Positions 1 through 64,000 of a DNA stretch of 64,000 bases are shown here, piece by piece. Position numbers and translations under genes: made by a program. Each line of letters begins with the position of its first letter. Positions within the stretch are counted from its first letter, which is position 1. Where the stretch lies: assembly GCA_963971405.1 (NCBI GenBank), contig OZ020492.1, forward strand, positions 806,001-870,000, written 5' to 3'. Source of the DNA: Psococerastis gibbosa (Eukaryota > Arthropoda > Insecta > Psocodea > Psocidae). Below the pieces are notes generated by a model. The model was not told where the DNA came from. It did not search any database and saw nothing but the letters and a program-made list of their open reading frames with translations.

Positions 1-246
1 GACCCCGATGAAATTAAATTAAGCTAAACTGCCAACACTCTGATATACTCTGTCTTTCACGTAGATCAGAAAATTTGTTATTGCAGTCCTACACTGGCTC
101 CATATTTTCAGCGAGTTTTTCTGTTTGTTGAATAAAAGAGAACATCATACATTATGCAGGTGAAAGTTTAAAGTTAACATTATCATTCATTATTTAAAAC
201 TAAAATAACAAACACTAGGTAATTTGGTAAATATTTAATTTTTTAG

Positions 247-306
247 CACAAACTTCACATTCCCTACTGGCTAATCAATCCATTTGTAGAAAATGATCTT
301 CAAAAT
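247..306 (+). CDS. Micro-exon 1 of the window (60 bp)
   Basis: A TTTAATTTTTTAG acceptor precedes it and a GTAAGT donor follows. The exon reads HKLHIPYWLINPFVENDLQN in phase 0. It holds one of only two Trp residues in the visible protein. Earlier exons must lie left of the window, because there is no start codon or signal sequence here. Confidence 0.72.
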
Positions 307-3300
307 GTAAGTTAATGTTTTCACATTCTAGGACAGAATATTTTAGAATTTCATATATTTATGTAATTTATTGTTTACATATTTTAGTGTCAATCAATAT
401 AGATGAAGAAAGTTGGTGTTATGCAACCCTACGAACCGCCAATCAGGATAGAGGAAACAAACCGCATAATCGATTATCGATTCGATTGGTGGAATGAACC
501 AAGGCACTTTGTTCTCTATAAATAAATAAATCAATAATCATTCATTTCAAACAGACCTAAAAGTACAATACAATGCAAATCAAATTAATACCTATAACAA
601 TTTTCCCTGCCCTAAGACTAAAATAAAAAATGAAATAAAATTAGACATACTATTTTAATATTAAGCTAACCATAGATATTAATAACAGATCTCTCTCATA
701 AATACACACAGTCTAGTAGTCCACTATTTCAAATATCCATCAACGGAGGTGAGGTAACCTCAATATGTTAAAAAATATTAAAAATCCATTCAATCTATTG
801 TACGCTGCAAACACTGGGGGGGGGGGGTTCAGACCCCTGGAGACCCCCTATGGCTATAGCCTTGAATATCCCTTATCCAAAAGCACTGCATTGATCGATG
901 GGAATGCCTATTCTGGAACGAACTGACCAATACATTGTACTAGTAGTAACATTGACAGGGCATGCAATGTACAATGTACCTATATTGATTGCTGGAGCGT
1001 GAATTTTCCATAATTTCCTCAAACAATAATTTTTTGCACAAAACCAAATAATTTTTTGGGAAAGCATACGGTTTGGTTTTGTTACTCTATTTAACACCTA
1101 AATCATGCCTGAAGGTAGAAATCATCGATAGAAAGGTTCCACAGAAAAATGATTTTTTGGACATTTTTCATTCTTATTTTGTACCCCCGGAAGCAAACTA
1201 TCAAGATTCACGGGGCAAGCGTTAATAGTTGTTAATATTAATAACAACTACAATATATGCGAATTTAAAAGAAATCGTTGGAACCGTTTTTGAGAAATAA
1301 TTCTTTTAGACGTTTTTTTTGTAGTTCTTTGAGAATAAAACCACCCAAAATTGAGTTAGCCCAAAATGAAAATAAAATGGTCCCGATTTATGAATTTTGT
1401 GATCCTACATGCCAAATTTTATCAAAATCGACCGAGTAGATTGCCCGGAAATCGAACAGACAGACAGAGCGATAGAGCGACAGAGCGAGAGACATTGCGT
1501 AAAAACCACTTTTTTGGGTTCCTGGGACCTCAAAACGTGTAAATCCGTTGAAATTTCGGAGTCGAAAATTTTGACCATCACAAAGCTTTCCTTATACTAC
1601 GTATAAATTGGAAAGCAACCAGGAGAATTATTATCGGCCTGCAGGTATGATTTACGGCGCCTGTAGCTCTGATATGACTGACATCGCAGTCAGCAACAGA
1701 CTTGATTTGCAGCAACATGTGCTAGAAACTATTCACTTCTGTTATCTTGTTCAAGAATGGATTCATATCCCGACAGCAGAATCAAAATTATATGTTCGAA
1801 AAAAAATCAGCAGGTCCATTCCCGAATACTTCGACCGTGATACAAGAGTCTATATGTGAGTGTACTTGCCACCTGTCACTGTTAACTGTCAAATACCTTT
1901 CCAATTCGCTTTTTTCAATTTTCCAATTCCTTTAACTCCTTTGCGAATATTACACCTTATATATTACACAGCATTAGGTCCGTTTTTGTTTTGCTCAAAT
2001 GAATATAAAAATGCGGAGCTTTATCAAAACAAACTATTTACGTCGCCATTTTTTAATATATTTTTTATTTTTTTATTATTTTTTTATTTTATTTTTTATT
2101 TTTTTTATTTTTTTTATACTAGCCTACATCAAACTAGTTTTTCAGACAAAAATGATGCAATTTTACCCTAATCTTATTAATCGCTGTCATTTTAAGCGCC
2201 CTATTCCATGAAGTCCATCATATACAATAAATATCCATTTATAGGATTTCATAATTAATTTAATTTAAAATCATATCAATGAAATTATTGCTGGATGTCA
2301 TTTTTCATTTATGTTTCAGGGGGAGCTTACTGTTCCTACGAATTCTATCAAGTTGGAAAACAACGTAAGCTAAGAGCGTAGAAAATTAGCACCCCAAAAT
2401 TAAATACTTTTCATTTCTTATTAACTCAGCAAATAATTAAAAATTTGGCTCATTTAAGTTGCAGAAGACTACTACTACTACTACTAATTTTAGCCCCCAA
2501 TGGTTTTTATGAAGGAACTAATGTACCAAAAGTTTAATATTTCCTATTATACGCAGTAGCGGCACAAGAAATTTTAAGGCGGGGGGCCATGGGGGGGGGG
2601 GGGAGCAGGCCCCCTCGGGCACCCCCGTAGCGCCGCCACTGATTATACGGTATGATGCAAGAAGTAGTCTTCTACTCTACAATTTACAAGAGCCAAGTCG
2701 TTAACAACTTACTTTGTTGATTAAATAAAAAATAAAAAGTCAATAAAAACAGCACATTTTGGGGGTGCTAATTTTCTACATAGCATGTAATCTTACGGGT
2801 AATCTGGGATTTTTGGAGAAATACGCCATTATATGATGCATGAAGTAGTCTTCTACAATTTAAAATGAGCCAAATTTTTAATAACTTGCTAAGTTAATGA
2901 AATAAACAATGAAAAGTATTTAATTTTGTGTTGCCAATTTTCTGCGTAGCATATCCCCTTAACGACTTCTCATTTACGGCTCTACACCCGATACAATGTA
3001 ACTGCAAGGGCTTTCACGGCTGGAGTCGAATGAAGAACCAGTAGAATCCGAGCTGATGGGTCGTGGTCGAAATGAAAGCGAACTTCCAAACGCAGCACAA
3101 ACGCAGGTACAATCTTCGAAGTCTACGCAGCGCCATTGAAGATGTCGACCGCAGATGTTGACGAAACGTTTGGAAGCTCACTTTCATTTCGACCACGGCC
3201 CATCAGCCCGGATTCTACTGGTTCTTCATTCTACACCCGATATTTACTCGGATTTTTTTTTAACGGTGAGCTTTTCCCCCTCCGCTTCTTCATGAGTAAA

Positions 3301-6300
3301 CAGAAGTTGTGCTATACTAGACAGAAGAAAGAACACAGACAAATGCTACATTCCGTTCAAAAAATGTTTCACTCCCCCCCCCCAAAAAAAAATTGTAAAT
3401 GTGTTCTACTATTTCTTCTAGGGAAAATTAAAGCTGAATCTGCCGTTAGTGCACGTGGTATGTATAGTATATTAGGCAGATGTATTAAATTTTTTTTGAT
3501 AAAAAGAATGCGCGAAACGGTGGGGTTGGACCCATTTTGAATGCAGCATGTTTAAATTTTACCAACAAAGACAGGGGCCCGTTGTTTGTTTTTTATAAAA
3601 CAGGCATGAAATAAATACTATTATTACCATAATAATAAATTATGAAATAATGTGCTTATTATTTATGCGAAAAATAAATACTTAATAATAAAATATTAGA
3701 ATAAGTAACGCAATTTCAAAACTACTGTTGCACCTATGTAGATAATGTTCTGCAATGGGGGGGGGGGGGGCTTCGTCTCTTATCCCCCATTCCCCCCTTC
3801 GAGACCGTATGCAGCCACAGTTGTGTGGAATAATCATCTGTCATGCGCAGTACTGCAGCATTTTCCCGCTGAGAATATTAGCTGACACCAGTTGCATTGC
3901 ATACAGGCAATCGACAAGTGTTTCAAATATACCTGGACGATGTCGATCGTAAGTTTGTTAACTTTACCGGACACTATCCAAGTTCACATACTGTCCTACC
4001 TCTCTTTCAAAGAACGTAAACAAACGCGACTGGTATGCAAGAAGTTGCTCGCCATCAATGAAGACCCATCGCTGAAATTACCCAGTGACAAAATTATCTA
4101 CAGAATTACGAAATTCGCAAAGGAAATTGAGGAGTATCTTGAGAAACCCAACTTGACCGAAATAAAACATTTAAAAATATACATGGATCGCAGCTTCTTT
4201 AATTTTGGAGCGCTTGAACCATGGCAAAGCGACGATCCGGAAGGATTGGAGAGGTTTTATGGTCTTGAAACTGAGTTTTGGAAGACGTTTGGACGTAAGA
4301 TGCAATGCTTGGATATTTACATCCCAGATGATGAACGCATTACTTACCGTTGTCATGATTTCGATTATACGCTAAGCCTATATGTTCCAAGAGAGATACC
4401 TAAAACGTATCACCAATACGATATGGATGATTTGGCTGCGGCAATGGCCAAAGGTGATTAAGAAAGGAGAACGAGAAGCATAGTCATAGGGTGACGGACC
4501 GTGGCGAGACATTTAGTTCACCAAAGTTTCAAGACAACAACGGGAATTCAATTCGTAAAAAAGACGCAATTGCAAGGAGGTGCAGTATTGATAACAACTG
4601 AACGTCAGGACGGCATCCTATAGGTAGATATAGACATACGAGTAGATATATCCCAATATCCCTCTCCCGAAAGTGTAGAAATTATTTAGACAAGTATGTT
4701 TAATATAACAATTTTATTCAAGCGTTAACCGTTCCGTTTTTTAAGTACAGATACCCTTGAGTACGTACTCTCTTTAGGTGTGCATGCCAAATATCAGCCA
4801 TTATAATAAAAATGGCCACAGTGCCCCTCCCTCTATATCTGACGCCCTTGAGCATAATTTGTAGGTTTTTGTATATTTATAATTTTGTATACAGTGCAAT
4901 GTACTGCATATGTTCAATATATATATAAAAATGAGGAGCTTGGTTACAAACGTGGCCAACTCCATTTTTTTACAAAATGGGGTTTCGATCCGACCTTGCA
5001 GAAAATTTTAATGTCCACCTGCACGTTGTAAAATAAAGTGACAACTGCAGCCAGATTGCGAACAGAAGCGCTGAGAAGTCTAGGGTTAGCTATAAGCTTA
5101 ATGCAATTTTCAACAGAAAATCCACTCTCCTCAAAAATTCTACAACTTGGAGTTGGCCATGTTTGTAAACAGCCTCCTCATATGTATGTATATATGTATA
5201 TATTTAATATACGCTTATTACTAGAAGATAATTCAGTGGGTCTGCCTTTGAATAATAACTTAACCTGGTGGTTAAAAATGTAAACAAATACATTTAGAAA
5301 TTTAAAGTAGCTCTTTGCATTCTAGTAATCTTTTGTTTACATTTTAAAACCCCGAATAGGTTATAATTAAGGCCCAATCTCCCCCGAGGCACCAACGACA
5401 TTCGTTTTTTGCATGGCGTTTTTGTATCGTCGGACGCTTGACTGTTTATTGTATGCATCTATTTTAAATAATTTGGCCAAGGGCCACATATATCTTCAGA
5501 AATATTTCTTCTAATGGCTTTGGTATTTTATATAGTTCTTTGTTGAATATTTAGGAGGACATTTCGACTTTTTGCAAAACGAGTGGCATTGGTGTTTCCA
5601 GGGGGGGGGGGGTGTTGTGGCCTGAGATTGTATCACACACATACATCACGAATAGAGCAGTGGTCAAGAGAGAAGTTTCTCCACCTCAAGCTCCTCAAAG
5701 ATAAACCCTCATTAAGAGTGTACAGCCCGTAGGAGATTGGCAGCCCGAAATTTAATACTTTTTATTTTTTTTTAATTAACTAAGCATGTTGTTAAAGATT
5801 TGGCTCATCAAAGTTGTAGAAGACTACTTCATGCATCATATTATAAGATATTTTTAATTTTCGAAATAGTAGTTTTTTCAGAAACAAGCAAATATTTTAT
5901 AAACAATAACTTTTCACGTATTGTCGATTTTATAAAAAAAAACTACAATTTCGGAAACTGAAAATACCTTATTATATATAATGAATGTCTTCTACAACTT
6001 TGATGAGCCAAATCTTTAATAACATGCTTAGTTAATTAAATAAAAAATAAAAAGTATTGAATTTCGGGCTGCCACTTTCCTACGTGCTGTACACTGATTT
6101 GGTAATGCTTTCCTAATTATAGGCTAGTAGGAAAGCTTTGTGATGATCAAAATATGATCAAAATTGAAATAAAAATGAAATGACAAAACAACTAATTTCT
6201 GGTACAAGAGATTTTGTCTCGGCATAAAAAGTATAAAAAGTAATATAGGAATAAATAAGTTTGTTTGCTTTCCTAGCCTATTTATACGTCAGGATAAGCC

Positions 6301-9300
6301 ATAAGGAAAGCTTTGGGGAGCATGAAATGTTTGATTTCGAGATTTCAGTGGATTCACACGTTTTGAGTTGCTAAGCACCAAAAATGTATTATTGACGACG
6401 TCGAGAATATGCAACGTACTGTACCTTGAGGTTAAAAATGAAATAAATGTATTGTCTTTTTTAATTTTAATCTTTGGTCTAGGTTTTCGTCAGTTAGACA
6501 GCTGCGTAACTCCTTTTAATCCGATTCAAATTAGAAAATAGCCTTTGGCATGATATTTTAGACCCAAAACTTACAAACTCCGTAAGCTCTCCAACTCTTT
6601 GTAAGACGTGGATAGACTCTCGCCTTGTAAATTAAAATATCCTTCTTTTCTTGTTTCTCCGACTTTGCGCACTTGTTTTCTGAGCTCAGCTCACATTTCT
6701 CCTTCTCCAATCCATGATAGTCATTTAAATTTTAATTCCACCACAGCTAAGAAATGCGAAGCCAGGATTGAAACAACTCGGAGCTTTAGTTGTCCCGGAG
6801 CCATAGTTTGAGGACCCAGGCTGTTATGACCCCAAAAAAATAACCTCAATGCCAGCTGCTCGGGTGTAGTAGGTACTAGGTAGTACAGTACAATAACAAC
6901 TATAACAAACAAAAACGCCAAGGCACGATAACCCACTGAGGCTCTAGGCCTGAAGACTGGTGGAAGACCACTGCTTCATTTTTGATGTTGTAGTCTGCAA
7001 CATGCGGAGCAGAAGCGTTTCTCCCCTGCACATGAAGATACGGAAGGATAAGTCGGAAACTGACCTTCGAGAGTTGGGAGTCCGTACATGTTGGAGTGTT
7101 TTTCAAAACCGAGATGACTGGAGGAGTGTTGTCGAGCTTGTCAAAGCTCAACAAGGGCTGTAGAGTCACAAGAAGAATGATGATAAGGTACCCATTTGGG
7201 TCTCGAACTTCGACCTTCCGTTTCATAGTCCAGTTCTCTATCAACTGGACTATAATAATAATTAAAATAAAATATCTTGGCCAAGTATTACTTAAAAATA
7301 TTAAAAACGACCAGTTTCGGCAATAGACCATCCTCAGGCTACAGACATACAATACTGCATAAACCGGTCGCTTGTAATAATTTTTAGTAATACTTGACAA
7401 AGTTGTTTTATTTTATTCCATGACGAAAGATTACAAAGTGATGATATAGTATATATAATTTTTGATTTTTCAGAATGAACAAATTCCTTTCCCACGGTTT
7501 AATTGGGTAAGATATATGACTTAGGGTGGCTTTCATCATAGCTAGAAAACGCTTGGTAAGGCACCGCCAGGCGTTGGCAGGGGGCGATCTATATAGTGAT
7601 CATAGTGAGTTATTGAAAAATAATAATAACAAAACATTTGCTTTCCTATTTATGAATTAGTATACTGCTTTCCCATTTCTACATAAGTGTAAGTAGAGCT
7701 TTGTGGTGGTCGAAAATTTATATTTCCAGATTTCAACAAAATTACACGTTTTGAAGCCCCAGGAACCAAAGAACCGGTCCGAGTTTACTCGAACATGCTT
7801 TCCAATTTATCAATTAGTAGGGAGAGAAAATGAATAATTTCATGGTAAATAATTTTCCTATCGTTAAATTTCGGATATCTCGGGGGGGGGGGGGGGGTGT
7901 CCACCTGACGTCACTGGCAATGCATTTCAGCGTGAAGTTTTTATCATTTTTCAAAAAAAAATTTTTGCGCAAAAGCAAATAGGTTTTTGGGAAAGCAAAC
8001 TGTTCGGTTTCGTTACTCAACTTAACACCTAAAACATGCCTGAAGGTAGAAATCATCGATAGAAAAGTTTTGAAGAAATACTATTTTTTAGTCATTTTTC
8101 ATGCGTCAATTTCCGGGCAAACTACTCAGTCGATTTTGATGAAATTCGACATGTAGGTTTATAAAAATCATACCTCGGGACTATTTTTTTTATTTTGGGC
8201 TATCTCAATTTGGGGGGTTTATTTTCAAAAAACTCCAAAAAAACGTCTAAAAAAATTATTTATCCAAAACGGCTCAAATGATTTCTTTTAAATTCACATA
8301 ATTTGTAGTCGTTATTAATGTTGACAAAATGCGGGGGGTCACTTGCCCCTTGATAGTTTTCTTCTGGGGGTAAAAAAATAAAAATAATTAAATTTTAATG
8401 AAAAATGACTAAAAAATAATTTTTCTGTGAAACCTTTCCATCGATGATTTCTACCTTCAGGCATGTCTTGGGTGTTAAATTGAGTAACGCAACCGGACAG
8501 ATTTCTTTCCCAAAAAACTATTTTGTTTTGTGTAAAAAAAATGTTTTTTGAAAAAATGATAGAAAATTCGCGCTCAAATGCATTGCGTGCCTGCCATTAT
8601 TGCTGTGTGGTAATTTGTTGGTCTGGCCTATCTAGAATTTACCTCACCTCCGGTGACGTCAGGTGGAACCCCCCCCCCCCCCCCCCCCCCCGAGATGCCT
8701 GCAATTTGACTATAGGAAAATTATTTACCATGAAATTACTCATTTTCTCTGGCTACTACTTGATAAATTGGAAAGCATGTTCGAGTTAACTCGGACCGGT
8801 TCTTATGAAATGTCGGTCTGACAGACATTTCAAAATAATCTGCGCTTGTGGACCAACTACTCAATGGATTTCGTTGGTTTACAAAAATTCTACATATGGA
8901 AATATGTTTCTAATTTGGGCTTTTAATTAAGACACTTTAATTATTTTGTAGAGAGGTGAGAGTGATAGGCAAGGAAAGAATACCGAATGACAGCAAAAGT
9001 TAATTTTCAAAAATTGCATTGGCTTGTTGCCGTATATTTTATACTAACACAACCCATTAAAATAGTAACATTGTTTTTTAGAACAATTTTGAAATCCCTA
9101 AGAGATTCCTGGAATTGCTTGACATTCAAATGGAAAAAATGGATTATGTAAGTAATGGTATTGTAAACATAAGCAATTAAAATTTCTATATATCTGCGCG
9201 TAGATTGTTTTTTTCGGTATTTATAAAGATAAAGATAGATATTATGAATATATTATTCTGTTACATTATGCAACCAAGTAATCAAGAAGTACTTCAAACA

Positions 9301-12300
9301 AGTAATCAACAAGACTGTATAAAGTAAAATCGTCTATATATCTTCAAAATCTGGTAGTTGTGTCATTGCGCCAGCGCCTTAGGCGCAGAGCTTTTAATTT
9401 TAAGTATCGATTAAATTAGGCCTAGAGCGTACAAAAATAACTGAGTTGCCTATTAGCAAAAGTAATCCTGTCCACCCAGGTCGATTTTTCAGAAACCGCA
9501 AGAAACTGCTGTGCCCCAACGCCATGAGGTATAACATTACAGTTTTTAAAGCTAATTTTAACAGTATTAGAATTGCTTTTGCGTCTCAATATCTGATTCA
9601 TCGGATAGGCGCCCATTCCATTGACCGGCTAGGGCTATTTCCAAAAACAGTGACGTGGTAGCAGACATTCAAGACTTAGGTTGTGTTTGCACTGATCTCG
9701 CATTGCAGAATGCAAATGACATTTACGGAAATTAGAATTTTTCTTTTTATAGAAATCTATTAAAATGTTTGTACTTAACATGTCCCATGACGCCATTTTT
9801 TAATTTTTGTTTGTTTGTTTGTGATTTTACTGTATGATCATTGATCAATTTTAACTATGGCAGAGAGGAAAATAAACATTTCCGTCAATTCTGCAATGCG
9901 AGGTCGGTGGAAACGCTACCTAAGTCTTGAATGTCTGCTACCACGTCACCGTTGTTGGAAATAGCCCTAGTCGGTCAATGGAATGGGCACCATAGAGTAT
10001 TGAAAAATAAAAGAACCGGTCCGAGTTCACTCGAACATGCTTTCCAATTTATCAAAATTATTAGATAGAGAAAATTAGTAATTTTATGGCAAATATTTTT
10101 CCTATGGTTAAATTTCCGATATCTCGGGGGGGGGGGGGGGGGGTTGTCCACCTGACGTCACTGGAAGTGAGGTAAATCCTCGATAGGTCAAACAAACACA
10201 TTAATTACCACACAGCAATAATGGCAGGGCATGCAATGCATTTGAGCGCGAATTTTCTATCATTTTTTTCAAAAAATAATTTTTTGGGCAAAACCAAATA
10301 TTTTTTTGGGAAAGAAACCTATCCGGTTTCGTTACTCAATTTAACACCTAAAACATGCTTGAAGGTAGAAATCATCGATAGAAAGGTTTCGCATTTTTTT
10401 GTCATTTTTTCATTAAAATTTAGTTATTTTTATTTTTTTACCCCCAGAAGCAAACTATCAAGGGGCAAGCGACCCCCCGCATTTTGTCAACATTAATAAC
10501 GACTACAATCTACGAGAATTTAAAAGAAATAGTTGGAGCCGTTTTTGAGAAATAATTTTTTTAGACGTTTTTTTGGATTTTTTGAAAATAAAACCCCCCC
10601 AAATTGAGTTAGCCCCAAAAAAAAAAAATGGTCCCGAGGTATGATTTTTGTGAACCTACATGCCAAATTTCACTCAAATCCACAGAGTAGTTTGCCCGGA
10701 AATCGACGAACAGACAGACAGACCGACAGACAGACATTTTGTAAAAACCACTTTTTTGGGTTCCTGGGACCTCAAAACGTGTAAATCCGTTGAAATCTCG
10801 GAATCGAAAATTTCGACCATCACAAAGCTTTCCTTATACTACGTATAAATTGGAAAGCAAAAACGGCGCGAATATCTCAAAACTGAAAAAAATTGAGAGG
10901 ATTGCTTATGCTAATAGGCAACTCAACTTACGTATTAGATTTACTAAATATCTGATGAAGCAGTAGAATCCGGGATGATTTGCCCTAATTGATCTGCATC
11001 TTAGTATCTTAAAAGTCTGTATTTTAGTACCTTAGAAGTATCTTGAAGTTTGGAAGTACGCTTTTCCATCGACTACAGTTCATCCCGGCTTCAAATGTTT
11101 CCTCAGGGTAGGTGTCAGTGGTACAGACTCCGACTTTCACCCGAGAGGTAGTTGATTCGAGTCCCACACTTGCAACATTTTCTGGCCATGCTTCGGAGGG
11201 CATGTATGGTAGGCGGTCCCGGGCCTTCCTAGTTGAGGGTAAGATAGGGCTTTATAGCCCTAACTCCGCTAGGTTGACTTAGTAATAGAACAAAAAGTCA
11301 ATATTTATTTACTTATTTATAAAGCCCGGGCCCCGGCCGTGAAAGTCTTTCTAATTACATCCACCAAAATTTGGTTGGTTATATTTTTGTTGCTTAATTT
11401 AAAAGGTAATTAATTTGATTTAGTATATTTAACTAGTAGGTTTCATTCACTATATTATAAGGTATTTTTGATATTTGATGTTATAATTTTTTTGCTAGAA
11501 TAAAAATTAGATAAGTTTTTCTCCCTTATCAGTTTAATGGAAACATCATTGCAACAAAATTAAAACATTCCTTTTGCCACAATGCATGAAATAGTTCTTT
11601 ACTTCATGGATAGACCAAGTCTTTATAACATACGTATTAAATAAATAAATAAATGTAGGTCAACTTCTTAATAATTATTTGTGATATTTAATCTATCTAT
11701 AACATAATAGGCCTATAATTTTTAATAATATATTTAATAATATTATTTACCGCATAGGTTAACTATAAAATTATTATATTCAATAATTGTATTAAATCAT
11801 CAGGATTCTATGAAATGCAATATACGGTGCATAATATTTATCTGACAACTTTATAAGAGCTATAACTTGCGTCTCTAGCTTAAGAATAATGAAGCCTCAA
11901 TGACATAATATGACAAGTGTAAGCTATACATTTTTGAAAATATATTTAAATAAATAAATATCTTAATTTCAGGAAAGCTTGGTACTGAAGTCTAATTTAT
12001 TAAGTAAGGTAAGATTAATTTAGTAGCAGCAGCTATCAATGAAATAACAATATAATTTCATTAAATTGTTTGTATGCGATTTAACCTTTTATAAAAAAAA
12101 ATAGAAAATAAAAAAATAAACGCTGGTACAACCAAATTTTCGGCATAAAAAATAAAACATCATGCACTCAATAATATAGGAATACATGTTTTTTGCTTTC
12201 CTATGCTATTTATTCGCTCCTTGAGTTGCCAACTGTTTTACTGCAAATTTTTTTTATTTATTATATCAAAAAATTTCTATTTCCCTATCCTTTTTTACGT

Positions 12301-15300
12301 CCAATCGCCAATCACACGTCACAGACTATGGCTATTTTTGCGCTAAATACAATGTGCCCTCCTCGCACGTCTGTTAGTAGCATTCTGCCTTGCAATAAAT
12401 AAAAAGTCCTGATTTGCCATAAAATACCAGAATGAAGTGATAACGCCTCCTCATTATAGGGAGCTAGGTGAAGATCAACGGGTTACCAGTGACAAGGTCC
12501 GTAAGTCAGGGAACAATGTATGTAATGGTTGCTAGGTTACGCCGCAATTCCTCTTCATGCATTTCCCACGCGAAATCAGTTCCCCCGCAGTTCCAGGTTT
12601 GCCTACTATCAAAATCACTGTTGAGCAATAAATTACTTCATATCCCTTATAAGAAATATTTTTTATTTATATTTTATATTTGTATAGGTATAGTTTCAAA
12701 CCAGTTAGGTACCTACATACCAATACACAGGGCTTGACCTTGGGATTTCACCGCCCTGGCAACAAGTGGTGATCCCGACGCGCCTTTTTGGCTTTGCGGC
12801 ACCGGTTTAAGTAAAAATTGTAATGTTTTTTGATAAATACACGCATTATTATTATTATTATTTAGTTCGTACTCACTATATAACTGCTTGTAGCCGTATT
12901 CCGGTAAAAACTATTACTGTTATACTTTTGTATCGTATTCTTTTTATATAATACCCGAACAGACTAAAATTTCGGTTATTCTGTGATTTTTGGAAGAACT
13001 ACAAAACCGAAAAGTGAAAATACCCGATTATATATGATGCACGAAGTAGTGTTCTACAACTTAGATGAGCCGAATTTTTAAGAACTTGCTGAGTTAATTA
13101 AATAAACAATGAAAGGTATTTCATTTTGGCGTGCCAATTTTCTACGTATAGCATATCCTCTTAAAATCCCGCTAACTTTGCACATTTTCAATTTCCCCCT
13201 GGGGTGCATTCACAATACCCTTTGTTGGTAAAACTTGAATTTTCTTTTCAGCCACGCACAAGATGGAATCCAAATTGCTAACATACTAATTTATTTCAAA
13301 TATTTTCAAATTATTTTTATTTTAGATTTTCAGAAGAATAAATTTGCCAAAGAATTCCAATGTAAGTATTGGTCAGCTGCAGGTATACAAGAGGAGGAAC
13401 TAAATACTGTTCATAACACCTTCATGGAGTAGGCTATAACATACAATGAATTGCCCATAATTTGCGGAAAGTTTGCAGAAAAAATGATATGTATTACATA
13501 CAAGATATAGACTATATTATTATCATATTATAATGTATCGGATTGTTATTTTATTTGGCCGATTTTCAGGGACTTCTCATATTCAGCCCCCCCACTCTTG
13601 ACGAGGTAAGAAAATTTCCAACACGCTTAGCCATATTTACTTATAAAAAGACTAGGTCATGTGTATCAACTAGACACCGTATCGAATTCAATTTGCGTAA
13701 CGGGTGTAGGGAATTTTAACACACTAAGTTGAGGGTACTTTGTGTTTATTGGTTATTCGAGGCTTGGTCTTCCTATAATTCCCCTTCGCTTCACTTTGAA
13801 GCCTGTCGATTAGATTAGCCGATTAGCGGCTTAATTCAGCATCCTGTTGATTCCGAAAGCATTTATTTGTATTATTAACATTATTCCCATCAACTTATGA
13901 CACTTTCATTTTATGATTTTGATATTGACACTGCTCCATTTTCATTTTTTCAATCTTAATTTTGTATCTTTCCAATTTATACGTCTAGGCAGTGGCACCT
14001 ATAAGTGACATACCATCTAATGATGACAGTGAGTTAATAAACGCTTGAAAGCTAAGAATTTAAATAAACATTTCCATTTTGAGTAGTGGTTTCAGAAAAA
14101 TTATTCTAAATCACATAAGTAAAGCTATTCCTACCATTTTTTTTAAATTCTTAATTTTCAAGCTGTCAAAGTCACTAGCATCTTTAGGTTTAGGTGGTAT
14201 GTCGTTTGTGGGTTAGAGTAAAATTTAAGATTCTTTACGCTGCATTAAAAGCAAATTGGAGTACCTCCACTGCGGGTTTTTTTGTACAAAATCGATTTTC
14301 GCAGGAAATAGATGAAAAAATCGAAAAAAAAACAGTTAAATGAGCAGAATTCCCTCTCTACCTCATCTACATTCCGATATAATGACATGTAGCCTTCACT
14401 AACACCAATTGGCCACAGTTCTTGTACCCCCTTCTCAAAACTACCACAAAAATAGTTTTGTGTACAAATCAAATTCAATAAATTTTGCCAATCTGTGTTA
14501 CAAAGAGGTACCGCAGAAAAATTTCTTGTAATTGTGCTGATATTTTTGACAAAACTGCGATTGATATTTCCTGTGATATTTTATTTTTACACTGATCAGA
14601 CTTTTCCTCATGGACATGTAGAGTAGTGGTACAGACTCCGACTTTCACCCGAAAGGTTGTTGTTTCGAGTCCCACACTTAAAACAGGCTAGTTGAGTACA
14701 AGAGAGGGCTTTATAGCCCTAACTCCGCTAGGTTGGCTTAGTAATAGAACAAAAAAGTATTTTTTTTAAATCCGGTTTTCCTCCTCCGATCGCCTCTTAA
14801 ATTATTTAAATTAATTAAGTTTTGAACAGCTCCAGTTCATCTAGCTAGACCGACGCAGAATCGGTACTATTTCACTTCTTCGCCTTCATTCATTCATTCA
14901 TTCTGGTCAATAGAGCAGAGAAAAATAATGTAAAGGCTTAGATCACACAGATCGGGGGTTCAAACCCTGACAAGTTTTCCCTTTATTTTACTATTTCCTA
15001 TTTATTATTTATTTTACGGAAACGCTTGGATTGCTTAGTAATTTAGTAATTTTTATACAGGGCGACTACGTTCTGCCATTGATGGACTTGAGAATAGCGT
15101 TCCCTAATATTGAGCTGCCGGGGCCCATCGATGTAAGTAGTCACTAGAAAATGAAAACACGTTGGCACGACGACAACCCATTGAGAGTCTATGCATGAGA
15201 ACTGGTACTGAAGGGCGGATTTTGCTTCCAATTTAGGGGGAGGGGGGTCAGCGGGCAGTTTCAGTGGATTATATCATTAAAAAACATAATTATTTTTAAT

Positions 15301-18300
15301 TCCCACTGTAAACTCGTTGTTATCTAGTGTAAGTTAATTTATTATTGGGGGGGGGGGGGGTCCGGATCCTCGGAACCCCCCCCTAAAATCCGCCCTTGCT
15401 GGTACTAGCATATCATTTTTCCTGGCCTCTGCTCTCTTAGGGACATATTGGCCTCGCAAAACGATTGTTAATGCTCGCAAATTGAACTATTTTCACACCC
15501 GAAAGGTTGTTTGTTCGAGTTCTACACTTCTTGCATTTTCTGGCCATGCTTTGGAGGGCATATAAAGCAGGCGGTCCCGGGCCTTCCTAGTTGAGTGTAG
15601 GAGAGGGCTTTATAGCCCTAACGCCACTAGGTTGGCTTAGTAATAAAACAAAAAAACAAAAAGTCTTTATTTATTTAAAGATATTACAAATGCGATCCTG
15701 CTGCCAAGTTCAAAAATGGAGAATTATAATGTGTTAGTGTATAACTTTAAATTACTTGTTTTAACTTTAATTCTTATCTGCTCACTTGCAATGACAATAG
15801 TTCGAAGCCCGTAGTGACATAATTTTTTTTTTCGTGATATTTTATTCAGTTACTTTTATTATAATGTTTTCGAAACATTACCACATGGTTTATTCTCTTC
15901 TTTTGCCACAATGGCTGCACATGATGTGTCATTATAAAAAAAAACCCTCTCTCAACTGATTTGGCTTAGTAATAGAACAAAAAGTTAGTATTTATTTAAT
16001 ATTGAAAATTACATTTAAGTCTCTATTTTATTTCAGGGTGAAATCAGATACCCAATTGAATTAAATTTCCCACCCCTGAATCAAGTAAGTATGACGTGTC
16101 AAATGCGGTTAAGGTCTTAATAATTCTACTATTTTTGCTTTCCTATTTATAAGTTGTATAAGGGAAGCTTTGTAATGGTCGAAATTTTCGATTCCGACAT
16201 GTCAACGGATTTACACGTTTTGAGGTCCCAAGGAACCCAAAAAATTGTTGTTTTTTTTTACGAAATGTCTGTCTGTTCATCGATTTGCGGGCAAACTACT
16301 ATGGGGATTTCAATGAAATTTTGTAAGTAGGTTCAAGAAAATCCAACCTCAGAACTTTTTATTTTTATTTTGGGCTAACTCAATCTTGGGGGGTTTCCCT
16401 AAAAAACTTTTAAAAAAAAACTGGTAAAAAAATATTTCTCTAAAACGATTTCTTTTAAATCTGCATGTATTGTAGTAGTTGTTAATGTTAACCAAGTGGG
16501 TCGCTTGCCCCTTAATAGTTTGCGTCTGGGGGTTAAAAAATAAAAATTACACCATTTTCATGAAAAATGACTCGAAACTAATTATTCTGTGGAACTTTTC
16601 TATCGATGCTTTCGATACCTTCAGGTATGTTTTAGGTGTTAAATAGAGTATCAAAACAGAACAGGCTGCTTTCTCAAACAAAGGTTCGGTTCAGTGCAAA
16701 ATATTATACATACATTGCTCATGATCAGTTATCAAACTTTTTCATTGAAAATGAACTCTTTGACACCCATCAGTCGGGCTCCCGCCCGTACCATAGCACC
16801 AATACAGCTCTTCGTCATATAGTCGATGACATAAGTTTTGCCATGGATAATCAGCAACTTACCCTTGTTGTGCTACTAGACTTCAATTACTAGACTTTCA
16901 ATTGCGTCAATTTCGATATACTACTATCGAAACTTGAACATTTTTTCATCTCTCTCATGGCGCAGTTGCATGGATCAAATCTTACCTGACTTGTCGGTGG
17001 CAAACTGTTTTATATAAATCTACTAAATCTGATCTTCTTCCCTTATCGAACGGTGTTCCACAGGGGGGAGTCCTTGCCCCTCTCCTCTTCTCCTGTGCGG
17101 TAACTGATATTAAAAAGTGCTTTAGACACACTAAACATCATTGTTATGTTGATGACTATCAGACTTACCTACATTTCACCATTGCAGAAACTGTATCAGC
17201 ATTCAACAAACTCAACGAAGATCTAGCACGAGTCTTTGAGTGGAGAGAGGCCAACCTCCTAAAGTTAAACCCCTCAAAATGTCAAGCTATCGTCTTCGGC
17301 ACACACAAAATGCTAAATAAATTCTCAATGATTGAAAATCATCCTGATCTGATGTTGGACAATACAAAAATTTCCCTATCTCCCGTTGTTAAAAACCTTG
17401 GAGTGATGCTTGACTCCACCCTTTCGTGGCACGAACAAGTATCCAGTATCTGTAGAAAAGCCTTTTTCAGCCTGCATTCACTACGCTCACTCAAAAACTT
17501 TCTACCCAAAAGACTCAAAATTCGGCTAGTTCAGTCACTTGTATTTCCACATTTCGACTACTGTGATAGCCTCCTTACTAATCTTTCCGTTGACTTGCAA
17601 GCAAGACTGCAACGTGCACAAAACTGCTGTATTCGCTTTTGTTGCAATACCCCCTACAGAGACAGGGTCACCCCATTTTATGTTAGTATTCCTTGGCTTA
17701 AACTCGAAGGTAGAAGGAAGCTGCATCAAGGTACTTTAATATATAAATTCCTCAATGGCTTTGCTCCTTCATACTTTCGGTCCTTTTTTCAGCCTCTGTC
17801 AAACCGTCACTACAACACTCGAAGGGACGATCTTCTCGTTATACCTACTCATTTAACCCAAACCTTTCATGCCTCCTTCCTCGTCTCGTCAGTTCTCCTA
17901 TGGAACTCCCTCCCCACCCACATAAAAGAATCTCCTTTTCTTCCAATTTTCAAAGTTCGCTATCGGGAGCATCTAATTAGACTAATACACTAGATTCGCC
18001 AATATCTGATGTGGTTTCGCTCTCCATGTGTGAATGGGTGTTATCATTATTTGTGTATTGCAACTATTTTTGTATTTACAGCTCTGTAACCATAATTAAC
18101 TAGCCCTCTAGTTGAGTGTAACAAAGGGCCCGAAGGCCCTAACTCCGCTACGGGAGCCTAGTGCAATAAAGAAACAATTATTATTATTATTATTATTATT
18201 TTGTGAAGAAATTATGAAAAATTCACGCTCCAATACATTGCGTACCCTGTCATTTTTACTGGGTTGTAATGTAGTAAGTTAGTAAGTAGTAAGTAAGTAA

Positions 18301-21300
18301 ATAGTATATTACAGTTTTTCTTGTGCAGTTTACAAAGTCTGCCCCAGTACTAAGTACTCAAAGAGACTTGTATCACTGGGGAAATGTAGGCCTATTGGTC
18401 TGCCGGTTCTATAGAAAATGCTTTGGAATAGGGCATGTCGCGGGATCCGAAATTTAACCGTAGGAAAATTATTTACTATGGAAGATATTTTTTGTTGTTA
18501 GTTTTTAGATTTAGTTTTAGTTTTTAGTTTTAGCTATTAGCTATATTAAAAGGGGGCCCAGCACAGGCTCGTCCTAAAGGGTCCCCTCCTACTGTTATTA
18601 TACTTATGAAATAATTGTATACCTATATTTTGAAGGAAATAAAAAGTTACTTTACTTTACTTACTTTATCTTTCTAATAATTGATAAATAGGAAAGCATG
18701 TTCAAGTAAGCGCGGACCGGTTCTTTAAGATTGTCGGGGTGGTGTTTATGCTAATTAATAAATATACTGGATATAGGGAAGAACGAAGTTACCGATGATA
18801 TTGATGAAATACTTGTGCAAAAACTTATTTTTCGAAGATGTCGCAACACGCTCCGATACACGTCTTAGAACCTTGAACAGTCAAGCGCTTTCCTATAATA
18901 CGTCTGAGGTCTCTTGGGCCAAGCCTCCTTGCCCCAGATTCTGACAACGTGTTTTTGTAATCAGGCTATCAGCTGTGAAGCCTGAGAGACAAGCGAAGAC
19001 AATAGAACGTATTCACTCGACATGACCCAGCCAACCGATTGTACCGTTATGTCGTTATTTATTCATGTTGGCGTAACTTTTTCAATTAACACTTAGGCGC
19101 CCATTCCACCGACCGGCTAGGGCTATTTACAAAAACGGTGACGTGGTAGCAGACATTCAAAACTTAGGTAGCGTTTTTAGTTTGTTTGTTTGTGAATTTA
19201 CTCTATGATCATTGATCAATTTTAACTATGGCATAGAGGAAAGTAAACATTTCCGTCAATTCTGCAATGCGAGGTCGGTGGAAACCGCGCCTAAGTCTTG
19301 AATGTCTGCTACCACGTCACAGTTTTTGTAAATAGCCCTAGCCGGTCGGTGGAATGGGTGCCTTAGCAGTGGATGGCTTCTGCATTAAAGATAATAAATA
19401 TAATTTTCCCCCATTTGAGTAGAGTTCTCGCGATTCCCGGAATTCCCTTTGTGGGTGACTTTACTAATTTTCCCGAGGGCGGATTATTTTATGCATCGTG
19501 TTTCAACAAAGAAAATTTAGATTTTCCAGCTAATAAGCATATTTTAAAGTATTCCCGTTGGAAAAAATGGAAAAATTGTGCGAAATAGTAGACTTTTACG
19601 TATTTGTAACTATTCTATTACCTATTACAAGATTTTAATTTTATTATATTTATTTAAACATAATTTTTAAATTCTCTTTAGCTAATTCATTTGCATCTGA
19701 GAGGCACTTTAGGGGAGATTTAAGCGTGTCGACCTTTTCTTTTGGGGCAACAGGCCACACAACAGGACAATTTACCGACTTCAATGGCAGATGGTAGTGT
19801 GCTTGTACTTGTGCGAGTCTTCACACGCCATGCGATCGGAGACGTGTCGTAACTCAGCACGGGTACTAACCTACAGAGGGGACTGAAGAGGTAAATCGGA
19901 TACATTCATTACATTGTTTGTATGCGACTAACCTAAAAAAAAATAAAAAAACAACAACACTGAAAGACAATGGGACTGACCCGTTTCAAATGGGGCAAAT
20001 GGTCATCTTAAGTATGCCTGCATACTTATAGTTCCAGTTCTGCATTAGTTCTTATTACGAATTCTTCGGGTCTCTGACCGCTCCAATGAGTATTCGCTAA
20101 CTTTTTATTTTTTTTATTTTTAAGCGCGGGCCCCTGATGGGAATTTGCTCTAGGAAGTTGGGGATGTTTACATAGTAATTTGTGGGAGGGGCTTATTTGC
20201 TGTGTAGTGTAAGTAGTGGGGGGTGGTTAAATGTTGAAGAAAAGGCCGGTGGCTCATAGGAATTGTGTGACGTTATCTGTGGCTCTTCAGAGAGGGACGA
20301 GGGAGCTCGTAGGACGCAGGTTCGTTGGACCGAGTAGATTGGGCAGTCGAGAAGAAGGTGAGCTAATTTGTGAGGGCCACTCCTCACCTTGTGCATAGGG
20401 GAGCCACCTCAATCCTCATTAGGTGTTTATGAGTCAAGTGAGTATGCCCTACTTGAATTCGGGCCAACACAACTTCCTCCTTGCTGCTGATTATGTTGAC
20501 GTGTCCCATTCAGTTATTATGGGCTTAACTATGTTAACTCTTCTTAGTGAGCTTATATATTTTTCTTTATGGTGCGTGTTCTCGATTCCGACCTCTTTAT
20601 ATTTAAATTAAAGACATTTTGATAACATTAACGCCATTTCTGACATTTTCAGGGTCTTCCGCAATTTAATCTGCCAAAGATTGAGTATGTAAGTAAACTT
20701 TTAAAATATGCCAGAGTCAAATACGACCGTCGAAACAAATAAAGCAAGCTATTTATTTATTTATTTTTGAGCTTCTGCGTAAAGCCACATCTTTTTGGTT
20801 TTACAAGTGTAGTCCGATTTGGTAGGGCAAAATGAAATGAGGAGTGCACTGGACTGGAGTGCTGCCCAGGAATCTAAAGCAGTGTGAATCGCCTCTATAT
20901 GATATGCGTGTAGACTGTACATAGCAAGACGGCAGATGCGCCGGAAGGGGGGCATGTAAAGCTTTGCCCCACATGGAAAATGTGCTTTTCACTATCAATA
21001 TCTGTTTAATACTCACTTCCTGCCAATATTTATCATATCTTAGCTTAAGCAGTTTTCATTGTTTTGAGTATTAAATAAAACCAAGAAAATTAATAGATTC
21101 TCAGCAAAATTTTCAAATTATTTAGGCGCCAATTATCACTAACTAAAAATGTATGTATACTTATTTAACTTAATATTTTGACTTCGTTTGAATTCGGTTG
21201 AATTGAATTCGTTGCCTCACTCAGATTTTAAAAGCCCGGCGTCCCTGCTATTTGGAGCCTAACACCACATCACCCATGAGTGCTCGCACGACCGAAGAGG

Positions 21301-24300
21301 GTGGATCAAGGATCGAGGGTGGATTTTACAATGATCCCTATAACGTTATAGATTACTTTTTGTAAACACTAGTCGATATTCTTCTCTATGCCAAGTATAC
21401 GAATCCTGTAAACTCCCAAAGTTCCCCATAATTTATTTCGAGGTTCCAGTGTTACAAAGTTGATTTATAATTTTGAATGTAATTAGAAATAATTATATAT
21501 AATATATATAAATTATTGTGAGAGGCTGAAGTCATGTGGTTCGGAATCCACTGTAATGGGGAGCTCCCCTAATTCATATCATAGCAAGTTCAAACACGAA
21601 GACTTGGCGCTATGTAATTTCCAAGTTGACTCGTATCTGATTTTGGTTAAGTCATGTTTTCGCCTGTTTCAACTGCGTCAATGGTAAGCTTTTCACAGCT
21701 TGTCCATTATCGCTTGTAGCCGGTGTAGGTTGACATCGAGGACATATATCAATAATAAAATAATGGCTGAAATTCTTGGAGTCGTCGGCATTGGACAAGG
21801 GACCAATGGGACATGTATCAGGACATGTAGAGTAACGGTGCGGACTCTGACTTTCACCCAAAAGGTTGTTGGTTCGTTTCTCAGACTAGCTACATTTTCT
21901 AGCCATGCTTCGGAGGGCATGTAATGCAGGTGGTCCCGGGCCTTCCTAGTTGAGTGTAAGCGAGGGCTTTATATCCCTAAATCCGCAGGTTGGCTTAATA
22001 ATAGAACAAAAAGTCTTTATTTATTCATTTATTTAATGTGCCAAAAAATTATTTTAAAAAAAAGTTCCTAAATTGAACCCATTCACTATAATTAGGAAGT
22101 CCCCTAATTCATATCATGGCAAATTAAAACGCTGTGGAAGTTACACTGTTGAACCCTTGTCCAACCAAAAATCGACCGAGATTGTGTTATGAATTGTATG
22201 ATTGTTTGAATAAAGAGTTCCCAAAACACCTGAAAGGGGGTACTAACAAGTTAGATAAGAAAGATGAATACACTTAACGTGTCCGGGCCTAGGACACGTT
22301 GATCCAAAACGTTGGCGTCCAGAAGATCCGTCTGGGACACGGCTTCTCTCAGCCTCGGGCAGACCAGAAGGTGCACTTGTCCACACTCGCCAGTTGGGAC
22401 CTCCGCCAGTCCCCACCTACACAAGTTCGCACGCGTCATGTGACCCCCGTTCTTAGCCTGTAAATAACCGATCGGGCGTACCCCGGGCAACGTTAAGTGG
22501 AAACATCTAGCGGCTAATCCTTTCACCACCGAGAAGAGACCTTCCTCTTCTTTTGTGTATGCACCGACGATGGCGTCGGTTTGGCTGGGGCCAGAAACAA
22601 GGAGTATCTACCCCGGACACGAAAAAGTAAAGTAAGCCTATTGAGGCTCCGCTAGACAGGGTACGACAGTTGGGCTCCGGGCGCTATTTTTTCCTGGGTG
22701 TTCGGTGTTAGGTTCTTCCACCTGTCGATTCGATTTGCGCTGGCTGTTCCCTCCATCCGTGTCGTGCGGCTGAAGAAACTCTTTCTGGACTTGAGGTGGT
22801 TGCACCCAGCTGATGAATGAAAATGAACAAATCAAAATATCTTATATAACATATACAAATAGGTACAACAAACAAGCACAACAAATACACGTCAAATATA
22901 TATTCTATGTATAATACGTCGATATGTTCCAGGAACTGGACAAGGACTTATATAACACCGGTGATCCAGTTCCTGGAAAATCTGATATAAAGACATAGGT
23001 TTCAGTGAAAATAAAGGAAGGAAAGTCCGGCCCCCGGATAGGTTCCTGGAAGGCATGCAAACTAATTATCAATCAATGAAATGAAATGTTGCATTTTGCA
23101 AAACAGGTCGTTATAGGTATAGTTCACCATGAAGCAGGAAGTTAGAAAAAATTATATTTAATTAAATTTGATTTCCCCGAAACAGGCTACATTGTCAAAT
23201 AGATTTTATTAGATGCGTTTTAAAACCCTGCTGTCCATTTTTTTAAATAATCATACATTTTCGAATGTTTTAATTAAGCCTTTTACTTCAATTATAATTA
23301 ACAAATTTTAGCCAAATTTGACGGTTTACATAATGAAATTTGCATGTTGAATCCTGTTTTTTAATGTAGACCTACGGTTGGCATTATACGGTAGGCCTAT
23401 TGTGGAAGTAAAATAATAATTGTTCGTTATGAGATAATGATCAATGTTATGATTTCTATGCCGGTAATGCAACTCGTTACATTTGATGCGACAATATTTA
23501 CTCAGTAATCGATAAAAGCTGGGATTAGTTCTCCAGCTAGCTATGGAAGCTTTTACTAATTCATCGGGTAGCTAATAAGTTGAACTCACTTCCATAGCAA
23601 GTGATAACCAAGCCCCGTCTTCTTATTGATTTTAAGGCTAGTTGTAACCAATTTGAGGCATTTCTTGCTGTTTCTGCTTATTTGTTAGCATTGAGTGTTA
23701 TCAAAATTTTTATTGTTGTTTTTATTAAAGAGGTTGGTAACGATATAGATGCCCTAGGTCTCTAAACATGGTAAATTAATCATTCCTTCTCTCTTCGTAT
23801 TTGTATTTGAATTTGTATTTTTATCACTACTTTACCTCTTACTGCCATATTGTATATTGTTTAAGGGGGAAATCAGTGCCGGATTAATCCTGTGGGGGCC
23901 GTGGGCATAAGATATGTGGGGGCCGTGGGGCTCAGTGTACCAACATTGCAGCAAAAAAAAAAAAAAAAACGTTTAATTTCCCGCCAATTTCAAAACTTAA
24001 TTTGGAAATTGTTTTCAACTTTTAATTTACTTTTATTATTATTTATAAAAATCTTGTTTGTGGGGGGCCGGAATTTTAGGCATTTTTGTGGGGGCCATGG
24101 TCCTGTTCCCCAAGTGCACATGGGTTAATCCGGCACTGGTGGAAAATGGAAATACATGGACTGATTGAGTGATTGATGATTAAATCTGATTGTGCTCCTG
24201 ATTTTTCAGCAAATTACGTCAATTCAAATCTACCCAAATTACCCCGAAACACATGATTACTATATTATATTCAGGGGTGCTGGGTTTTAAAATGCGGGAG

Positions 24301-27300
24301 AAACAACGCTAGTCAAAAATTATAAAGTAAAATAAGTATACACACAGTACATTTTTCGTGAAAATACACGCCGTCGTAATTTCATACCCCCCCCCCCCCG
24401 AACTCGGCTTATTATATCATATTATTTATGCATTATATTATTATAATTATTAATATCTTCCATTGCTAGAGCCCCGTATTTCAATTTTGCTCCTTTATTT
24501 TTAGGGTCTACTTTCAGCTGATTTTAAAAAGCTACTTGAGCCTAAGGTAAATAACTTACAATATAGGATAGAATAGAATAGAATAGAATGTATCGGTATT
24601 GATTCGTAGTGAAAACAACAGGCGTTCAATGCACAAACTAAAACAATGCAACCCGCAATAACATAAAAAACACTAAAAACCAATTAAATACCCTTGATTT
24701 ATTAAACAAGCTTTTATTATTAAGCATTATTGTGAATATCTATATATAGTTGTCAGAGTGGAAAATGTTAAGCGGACGTTTGTTGGCATTCACCCAGACT
24801 GGGCGTAGTAGGAAATCACTACAGAAGTAAGCTTCTACTTATTTGCCACACGGCGAATACATATAAGAATCCTATACCTCTGTTGCGAGTGCCCCCATGC
24901 CCAGGCTGCATTAGTAATCCTAAGCCTAAAACAATTTCCACTATTCAAACTTCGCAATGATTTCACAATATAACGTTGTTAACTAAAAATTAACAATATT
25001 GCAAAAATTTGAAAATCTTTTCTATTTCCGTCTGGGGTGACATCTTGTCTTCAAACTAGACCAGAAAAACCCCTCAGGGAGTGTTTTGTACTCTATGAAA
25101 TATTGTATGTCTTGTAGTTTCTGTTGAATATATGCCCTTGGAGTTGGACCTTGGTCCGTGGAGTAACGGACGAAGGAAAAAACAAAAGTGTGAATCCTAG
25201 TGCTTTATAGTTTATAGTACAGCTATAAAAAAATGATGAAAATTTACTTTCTATTTTACAGCCAATGATGCGATTTGTGACTATAGTTTTCAAAGTAAGT
25301 TCCAAGCGTCTGTTTTGATTAAAAAATTAAACGGATTCACATAATAATCGATTCTATAGTAGGTACTAAGAGCGTTCAAAAACCTATCTGTGTGCAAATT
25401 TTCCAAAGGTTGCGACGCAGTAGAATCCGGGATGGCCGTTCTGAAAGCGTACTTCCAAGGAAGTACCAATGGAAGTTCTACTGCTTCGTCACGTAACTCC
25501 GGCTGTGAATGCCTTTGTAATTACATTTTCCAGCGGTTCCTAGAAAATTGCCACTTGGCAGGTTTTAATTGGACTCGACAAAAAATTTTACGAAGGTAAA
25601 ATTTGGTTTACTGTCGAAAAGTCCTAGTAGTATCTGGAAGCCGTACTTACCCGAAGGAAAACAAGGAATTTAGTGGTTGCGGAGGGGGGGGGGGAATTGG
25701 ATGTATCTTCACACGGGTTGCGTTTCACCACTCACAATTTTGCTCGGTTTATACAAGGGAAACTACCTCACATTGAAAAATGGAGAGAGAAAGAAAATTG
25801 TCTTTATTTTCCACTTGGGCGAATATTGTCGACCCAACAATCGTAAAATTAACCCATAATAAAAAAATAAATGTTGTGTAATATATTATTAGAAATTTAG
25901 GGCCATCATCCATGCTGTTGGGGATAATATGTGTAGGCTATGTGTTTTGAAATTATTCGTCATATACCACATTCGATTTAATTAAAATCAGTTTTACTTT
26001 TATTATAATTATAATTATATTATTTATAATATTTTAAATTTAGATTTAGATTTAGATTTAGGAAACCTGTTAGAGTTAAGGGGGCCCAACACGGGAAACC
26101 CCATGGGCCCCGGTAGTCATTTGTTCTCGTTGTTAACGTTAACGTTGTCACGTCTGGGAGGGACGTAAACAGCTTATCAGGACGACTTACTATTCTACTA
26201 AATTACTTACTAAATACTAAATTAGCCGCTTACCTCAATGAATGACGGGATGTAGTTCGCTAATTAATCGGAGTATATTGATAAGCCTATATAAAATATA
26301 TTTCACCCTAAACCTCTTCAAACTTTGACCTTGATCTTGTAGATAGCTGGTCCAAACGGGGAGACCAGCGACAATCAAGATTATAAAATACACCTCTGAG
26401 ACGAGACTCTGATAATTTGTAAATTGAATAAGAATAAATGCCCTGTCCTGCCTTTTCACTCAAATGAGATCATGAAATCAGTGGCGTAGCCAAGGGGGCG
26501 GGAGAGACAACTGGGTCCAGACCTCCTAAAATTTAGCAAAACAGCAAATTTTTCAGATATTTATTTAAAGAAATTCCCTGGGGAGACCCGGGAACCGCTG
26601 TTACCAATTTTCTTAATAAAGTTATCGTCTGCAAAATCAATTTTTTAACTGTTTCATGCCTTTTTTTAAAAATACATAGCCCCCCTTGTTAGCTGTAATA
26701 TTCTTCACATGTAAAACATAAACATAACTGCTTTCAAAGCGCGTAAATTCCACTATTTTGGGCCTAGTCTCTTTCAAAATAATTCCCCCAGGGGAGACCC
26801 CCGAGCCCCCCTTTAATGCAGTAGGGCTACTATTCTTCGGTTGTAAAACCGAAACATTGTTAGAATAGGCTACGTTATACAAGACGCATATACATCAAAA
26901 TGTGTACAACTCCACAATTTCAGGCCTATTTTTTTCAAAAACCTTCCCCGGGGGAGACCGGCCCCTCTTCGGCCTCCCAACACCTCGGGTGGGGAAATTA
27001 AGATCATGCCCCTAATTAGAAGATGCGTACGTCCATGAGAACGTCTTTCCTCTTTTTCTACTATTTTACGAAAATACGGGGGGGGGGGCCAAGTGAAACA
27101 CCACCCCATTCGAAAAACTATCGTACGCCGGCAAACTTTATGTATTGATGTTGCAAACTGGACCCCCCCCCCCAGAAATGTTGCTGGCTACGCCACTGCA
27201 TGAAATGAAAAACGATATGAAAAACGACTTTAATGAAAATAAACAAAATGCGAACATAGGAGTTGCATATTTCATTATTATTCACATGAGGTGACCACGG

Positions 27301-30300
27301 CAAGTTCTGTGTCCTCCGGAGCCTTATTTCATATCTCCCCCTACCAGAAAACAGCTCTGTAGGGCTGTTTAGAAAAGGAAAGCGTGAGCTGGATCCGGTG
27401 TCAAATAATTCGCTTGCACCAATAAATGTCTTTCTTCTGGAGCCTTACTTCACAACGTTAATACCTTTTCTATTTTCAGCTGATTGTTGTACCACTTTTG
27501 TTATTTGTTGGATTTCCTCTTGCCCTCAAAATTGCTCCAATCATTATTGTGAGTAGACCAGTTTCATTAAAAAGAGTACATTATTAACATTAACGACTAC
27601 ATTATTCGCTGCGCACCAATCAATATAGATTGCAACTCAAGAAGAAGATTGCTATCGCAGATTGCGAAATATGTGTATATTTATACTTAGGTCCGGCATT
27701 CACGGACGATTCGAATGCCAGTGATTCGCTGAGAAATTTGTAATGGAAGAATGCGGTGGTACAATACCCCAAAGTTTACATCAGCTGGTAATTCACGGAC
27801 TTAACGCTGCTTTGCGGTATTCCACTCCATAAGCCAGCTAAAAACTTCTGAAGCGCATTCGGAAATGTTTTTTGCACCAACCAATCACCAACCCATTTGT
27901 TTCCGTAACAAGTCGCCAGCGGAACGCTGGCTTTCGTGTTTACCAGGCCTTATGATAACTGCTGCGTATGGAGTCCTGGCCGATCCCATGGGGGGTGGCT
28001 ATCAATAGCTAATTCAGTTGATTGTAACTCACGGCAACTGCAGGGGAGAGAGGAGGGACCAATTACTCCTTGTTTGTGTCAGCAGTCAGAAACACTGGCA
28101 GTATACCACTCCTGCTTATAAGTATTCGTTTGCATTCTGTTAATTTTATGACAAAAGAATTGCTTGCACATCATACTGTTTTATTTTTGTTCCTTTTATT
28201 TTTTATTTTTATTTCTTTATTTTTGTAGTTATTGAATTTAATATACACTATTCAAAATCACGGAAACTTTATTGTTTCCTAAACTAATACCATTTTCATT
28301 AATTAATTTATTTTTTTATTTTTATTTTTGCAGCCACAGATAATACTTTTTAAAGTTGCAATGAAGATCAGCGACAGGGTTAAACTCCTTATGAAGGTAC
28401 CTATATATGGTTTTAATAGCCTAAATTCTGTAGATTCGAAATAGGTAGGCTATAAAATGGCATGCTGGTTTTACCTGTCTAGCACTGCCCAAATACCAAA
28501 TTGTAAGTAAATTTAGTACCGTATGTATAACCTATGTTTAATCAAGAACGTCGTGTACTCCCCTTGAGATTATATTATGTGTAGCCTATTTCAAACTAAA
28601 GCAGACAAATGTGCAGAAAACGTAGGGATGTATTTATACTATTTTTTGGCATTTGAATTTGTTTTTTTGAAAATAAAGGGTACGTACAAGTACCCTAGTG
28701 GATTGTTTAGAATTTCGGCATAACCTACAGGTAGCAAACTTATTATGGCATACTCCGATTTGAAAGTCCTTGTCTACATTGTGTTATTGTTTTTATTTTA
28801 GCATTTTAACATTTGATACCTACTGGACGCATTTTATAAGTTTTGTTTTTTTAGATAGGTAACCAACACGTCAAACCGCATACGGGCCATTGCCTTGCAG
28901 TATTTTTATTAGTTGTAATAAATTGTAATTGCTGTCGGTATGAATATTATAATTAAAAAAAATATATAATAATACTCGCAAGGAGTCATTACGGTCAATA
29001 GACGATTTTTTTTAAACCTTTCTATTGATGCTTTCAAACTTCAGCTTTTCTCTGGGAGACGACGTTGGTAATGCCGTCTCACTTTCAGCCTTTCTCCACC
29101 ACACAGAGCTTCTAAAAGCGATATAACTACTAAGAAAACTTGGCGCATATGCCACAAGTATGGCCTCGCGCCCTTAAATTAATAAAAAAATAAAAATAAA
29201 ATAAAAATAAAAATAAAACTTCAGGTAGCCTATAGTTTTAAGTGCTAAATAGAGTAACAAAACCGAATAGCTTACTTTCGAAAGCAAAGTTTTAGTTTTG
29301 AATAAAAAATTATTTTTTGGTTATTGGTAATCCGTCTCCAATGCGTTGCACACCATAACATTATTACTGTGCAGTATTATATTGGTGTGTGTGCATTATA
29401 TATTACGCAATTGTCCCATCAATCATTCCTGTGCTTTAGAATAGGGAAGATAGAGACAGCCGAATTTTAACCGTTGGGTAATTTTTTGCCATGGAACTAC
29501 AGCACTCATAATTATCTAATAAGTAACTAAACAATTGATGAGTATAAAAGCATGTACGGGTTCACTCGCACCATTCATTTGATTTTGTTATAATTTCAGG
29601 TAAAACAGCTGAATTCTAAAATATTAGATTCGGTATGTTAATCGACGTTTTTTTCCGATTATGCGACTAGCCGCTTGCATATAACACTGAGAAATAGAAA
29701 TTAGAAATATGTGTAAAGCGTATTATACGAAAATATTAGTTTTGATCATTTATAGACCACTTTCCAAGTTCATAAAACACAATTTCATTTGAAAAAATGC
29801 TAAATTCATTTTCTAAAATCAAACAGACTCCAAAAAAATAAATAATTAATAATTTCAATAATTTTTTTTCAGCCATTGATCCCCAAGCTACCATCCGCTG
29901 CCAAGATTTTAACGGTATAACAACTTTTTCTATAATTTTAGACTATTAATGCTCAAACTAACGAAATTATACTAAATACTGTACAATATTCGTAGTGTTA
30001 CGCTCTAGGCCTAACACCAGAGCATTTGCTGATCTTGGCCTAAACTCATGGCTAAGAACAAACAACAAACATCTGTTTTGGTTTTGTAAATGTTATATCG
30101 TTCGACACGTATGTCCTAGCCATAAAATACGAACCTTGGGTTCGAATAGACAGAGCTGATAACACCGAACAAGCTAACCTCCTAACAATGAATGAGTAAG
30201 TAAGTTATCATGCAGCCCCCTAAGTAACTAAGTGCCCCCTCTCCCCCAAGTCGTAATATTGTCCCCTAAGCTATTATGTTGTCCCTTTAGTTACCAAGAT

Positions 30301-33300
30301 TCACTATCAGTTATTAGTACTATCATACAAAGTTATAATTTCCGTCAGTCCACTCAGAATAGACTAATCCATAGAAGGTCCCAATTAGATAATATAGACC
30401 CGTAGAAACTCAAGAAACACAAGAATTGTAGGTAAAATAATCAGTGGGGTGCTGAGTCCGCTTTTCTTTGAAGATGATGGGGTGAGACCTTAAATTCCTA
30501 TAATATGAATTTCATACAAAGTAATACAATTACCAACAATATGAAAGGGATGCTTCCTATAATTGATATTGACAGAACAGATATGTTGCCTTGTTGATAT
30601 TAAAATTTACTCTTGTATTTTCATTAATTAATTCTATATCTCAATTCAAACACGAATGAGAATGTCTTTGACGACGATTTATTATAGCTTATTAATTAAT
30701 AAGTTCTTCAATTTCAGAGCATTGGCAATCCTAATAAGTCAGTCGAATTCTTACATTTTGACCATCAAAGAGTTGGCTTTGTTTGATAATAAATCAAATT
30801 GTTTTAGCCTCTGTTTTGAGACTGACATAATTTAATTTATTCCAAGGCAGAGTGCACCATTCCAAAAGACAGAATAATTCTGAATAATTCATCTGATGAA
30901 CAAGAGAACTTATATTTGGCTCAGTACCTACGTCCTATGACCTTTTCCCCTCACGAGAAGACAGGGATGATAAGGTCCCCCTTCTGTGATCAATCTTGTG
31001 TTTTATACTGATGGGTCACTCAAGAATGATTCTGCCGCCACCGGAGTGTTTTGGGATGATCTTGATATCAGAATCTCACTGCCTCTAGGCAAATTTATTA
31101 CAGTTTTCCAAACCAAATTCGTACAATTTTCAAAGCAATGAGAAACTGCAGTGACTGTGCCGTTAGAGAGAGAAGGATTATTATCTGCTCAGATAGTCAA
31201 GCTGCCATACAATCTGGACCTATTGTAAAATTGCAGCTTGTCCAATTGCAAACATACCAAACCGTTGCTACATACAATACTGTCGAATTAATTTGGGTTC
31301 CTGGTCATAGTGGTTTTCAAGGAAATGTCTCGTCTAGAATTGGAGCTACAACTCATTGGATCAGAACCCATACTCCCAATTTCCTGGGCAACTACTCTAG
31401 TGTTCATTTCAGAGCATATAGAAAGGAAATTTCAATGGTTGGAGGAAACTGCATGTCTTCATTCGAAGAGCCTCATTATCAACATCCGGACACCAAAAGG
31501 GCTAAGAGTCTTCTGGAATTGGATAGAACACGCGCGCGTCGGGTGATATCCCTGCTCACTGGTCACGAGAATTTCAGGCATCACCTCACCCGGACTGGTC
31601 TGCAAGTGGACAATATGTGCCGATATTGTGCGATGGAGGTCGAAAGTAGGCACTGGCGCATGGGTAAAAACGTACTTGTGTGGTCGAAGACACACTAATG
31701 GGAATTGACCTGAATAAATTCCGCAGCTCTCCTAATCTTTTGCCCACAGTAATTTCTTTGCAAAAAAAATCAAAGACAATTGATTTTAGGATTTTAATTT
31801 TCTGTGCATACAGTATCTAAAACTGGCCTGTATTTTTTTTTGGCCACAGCAATTTTGAGTAATCGCTAAAAACAAAATATCAACATATTTATACAAACGT
31901 TTATTATCTGGTTTTAGAAAATTATCCGCGAAATAGAAAGGAATTATCCTGATCTGGTAAGTCTGTTTAATAGGGGAAAAAAAGGTGAAAGTTCCCATGG
32001 AAAAAAAATCCAGCCCCTGGACAAGTTCCCGGAAGGCAGACTAACTAATTTAAAATCAATGAATAGCTCACAATGTAACAGAAAGTTTAAAATAATTAAA
32101 TTAAGTTTAATTTGATTTCCTTGAAACCAGTTCATGGAGAATATGAAAAAAGGAGAAGGTTCCTATGAAAAAGAAAGAAAGATAAGTCCAGCCCCTGGGC
32201 AAGCTCCTGGAAGGCCGGCAAACTAATTTGCTATTAATAAAATGAAAGAAATATTTGTATCTTGCGAAACCATGTCATCATAATGTAGGTAGCTCACAAT
32301 GTAACAGACAGTTTGAAATAATTAAATTAAGTTTAATTTGATTTCCTCGAAACCGGTCCGGTGATCTAGCCCCTGGAGAATCTGAAAAAAAGGTGTAGGT
32401 TCCAGAGAAAAAGGTGCAGGTTCCTATGAAAAAGAAAGAAAGAAAATTCTAGCCCCTGACCAAATTCCTGGAAGGCAGGTAAACTTATTTGCAATTAATA
32501 AAAGGAAAGAAATATTTGTATTTGCGAGACCATGTTATCATAATATCGCTCACAATGTAACAGATAGTTTGAAGTATTAAATTTAATTGGATTTGATTTT
32601 CCCGAACCGGTGCGCGGATGCATTTCCTGGAAAATCAGACTAAATGGTGCAGGTTCCAATAAAAAAAGGTCGAGGTTAAGTTCTTGGAAGGCAAGCAAAC
32701 TAACTTACGATCAATGAAATGAATGAAATATTCGTATTTAGCGAAACTGCTTCATCATAATTATAGAGCTCACAAAGTAACAGATAATTTGAAATAATTA
32801 AATTTAATTGGATTTGATTTTCCCGAAACCGATACGCTGATGCATTTCCTGGAAAATCAGACTAAAAGGTGCAGGTTCCAATAAAAAAAGGTCGAGGTTA
32901 CGTTCTTGGAAGGCAAGCAAACTAACTTACGATCAAATGAAATCAAAGAAATATTTGTATTTAGCGAAACTGCTTCATCATAATTATAGAGCTCACAATG
33001 TAACAGATAATTTGAAATAATGAAATGAAATTAAATTTGTTGTACCCGTAACAGCTGCCATTGCTAAATAGGTTTCATTAGATGTGTGTTCGAAACTCTG
33101 CTGTCAATTTTTTTATTTTAATAATCGTACATTTTTGAATGTTATTATTAACTTATTAAGCCTTTTCTTAAATTATAATTAACTGATTTCAGCCAAACTT
33201 GACGATTTAGATGATGCAATTTGCATGTTAAATCCTGTTTTTTAAACGTAGATCTTTTTTTTTTAAACTTTGTTCTTTGAGATAAATAGCATTATTAATG

Positions 33301-36300
33301 GAGATCTATAAATAATTCTTTACCGGACATATTCTCAAATGTTCTGTTATATTATATATTATTTTAATCTGAAATTTCAGTCTCCGGTATTGTCACCATT
33401 AGTGGATACTATAAATGAAGAACTCCCGGACTTGGTAACTAGTATATTAAACTTTTGTAGACTACCTATTGATAACTATATTTCTGTAAGCTAGTCCGTA
33501 GTCTTAGGGCAATGCCAACTTCCAGAAACTTTCCTTCATGTAAATATAGCTTGGTCAAGTCGACAGTAAACCCAAGTTTACCTTAATGACAGTTTTTGCT
33601 TAGTTCATTTCAATCGTACCAATAGCACTTGATAAGTTGATAAGTAGATCAGCTCGGATTCTACTGTATCATAATCTACCTGCAGCTGTGAAAGCCTTTA
33701 AAATGCGATTGACCTATTCAGTCGCCTCTGTCGGTTAGTATGATGAGTTAGGATGCGTCTACGATCAGGGCCGTAGCTTGGGGGGGGGGGGCAGGGGGCT
33801 CAGCCCCTCCCCAAACGTTCTGTCGCGCCCCCCAAGAAGGATTAAAGTAAAGGACACTTAACAGTTAACACTATTGGGCTTTGAAAAGGAAAGGGTGGAA
33901 ATTTTAGACCTCGAAGAGTTTTGTAGAAATTTTAGCAAAACCAAAACACGACGGCTGCAATTGTATTGATTTTTGGACAATGATTATTTGTAATTGTTGA
34001 TTTATAGGCCTACCTAGCCCATTGTCAATTTGTTTTTAAAAAAATGAAGGGACAATTTTTTTTAACTACAAATAAAACTTGTATTTATTTATTTTCTTGT
34101 TTTGAGAAATGACAATATGTGATGCAACTCAAAACCGGGGGGCTATGCCCGTAGCCCCCCCCCCCCAGAATTTCTGGTGACAAAGACGTCGATAGTCAGT
34201 GATAGCTTTAATCGATGGTACAATCTCAACTGTACTGCTTGCAAAATTCGTAAAGCCTCACTAATTTGGGCCTATTTATCCATTTTTTCACCGGGAGGGA
34301 CCCCCGGACCCCCCTTTCTCCAGGGTGAAAATGCGGAAAACCTCACTACTTTGAACCCATTTGTCCATTTTTTTTTCTCCGGGGGAGAGCCCCGGACCCC
34401 CTTCCTCCGAGTTATAGTATGCGTAATACCTCACTAATTTGGGCCCATTTATCTCTTTTTTTCTCCAGGGGAGACCCCCGGGCGCCCCTTTCTCCAGGGG
34501 ATAAAGTGCATAAAACCTCACTAATTTGGGCTTATTTATCAATTTTTTTTCTCCGGGGGATGGAAGCCATGGGGTCCTCCAGCCCCCCTTCCCCCAGAAA
34601 TTTTGGTAATTTACGCCAATGGGTACATAGTTAGATTGGTGAGACCTATATCTCATGTTTACCATACCATAATGGCTTGGATTCATGGATATTAGCTTAG
34701 ATCTGATTATGACAACCCAAAAAACCTAGCCCCCCAAAAGGTTAACCAGCCCCCCTAATGCTTTTCTCAGCGCTACGGCCCTGGTCTACGATCGCATGGC
34801 GTGATGAGACTTGCACAAGCACAACCATGCTACCAATTCAATTTTATTTTACCTTGCCATCGAAGCCGATCTTCATATAATAATTATAATGAAAAAAATT
34901 ACGTTTCGGTTATCTTACCCATTGGTTTCTTTCCATTCACAGTCCATAAGAACTGGATCATCTTCCTTTTCAGAAAGTAATTCATTTAGAATCATCCACA
35001 ATAGGGGTTCTTAAATCTTTTATGCAAAAGAAGCGGCTTCTTTCTTTACTTTACTTTACTTTGGTACTTTACTTTACTCGAAAAGAGCTTATAGCGAACA
35101 ATGCATTGGCTGATTTGTGATCTGCATTAGCTGACAGGCTTGCTCACACATAATATTGCAGTTCTTTCAATATTCATGTGCGCTGTTGTACGAATTTTAT
35201 ATTGTATTTTATTGAAATAAATGATTACTTTTTTTTTGCAGAATATATTAACTTTCCTGGCTTATGTGTTCCATATTACAGTTCAACCACAGGTATTTCA
35301 ACTTTTCTATACATTGCTGATTTATTTTCATTTTCTAAAAATGATTTATGCCCAATTTAAGCGTTACTGTATTATAATTTAAAAATTCATAGAAGGCTAA
35401 GTATGGCACCAATTGAAATGACAAACATACCCAGGAAATTATTTTTCACATTTATGCACGATGTTAAAACACACCAAGAAGACTAAATTCAGCTGCTTTA
35501 TCATATATCTAGCGTATGCAAGAAAGAACAGCAATTAATCTCTGTTAACAAACAATTTATAAATTATAATAACGAAGGCTTTCACAGCCGGAGCCTAATA
35601 AGGGGAAAGAAGAATGCAGCACCGAACCATACCTGCACCAACTCTGTCAGTTGCTACGGTACCTCCGCGATACAACCTTAGAAGTGTACGTGTACGTACT
35701 AAAGATGTCGACCGCAGTTATTGACGAAATGTTTGGAAGCCTACTTTCAAATCGACCACGGCCTATTATCCCGGATTCTTCTGTCCCGTTATTAATTTAT
35801 AATTTAATTCTTACTCCGATTTAATTCGCGTAAGTTAAATAATACTCACTAGGGCTTATAAATGTAGGATATTTGAATTAATTATATCTTTGTAAATATT
35901 ACTTAAAACATTAAAAAACACGACCGGTTTCGACCTTATGTCATCCTCAAGGTTACTAAGTAAGTAAGTAAGTTATTCTATAGCGTTGATGCTACGACTG
36001 CTGAAGGTTTTTAATTTACTCCTTTCAGAACTACATACTTAGTGCAACCCCTTTCCTATTTACACGAACTGTGGTAAGATTTTATTTTTCTCATGTAACT
36101 ATATTACTATTACAATGAACTAATAATGACTTTTGCTTCATTACTGAACTAAGTTAGTGGCGTTAGGGCTATAAAGCCTTCTCTAGCGTTTGACAGAGCA
36201 CCGCCTGCTTTACATGTCCTACGAAGCAAGGCCAGAACAAGTAGCAAGCGAATTAAAACTGAGTCCGTGCCTCTACACTACATTTTCTGGCTATAATTTA

Positions 36301-39300
36301 TACAGTGAATGCCGCCCACCCATGCCACCAAGTGGAATCCGATGGGAAAAATTTGACGAAAAAAAAAAATTTTAATATACTTCCAACAATTTTTTTTTTC
36401 ATTTTGATTTTAAACCATGCGAATCATTTGATATCTGACTGTACTAATACTAGTAGCTAACCGAAATTAGAGGATATAGAAAAATCTATACATGGCGGGA
36501 TTTGAACCCAAGCTCTATGCCTTGCTGGGCATTGACTTAACCGCTGGACGAAGACCCGGTAAGGAATAGGTCGTGGGTTCGAATCCCGACAAGTGTAGAA
36601 TTTTCTAGATCCTCTAATTTCGGTTATCATGAGGATGTTGCCTCTTCAACCTAAGTTAGTTTAATGTCGGTATTATATACCATATACGTATGCTAGTAGG
36701 TACTTAAATTTACGTTTCAATAGTCCCTCTGCCTTTGGGATTAACGTAATACCGCGGTATATTCAATTGTTTGAAACAACTGACTGCAACGGGAAATCGA
36801 GATTGATAAATCCTCGGCTACATTTTTGGAGAGTTTTTCATTTTTTCTCCCTTACATATAGACACATGTATTAAAATTAAAATTATTATATTTTAAAATT
36901 CTACCAGTACATTTTAATGCTTATTAGTATTTCCTTCAATCATAAAATAATGCAACCATTCTCTTGTATTCCAAAAATTTACTAATTTGCATTTCCCCCT
37001 CATATTTTCACAACGTCACGTGACAACTTACTAATGCGGCAAAAAAAACCGGTATTATGTTAATCCCAAATAGCCGTAATAGGGCTGAAAATTGAATTAA
37101 AACCTCTAAACTTATGGTAAAAGTAAAAATGCCAAAAAGCCCTTTGAGGTGTAGACTTGAGGACACAGAAGATATTCTCTCTAGAAAGCTGCTCTTGCAG
37201 TCGGAGTGGCAATTTTAATAATTTTATTTATTTATTAAATTTAGTTTTCAATTAGCCCTTGAGGATCGTACTGTAGGGTAAACACACTATCCAGATAACC
37301 AGTCCTCCGCTGTATGTTTGGTTGTGCGCCTGTGGTTTGGCAAAATGTATTTATTCATTTTATTGTAAATATCGTACACTTATTGACTTTAGCCAACGGC
37401 TATACCATGTTGAATCTCCCAGAGCAAAACCTGTTCTAAACTGCAGCAAACTCGGTAGTGTGGTCAGCATTGGCAGGGGAACATGGTGGGACATGATAAC
37501 TTAGACTACTAGTCAGTCTAAGTGCGTGTTGAGTCCCAGACCCCAGTCACCTCTGAATTAATCGTGTGACTGTACTATGTTCCCCAAGGGGTTCGGATTC
37601 CACTCAAAGTATAATCAGGAGTTCTATACTGTCAGTGAACTCCCCTTCCCCCTGAGGTGAAGGTGTCTGCCCTTAGGGTGCCTCAAGTTAATTAACAGAC
37701 TCCCACCCCGGCTGGCTGTGTTGTATGATGCCCTAGACTTAGGGTGAGTCTGAGGTCCTATACAAAACTTAATCCTAACTTAACCTAAACACGCCATACA
37801 ATAGGAGTATGAGACTTACCCCAAAGAACAAGGCGAGGTTGACTTGTATTAGGTAGATACATTCGTCACATCATGAATGCTCCGGCCTTATTTACGACCT
37901 CTGGATCGCTTCCGTCCCTCCGAGCCTGATCTCGTCCCCCTGCTCCCGTCTTCTGCTATACAATGCTTACAACTAGACTCTCAGTGTCAGCGTTCGTCAG
38001 CAGGCCCGAAGTAGGTGATGCCATCCAGAGGCGTACCACTGCCATCGGCTTACACTCATGCCAATATAGATATCAAATTTTTTTTATATATACGACAGCT
38101 AACAGGGTTGAATAAAAACAGAACTGCTGTAAGCAGACGTTTGAGAACAAACAAACGACTTAGGTAGCAGAATATAATTTTATTTCTTCTATCTTATTTC
38201 AGAGAATCTTCTTCAGCTCACTTGTTGCGCTAGCTTTTCTTCCATATTTGGTGGTAGGTTACAAGAAAAAAAAAAAAAAAACATTGTGACGCGAAAACCC
38301 AATGATGGTTTAGGCGTGAGGGGCTGGTAGATGATCCTCTCTATTGGGATGTTGTGGTGAGCAACACGCCCGGCTACCACGGTTTTCCCCTACCTATGAA
38401 GCTAAGGTGCCTATCAGCCATTTTTCCTTTAACGTCGGAACAGGATCATAGACCTTCCATTTTGTATTCCAATCGTCTACCAACAGGGTTAAACGCAGTG
38501 CCCCAAAAGGGAATTACATCGACGCTATCTAGCGAAACGTCGAAAATCAAAAATCAAAATGCTCATTCAGCTTCGATGGCATAGTGGTAGCTTGTTCGTA
38601 CTTCATGCGAGTCTCTACACATCATGCGATTGGTCACCTGTCGTAAATCAACACAGGTATTACCTACAGAGGTGACTGAAGAGGTTATTCGGATACATTC
38701 ATTGAATTGTTTGTATCTTTAAAATAATAATAATAATTTTTTTCCAGCCTATCATAACTCCTTCTGTTCTGCCTATATTAATGTATCTAACACTGGTAAG
38801 AATGCTTACAATTATAATTAATTTATGGTGTAATTTATTTAGTCAATGGATTTATTGCTGAAAAAAAATGCATAAAACTATTGGAGCACATGAAGCCACC
38901 CATGGATGTGGAAGGAGTAAGACGTCTCTTCCACAAGCCTCTTCCATCCATTAGAGAAACGAACGTTAGAGAGATTGAAATTGAACGGAAACAGGATTCT
39001 CTACTTTGTCGGGGTAGTGCTGACCAGTCTATCCATACCAAACACTGCAGCACTTCTTCAATTTGTTATATCTTCTTTCTCAATTTTACCTGTAGAGGCT
39101 ATCTACAAATTACTACACCCAGGGACGGATCCAGCCCATTTTGGGAAATAGAAGAAACAACGATTAAATATGACCGTAATAAATAAACTTACAATTGATT
39201 TATTATTTTTTTTTGGGGGGGGGGGGTAGCTTGTATCCGTAAATGCCTACACCAGTATTGTTGCTTTGTGAGAATAGCAGCATTGATTTCGGAAATTGTT

Positions 39301-39616
39301 TAAATTGTTTCCGTCTGAATTTTGGGCCATTAACATACTGGTATACGTCCTCAATGTCAACCTTCACCGGCTACAAGCGATAATGGACAAGCTGAGACAA
39401 GCTTACCATTGACGCAATATTGTAACCATTGGCACGGTGTATCAGGTGGAAGCATGACTAAACCATGTACATATACTAGTCTAGCTTTGTTAGTTGTAGG
39501 GAAATTAAACGCCTACTTTTTTCAAAATGAATCAATACAGATGGTTTCTATTTAGATAATTATATTTTTCTTTACAGGCTAAATTACTTCTGCTTCCACT
39601 GAGTGCGCTGTTTTAG
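247..39616 (+). CDS. Micro-exon gene (composite of 24 phase-0 exons), unknown secreted or membrane protein, 5'-incomplete
   Basis: Twenty-four short exons (33-72 bp, mean about 46 bp) run in order on the plus strand. Each sits between an AG acceptor, usually pyrimidine-rich, and a GT donor (mostly GTAAGN or GTGAGN), and each is a multiple of 3 and open in phase 0. Together they encode about 370 residues ending at the TAG of 39614-39616. No cysteine occurs. N-[LF]-P motifs recur (LNLP, INLP, LNFP, FNLP), seven exons begin with Gly, and the C-terminal third is strongly hydrophobic. Introns range from 208 bp to about 4.6 kb and are full of transposons. No start codon or signal peptide is seen, so the gene begins upstream of the window. 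I do not recognise the family. Function is unknown; symmetric exons would allow skipping without frameshift. The exon chain was read by eye; one or more exons may be missed or miscalled. Confidence 0.82.
780..1617 (+). mobile_element. HINE-type element, diverged left half
   Basis: The right half (about 1100-1617) matches the family closely, including the CAGACAGA region and the ATAAATTGGAAAGCA end at 1603-1617. The left part is diverged and the terminal hairpin is not recognisable. The left boundary is uncertain. Confidence 0.65.
1608..1859 (+). other. Unidentified open frame of 83 codons
   Basis: The open frame starts in the last bases of a HINE copy and continues through sequence that is not repeated elsewhere in the window. 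It includes a stretch beginning LQQHVLETIHFCYLVQEW and ending YFDRDTRVYM. A GTGAGT donor at 1856 and an AG at 1711-1712 could bound a 143-bp exon, which breaks the phase-0 rule of the surrounding gene. It may be an exon of another gene, an unknown TE fragment or chance. I do not recognise it. Confidence 0.25.
2320..2364 (+). CDS. Micro-exon 2 (45 bp)
   Basis: The acceptor is ATTTATGTTTCAG and the donor GTAAGC. It reads GELTVPTNSIKLENN in phase 0. The left arm of a MITE begins within a few bases of the donor, so the downstream intron starts almost inside a transposon. Confidence 0.78.
2368..2960. mobile_element. MITE family C copy abutting a splice donor
   Basis: The left arm (GTAGAAAATTAGCACCCCAA) and right arm (TGCCAATTTTCTGCGTAGC) match family C. 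The left edge is within a few bases of the GTAAGC donor of micro-exon 2. The 88-bp hAT MITE sits inside it. Confidence 0.65.
2554..2641. mobile_element. 88-bp hAT-type MITE with 8-bp target duplication
   Basis: CAGTAGCGGC at the left and GCCGCCACTG at the right bound 88 bp with a 12-base G-run. ATTATACG is duplicated exactly on both sides (2546-2553 and 2642-2649). It is inserted into a copy of MITE family C. Confidence 0.82.
3002..3240. mobile_element. Fold-back MITE family D
   Basis: Inverted arms: CAGTAGAATCCGAGCTGATG against CATCAGCCCGGATTCTACTG, enclosing GAAGATGTCGACCGCAG and ACGAAACGTTTGGAAGC. Other copies lie near 10955, 25408, 33640, 35573, 40895 and 51470. Confidence 0.75.
3422..3457 (+). 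CDS. Micro-exon 3 (36 bp)
   Basis: The acceptor is CTATTTCTTCTAG and the donor GTATGT. It reads GKLKLNLPLVHV in phase 0 and carries the recurring N-L-P motif. It begins with Gly, like six other exons of this gene. Confidence 0.75.
3940..4461 (+). CDS. F-box protein, intronless, nested in an intron of the micro-exon gene
   Basis: This is a 173-codon open frame ending in TAA. Residues about 8-45 form an F-box: LPDTIQVHILSYLSFKERK, then the R-x-V-C-K motif (TRLVCKKL). F-box domains bind Skp1 in SCF ubiquitin ligases, so the family role is substrate recruitment. The remainder has short leucine-rich-like stretches (IKHLKIYMD, MQCLDIYIPDD) but no clear WD40, Kelch or full LRR array. The start at ATG 3940 puts the F-box near the N terminus as usual; an in-frame ATG at 3892 would add 16 residues. 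The lack of introns suggests a retrocopy or a short lineage-specific paralog. It lies between micro-exons 3 and 4 on the same strand. AATAAA-like sequence occurs about 340 bp after the stop. Confidence 0.75.
   Translation: MSIVSLLTLPDTIQVHILSYLSFKERKQTRLVCKKLLAINEDPSLKLPSDKIIYRITKFAKEIEEYLEKPNLTEIKHLKIYMDRSFFNFGALEPWQSDDPEGLERFYGLETEFWKTFGRKMQCLDIYIPDDERITYRCHDFDYTLSLYVPREIPKTYHQYDMDDLAAAMAKGD
4462..5716. other. Intron sequence, nothing recognised
   Basis: AT-rich intron of the micro-exon gene after the F-box gene. It has a G-run near 5600 and AATAAA-like matches that could serve the F-box gene, but no exon candidate. Confidence 0.5.
5717..6095. mobile_element. MITE family C with long inverted arms
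   Basis: AGTGTACAGC at the left and GCTGTACACT at the right begin arms of about 150 bp that are inverted copies (GATTTGGCTCATCAAAGTTG against CAACTTTGATGAGCCAAATC). No coding capacity. Confidence 0.78.
6258..6385 (-). mobile_element. HINE end fragment
   Basis: It begins TTGCTTTCCTAGCCTATTTA and continues through AAGGAAAGCTTTGGGGAG to CACACGTTTTGAG, the first about 120 bp of the family in reverse. Confidence 0.5.
7474..7506 (+). CDS. Micro-exon 4 (33 bp)
   Basis: The acceptor is TTGATTTTTCAG and the donor GTAAGA. It reads NEQIPFPRFNW in phase 0. The preceding intron of about 4 kb contains the nested F-box gene. Confidence 0.78.
7638..7767 (-). mobile_element. HINE fragment, inverted
   Basis: It carries only the GGAAAGCA-side end and the next roughly 120 bp, in reverse orientation, and then abuts the left end of another copy at GAACCGGTCC. 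Confidence 0.65.
7768..8804. mobile_element. HINE fold-back structure (two head-out left arms)
   Basis: Both ends are the hairpin end of the family: GAACCGGTCC at the left and GGACCGGTTC at the right. The left arm is in plus orientation to about 8100 and the right part is in minus orientation from about 8104, so the whole can fold on itself. Each arm has its own G- or C-run (7880-7895 and 8670-8691). Confidence 0.7.
8669..8691. repeat. Homopolymer C run (about 23)
   Basis: This is the longest of many G or C runs in the window. It is part of a HINE arm. Confidence 0.9.
9082..9147 (+). CDS. Micro-exon 5 (66 bp)
   Basis: The acceptor is TTGTTTTTTAG and the donor GTAAGT. It is a 22-residue, phase-0 exon beginning NNFEIPKRFL and ending QMEKMDY. 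It is one of the larger exons and the most charged one. Confidence 0.82.
9608..9991. mobile_element. Harbinger-like MITE with 3-bp target duplication (ATA)
   Basis: The long terminal inverted repeats begin GGCGCCCATTCCATTGACCG and run over 80 bp, to CTAAGTCTTGAATGTCTGC. ATA flanks both sides (9605-9607 and 9992-9994), and the empty site at 56207-56215 has ATA once. Confidence 0.8.
10012..10859 (+). mobile_element. HINE-type (Helitron-like, non-autonomous) element, complete copy
   Basis: It begins AGAACCGGTCCGAGTTC, followed by TGCTTTCCAATTTAT, and ends ATAAATTGGAAAGCA: a perfect 15-bp inverted repeat set inside the left end. The left end is a hairpin (on the other strand GTTCGAGTGAACTCGGAC). 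A G-run (about 19) and a CAGACAGA microsatellite lie inside. Comparison with the paralogous sequence at 56216-56240 shows an empty site with no target duplication, inserted in an A-run. Subterminal repeats, microsatellite, terminal hairpin and A/T target fit the HINE/Helentron family. Confidence 0.8.
11102..11320 (+). mobile_element. tRNA-derived SINE, family 1
   Basis: An A-box-like CAGTGGTACAGACTCCG and the B box GATTCGAGTCCCAC are followed by a body (CATGCTTCGGAGGGCATGTA) and a tail with the hairpin AGGGCTTTATAGCCCT. The end is an A/T-rich AAAAAGTC...TTTATTT run. Confidence 0.85.
11973..12008 (+). CDS. Micro-exon 6 (36 bp)
   Basis: The acceptor is TATCTTAATTTCAG and the donor GTAAGA. It reads ESLVLKSNLLSK in phase 0. 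Confidence 0.77.
12985..13160. mobile_element. MITE family C half copy
   Basis: Only the right arm is clear: GATGCACGAAGTAGTG...GAGCCGAATTTTTAAG...GCCAATTTTCTACGTA. Confidence 0.55.
13326..13361 (+). CDS. Micro-exon 7 (36 bp)
   Basis: With the acceptor at TTTTTATTTTAG it reads IFRRINLPKNSN in phase 0, ending at GTAAGT. A second AG eight bases further in (TTTTCAG) would give a 28-bp exon that breaks phase, so the first AG is preferred. It carries the N-L-P-K motif also seen in the exon at 20653. Confidence 0.7.
13570..13605 (+). CDS. Micro-exon 8 (36 bp)
   Basis: The acceptor is GGCCGATTTTCAG and the donor GTAAGA. It reads GLLIFSPPTLDE in phase 0. The intron before it is only 208 bp, the shortest found in this gene. 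Confidence 0.78.
14614..14765 (+). mobile_element. tRNA-derived SINE, family 1, body deleted
   Basis: It has the A box, B box TTTCGAGTCCCACAC and the AGGGCTTTATAGCCCT tail; the middle (CATGCTTCGGAGG region) is missing. Confidence 0.78.
15061..15132 (+). CDS. Micro-exon 9 (72 bp)
   Basis: The acceptor is AATTTTTATACAG and the donor GTAAGT. It is a 24-residue, phase-0 exon beginning GDYVLPLMDL and ending IELPGPID. It is the longest exon found and holds two L-P motifs. Confidence 0.8.
15210..15398. mobile_element. hAT-type MITE, 189 bp
   Basis: GAAGGGCGGATTTT at the left and AAAATCCGCCCTTG at the right; CTGGTACT is duplicated on both sides (15202-15209 and 15399-15406). It contains G-runs of up to 14. 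Confidence 0.8.
15490..15672 (+). mobile_element. tRNA-derived SINE, family 1, 5'-truncated
   Basis: It starts at CACCCGAAAGGTTGTTTG, keeps the B box (GTTCGAGTTC), the CATGCTTTGGAGGGCAT body and the tail hairpin. Confidence 0.78.
16037..16084 (+). CDS. Micro-exon 10 (48 bp)
   Basis: The acceptor is CTATTTTATTTCAG and the donor GTAAGT. It reads GEIRYPIELNFPPLNQ in phase 0, with an N-F-P-P variant of the repeated motif. A HINE copy starts about 50 bp downstream. Confidence 0.83.
16136..18726 (-). mobile_element. HINE-type element, minus strand, split by a LINE
   Basis: It begins TGCTTTCCTATTTATA and ends GACCGGTTCTTT. Parts at 16136-16705 and 18198-18726 are collinear with the family; the LINE at 16706-18197 lies between. 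A second short insertion (about 18482-18665) with the tail GAAATAAAAAGTTACTTTAC interrupts the right part. Confidence 0.8.
16706..18197 (+). mobile_element. CR1/L2-like LINE, 5'-truncated, nested in a HINE
   Basis: The reverse transcriptase domain begins with HQSGSRPYHSTNTAL and motif A (broken by a stop near 16890), then GVPQGG (motif B, near 17060) and CYVDDY (motif C, near 17150). A long open frame runs from about 16960 to the stop at 17991-17993 and ends with the usual R-Y-R-E-H-L tail. The 3' UTR carries the hairpin AGGGCCCGAAGGCCCT and ends in (ATT)n. The element splits a HINE copy. One damaged site in motif A means it is probably dead, though most of the frame is intact. Confidence 0.82.
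19096..19362. mobile_element. Harbinger-like MITE with TTA target duplication
   Basis: The same terminal repeats as the 9608 element, 267 bp long, flanked by TTA at 19093-19095 and 19363-19365. TWA-type 3-bp duplications are characteristic of PIF/Harbinger. Confidence 0.8.
19775..19935 (+). mobile_element. SINE family 2 copy
   Basis: It shares CATGCGATCGGAGACGTGTC, CTACAGAGGGGACTGAAGAG and CGGATACATTCATTACATTG with the 38573 copy. Confidence 0.62.
20653..20688 (+). CDS. Micro-exon 11 (36 bp)
   Basis: The acceptor is TCTGACATTTTCAG and the donor GTAAGT. It reads GLPQFNLPKIEY in phase 0, with the N-L-P-K motif. The preceding 4.6-kb intron is filled by a LINE nested in a HINE. Confidence 0.83.
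21818..22035 (+). mobile_element. tRNA-derived SINE, family 1
   Basis: GGACATGTAGAGTAACGGTG, then TTGGTTCGTTTCTCAGAC (degraded B box), then CATGCTTCGGAGGGCATGTA and the tail hairpin region. Confidence 0.8.
22251..22650 (-). pseudogene. LINE 3'-end remnant
   Basis: The minus-strand frame includes MTRANLCRWGLAEV, ECGQ and HLLVCPRL, the C-terminal Cys/His pattern that ends many non-LTR ORF2 proteins (transposition spacer lost between Q and H). No RT core is present here. Confidence 0.55.
22921..23345 (+). repeat. Repeat E, single-unit copy
   Basis: GGTTCCTGGAAGGCATGCAA and the downstream block to TTTGCATGTTGAATCCTG match the repeat at 32029-33240, but with only one copy of the internal unit. 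Confidence 0.65.
23874..24138. mobile_element. hAT-type MITE, 265 bp
   Basis: CAGTGCCGGATTAATCC at the left and GGTTAATCCGGCACTG at the right are terminal inverted repeats. The flanks resemble an imperfect 8-bp duplication (GGGGAAAT and GTGGAAAA). Confidence 0.72.
24505..24546 (+). CDS. Micro-exon 12 (42 bp)
   Basis: The acceptor is TCCTTTATTTTTAG and the donor GTAAAT. It reads GLLSADFKKLLEPK in phase 0. Confidence 0.79.
25262..25294 (+). CDS. Micro-exon 13 (33 bp)
   Basis: The acceptor is TTTCTATTTTACAG and the donor GTAAGT. It reads PMMRFVTIVFK in phase 0. Confidence 0.8.
25405..25530. mobile_element. Fold-back MITE family D, short copy
   Basis: CGACGCAGTAGAATCCGGGA at the left, TTCTACTGCTTCGTCACG at the right, with the central region mostly deleted. 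Confidence 0.6.
26479..27198. mobile_element. hAT-type non-autonomous element, 720 bp
   Basis: CAGTGGCGTAGCCA at the left and TGGCTACGCCACTG at the right; CATGAAAT is duplicated exactly (26471-26478 and 27199-27206). It holds repeated blocks of the form GGGGGAGACC, similar to those in the element at 33766. No transposase is seen. Confidence 0.85.
27480..27548 (+). CDS. Micro-exon 14 (69 bp), hydrophobic segment
   Basis: The acceptor is TTTTCTATTTTCAG and the donor GTGAGT. It is a 23-residue, phase-0 exon beginning LIVVPLLLFV and ending LKIAPIII. Its length and hydrophobicity fit a single membrane-spanning or membrane-associated helix encoded by one exon (inference). Confidence 0.83.
28334..28396 (+). 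CDS. Micro-exon 15 (63 bp)
   Basis: The acceptor is TTTTTATTTTTGCAG and the donor GTACCT. It is a 21-residue, phase-0 exon beginning PQIILFKVAM and ending VKLLMK, amphipathic and basic. Confidence 0.8.
28996..29580 (-). mobile_element. HINE-type element, degraded, minus strand
   Basis: Collinear fragments include the TTTCTATTGATG...CTTCAG segment, the TTTAAGTGCTAAATAGAG segment and the end AAGCATGTACGGGTTCACTCG. A 160-bp unrelated insertion lies at about 29052-29215. Confidence 0.55.
29600..29632 (+). CDS. Micro-exon 16 (33 bp)
   Basis: The acceptor is TTATAATTTCAG and the donor GTATGT. It reads VKQLNSKILDS in phase 0. Confidence 0.76.
29873..29914 (+). CDS. Micro-exon 17 (42 bp)
   Basis: The acceptor is ATAATTTTTTTTCAG and the donor GTATAA, weaker than most. 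It reads PLIPKLPSAAKILT in phase 0. The intron before it is 240 bp. Confidence 0.75.
30990..31698 (+). pseudogene. LINE RNase H domain remnant
   Basis: The first part reads FYTDGSLKNDSAATGVFWDD before a stop near 31140. The following open frame (31138-31698) contains CSDSQAAI and WVPGHSGFQGN, then a degraded C-terminal tail with CRYCAMEVES. These are the RNase H motifs of an I/R1-type LINE. The break between YTDGS and SDSQAA and the lost last Asp show it is dead. It lies in an intron of the micro-exon gene. Confidence 0.75.
31918..31956 (+). CDS. Micro-exon 18 (39 bp)
   Basis: The acceptor is ATCTGGTTTTAG and the donor GTAAGT. It reads KIIREIERNYPDL in phase 0. A minisatellite-bearing repeat begins less than 100 bp downstream. 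Confidence 0.78.
32029..33240 (+). repeat. Repeat E with an internal minisatellite of about 220 bp, 5 units
   Basis: GGAAGGC occurs near 32032, 32211, 32469, 32686 and 32910, each followed by an AACTAA-type block, a (A)GAAATATTTGTAT block and AGCTCACAATGTAACAG. The last two units (about 224 bp apart) are nearly identical. It ends with the same block as repeat E at 22921. Confidence 0.82.
33381..33434 (+). CDS. Micro-exon 19 (54 bp)
   Basis: The acceptor is ATCTGAAATTTCAG and the donor GTAACT. It reads SPVLSPLVDTINEELPDL in phase 0. It ends in P-D-L like the preceding exon (NYPDL), which hints at an old exon duplication (inference). Confidence 0.8.
33766..34783. mobile_element. hAT-like non-autonomous element, 1018 bp
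   Basis: CAGGGCCGTAGC and GCTACGGCCCTG are 12-bp terminal inverted repeats. GTCTACGAT (9 bp) is duplicated on both sides (33757-33765 and 34784-34792). The inside holds an 87-bp tandem repeat. Confidence 0.82.
34254..34600 (+). repeat. About 87-bp tandem repeat, 4 units, inside a hAT-like element
   Basis: Each unit starts CCTCACTAATTTGGGCC (with changes), continues with a T-run and CTCCGGGGGAGACCCC-type blocks, and ends near AAAATGCGGAAAA or equivalent. Starts are near 34256, 34340, 34428 and 34516. Confidence 0.8.
35242..35292 (+). CDS. Micro-exon 20 (51 bp), hydrophobic
   Basis: The acceptor is TTTTTTTTTGCAG and the donor GTATTT. It reads NILTFLAYVFHITVQPQ in phase 0. An internal GT after ACA (35281) would also keep phase 0 and shorten the exon by four codons. 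Confidence 0.75.
35573..35790. mobile_element. Fold-back MITE family D copy
   Basis: CGAAGGCTTTCACAGCCGGAG at the left, quoted in part, leads to AAGATGTCGACCGCAG and to CCCGGATTCTTCTG at the right. The left arm is partly degraded. Confidence 0.6.
36029..36073 (+). CDS. Micro-exon 21 (45 bp), hydrophobic
   Basis: The acceptor is TTTACTCCTTTCAG and the donor GTAAGA. It reads NYILSATPFLFTRTV in phase 0. Confidence 0.8.
36145..36300 (-). mobile_element. tRNA-derived SINE, family 1, minus strand
   Basis: AGGGCTATAAAGCCTTCTCT (tail) followed by ACCGCCTGCTTTACATGTCC (body) and a weak B box in reverse. Confidence 0.7.
36470..36700. mobile_element. SINE family 3, head-to-head pair
   Basis: GGCGGGATTTGAACCCAAGC (reverse B box) and ACTTAACCGCTGGAC are followed in the other orientation by GTGGGTTCGAATCCCGACAA. 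Two tRNA-like heads face each other, flanked by TCCTCTAATTTCGG on both sides in inverted form. Confidence 0.6.
38203..38253 (+). CDS. Micro-exon 22 (51 bp), hydrophobic
   Basis: The acceptor is TTCTATCTTATTTCAG and the donor GTAGGT. It reads RIFFSSLVALAFLPYLV in phase 0. It is hydrophobic throughout. Confidence 0.8.
38573..38720 (+). mobile_element. tRNA-like SINE, family 2
   Basis: TGGCATAGTGGTAGC (A box-like) is followed by CATGCGAGTCTCTACACATC, TACCTACAGAGGTGACTGAA and GGATACATTCATTGAATTG. Related copies are at about 19775-19935 and 43722-43875. Confidence 0.65.
38748..38795 (+). CDS. Micro-exon 23 (48 bp), hydrophobic
   Basis: The acceptor is ATAATTTTTTTCCAG and the donor GTAAGA. It reads PIITPSVLPILMYLTL in phase 0. 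Confidence 0.82.
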
Positions 39617-39625
39617 TTGCCACGG
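39578..39625 (+). CDS. Micro-exon 24, terminal coding exon with stop
   Basis: The acceptor is TTTTTCTTTACAG. It reads AKLLLLPLSALF and then TAG (39614-39616). Nine bases later a consensus GTAAGT donor follows, so the 3' UTR is probably spliced to a further exon. The protein therefore ends in a very hydrophobic tail. Confidence 0.78.
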
Positions 39626-40194
39626 GTAAGTAAAAAATAAAGAGACGTAATAGAGTTATAAAGGAACCTTTGCATACACTTTAAATTTATTCTTTTAGCA
39701 AAAGAAAAGTGTAGCAACCAACAGGTGGTCATGGGCGTGTCTCATGTGATCAATTCTGAACCAACTTCGTCATGTCATTTTTCTCTTTTGCATTTATTTC
39801 CAACTGTTACAACGGGGTTTCTCGTTACAAATATTTTGCGGACCCCCGCTCAAAATTATTTTAAGACGCTTTTTTACAAAAGGATCCGTGTCCGATAACC
39901 TGTTCTATCGCCTTTTCTATAGGTTAGTACCAGTGTTGAACTACGACACAGCGTGTAGCAGTAGAGACTAGCACAAGGATAAGCACGGTGCCACCCAACC
40001 TTTTTTCATGAAGAGGGGAGTTAAGGGATTCCGACACCCCCCCCCCCCCTTATTTACTATGTACGCAGGCCCACCCTATTCCTTCTATAATTTATTCATC
40101 CCCACTTTCAAACTATAAGCAACAAAGTTGGAAGAAAGTTTTAATCTTGATTGGAAAAATAATATTGTGTGGTATTGCGGCTTTCAACCTTCAG

Positions 40195-40480
40195 CACAAC
40201 TTTATATAATGGCGGCACAGAGTGCAAAGACATTTTTATATACATATTTCATTTTACCAATCACAGTTACGCCACCAAAGTAATATCAAACAAATCGGTC
40301 TCTCTACTCACAATAAATAAATCATTTGCTCTTCACTCCCCTACTCCACTACAATGTCGTCAAACTGTTCAATTCTCAACCAATTGAAATTAAGTCACAC
40401 ATTAAGTCACAAATTAATCATGAAAAGAAATTTAAGAAATCAATCAACTCATGGCTAAGATCCCTTCATTAATTCTTTAG
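40195..40480 (+). pseudogene. LINE ORF2 3' remnant
   Basis: In shifting frames the plus strand gives VVKLFNSQPIEIKS and KKFKKSINSWL, resembling the L-F-N-S-L-P...F-K-x-x-L-x-x-W-L ending of non-LTR ORF2 proteins. Short and degraded. Confidence 0.45.
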
Positions 40481-40894
40481 CATGCATCAGGCTTATGTTA
40501 AAATAAAAAAATTGTTATTATTGTATTGTAGTATTGTTATTGAAATTGTAATGCTCATTAATCCTCCTTTTTCACGTGTTTTTAATACGTCGTCCCCTAA
40601 TGCTCAACCAAATGGTTCTATTTGGGGAAGCCCACTTACTTATCCACACTTATTATTACTTATCCATACTTATTATTAAAAATTGTGGGGTATAGAATTT
40701 AGAGTCTTATTTTGATTTGTTTGATGTTTATGATGTTTAATTGAAAAAAATTGATTAGGTACCTTGATTGACACCTGCGATACATGTAGGTTTTGGTTAC
40801 TTATATACATAAATACTTATATACATAAAGATATTTAACATAGTTGAAAACCATTATCACCATGATAATTATTTTAGCCAATTTTTTAGTCTTT

Positions 40895-41090
40895 TTACTA
40901 TTGATGAAGCAGTAAAACCTGGGATGATAAACTGCTGTTGCAGCTGAGCCTTCGTGATACAATATTAGAAGTCTACGCCGTTTCACTGAAGATGTCGATT
41001 GATGAACGTTTCAGAACGACCATGCCCTGTCATCCAGGATTTTACAGCTTCATCACGTAACTACGGCCGTGAAAGTCTTTGTAATTATAA
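40895..41090. mobile_element. Fold-back MITE family D copy
   Basis: GATGAAGCAGTAAAACCTGG at the left and CCAGGATTTTACAGCTTCAT at the right are inverted, followed by CGTAACTACGGCCGTGAAAG. Confidence 0.65.
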
Positions 41091-41159
41091 TTTTTTTCCC
41101 AGAACCAATCGTTGAAGGGGGAAGTGAGTTTTGTCTACATTAGTAACAATAAATGCCAA

Positions 41160-41445
41160 TTTTAAAAATAAATCATTTTTGACTAAATATTTTGTAGCCG
41201 CCTTTGGAAGTTTCTGGGGGTTTAACCCTCCAAATTGAGATATCAGAATTTGGAAAAACATCTCGAGATACAATTTTTGTATACGTACATGCCAATTTTC
41301 ATGAAAATTAACTAGTATTTGGTCCATAAATTGACGAACAGCAGATACATTTTGATTCCTGGGACCTCAAACCGTATAAATCCGTTGAAATATCCAACAT
41401 TAATCAACATAATGTTTTTCTTATAGTTACATATATAGAGGAAAA
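41160..41445 (+). mobile_element. HINE-type fragment
   Basis: It has the AATTGAGATATC, ACATGCCAATTTTCATGAAA and CTGGGACCTCAAACCGTAT segments in family order; the terminal repeat is eroded. Confidence 0.5.
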
Positions 41446-42130
41446 ATATTTCATATTTCATAAATAATGTGGTGTATGTTCATGTTCATAAAATTCACAT
41501 TTTCTAAGTCGGAAAAGTTGGAAATCGTGTATTGTACAGGTAGAATTACGACAGTTTCTCCCGGGGGAGCGCCGCGGGACCCTATGCTTGCTCTGTCGTT
41601 GTGCAAGTGAAGAGAAATAAAAAACCTTTCTGGTCAGTAAACTCCCACAAATTCTGTGAGGGAGGTAGAGGAAGAAGCCGAGTGTGAGTGTGTAGGGGGG
41701 GGGGGGGGGCAAATATCTCCAATGATTCTCCCAACTGCCCTGCTAATTACTACGGATCAATTTTTGTAAACCGTTTTCAGAATGTTGTATGAAGCGTCAT
41801 TGGTGAATATGGCTTCGAAAATTACACAAAGTCCGGGGCATTATTAATACCGTTATTGCCTCTATAGGGATGGATGTTTTTTAATCTCTAACACTCGAAC
41901 AAACCAAATAATAAACTACTCGGCTGTTATAACGCCACAAGTGCCGAACCAAAAAAATTTAACGGTTTGTGGGATTGTGTTTGAACGGGCTTTTTAATTT
42001 AATGAAACTCAATATATTTTTCCATTTTTCAAACAAGTTTATTACACTTCTATCAATGCTATATCAATACAGGCCGGTCCGCTAGATTATGAGATTGAGG
42101 CAAAAATTAATTTGCTTGTTTGAATTTCAG

Positions 42131-42385
42131 TTCATTGGAGAGATTGCATTGATTTTTATTCACGCTTCATTTAGTAAAAGCAAAACTAGAAATGCATTTT
42201 TTTTCATTACGCTGTTCAAGAGAAATCAGTAATTGGAAATTAATTAGAAATAAAAAAGGTTCATTGCAGTGACGGCATTTAGGGCAATTGCTAATTCACT
42301 AAAGAATGAATTTTCCTCATCACTGCTGTATAGGCTTTGTTCTTTGTAATTGATAAATCAGAAATAAAGCCGTCTGTCGGGGAAT
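42131..42385 (+). other. Candidate alternative terminal exon / 3' UTR exon of the micro-exon gene
   Basis: A good acceptor (GTTTGAATTTCAG) is followed by 33 open codons in phase 0, starting FIGEIALIFIHASF, then TAA at 42230-42232. An AATAAA lies at 42363-42368. The peptide is hydrophobic and Cys-free like the upstream exons. It could replace the 39578 exon by exon skipping, or be 3' UTR. The end coordinate is an estimate. Confidence 0.4.
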
Positions 42386-42826
42386 AATGTTTTTATTATG
42401 AATTTCGTCTTTTATCAATTAGAAGTGATGTTTGCTGGAATTTGCTGCATATCAATTGATAAATTTTAGTTTGTGTGAGGTTCAATGGTCAAGTTCTTCC
42501 AGTGAACTGGAGTGTGAAATGGAAGGCTGAGGTTGAAACTAAGAAGAAAGTAATCTACCTGGAAAAATAAATGGAAAATGTACTCTACGTACCTCTCAAA
42601 ATGTACTTACAATGCCGATTGCTTCAAACTAACTCGTTATGCAATGATTTTTTTTTTCGTTCGAATTACCAAATGTATAAAAATGAATTGATTTGGTTCG
42701 CAATTTAAAGAGATTGTGTGGGGAACACGTGTTAGCTTTGAATTAAAGAAAGGTTCGAAATATCGCTGGTTTGTATTAACGAGAGTCTATTATATTAGCC
42801 TAAAAAATATATTTGTTGTTTTTTAG

Positions 42827-42985
42827 GTTCTTCGTACCTGCTCTGCCCATGCTACTACTAACAAATTACCAATTGTGTTTCCGTGACTGCAAATTATAAA
42901 ATATTTAGTGAAAGGCAGGAATATGACAATTTTATTGGAAGTGTAATAACATAAATTAATTTGTAATAAACAATTAATTGTACTA
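42827..42985 (+). other. Candidate 3' UTR terminal exon
   Basis: The acceptor TTGTTGTTTTTTAG leads to about 160 bp with AATAAA at 42965-42970 and a GT-rich stretch just after it. This fits the spliced 3' UTR implied by the GTAAGT donor after the stop codon at 39614-39616. The end is an estimate. Confidence 0.4.
42965..42970 (+). terminator. Polyadenylation signal AATAAA
   Basis: AATAAA is followed about 20-30 bases later by a T-then-GT-rich stretch (TTTTTTGTGTGTC), the usual layout of an animal poly(A) site. It probably ends a transcript of the micro-exon gene. Confidence 0.4.
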
Positions 42986-42989
42986 TTTT

Positions 42990-43640
42990 TTGTGTGTCAT
43001 TCGCTTGATTTTACTGTCGCCTCCAAAGGGTATATGTATAGGCTTGCCAGATTTTCATTTCGTCCATGATCTCAAGCGTAAATTAAAATTTGAAATGTCA
43101 CTTTATCTAGTGTAGGCTACTATATGTATTGTGTCATAGGAAATTACTTTTATTCAACTTAATTTTTTTTAATTTATGCGATTTAATTGAGTCTCAAATG
43201 ACATACGATTTTAAATAATAATAATAATCAATATCTCTAAAACTTTGAAAATCGGGACATTTAGCTCTCTTTTCGGGACGTCGGGACATTACCTTCAAAA
43301 TCGGTACTGTCCCGGGCAAATCGGGACGTCTAGCAAGCCTAGGTATATGGGACCAGGTATCTTTTTAGATTATGAAAAAAACGGGGTGATACGACGATAA
43401 TGCATTGTAGGCGTAAGCCTGGGGGCTTTCTTGACAATTACCAAATTTGAGATGCTTTGGTCAGCAACATGCTGGGCGGAGAATATTTCCTTTGATGGCG
43501 AGTTCTGAACCTTGACCTCCAGTCATGTAGCCCAATACTCCAGTGACTGGACTGTTCCGGTGCCTTTCGAGAAATAAAAATTTGATAGAAGCCTATTTTT
43601 CCTCCTGGTGGTTCCTTTTAACGCCTAGTTTCAATATTGA
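42990..43640. other. Intergenic, nothing recognised
   Basis: A short run of repeated TCGGGAC motifs lies near 43250-43330; no coding exon or known element was seen. Confidence 0.5.
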
Positions 43641-43721
43641 CAATTTCTTAATCTACATAATAACTTGGTTGTAAGAATTCTTTTCTTAATAACAAGAACT
43701 GGTACGAGGACTGATCCCGTA

Positions 43722-43875
43722 CATGCTTTTTATCGGTACCGGAACTTGTGCGAGTATCTACGCGCCATGCGATCGGAGACGTGTCGTAACTCAGCACAAG
43801 TATTAATTTGCTCATTGAAACGACTGTTGAGGTCAATCGGAACTACTCATTAAATTGTTTATATGCCATTAACCT
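43722..43875 (+). mobile_element. SINE family 2 copy
   Basis: It shares CCATGCGATCGGAGACGTGT and the ending ATTAAATTGTTTATATGCC with the other copies. Confidence 0.62.
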
Positions 43876-44404
43876 TTTTTTAGAAAAGAAAAGGAAAGTT
43901 AGACAGTAAAAATCTGACATAGGAAAACTGAGGTTAGATTTTATGATTTTGCACTTCTTCTTAAAGTTACAGCCGGCTGGCTGGTTGGCAACAACATGTG
44001 GAATCGATGCCTCCACTCCCCCCCAACCTGGCACGCCCTCTTCAGCTCCACGTGTGTATTGGCCCCTAAATCCTCCATAACTTGCTGCAGATACTCTTTT
44101 CTCGGTCGCCCTAGCCGGTTGGCGCCTTCTTTTGTTCACTCTTTTTTGCACTATTGATGTCATAATTTCAACAGAAAAAAAATATATTGTGATTGTTTAT
44201 ATATTAATTTTTGTATGCTTAGCCAGCCACTTTGGGTAACAAAGTACAAAATACTTTACTTTTTATTAGAGGGGCGATTCGACCCCTTTTTGTGCCTGAC
44301 AGTTTCATTTTAATGAAGTGCCCCCTCCTGGTAGGGGATGATTACAGTTTGCAAATTGCAGGGATATATAGCCCCATCAATTACTGTCTCTATATTTCTG
44401 TCAA

Positions 44405-44545
44405 TAACCGAAATTAGAGGGTATGGAAAAAACTGGGCTTGGCGGGATTCGAACCCACGATCTACGCCTAACCGGGGCGTCGTCTTAACCGCTGGACCAA
44501 CCAAAGTTAATTTAATGTCAGTGTTATATATACCATATAATACTA
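44405..44545 (-). mobile_element. SINE family 3 copy
   Basis: CCGAAATTAGAGGGTATGG, GGCGGGATTCGAACCCACGA (reverse B box) and TCTTAACCGCTGGACCAACC; tRNA-like on the minus strand. Confidence 0.7.
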
Positions 44546-44549
44546 CAAT

Positions 44550-46190
44550 GTAATAATTTCTGTCAATATACAAAAAAAGCCCTGTGCGATATTTGTCGTT
44601 ATGGAAGCTTTCATTGAAGAGGAAAACGCAGCTACACCCCCTGCCCCCCTTCCCCTGTATCCGTCCACGGCGTACACTTCATTGGGTTGTGCCGCAGCGT
44701 TTGTTTTCGTGTGAAGGTTTCTCATATATTTAGGTCAATTTTCTTGTATAAAATCTTAAAGAGTTCTTTTGTGGGCTTGTATGCAACATAGATTTTCTTC
44801 ACATTTTGTTGGTTAGTTTTACCACTGAAATGCCAAAAACAAAAAGTCTTTTATAACCGACGAGGTCTTCAATGCTACGCGCGTTACATTTCAGTGGAAC
44901 CTTATAAAGGGTCGGCGGAATCAAAAAGATCGTTTTTATTATTCGAGTTTCTTCTTTATACACGAGTCTCCAATAGCCATTCTCCTATATTAAATTTTCT
45001 TTGGTATCTGAATACAAAATTCTGATGATTTACAGGTTTAGAATGAAAACATACATATTAATGCTGGAACACACATTTAATAAGCTCATTTAAGTGTTAA
45101 TCATCAATTGATTAATATATGATAATTATGCATCGAAGAAATATCGATAATATACTGGAAGAGTTCAGTACACAAACGGGCTAAGTCGCGCAAACATAAA
45201 TTTGCGAGAAATCAACCTATTAAGCTTGAAATCCCTATCCCTAATCCGACTACTCGAGCCTAGCGTACTTTTTCCGTAGTTTGGTTGTTCTAACGTAAAC
45301 TACGTTTTGAGCAATTTCAAAATGCGACTTGGCCCGTTTAAACTCCTGTGTCTTCACTTTGCTTTAATTTTATAATGTATTTTCTTCTATTCTACAATAA
45401 ATATTTTTCTATTCTACAATGAATCTTCTTCTATTCTACAATAAATATTCTTCTATTCTATAATATATTCCTTAAAATAGACATATGGGTTGGATTCATA
45501 AGAGTAAGTATTTAATAAAATAAATTCCTTTTTATCTTTTCTAACCTTTTCTAACATGCAGCCAGTGCCAGGTACCGTGGTTCTAGTCAATACATTCTCC
45601 AAATCATTGAATGGATCTAAGTGTAAGATGCAGTGTACGCGTATTTGAAATATACTTTCCGACATAGCATTCTACACTAACTCACTATGCAGTACAGTAT
45701 ATTTACCCGTCTATATTATCCTCCAGTCAGTTTAGACGATTGTAGCTTAGAAGGAAAATATTATGATTTCATATCTTACATAAGAAAATATATGTAGCAT
45801 ACAATTTGCTTGGCTGCTACCACCTTTGCGACCTCTTCTGCTATAGAAATGCCGAAACACATACACGCCTATAGTTAAATCAAATTTAAAAAAATAGATT
45901 TTAAAATTAATCACTATTTTGGGATGTACCAATTGAGCAAAGTTAAAGACTTTAGTAATTATATTAATAAATTACATTATATTTAAATCTATCAACATCC
46001 GCAACTGAGCAAAATCCATGCATGTGCTTTTCCTTCCGGAAATAATTAGTGAAAGTTAATAAATGAAAAATTAATATTTTGAAAGCTTCTGTGTATACAA
46101 CTCTCATTTAAACATAAAAGTTGAATTATTGTAATATATTATTATATATATATATTATTTGCTTTCTAATATTAAGCTTATAGCAAAGCA
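44550..46190. other. Intergenic, no gene recognised
   Basis: AT-rich. It holds the 24-bp tandem repeat at 45371 and an unrecognised minus-strand open frame at 45453-45665 that overlaps the repeat; I do not call it a gene. Confidence 0.5.
45371..45475 (+). repeat. About 24-bp tandem repeat, 4 units
   Basis: Units of the form TTCTTCTATTCTACAATAAA, with TATT or TGAATC linkers. Confidence 0.8.
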
Positions 46191-46192
46191 AA

Positions 46193-46208
46193 TCAGTTAA
46201 AGTTTACA
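46193..46208. repeat. Target-site duplication, left copy
   Basis: TCAGTTAAAGTTTACA, identical to 47097-47112, flanks the LINE fragment at 46209-47096. Confidence 0.85.
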
Positions 46209-47096
46209 GTTTAGTTTAGCCAACGCCCGTCTGTGGCAGTTGGGCCATTAGACGCCGAGCCTCCCAGTAGCGCCTCGTTGTGTCGGCAGGAAGAAGTTTT
46301 AATCTGGAACAGGTCTCCAAGTGAGTGGCCACCATCCTTCCGGACGCGCACAGTGGACAGATGTCGGAGTCAGCAATTCCGATGCGGTGAAGGTGGGCTT
46401 GGAGTAAGTCGTGTCCGGTAGTTAGGCGGAAACGCGCGACCGCAGCGCTTCTCTCCAAGTTTGACGGGATGTGTCCGGGGGTGGTGAGTGGCTCCCATTT
46501 TTTACCAGTGCTCAGGCTCCGAAGTTGAAGACTAGTGGCCTTGGAGATTTTCGCGGCTATTATGTTCCGTGCTGACTGGAGGGTTTGTGGAGCTTCGGGT
46601 TGGTCTGCTTCCGCTCCCTTTTTTGCCATTTTGTCCGCTATTTCATTTCCTACGAGACCGACGTGGCTTGGGACCCACTGAAGCCTGGCATTCCACCCAG
46701 CATTGATGAGTTCGGCTAGTTTGTTGCGGCAGTTTGATGTGCGGGGACAGTCAGTGGGCTTGTTGTTACTGAGTGCCAGAATTGCCGCCTGGGAGTCGAT
46801 CAGGAACACCAGGTTGCCGGGATTAGTTGTGAGGTTGAGAATTCTGTTGGTAGCTTCGGTAATGGCGACAACTTCACCGTCGTAGTTGCTTGTATTCCTT
46901 CCTACTGCTGAGTGCTGTTGAAATAAATTACAGAAAGATCCAGCTCCTGTGGAGTTTGATTCAGGGTTGTATGAGCCGTCGGTATAAACATGGAGCCACT
47001 CGGTAGCTGGATATAGATTGTGTATAGTTTCTAGGGCACTTTGTCTGAGTTCAAAAGCGCTCAGGTCTTTCTTGTTAGTTACAGTACTTTGTATTT
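46209..47096 (-). mobile_element. 5'-truncated LINE fragment with RNase H domain and target-site duplication
   Basis: On the minus strand the open frame contains an RNase H domain: YTDGS, DGEVVA, IDSQAA and GNEIAD hold the catalytic Asp/Glu residues, and W-V-P-S-H-V-G precedes the last. It ends with a Cys-rich segment (CPLCASG...H) typical of the C terminus of R1/I-type LINEs. The insertion is flanked by a 16-bp direct repeat TCAGTTAAAGTTTACA (46193-46208 and 47097-47112). The stop codon lies only a few bases from the 3' junction and there is no poly(A). Confidence 0.83.
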
Positions 47097-47112
47097 TCAG
47101 TTAAAGTTTACA
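47097..47112. repeat. Target-site duplication, right copy
   Basis: TCAGTTAAAGTTTACA, identical to 46193-46208. Confidence 0.85.
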
Positions 47113-47821
47113 AGTTAGTAAATTTGTTATGAACGCAACTCACCCATAAATTTTCCACTCAGTTACATTCCTCAACTTCCCAAAGTTATATTTACTCTAT
47201 ATTTTCAATTTACCCTTTGTCCTTATAAATCTAAAATCTTAATTTACATTTAGCCGAAATGCTCTTGCATTTTTCAGTGCTTACACGTAGATCCATTAGT
47301 ATTTCATGTACCTATCTCATTACTAACATATTAAACAAGGTTATGTAATGTTTCAAATGATTGTAAAGGAATGGTTACGTTACAATATTACTAAATATAA
47401 TATCTTTTACATTTATTAATTTTATAACGTCAAAAAATAGAACCATTTCCCAGTTTATAACCCCAATATCACAGCCTTCAAAAGGCCAACTAGCTAAGTG
47501 TCATGTATAAAATGATACGGAATATACGGATTTTTATAATAAGTCAAATTTCAATTTTCAATTTTAATCATTTAAATACTTTTGTGTGTTGTATATTTGC
47601 AATCTTTGAAACCTAATGGTTCACGGAAAAAAGTTGACACTCAGCCACTTAAAAATGCATTATTTAAAATTTATTCCTTCCTTTAGGCCTAATACAATTA
47701 AGTTGCTATTGTATGTTTATCAAAAATTAATAATTGAAAACTTTTTGTTCACATTTTATGGTGGGTACTGTTATGTGGATAACCCAGAGAATTAAATGTT
47801 AAAGAATGAATAAATAAATAG

Positions 47822-47935
47822 ATGTGAAGCAGGCGGTCCCGGGCCTTCCTAGTTAAGAGGAAGAGAGGGCTTTATAGCCCTAACTCTGCTAGAGTGGCTT
47901 AGTCAGATCAAAGAGTAATTATTTTAATTATTTTA
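47822..47935 (+). mobile_element. SINE family 1 tail fragment
   Basis: GCAGGCGGTCCCGGGCCTTC followed by AGGGCTTTATAGCCCT; no tRNA part. Confidence 0.7.
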
Positions 47936-50900
47936 TTTGAATTATTTCATAGGTAGCAATCATTAATGAATCAGCAATTAGACATAAGTGCAGGTAATAT
48001 ACATTCCCGAAATTAGTTAATTAAAATACAAATGTTTGAGATTTCAAATTTTGTCAATCTTTTTAAACACTTATTACGTTCCTATCATTCGCTGGGAAAC
48101 GTTAAACATGAACTAGGTACAATCTAAATAAAATTTATCTCATTAAACTAATTAGGAATATTATCTAATTTTCAGCCAGTTTGGTAAATTATAAATATTA
48201 AGGGCATGATTGTCACTGCTGCTACATTTGTCAAAAAAAAGAATCAAGAAAAACTGATCACGGCCTGTTTCCTCACCGTTACTAAGTGTTAACTACGCCA
48301 GTTAGTTCATAAATTACCTGGGCATTTGACGCCCATTCTTGTATTCGTGTTAAGAGTACGTGGGTCGGCGACATAATAATAATAATAATAAAGAAGATGC
48401 TGCTATTGGATATATATAACGTAACGAGCCTGCGAGTTTTTTTTTTTTTTTTTTTGGTTTGTTTGTTTGTTAAGCAACGCAGGAATAAATGTTCGATTAT
48501 ATTGTCGTAACTTATAGCAACATCAACTTTAAACTAATCGTTTGATTAATTTAATTAATTCAATTCAATCACCCCCCCCCCCCCAAATGAAGTAAAAATT
48601 GGTTGGCGCTCGATTGGAACCCACGGTCTCTCCTGATTGGGGTAACGTGTTCCATCTGTAATTTCACACTATTATTTCTTGATTTCCATGGTATGTAGTG
48701 CTGATTGTAAGCTATTATAAGACAATCAGCCACTCTCGTGATTTAAAAAAAATAAATTCCAATTTTACAGGAAATGTCGATTGTAGAGCCATAAAAGAGA
48801 TTTCATAAAGTAAAAAAAAAATGTTTCTCAACATTTCTACATATAGCATTTCTATAAGAACGATATTTCATGAAAAAATAGATTTTTTACACCTGCAGAA
48901 GTTTCCCCTATCCGATTGCCCTTTAATTTAACATTTAAGCCACTAGAATTAGAAAAATTAATCTGTTGTTCCCCTCTGCCAAACAAAATTCCATTGAGAA
49001 CTTTTTGTAGAAGTACGCTTCCACACCAAACTGGCTCAAGTGGTTCGGAATCCACTATAATCAGGAGGTCCACCCTGTCAGTCAACTCCCCGTTCCCCGA
49101 GGTGAAAGAGTTTGCCCTTACGGTGCCTCAAGTTAACAAGCAGACTCACTCCCCCCGCCAGGCTGACAGGGTTGCTTAAAGCAAAAATGCTGAAAGCAGG
49201 CGTTAGAAACAGCAACAGCAACCAAACTGGTTGATATTCTAATACGACACTTAAACACACAGTAAATTTATATTTTATATTCTTATAATGTATAACTTGA
49301 AAAGTTTGAAAATATTAATATATTGAATAGCTAAAATAGGAGTATGCAATTTTAACAAAATATGTTTTTTTTTTTTTTTTTAGCATAGAATAGAGCAGAC
49401 ACATATAATAATGCAATAATCACATAGTTTATTTTAACTATTTTTTATAGCAGTGGACACGAAATAACTAGAGATAGGTAGACGATCCACTGCGAAGGCG
49501 AAAAATTAGGTAGCCAATGAATGAACTTTTTTGTTTGATTTTTTAAAAATATAAAAGGCTTTCTTTGGCTAATTTTAAAAAAAAAATATTTGTCAACAGA
49601 AAATTTAATAATCATAAAAATATTGTATAGTGAGTGACATGTAAATCTACTTTTTGAGTATAGTTTATATGTTCTATTGAATTGCAGCTGTACTGACAAA
49701 TAAATTTGCCGATTTGCCAGCTGCAATAAAAAAATCATTGAAGAAATTAAATATTTAGCGTAAATTTCTTGCCCAAGACAAATATTAGGTATACAAAAAA
49801 TATATAACTGCAATGGACCACTTTCGTGTAGGAAAAGGCTTCCGCCTAACCAATTAGATAATTCAAATCATGGACCCAGGGACCCAACCAATAAAAACTC
49901 TGGGTTTTGACGTCACTTCTCTATAGATTCCTACACGGAAGATGTCTATTTTCATGTGCGACGAATGTTATGCCGCGTTAAACTCCATTTTAATACTAAT
50001 TCTTACTTGATACTCTTTCCTGGCAACAAATTATAGGGTAATCAGTCATCTAACAATTCAAATCATGCACCTCGCCTTGGAAAGATTTCTCAAAGGACGT
50101 TATCACTGATGGTCTTCACAACACAATTTAGGTCTCTTGACCGAATTTATTTATTTTCCTATACATTACCATCTTACATGCTATTAAGCCACTCAATTAC
50201 TAGTATAAATCTTATTACTTTCGATTTACTTCAGCATAGGTTGAAATATTTACCCTAACAGTTTGTTAGGCTATTTGCCTTGCAATATTGCCGTTGCATA
50301 TTCCAATAGAAGCTACGACTATCCACGACAAATATGCATGGAAAAATACTGATTCTATTTACGTGTGACTCCCCCCCCCCTCCCCCTAACAAAGATTAAG
50401 CCCATCTCTTACGCTTAACTGTTGACTGAGTGGTCAGCAATAAATAAGGTTTGCAAATGATATACTTGCTGCTTATTACAAAATTTATGAAATAAAAATA
50501 AAATGTATTCTTCACAGAACATATTCGGAATAAAACTTTTTTCTCGATGACAGTGCTATGCATCGAAAGAATAGGTATTAATGTTAGATAGAAACTAAGT
50601 ACCGTTGTAAAATTTATAATGGATAGGGTAAGCAAGAAAACAAGACTTGTCTTATTGTTCGCCTTTTAGTTTTTCAATAAAGTCGTTTTTCAATGTCAAT
50701 TTCAATGGATAGTCATAGCTGCCCAGATTAGGAAATTTATTATTATAAGACATCAGGAACGCAAAAACGTGAAGTGAATATAAATAAAACGTGGCTTTCA
50801 TTTTTCATTCAATGAAAAAACAATAGAAATTCTTCTGTTTCAAATTGATATGTTTAAATTGAAAACAACTGAAATGTAAAATTTTTGCAATTTGTATTTA

Positions 50901-51400
50901 CTTATTAACAGTTCTATATTTCATGGGCGTTTGAAGTCAGTATTATAAAGTTCACACTAGGTCAGCTATCAACCGTCAAATTGCGGTACCCAGCCGAAGA
51001 TTCACAGTCAGCAATGACCCGTTTTTTTGAATTTGCCATCAATAGTATATAAATGCAACTTTTTACTTATTAGTTTAAAAAAAACTTGCATAAGCAATAG
51101 TGGAAAGCCCTCCCTCTTGCAAGCCGAAGTAAGCAGTCAAAAAGGTTCGCTCCCTCTTGAGTGCATACATAATCTAACAGGAAATCAGGTTACAAAATAA
51201 AGGGGCCAGACAACACATTGAAGGTCTGGTAGAGAGGATGTTCTCTTTAGACCACTGCTCGATTTGAAATGTTGTAGTCAGCAGTATGTCAAGCAGCCCT
51301 GTGTTTTCGCTACCGATACCCGTTAAGGTTGGCCGAGTCTCGAACCTACATAGTCCGATTCTCTACTTCTTGGACTATTCCGGGTAACAATGGAACACAG
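47936..51400. other. Intergenic, no gene recognised
   Basis: A repeat related to 37600-37710 lies at 49030-49200 (GGTTCGGAATCCACTATAAT and CGGTGCCTCAAGTTAA). T-runs lie near 48438 and 49368 and a C-run near 48571. The open frames are AT-rich and low in complexity. Confidence 0.5.
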
Positions 51401-51469
51401 TTTGTTAGTCTGAATTCCATTAGATACCCAGGTTCGCCACTAAATTTGGCAATAGACAGCTTCGGTATA

Positions 51470-51700
51470 GTGACGAAGCAGTAGAATCCTGGATGATAGG
51501 CCGTGGTTGTTCTGAAAGCGTGCTTCCGAACGTTTCGTCAACATCTGCGGTCGACATCTTCAGTGGAACTGCGTAGACTTCTAAGATTGTGTCTAGAAAG
51601 TCTACGCAGTACGCTTTCAGAATGACCATGGCCTATCATCCCGGATTCTATTGCTTTTTCACGTAACTTCGGCCGTGGAAAGCCTTTGTAATTACATAGC
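51470..51700. mobile_element. Fold-back MITE family D copy
   Basis: GACGAAGCAGTAGAATCCTG at the left and CCGGATTCTATTGCTTTTTC at the right are inverted, with GTCGACATCTTCAGTGG between. It ends GAAAGCCTTTGTAATTACAT. Confidence 0.72.
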
Positions 51701-52429
51701 TTTGGTATAGCTTCAGCCCAACCAATCAGATCAATCAAATTATGGGCCTCAATGGGGTTTGACGTCATTTCGCAATGGATTTCTGTACAAAAGGGGTCAG
51801 TTGACTCAAGGTGGCTCCCACCATGCTATATATAAGGTTAGTTTGTAAAGCTACAGAATTCGCTTTATCGCACTGACTTCGAACTTCCCCTTACTCTGCT
51901 GAAGCCACAAAATATATTTGTTACTTATTGAATTGATAGAACAGAAATCAAAATATGTCGAAAATTCTCATCAACGGCAATACTGCAAGCCCACAGACCA
52001 TATACATTGGAATTGTATTTACAAAAAGCAGCAGCACCTCTTGAACTTTGATGTTACGGCATCTATTTCTTCTGCTGGAGGGTCATACCTGAGTCCCATT
52101 TCGCGGATAACGCGTTCGAAAGTCTAAAATTAAGAAAATGCTGTAAAGCCGTACCAGAAATTCATTTATGTGTATTTTATTTGTTAGGGGGATATTTTTT
52201 TTGTCTACGGCTGAAATAAAGTTAATTAGAACAGGCCGTCATAGGATGAAAAAGGTTACCTTCAGTAATGAAGTGATTTGAAGTGCTGAGGAATCGTTGG
52301 TGGAAAGAATAACAGGAAGGGGATGTAAGGAAAATGGATAGCAGCAGGTGCGCGAAGAAGTTAAATTGCAGTATTATGTGAGATATATAACAAAGATATT
52401 AATAATTAACTTTGGTTGAAGAGGTAACC

Positions 52430-52515
52430 TCCTCATTATAACCGAAGAAGGATATAGAAAAAACTGGACTTGGCAGGATTCGAACCCACGATCTACGCTT
52501 AACCGCTTAACCGCT
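52430..52515 (-). mobile_element. SINE family 3 fragment
   Basis: GGCAGGATTCGAACCCACGA and CTTAACCGCTTAACCGCTG mark the tRNA-like head in reverse. Confidence 0.6.
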
Positions 52516-52840
52516 GAAGTGGAGAGGGGGACTGGAACAGGAGGATGTGCTGAAAGGTCGGATGTGGAGGGACAAAAAGGAGTGGAGGAGCCTCAAATGA
52601 GGAGAGGTATAGAATGCACAAAGAAGGAAAAGACCGTGAAAGAGATATAGAATCCAAATTGAGGACGATCTCAGGAGAGTGGGATTGGAACCGGAGGAAG
52701 TGCTGAAAGGTCAGATGTGGAGGGACAAAAAGGAGTGGAGGAGCCTCAAAATGAGGAGAGGTATAGAATGCACAAAGAAGGAAAAGACCATGAAAGAAAT
52801 ATAGAATCGAAATTGAGGACGATCTCAGGAGAGTGAATTT
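52515..52840. repeat. Tandem duplication of about 154 bp, 2 units
   Basis: The segment with GGTCGGATGTGGAGGGACAA and GACGATCTCAGGAGAGTG occurs twice in a row with few changes. Read in one frame it gives WRDKKEWRSL, which looks like the end of a retroelement ORF. Confidence 0.82.
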
Positions 52841-52984
52841 ACTTATTTGGTGGGGCATGACCCCTGACCCCCCCCCCCCCCCGTGGCTCTCAAGGGACCA
52901 TTTTCTGATTTCCTTGTTCCTTGTTAAAATGAATTTATTTTGGGCGACTGAAGATCTAACCTGTTTTTTATTTTTGGTTTACAG

Positions 52985-53052
52985 GTGAACAATACATTAA
53001 CCTGCAAAAGAAACAATTGAAGAAAGAACGTGCACTCACTCAATCATTCTGA
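52985..53052 (+). other. Candidate terminal exon of an unknown plus-strand gene
   Basis: A strong acceptor (TTTTTGGTTTACAG) is followed by an open frame in phase 1 reading EQYINLQKKQLKKERALTQSF and then TGA at about 53050-53052. No partner exon was found upstream, and a minus-strand LINE remnant starts just after it, so it could also be LINE 3' sequence. Confidence 0.22.
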
Positions 53053-53064
53053 CACATTACTCCC

Positions 53065-53335
53065 CAGAATTTGATGGTAGGCTGCCCTAAACCTTCCGAA
53101 ATTAATCTCAGTCCTAGGATTAGTTTCTTCTGGCAAAGCATTTCAAAGCTTAGAGGTGTTCACTGCGAAGGAATAGTTGTATTAATTCGTTCTGTGTTTA
53201 GGAATCGAAAGTTTGTTGGAAACCCCAATTTTATAATTGTAGTACCTATTCGGGCAAGGTGCGATCATAAGAATCTTTTCTCCACTTATCTGACATCTGA
53301 CCAATTCAGCGAAATTATGAGTTTTAGTTAGATAT
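53065..53335 (-). pseudogene. LINE RT C-terminal remnant
   Basis: Minus-strand reading gives KLSIPKHRT, YNYSFAVNTSKL, NALPEETNPR and FGRFRA with interspersed stops. This is the conserved R-T...Y-x-x-S-F...W-N-x-L-P pattern near the end of CR1/Jockey-type RT proteins. Confidence 0.5.
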
Positions 53336-53339
53336 CTTG

Positions 53340-54660
53340 GGGTTTAGATCATTAGATGTTGCGATCTATATGGAGATATATAGATTTCTATGCGTCTAAG
53401 TTATTATTCGCTGAGATTTCCTTACAGGAAAGTTCTCTATTGCTCAAATCTAACTGCTCCATGCTCAAAAAGGGTGCCATTTTCTAGCCTTTCCTAATGC
53501 TGTAAATTAACAATTTAAGAGCGTTTTTTGCACAAAACGATTAGAAACATCGATCGTTGAGCCGACAAAATTATACATTCAATTGTTCAAAATGTTCCTC
53601 TACATTTCGATGACATGACGAACACCAATTTGCCACCGTTCTCGAACCCCCTCCTCGGGACCACCAAACCATTTGTTTTTTGTACACATCAAGATAAATA
53701 ATTACGTCCAATCAGTGTTAGAAGGAGGTACATATCATGTATCAAAATGCACAGAAAATTTCTTCTGTTTATCCTGAGAGCTCTACGATTCATATTTCTT
53801 GAGATATTTGATTTTTAAACTTATATATTTAAACACTTTTCCCCCTCCACCTGTCTCTGTGGAAACACAGTGTTTTTCGTTCAAACCTCTGACATGCATC
53901 AAACATCAAAGTGAACAATCTGAACACTGTGCATCCTGCTGCAGCTATGTCCAATGGCTTCAATGACCGTGTACATGGTAAAGACTGCCATAATGGAATG
54001 TCGGAATGTGCAAACATTAGCAAGTCTGATGGGAGTTGGCAAGTTTTTGGGACGGTCGTTGATTGGTGAAGCTACAGGGACGAATGATACTCAGATTCAG
54101 AGGAGTAACAGAAGGGTAGCAAGTTATGCAAGACATAAGTGCCCCCGGTCCAAAGGGGGCCCCCGTAAAAAATGAAAAAAAAAACGTAAATTGTTTGGGA
54201 TTTTCTGAAAAAAATATATAAAATGAAAAGAAAAAAAACATCTCAGAAAAGAAAATGAAAGTTTAGAAACAAAAGCAAATTTTGCCGAGCATGTTCTAGC
54301 GAGCCAAAAGGTTTAAAATAATGTTTTGAAAAAATGTATATGTATACTATAATAAAACAATATTGAGACATGCAAATTTTATTTTTATTTTCTTGTAATT
54401 GCAAAAAATTGTAGGAGGGAGGGGGCACTGGCCACTGCTCTGTCTTGCGAAAGGGCCCCCAAAATTTGTTACGCCACTGCTCAGAGTATAGCAGAGCGAA
54501 AACAGAATTTTGCCCATTTGAGTAAACAGACGGGCACAATGCCCAAATGTGAAAACCTCAGGATTAAAAAAAGAAGAGGTGAATACAATAAGCAAAAGGC
54601 TGCAAGGGGTACCTAACCCGATAGAAAAAATTACTGAAAAAAGTATATAATATAAGTTTG
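53340..54660. other. Between candidate exon and GTPase gene, no host exon recognised
   Basis: A block at about 54139-54480 (GGGGGCCCCCGT ... TTACGCCACTGC) looks like an eroded G-run hAT-type element. The C-terminal exon of the GTPase should lie to the left of 54670 on the minus strand, but I could not identify it. Confidence 0.45.
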
Positions 54661-54669
54661 TCAACTTAC

Positions 54670-54828
54670 ATCGAACGAGTCTTCCAAGTCAAGAGCGCTG
54701 ATCTCCATGTATTCACAGTTGAATTCCTGCTTGATAACGTCTATCTCAGCCTCAGTGACTTGGCGCTGCTCCGTCAGATCACGTTTATTACCAACAAGAA
54801 GCATGATAGGATTGGGGTCCTTAAGTTT
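54670..54828 (-). CDS. Ras-family small GTPase, internal exon (G4 and G5 motifs)
   Basis: On the minus strand an acceptor (CTGTTGTTGCAG) and a GTAAGT donor bound 159 bp, 53 codons in phase 0. It contains the G4 guanine-specificity motif NKRD (in IMLLVGNKRDL) and the G5 motif ISA (in YMEISALDLEDSFD). Spacing from G4 to G5 fits a Ras-superfamily G domain. The C-terminal exon, with any CAAX box, was not recognised downstream. The gene binds GTP/GDP and would act in signalling at a membrane, by family. Confidence 0.88.
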
Positions 54829-55834
54829 CTGCAACAACAGAAAAAGCACCACCGATATAGGTAAAAGCGCAGGAGTCACCAGATTTCGGGATAGGACGAC
54901 ATGTAACCGGGTAGTGGTATTTAACAGAATTAATCAATAAGTATAGCTACCGTAAAAGATAATAAATTATGAGTATACTGCAGTTTCGTGGCAAATAATA
55001 ATTGTCCTAATGTCTATTTTCGGCTGCCTCAATTTTGCTTTAAATAAATAAATAAATAAATATTGATTTTTTTTTTCTACAATAAACCAATATAAAGCTA
55101 TAAAGCCCTCTCTCACACTCAACTAGCATTATAAATTGATTGACGGGACAGTTGCATAGTCTATAATGAAAAGGACTTATCCAGGATATCTTTTGAGGTA
55201 GGTAGGACTTTGGTAAAATCAAAATAAGCCGACCAAAGGGAGGGGGGGGGGAGGACTTCCGGGCGCTGGCAAAAGCTCTGAAATGAAAAAGTCATCCCCA
55301 CCTAATTTTTTTTAACCTTAACGCTACACCCTTTGGGGCTTACGCGTTGTATGTTTGTTAGGGGGGGGGGGGTGTTTTTTTGCTTAGTTGGAAACTGTTT
55401 TTTTTTTAACATAAAGAGTGAAGTCTACGTTATAAGGTCGAAATATGAAATACCTAAATTGCAAATACGGTTTGGCTGTTCGATTGTGCGAATTGTTTGC
55501 TCCAATTTATGCCGCAAATTTTAAAAAAATTTAGCAAGTTTTTATTTCATTTTTTGAGTTTAAAAAAACTTATATATTTGGCATGACTGACTGTGTTGTG
55601 CTGTGTGCTGTGAGGCCATTTGCTATTGAAGGGTGGAGGCTTTGGAAAAATTTTCCCGTTGGGGGGGGGGGTAACTTTTGGGCTCCGGAGATTTTAATAC
55701 CCCACCTCCCCCCACCCCGGAGAGGTGCCTGAAAGAAACACTGCTTACACTAGGAACTAGCTTCAATGCATGGGCTTTGTAAATGGTCATCTAGATCCAG
55801 CTAGCTTCAGTTTTAACGATTTATGTTGGGGGTA

Positions 55835-55970
55835 TTTGAAATTTTACCCCAGGACAATTATTTACCAAGGAACAAGGAACTACTCAAATTCTATTTCAAT
55901 AGCTATAGTAATCATTGATAAATAGGATGACATGTACGAGTTTGGTTATATCAGTTCTTTTAATCTCGAT
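55835..55970 (-). mobile_element. HINE hairpin-end fragment
   Basis: It carries GACAATTATTTACCA, ATTGATAAATAGGA and GTACGAG before CAGTTCTTTT, matching the family's hairpin side in minus orientation, with erosion. Confidence 0.4.
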
Positions 55971-56045
55971 CACGTCTAGGCCGCTCAGCAATATTCTCTT
56001 AACATAAATGTCGTAAACTTTGTTGCTAATTGTCCAATGTACATA

Positions 56046-56295
56046 TGAGTTGCCTATTAGCAAAAGCAATCCTGTCCACCCAGGTCAATTTTTCAGAAAC
56101 CGCAAAAAACTGCTGTGCCGCAACGCCATGAGGTATAACATTACAGTTTTTAAAGCTAATTTTAACAGTATTAGAATTGCTTTTGCGTCTCAATATCTGA
56201 TTCATCGGATAGAGTATTGAAAAATAAAAACAATGGCGCGAATATCTCAAAACTGAAAAAAATGGAGAGGATTGCTTTTGCTAATAAGCAAGTCA
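56046..56295 (+). mobile_element. MITE family B, uninterrupted copy
   Basis: TGAGTTGCCTATTAGC at the left and GCTAATAAGCAAGTCA at the right bound 250 bp. TA occurs on both sides, as for Tc1/mariner-like MITEs (inference). It serves as the empty-site reference for two insertions in the 9442 copy. Confidence 0.78.
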
Positions 56296-56477
56296 TATGC
56301 AGTGGCCAGTGTTGCTGGTTTGTGTTTTTTAGAGTTTAGCCTGACGATGGCGTAGTGCTGAAAAGGGTCGAATTTTTGAAATGGGAGTAATGAAAAGTTG
56401 CGGGGGTGTCATTAATTTTATGAACAATGACGAAGTAATACAAAGTGAAAGTGGAAAATATTATTGAAATCGCTTAC

Positions 56478-56606
56478 CTTCAATGAGCGCAATCGCTTTT
56501 GCAGTTTGCTTAACTCTGTCAGACTGTTCGGATCAGTGAGCGAAAACATGAAGATGAAGGCCTCGCCGTGAAGCAAATGATAATCGCGCAGGCTGACGTA
56601 GTAATA
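56478..56606 (-). CDS. Ras-family small GTPase, internal exon (switch II to before G4)
   Basis: On the minus strand an acceptor (TTTTTATTTTCAG) and a GTAAGC donor bound 129 bp, 43 codons in phase 0. It begins YYYVSLRDYHLLHGEAF, aligning with the Ras segment after the DTAGQE motif (E-E-Y-x-x-x-R-D...G-E-G-F), and continues IFMFSLTDPNSL, the usual strand before helix alpha-3. The catalytic Gln position and P-loop would be on upstream exons, which were not found between here and the right edge. It joins in frame to the exon at 54670-54828. Subfamily (Ras, Rap, Rerg-like or other) is not decided. Confidence 0.82.
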
Positions 56607-57087
56607 CTGAAAATAAAAACAGTGGAGAAAATTGTTAAAACCCCATTAGGCGTAGCTTGGAAAAGTACAATGCTCTACGTTGGAATGTAGAGTGCAGCAA
56701 CAAGTCAGAGAACAATTCTGAAATATTGCGCAAGAACAGGATTAAAAAGTTACCATTGCTCCAGTTAGAACTTCAAATTTTATGGTACGTTAAAGTGCGT
56801 TGTACCATTGGTTTTCTTATTTTGGGGTAAGTTTTTGGGTATGCTCTTAACCTTGTGGCCTTACTATGGTTCCCTTAAGTATTATTATTATTAATATACT
56901 TTTTACTTTACAATTTTAAATGGTAAGGAACTGATTTGAAATTAAAACTAAGTTATTTGCTCACACAGAGGTGAAATAGAAGTCATGTTGCATCATCTAT
57001 AGCGTTTACCGTGCGAGCCCCCGACAAGTTAATTAACTTGGAGTCCAACAGGATTTTTTGTATAACAAGGGTATAGTTCAATAAAAT

Positions 57088-57300
57088 CAAGACATGTAGA
57101 TTAGTGGTACGGACTCTGACTATCACCCGAAAGGTTGTTGGTTCGAGTCCCACATTACCAACACTTTCTGGTCATGCTTCGGAGGGCATGTAAAGCAGGC
57201 GGTCCCGGGCCTTCCTAGTTGAGTGTAAGAGAGGGCTTTATAGCTTAGTTTAGTGTAGGCTTAGTAATAGAACAAAAAAAGTCCTTATTTATTTACTTAT
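57088..57300 (+). mobile_element. tRNA-derived SINE, family 1
   Basis: GACATGTAGATTAGTGGTAC with an intact B box (GGTTCGAGTCCCAC), the CATGCTTCGGAGGGCATGTA body, and a tail in which part of the hairpin has been lost. Confidence 0.83.
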
Positions 57301-57366
57301 AATTAATTATATTTATAAAGATATTCCTTCGGTGCAGGGGAGTACCGGCCGAAGAAGAAGAAGGAG

Positions 57367-57397
<31 letters not shown>

Positions 57398-57419
57398 CAT
57401 ATTCATGGTCAGTTAAACA

Positions 57420-58524
57420 TACTTAAACAAAAATAAGTCAGTAAATGATAAGCAGTACGGCTTTCAGAAGAATAAAAGCGCTGAGCAGTGCCTTTCTGAC
57501 TTTAGTGAGTACGTAAATGACCAACTCCATTTGAATATTAACCGTCTTGTTTTGTTTATAGACTACTCCAAGGCTTTCGATGTTTTACCCCACGACGTCA
57601 TAATAGAGCAGCTACAGCAAATCGGAATAGGGGGAGATGAAAAAAGCTGGTTCACAAATTACTTATACGCTCGTTCAGCTACAGTTAAGTTGCACGATGA
57701 AACTTGCCACCCACTAAACTGGGAGTCTGGTGTACCCCAGGGTAGTTTCATCGGTCCAACCCTGTATATAATAACAACGAATAAATTGCAGTCCCTGCTA
57801 ACGGGAATACAAACATTTATGTTCGCCGATGATATGGCGCTAGTAATAGCAAACAAAGATATCAATGAGGCGACTGTGCACATGAACCTCGCCATAAGAA
57901 AACTACAGGCACTCTGACACGACCTCGGACTAACTATAAATAGCAAAAAAACAAAAATCATGCACATATGAAACAGGGGACCTTCACAAATAAAAAACAA
58001 ATATTTCTTCCATACACACGATTGCCTGCACAGAATAAAAACAGAAAATTGTAAATGCGAAGACAAAATTGAAGTAGTAGAAGAGCATAAGTACCTTGGT
58101 CTGCAAATTGACAGTAGAATGACGTGGGAAAACCACATAGAAAGACTATGCAAACGACTACGCGGCTTTGGCACGATTAAAATATGGAGTACCTTTTAAA
58201 ACAATTAAATTAGCATATCACGCCCTGGTCGAATCCATAGTAAGCTACGGCATAACAGTATATTTCAAAGATAGGAATACATACACCTACAAACTAGAAA
58301 TGATACAAAAACGTATAATAAAAAACATGTTATCCAGTAAAAATAACAAGAAATACAAACAATACGACGAAAAATTTAAAAATGCTAACATTTTGCCAAT
58401 AACTAAATTATTCAAGTATAAAGTAATAAGGGATAACAATTTTAAAATTGAATTCCAAGTAGATGATAAAGGGAAGTATAATACAAGAAACCCAAAAAAG
58501 TTTAAGTTTGAGATTACATGTAAC
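57420..58524 (+). pseudogene. Non-LTR reverse transcriptase, broken
   Basis: RT motifs are clear: FIDYSKAFD (motif A), GVPQGS (motif B) and FADDM (motif C), followed by the thumb-region pattern YLGLQIDSRMTWENHI. An in-frame TGA at 57915-57917, another near 57968 and a frameshift near 58150 break the frame. The last part (58168-58524) reads to KYNTRN and is then cut by a HINE insertion. It belongs to a different LINE lineage from the one at 16706. Confidence 0.82.
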
Positions 58525-59396
58525 AAAGAACCGGTCCGAGTTTACTCGAACATGCTTTCAAATTTATCAAAATTAGTAGATAGAGAAAATGAGTAATTTC
58601 ATGGTAAATAATTTTCCTATGGTTAAATTTCCGATATCTCGGGGGGGGGGGGGTGTCCACCTGACGTCACTGGAGGTGAGGTAAATTCTAGATAGGTCAG
58701 GCCAACACATTACTACACAGCAATACTGGCAGGGCCCGCAATGCATTTGAGCGTGAATTTTCTATAATTTTTTCAAAAAAACATTTTTTTTTACAAAAAC
58801 CAAATACTTTTCTGGGAAAGGAACCTATCCGGTTTCGCTACACAATTTAACACCTAAAACATGCCCGAAGGTAGAAATCATCGATAGAAAGGTTTCGCAG
58901 AAAAATTATTTTTTAGGCATTTTTCATTAAAATTTAGTTATTTTTATTTTTTTACCCCCAAAAGCAACCTATGAAGGGGCAAGCGACCCGCCGCATTTCG
59001 TTAACATTATTAGCGAATACAACATATGTGAATTTAAAAGAAATCATTGGAGCCGTTTTTGAAAAATAATTTTTTCAGACGTTTTTTTGGAGTTTTTTGA
59101 GAATAAACCCCCCCCCCCTAATTAAGTTAGCCCCAAATAAAAACAATTGTTCCAAGGTATGATTTTTGTAAACCTACATGCAAAGTTTGATCAAAATCGA
59201 CTGAGTAGTTTGCCCGGTAATCGACGCACAGACAGAAGACAGACAGAACGACAGAGCGACAGACAGACAGACATTTCGTAAAAACCACTTTTTTGGGTTC
59301 CTGGGACCTCAAAACGTGTAAATCCGTTGAAATCTCGGAATCGAAAATTTCGACCATCACAAAGCTTTCCTTATACTACGTATAAATTGGAAAGCA
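58525..59396 (+). mobile_element. HINE-type element, complete copy
   Basis: Same ends as the 10012 copy (AAAGAACCGGTCCGAG and ATAAATTGGAAAGCA), with an internal G-run near 58641 and a CAGA microsatellite near 59230. It cuts the LINE at 57420-58524 and directly precedes the 142-bp satellite. Confidence 0.85.
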
Positions 59397-59453
59397 AAAA
59401 TATGGAGAAAGATTAAACAAAGTACTCATGCTCATACATACTAAATACATACT

Positions 59454-60814
59454 AAGCTAATGAAATGCACTCCACAATCTTAGTGCTAATGGGAACCAAC
59501 TATGTCAAACAACGGTTTGGTCACTACATATACAGTATACAGTATACAGTATTCCTTTAAGCGAGCGGTGGAGATCCAGATGGGTAAGCTAATGATATTC
59601 ACTCCACAATCGTATGGTTAATGGGGACCAACCATGTCAAAAAACTGTTTGGTCACCACAAAGCCATCCGATTGTATAGTGCTATTTAAACAGTATTCTT
59701 ATGAGCGAGCGGACAAATCCAGATGAGTAAGCTAATGATATGCACTCCACAATCGTATGCTTAATGGGGACCAACCATGTCAAAAAACGGTTTGATCACC
59801 ACAAAGCCATCCGATTGTAGTGCTAATTAAACAGTATTCTTATGAGCGAGCGGACAGATCCAGATGAGTAAGCTAATGATCTGCACTCCACAATCTGACG
59901 GTTTGTGAGACAGAAACCACGTCGAAAATGCTGTTAGCTGCCCTCCAAGCCGTCAGATTGTAGTACTATGCAAACAGTATTCTTCTGAGCGAGCGGAGAG
60001 ATCCAGATGAGTAAGCTAATGACATGCAGTCCACAATCGTTCGGTTGTTGATGGAGCTGCCATGTCAAAAATACGGTTAGCTCACCTCCAAACCGTCAGA
60101 TTGTAGTGCTATGCAAACAGTATTCTTCTGAGCGAGCGGAGAGATCCAGATGGGTAAGCTAATGATATGCACTCCACAATCGTATGCTTAATGGGGACCA
60201 ACCATGTCAAAAAACGGTTTGATCACCACAAAGCCATCCGATTGTAGTGCTATTTAAACAGTATTCTTATGAGCGAGCGGACAGATCCAGATGAGTAAGC
60301 TAATGATCTGCACTCCACAATCTGACGGTTTGTGAGACGGAAACCATGTCGAAAATGCTGTTAGCTGCCTTCCAAGCCGTCAGATTGTAGTACTATGCAA
60401 ATAGTATTCTTCTGAGCGAGTGGAGAGATCCAGGAAGGAAGCTAATGACATGCACTCCACAATCGTACGGTTGTTGATGGAGCTGCCATGTCAAAAATAC
60501 GGTTAGCTCATCTCCAAACCGTTAGATTGTAGTGCCATGCAAGCAGTATTCTTCTGAGCGAGCGGAGAGATCCAGATGAGTAAGCTAATGATCTGCACTC
60601 CACAATCTGACTTTTTGTGAGACCGAAACCATGTCGAAAATGCAGTTAGCTACCCTCCAAGCCGTCAGATTGTAGTACTATGCAAACAGTATTCTTCTGA
60701 GCGAGCGGAGAGATCCAGATGAGTAAGCTAATGATATGCACTCCACAATCGTACGGTTAATGGGGAGCAACCATGTCAAAAATCGGTTTGATCACCACCA
60801 AGCCATCCGATTGT
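59454..60814 (+). repeat. 142-bp tandem satellite, about 9.6 monomers
   Basis: AAGCTAATG starts at 59454, 59586, 59729, 59870, 60013, 60156, 60297, 60439, 60582 and 60725; all spacings but the first are 141-143 bp (the first is 132). Each monomer has CACTCCACAATC and later ATTGTAGT, whose neighbourhoods are inverted copies (for example CAATCTGACGG with CCGTCAGATTG). At least two arm types alternate. The array lies exactly between two HINE copies. Confidence 0.93.
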
Positions 60815-61691
60815 AAAGAACCGGTCCGAGTTCACTCGAACATGCTTTCCAATTTATCAAAATTATTAGATAGAGAAAATTAGTAATTTTATGGCAAATA
60901 TTTTTCCTATGGTTAAATTTCCGATATCTCGGGGGGGGGGGGCGGTTGTCCACCTGACGTCACTGGAAGTGAGGTAAATTCTCGATAGGTCAAACAAACA
61001 CATTAATTACCACACAGCAATAATGGCAGGGCATGCAATGCATTTGAGCACGAATTTTCTATCATTTTTTTCAAAAAATAATTTTTTGGGCAAAACCAAA
61101 TATTTTTTTGGGAAAGCAACCTATCCGGTTTCGTTACTCAATTGAACACCTAAAACATGCTTGAAGGTAGAAATCATCGATAGAAAGGTTTCGCATTTTT
61201 TAGTCATTTTTTCATTAAAATTTAATTATTTTTATTTTTTTACCCCCAGAAGCAAACTATCGAGGGGCAAGCGACCCACCGCATTTTGTCAACATTAATA
61301 ACGACTACAATCTACGAGAATTTAAAAGAAATCGTTGGAGCCGTTTTTGAGAAATAATTTTTTTAGACGTTTTTTTGGAGTTTTTTGAAAATAAAACCCC
61401 CCCAAATTGAGTTAGCCCCCCCAAAAAAAAAATGGTCCCGAGGTATGATTTTTGTGAACCTACATGCCAAATTTCACTCAAATCCACTGAGTAGTTTGCC
61501 CGGAAATCGACGAACAGACAGACCGACCGACAGACCGACAGACCGACAGACCGACCGACAGACAGAGATTTTGTAAAAACCACTTTTTTGGGTTCCTGGG
61601 ACCTCAAAACGTGTAAATCCGTTGAAATCTCGGAATCGAAAATTTCGACCATCACAAAGCTTTCCTTATACTACGTATAAATTGGAAAGCA
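60815..61691 (+). mobile_element. HINE-type element, complete copy
   Basis: Same ends and order as the other copies; the microsatellite is a CAGACCGA variant near 61513-61565. It immediately follows the last satellite monomer and is followed by (AAAT)n and a minus-strand SINE. Confidence 0.85.
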
Positions 61692-61734
61692 ATAAATAAA
61701 TAAATAAATAAATAAATAAGGACTATTATGTTCT

Positions 61735-61870
61735 ACATCTAAGCTTAGTTAGGGCTAAGGGCTATAAAGCCCTCTCTTACACTCAACGAGGACGGTCCGG
61801 GACCGCCTGCTTTACATGCCCTCTGTAGCATGGCCAGAAAATGTCGCCAGTGTGGGACTCGGACCAAAAA
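61735..61870 (-). mobile_element. tRNA-derived SINE, family 1, minus strand
   Basis: AGGGCTATAAAGCCCTCTCT (tail), GACCGCCTGCTTTACATGCC (body) and GTGGGACTCGGACC (B box, reverse) are present; the A-box end is lost. Confidence 0.78.
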
Positions 61871-62069
61871 TGGCATGTCTCATCCTCTACTCAACAAGAT
61901 CTTGAATGGTCTACAATTAATTAATGATCTATTTATTTATAACACAGAATGTTTAAAAACGAAAATAAATAATTGAAAATTTTGAGCTTTGACCTAGAAT
62001 ACCAAACCATACCATACCAAAAACGACCATTAAATATTTTTTTCTAAATCATTGTAGTACTGGTTCAGA

Positions 62070-62215
62070 GCGTAAAAAATAAAAAATGGTTCAATATTTA
62101 TGAAAAATGACTAAAATATAATTTTTCTGAGGAACCATTCCATCGATGATTTCTAACAAAACAAAAGAGTATTAAAACAGAACAGGGTGCTTTCTAAAGC
62201 AGGATTTTCGTTTTG
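62070..62215 (-). mobile_element. HINE internal fragment
   Basis: ATGAAAAATGACTAAAATATAA, split here as ATGAAAAATGACTAAA, is followed by CCATCGATGATTTCTA and a TTAAAACAGAACAGGGTGC segment, all internal to the family in reverse. Confidence 0.45.
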
Positions 62216-62598
62216 AGATAGAGAGAGTGCTTTTGGATAGGAAAAATTTATTGGCCACCGATATTTAACAATGGAACTATTCATGACCCCCCCCCCCCCC
62301 AATGAGTAAATTCATAAGATATTATGTTTTGTTTTTATAATTGAATAAAACTCAAGTTTTCAACAAACAAGTTACCATTTCAACTTACAAACAACTTGCC
62401 ACCCCCCCCCCCTACATTTTCCGCTGGATCCGCCCTTGACCTGCCAAGGGTGGGCGTCGGCTAGTAATAAATTATTAATAATAAATAAATCATAAATAAA
62501 TATTATAATTAGATTAGATTAGATTAGTAATGGGGCGATGCTGCTACTTGAGCTTGGCTCACTTTGACCTTAAAGATCTATTGTGAATCCCCGTACTT

Positions 62599-62790
62599 TT
62601 AGTCCTGGTCAGTCAGCAGGTCCCGTAAAAACCTGCACAACTGCCCAGGGGCTAACTGGCAAGCCTCCCTTGGTGATAGAAACCAAGAGGACGTTGCTAG
62701 CAGTCGTCTGTTGTTTACTGCCGGACACGAGCATATGATATGCTCAGCAGTCTCAGCCTTTTCTTTGCAGAATCGGCAGGTGTATTCAGT
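62599..62790 (-). pseudogene. LINE ORF2 C-terminal fragment
   Basis: The minus-strand frame reads EYTCRFCKEKAETAEHIICS, a C-x2-C...H-x3-C zinc-like end of non-LTR retrotransposon ORF2, then SCPAVNNRR. Upstream it is interrupted by a G/C-run element beginning CAGTGCCGG at 62787. Confidence 0.65.
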
Positions 62791-62989
62791 GCCGGGTTTG
62801 GCTATGGGGCACTGTGGGCCCGGGCCCCAGGGCCCCCACAAAAATGGGGCCCCCACAAAACGAAAAAATACAAATAAAAAATTGAAAAAATTAAAAAAAA
62901 TCAAAACAGATAACTTTTTAAATTTTCGCGGGAAATTCGAACGCATCGTGGCATTAATGACTCATTTTTGATAAAAATTTAACAAAAAA

Positions 62990-64000
62990 TGAAGTATGTC
63001 CACTCCTGCTCTGAAACCACGATTGTTTTGCTTCATTAAATACAAATTGAAAATTTGAAATCAAATTTCTAAATTGAAACTACTTTTATCAGCACTTTCT
63101 GGTTGGTATATTGTTAAGGTAAGTAGCATAAGTTAATTCTTATATTAGAGGCGGAAGTACCTAATAGTTGTTCTTTATAAGATAAGGTCCTTATTTTTCG
63201 TATTCTGCGCCCATTTACCACAATTCACAGAACGCATCAAAACTTTGTAAGCCTATTAATTTTAATACGAAATGTGCCCAGCCACGTGGTCGCCACAAAA
63301 TCGAGCACGTTATAAATATAAAATTCATTGGTCTAATTGGTCTAAAATGTTATATGTCATAAAATGTTATATTATAAGACGCATGATTCGGAATTTTGAG
63401 ATGTTTTATACAAAAGGGGATTTAATACACCGTGTATTAAATATTATAATATAAAACGGAAACACTCCAATTTTGACAAAGTTCCTACAAGTGGAACATG
63501 GTACATATGGTATCATAGCGTATGTTGAACGGCTTTCCTCCTGATGCTATTTACTGATTCATGGAATATATCTATGTTACACTTCTGGTTAAGAATATTA
63601 CACCTGGTTAGCATTCTGTTGAGACCAAGTTCTTATAGGTAGTTGGTTCTGTATAAGTTCATAAAAAACAGGCTTTTGTGCCGGGTGTTTGAAGGGACAT
63701 GGATATTAATATTCAAACTATTTTATAAAACTTATTTGATAGGATATTATAAACAGCAATAACATTATAGATGCTTTTCCTGTCAGTTAGTGAACTGATT
63801 TCAAACAAATTTAAAAATATTCATAGGTAAAATTGTTCCTAACGACATATTTCTTATAACAATAGTATCTTATAAATTTTCTTTCCACATTCTCAATTTT
63901 CATAATTTGGCAATTCAGGTACGGATTCCAGGCTGGACAGTTGTATTTTAGAATTGGTTTTACTAGTGTGATATACAAGAGTTTCACTGTTTCTGTAAAA
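62990..64000. other. AT-rich, nothing recognised
   Basis: No exon, P-loop sequence or known repeat was seen up to the right edge. The first exons of the GTPase are expected further right or were missed. Confidence 0.45.

Follow-up and report, generated by a model that had tools for sequence, protein, structure and literature searches.

We propose that the 64,000-nucleotide stretch of DNA analysed here (the window; C20:806001-870000 in a home genome of 409,210,807 bases and 68 contigs) carries the 3′ part of one insect gene of ~155 kb, which would represent a new type of micro-exon gene and would encode a secreted protein of ~860 residues. Judged from sequence, we give this reading a probability of roughly 0.55. 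That the array belongs to a real gene is close to certain; that it forms a single gene including the far 5′ exons is probable, and secretion of the product is likely to a similar degree.

A one-strand array of symmetric micro-exons

All 24 short segments that an earlier note had reported from this DNA, in one orientation and in phase 0, were recovered on the plus strand (Table 1). Twenty-three of them combine an AG acceptor and a GT donor with a length that is a multiple of three and an open frame 0; segment 24 (39578-39616) terminates at TAG. The segments are 33–72 bp long and sum to 1,113 bp, which translate into 370 residues plus stop with no Cys, in agreement with the ~370 Cys-free codons and terminal stop given before. 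Nineteen internal exons were recovered with a generic splice model at thresholds down to 5, and three with looser cut-offs (one of these also by the trained model described below); the exon at 247 was found by eye and then added to the trained model, and the final segment was also found by eye. Splice scores are weaker in 3 of the 24 exons (9082-9147, 29873-29914 and 33381-33434). A comparison by eye placed no window exon within the 20 direct repeat families, nor within the inverted pairs (25 of 29 listed).

The generic splice model was untrained on the window and ignored frame. When it was used to list AG..GT segments of 24–90 bp at threshold 8, the plus strand of 1-40 kb yielded 18 segments, 16 of them with a length divisible by three and 15 also open in frame 0. 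Segments both symmetric and open numbered 0/3 on the plus strand of 40-64 kb, 1/4 on the minus strand of 1-40 kb and 1/3 on the minus strand of 40-64 kb. Twenty-five dinucleotide shuffles of 1-40 kb contained a mean of 0.72 and a maximum of 3 such segments, versus 15 in the real sequence.

Table 1. Features of the gene in the window, with the proposed first exon. w-N denotes the position N bases before the window start.
Feature	Position	Strand	Remark
3′ part of giant micro-exon gene	1..39616	+	scans; extends upstream to a proposed first exon, 115,463 bases ahead of the window
First exon, 60 bp, MADLVVFRIFVVFTIFFGCQ, phase-0 donor	w-115463..-115404	+	proposed from hydropathy and donor
Micro-exon, 60 bp, HKLHIPYWLINPFVENDLQN	247..306	+	
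Micro-exon, 45 bp, GELTVPTNSIKLENN	2320..2364	+	
Micro-exon, 36 bp, GKLKLNLPLVHV	3422..3457	+	
Micro-exon, 33 bp, NEQIPFPRFNW	7474..7506	+	
Micro-exon, 66 bp, NNFEIPKRFLELLDIQMEKMDY	9082..9147	+	acceptor weaker
Micro-exon, 36 bp, ESLVLKSNLLSK	11973..12008	+	
Micro-exon, 36 bp, IFRRINLPKNSN	13326..13361	+	
Micro-exon, 36 bp, GLLIFSPPTLDE	13570..13605	+	
Micro-exon, 72 bp, GDYVLPLMDLRIAFPNIELPGPID	15061..15132	+	length and pattern match upstream exon w-12444
Micro-exon, 48 bp, GEIRYPIELNFPPLNQ	16037..16084	+	
Micro-exon, 36 bp, GLPQFNLPKIEY	20653..20688	+	
Micro-exon, 42 bp, GLLSADFKKLLEPK	24505..24546	+	
Micro-exon, 33 bp, PMMRFVTIVFK	25262..25294	+	
Micro-exon, 69 bp, LIVVPLLLFVGFPLALKIAPIII	27480..27548	+	very hydrophobic, GRAVY 2.52
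Micro-exon, 63 bp, PQIILFKVAMKISDRVKLLMK	28334..28396	+	
Micro-exon, 33 bp, VKQLNSKILDS	29600..29632	+	
Micro-exon, 42 bp, PLIPKLPSAAKILT	29873..29914	+	donor weak
Micro-exon, 39 bp, KIIREIERNYPDL	31918..31956	+	
Micro-exon, 54 bp, SPVLSPLVDTINEELPDL	33381..33434	+	looser cut-offs
Micro-exon, 51 bp, NILTFLAYVFHITVQPQ	35242..35292	+	
Micro-exon, 45 bp, NYILSATPFLFTRTV	36029..36073	+	in-frame alternative donor 21 bp further, exon end 36094
Micro-exon, 51 bp, RIFFSSLVALAFLPYLV	38203..38253	+	
Micro-exon, 48 bp, PIITPSVLPILMYLTL	38748..38795	+	
Final coding segment, AKLLLLPLSALF + TAG	39578..39616	+	48-bp symmetric exon if donor 39626 used
AATAAA, possible polyadenylation signal	39636..39641	+	starts 20 bases past stop; read from sequence

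The 23 preceding segments stand as reported, but the last segment, described as having no donor, is followed by a strong one: GTAAGT at 39626, nine bases past the stop, with a score of 10.8 (the 48 internal exons of the full model score 3.0 to 12.4). Its use gives a 48-bp exon with TAG as codon 13 of 16, and the protein ends inside a structurally normal micro-exon containing an in-frame TAG. The 3′ untranslated region may be spliced, and there may be a choice between splicing at 39626 and polyadenylation at 39636, whose AATAAA would become intronic with this donor in use. The donor may also have arisen by chance, because 38 of the 253 acceptors with a score ≥ 8 across the 314 kb scanned have a comparable one (score ≥ 8, 24–72 bp onward, at a distance divisible by three), the gene's own exons being counted in. 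Further downstream, to 64 kb, only three weak phase-0 candidates pass, one of them transposon-like.

Upstream continuation and the gene model

The window and its flanks (170 kb on the upstream and 80 kb on the downstream side; 314 kb in all) were scanned with a model trained on the window exons; the 36 kb next to the window on the upstream side were untouched by training. In these 36 kb, 13 of 15 non-overlapping strong segments on the plus strand were symmetric at threshold 18 (p = 3e-5), and all 13 symmetric segments were open in frame 0, the two alternative frames being open in 3 and 6; the minus strand gave zero segments. At threshold 16, symmetric segments made up 16/22 on the plus and 1/3 on the minus strand. 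Tandem copies of one segment at ~g798031-798468 (HSLCIVTYSNIL), which look like micro-exons with lengths not divisible by three, inflated the number of non-symmetric segments counted upstream. At threshold 18, symmetric segments downstream of the gene numbered only 2/6 on the plus and 2/4 on the minus strand, giving no sign of the array. The gene does not, then, start at position 247 as had been supposed: the array runs on for at least 36 kb upstream, and probably for 115 kb.

Between w-120k and w-36k, 6/10 strong plus-strand segments were symmetric (p = 0.08). We place less confidence in the far 5′ exons than in the near-upstream ones, because this excess is weaker and 3/4 strong segments on the minus strand were symmetric as well, all three of them open in frame 0. 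Exons between w-104k and w-77k are supported by fewer signals.

The resulting model has 50 exons with 2,574 coding bases, encoding 857 residues over 155,080 bp (predicted joins). Its 48 internal exons measure 24–105 bp (mean 51.6, median 48) and are all symmetric and phase 0; they are open in frame 0, versus 10 and 19 open in the other frames, a comparison that is partly circular as openness was required. Openness and phase 0 were selection conditions for these 48 exons, and the frame-blind scans are the unbiased tests. The median intron measures 1,555 bp and the longest 42,655 bp, and transposon remains are plentiful in the introns. The earlier count of at least 24 exons holds for the window, yet it understates the extent: roughly one quarter of the gene length falls in the window, with 24 of its 50 modelled exons.

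An initial-exon scan from -116k to 40k returned three candidates with a hydrophobic start and a phase-0 donor, of which w-115463 is the most hydrophobic; one of the two less hydrophobic candidates outscores it on donor. The exon at w-115463 resembles a signal peptide by hydropathy only, which backs the earlier suggestion that the protein is possibly secreted. When the first-exon region was used as a query, 41 of 42 matches were repeat-like pieces of 25–44 bases at one query edge, and apart from such edge pieces the 40 candidates scored (of 265) included no second copy. Still further upstream, at ~w-144k to -156k, lies what we take to be a different gene, on the minus strand and with segments resembling PHD and PWWP, which seems to bound the micro-exon gene on this side.

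Several other elements were seen in and around the gene. An F-box ORF (Pfam PF12937, PF00646) occupies 3940-4461 (+) within an intron, on the same strand as the micro-exons, and 13 candidates yielded zero database relatives for it at E 0.001. Pfam identified reverse transcriptase fragments at 16938-17993 (+) and 57417-57917 (+), the second in a 57417-58596 region with a further ORF at 58141-58596 (+), and an RNase H fragment at 46216-47100 (-). Two minus-strand loci ~105-108 kb upstream (L010 and L009) are presumably separate retrovirus-like frames in intron 1. A weak tRNA-like match at 44442-44499 (-; 31.2 bits, cut-off 29) is perhaps a SINE or pseudo-tRNA. Elsewhere in the 409-Mb genome, an exon-by-exon search gave at least six 7tm_6 odorant-receptor matches on contigs C1, C2 and C20, possibly a reduced odorant receptor set; to our knowledge these receptors are confined to insects, which marks the host as an insect. 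Six matches to bacterial 16S, with 5 of 2,667 candidates scored, all lie on contig C19 and were read as nuclear rDNA.

Composition and patterns of the predicted protein

The predicted protein of 857 residues contains 15% Leu, 12% Pro, 11% Ile, 7% Phe and 4.3% Gly, and only two Cys (positions 19 and 23), one of which falls in the first exon. A single composition, rich in Pro, Leu and Ile and nearly free of Cys, is common to nearly all exons. In a composition test with leave-one-out learning and a background of 767 random open segments, all 42 internal exons in the interval w-36k to 38.8k lay above the background median and 38/42 above its 80th percentile. The six far-upstream exons, with the composition learnt without them, reached the 51st, 96th, 98th, 91st, 95th and 72nd percentiles. 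This test supports exon status without proving it, because a transposon-like segment at w-103428 also reaches the 99th percentile; it resembles sequences at 10565, 59079 and 61367, and all are read as probable transposon pieces.

Along the chain, the pattern changes. In the first 12 window exons hydropathy alternates between neighbouring residues (lag 1, -0.258; lag 2, +0.055, p = 0.22), and from lag 1 alone a beta pattern is suggested. The last 12 window exons are more hydrophobic and exhibit helical periodicity (lag 4, +0.276, p = 0.001). Two long hydrophobic stretches cover residues ~670-716 and ~807-856, and a hydrophobic-x-hydrophobic-Pro pattern occurs 35 times versus 19.7 in shuffles. 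The translation has no obvious low-complexity repeat.

Exon pairs were also compared for traces of duplication. The best pair, w-12444 and 15061, has 24 codons in each member with several Gly and Pro placed alike; its score of 40 was equalled in 1/40 shuffles. The fifth-best score (31) exceeded the maximum of 29 in 40 shuffles, and the twentieth-best was attained in 3/40. In self-alignments, 0/100 shuffles matched the real sequence at two of nine cut points and 2 to 100 of 100 did so at the other seven; with softer gaps, all 60 shuffles were beaten at one of nine. Origin of the array by exon duplication is therefore likely, though these comparisons show it weakly.

Relatives, alternative readings and known systems

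The earlier note had proposed a profile search of the joined protein in insect proteomes. Our searches with joined proteins returned no relative: a join of 730 residues (43 of the 50 exons) had zero matches in Pfam and PDB at E up to 10, and a 338-residue join had none among ~5.8 billion database entries at E up to 1, in an insensitive search. As a control, the reverse transcriptase of a window transposon retrieved 140 relatives, of which 120 were listed (identity 27-52%; 118 without a name). Since the relatives of this control are only distant, insects seem thinly represented in the database, and missing relatives are weak evidence. Paralogues had likewise been proposed as a check; in the home genome, the 857-residue join recovered at E up to 10 only the gene itself (25/25 matches to its own exons). 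About half of its 50 exons were thereby detected, so a diverged micro-exon paralogue could escape whereas a close copy should not. Of the independent micro-exon gene family postulated before, we retain the separate structural type; the word family gains no support from the 25/25 self-matches, found with a search that is insensitive to micro-exons. Among the papers listed on micro-exon, phase-0, SCPP and copepod themes, taken by titles and abstract openings, no insect phase-0 micro-exon gene was recognised, and the effector genes of grape phylloxera, described as mostly intron-less (PMC7376646), offer no parallel. By these searches, nothing was found to place the gene in a known family.

The known animal cases encode either fast-evolving secreted proteins (schistosome MEGs, aphid bicycle genes) or secreted components of matrix and mineral (SCPP, collagen). 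For the gene described here, we envisage a signal peptide, encoded by the exon at w-115463 and cleaved off, which would be followed by an acidic stretch, then by a long, proline-punctuated part that avoids adjacent hydrophobic residues and may be extended or beta-prone, and finally by a hydrophobic C-terminal part with helical periodicity. Having no disulphide-locked domain, such a protein could use single exons as spacer-like modules, and with all boundaries falling between codons, duplication, loss or skipping of a module should leave the reading frame intact. By analogy with schistosome MEGs, in which exon skipping yields variants, the gene may have grown by exon duplication, changed quickly and possibly given many isoforms of one gland secretion; the site might be a salivary or similar secretory gland, which is a guess. 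A bolder version, which we regard as doubtful, is an independent kind of animal micro-exon secretion gene: an insect gene with no close paralogue, its entire coding region a phase-0 cassette array, from which numerous splice variants of a gland protein free of disulphides would arise and act on the insect's host or food plant.

Whether the product is a gland effector rather than a matrix protein is about evenly balanced. The matrix alternative holds that the gene encodes a secreted structural or matrix protein of silk, sheath, cement or eggshell type, its phase-0 exon array having expanded through exon duplication like those of the SCPP/casein genes or fibrillar collagens; as a complete account we consider it tentative and somewhat unlikely. 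A long, Pro-rich, nearly Cys-free product for which a second copy was not found would suit it, but Gly is low, there is no obvious low-complexity repeat, and the strongly hydrophobic C-terminal part would be unexpected in a matrix. The SCPP set, which includes caseins and enamel proteins, combines small exons with Cys-poor, Pro-rich secreted products; these genes belong to vertebrates and have far fewer exons. Their introns are reported to be all phase 0 (PMC7807025), and the same is true of our model, which nevertheless lacks any sequence match to them in Pfam or PDB (E up to 10, 730-residue join). Collagen genes, thought to have grown by duplication of 54-bp whole-codon exons (PMC2852846), share the many small whole-codon exons; membership of the fibrillar collagens, whose exons encode Gly-X-Y, was rejected, as Gly amounts to 4.3% here, the lengths vary, and no Pfam match was found.

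Rather unlikely, in our estimation, is a division into two or more neighbouring micro-exon genes, e.g. one from w-115k to w-78k and another from w-38k to 39.6k. It would account for the 42.7-kb gap that separates internal exons six and seven (w-77813 to w-35157) and for the shift in composition towards the last 12, more hydrophobic and helically periodic exons. However, only a single strongly hydrophobic initial exon was found in -116k..40k (two weaker ones passed), phase 0 persists through the whole model, and the gap itself contains weak exon candidates at w-66804, w-61685 and w-37925, with composition percentiles of 100, 91 and 92.

It is very improbable that the gene is a far-diverged relative of the aphid bicycle genes. 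Many micro-exons and one putative secreted protein would fit. Bicycle proteins are marked by CYC motifs or a saposin-like fold; the 857 residues here include two Cys, but the existence of Cys-free bicycle proteins is on record (PMC13041983). The closest counterpart is the aphid megacycle gene, described as having > 100 micro-exons over ~100 kb, a secretion signal and a long protein of ~2,000 residues with internal duplications and no obvious CYC motifs (PMC9168663). The two genes share very many micro-exons and a long protein, putatively secreted in our case, but ours has 857 residues and 50 exons. Internal exons of bicycle genes are nearly all phase 2, and megacycle was identified by a classifier that rewards phase 2 (PMC9168663); in contrast, all 48 internal exons of our model are phase 0, with the frame-blind scans agreeing. 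With its printed coefficients, the published bicycle classifier gave a strongly negative linear predictor of -219.4 (-2.0 if the same exons were called phase 2), and bicycle membership was rejected. That study, moreover, reports no megacycle orthologue outside aphids (PMC9168663). Least probable of all is chance or a decayed gene, for which the in-frame stop ahead of a good donor in the last exon and the many transposon remains in the introns could be cited, but against which stand the shuffle, strand and frame controls and the stop-free state of the other modelled exons, although openness was a condition of their choice.

If the preferred reading of one 155-kb secretion gene is true, an insect phase-0 case with ~50 exons would be a separate origin of the micro-exon design, and would offer a system for asking if uniform phase simply results from the duplication of exons or was favoured by selection for skipping. 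Automatic annotation is likely to miss genes of this class, because the exons average 52 bp and the joined protein has no Pfam match. Schistosome MEGs resemble the gene in that all its exons are symmetric, and their products are described as secreted or membrane-anchored (PMC5825161). Yet symmetric exons of 6–36 bp make up ~80% of the MEG coding region (PMC5825161), versus 14 of 48 internal exons and 477 of 2,574 coding bases (18.5%) in exons of ≤ 36 bp here, and a schistosome-type MEG was rejected on this ground. Collectively, these comparisons support a structural type of its own among micro-exon genes.
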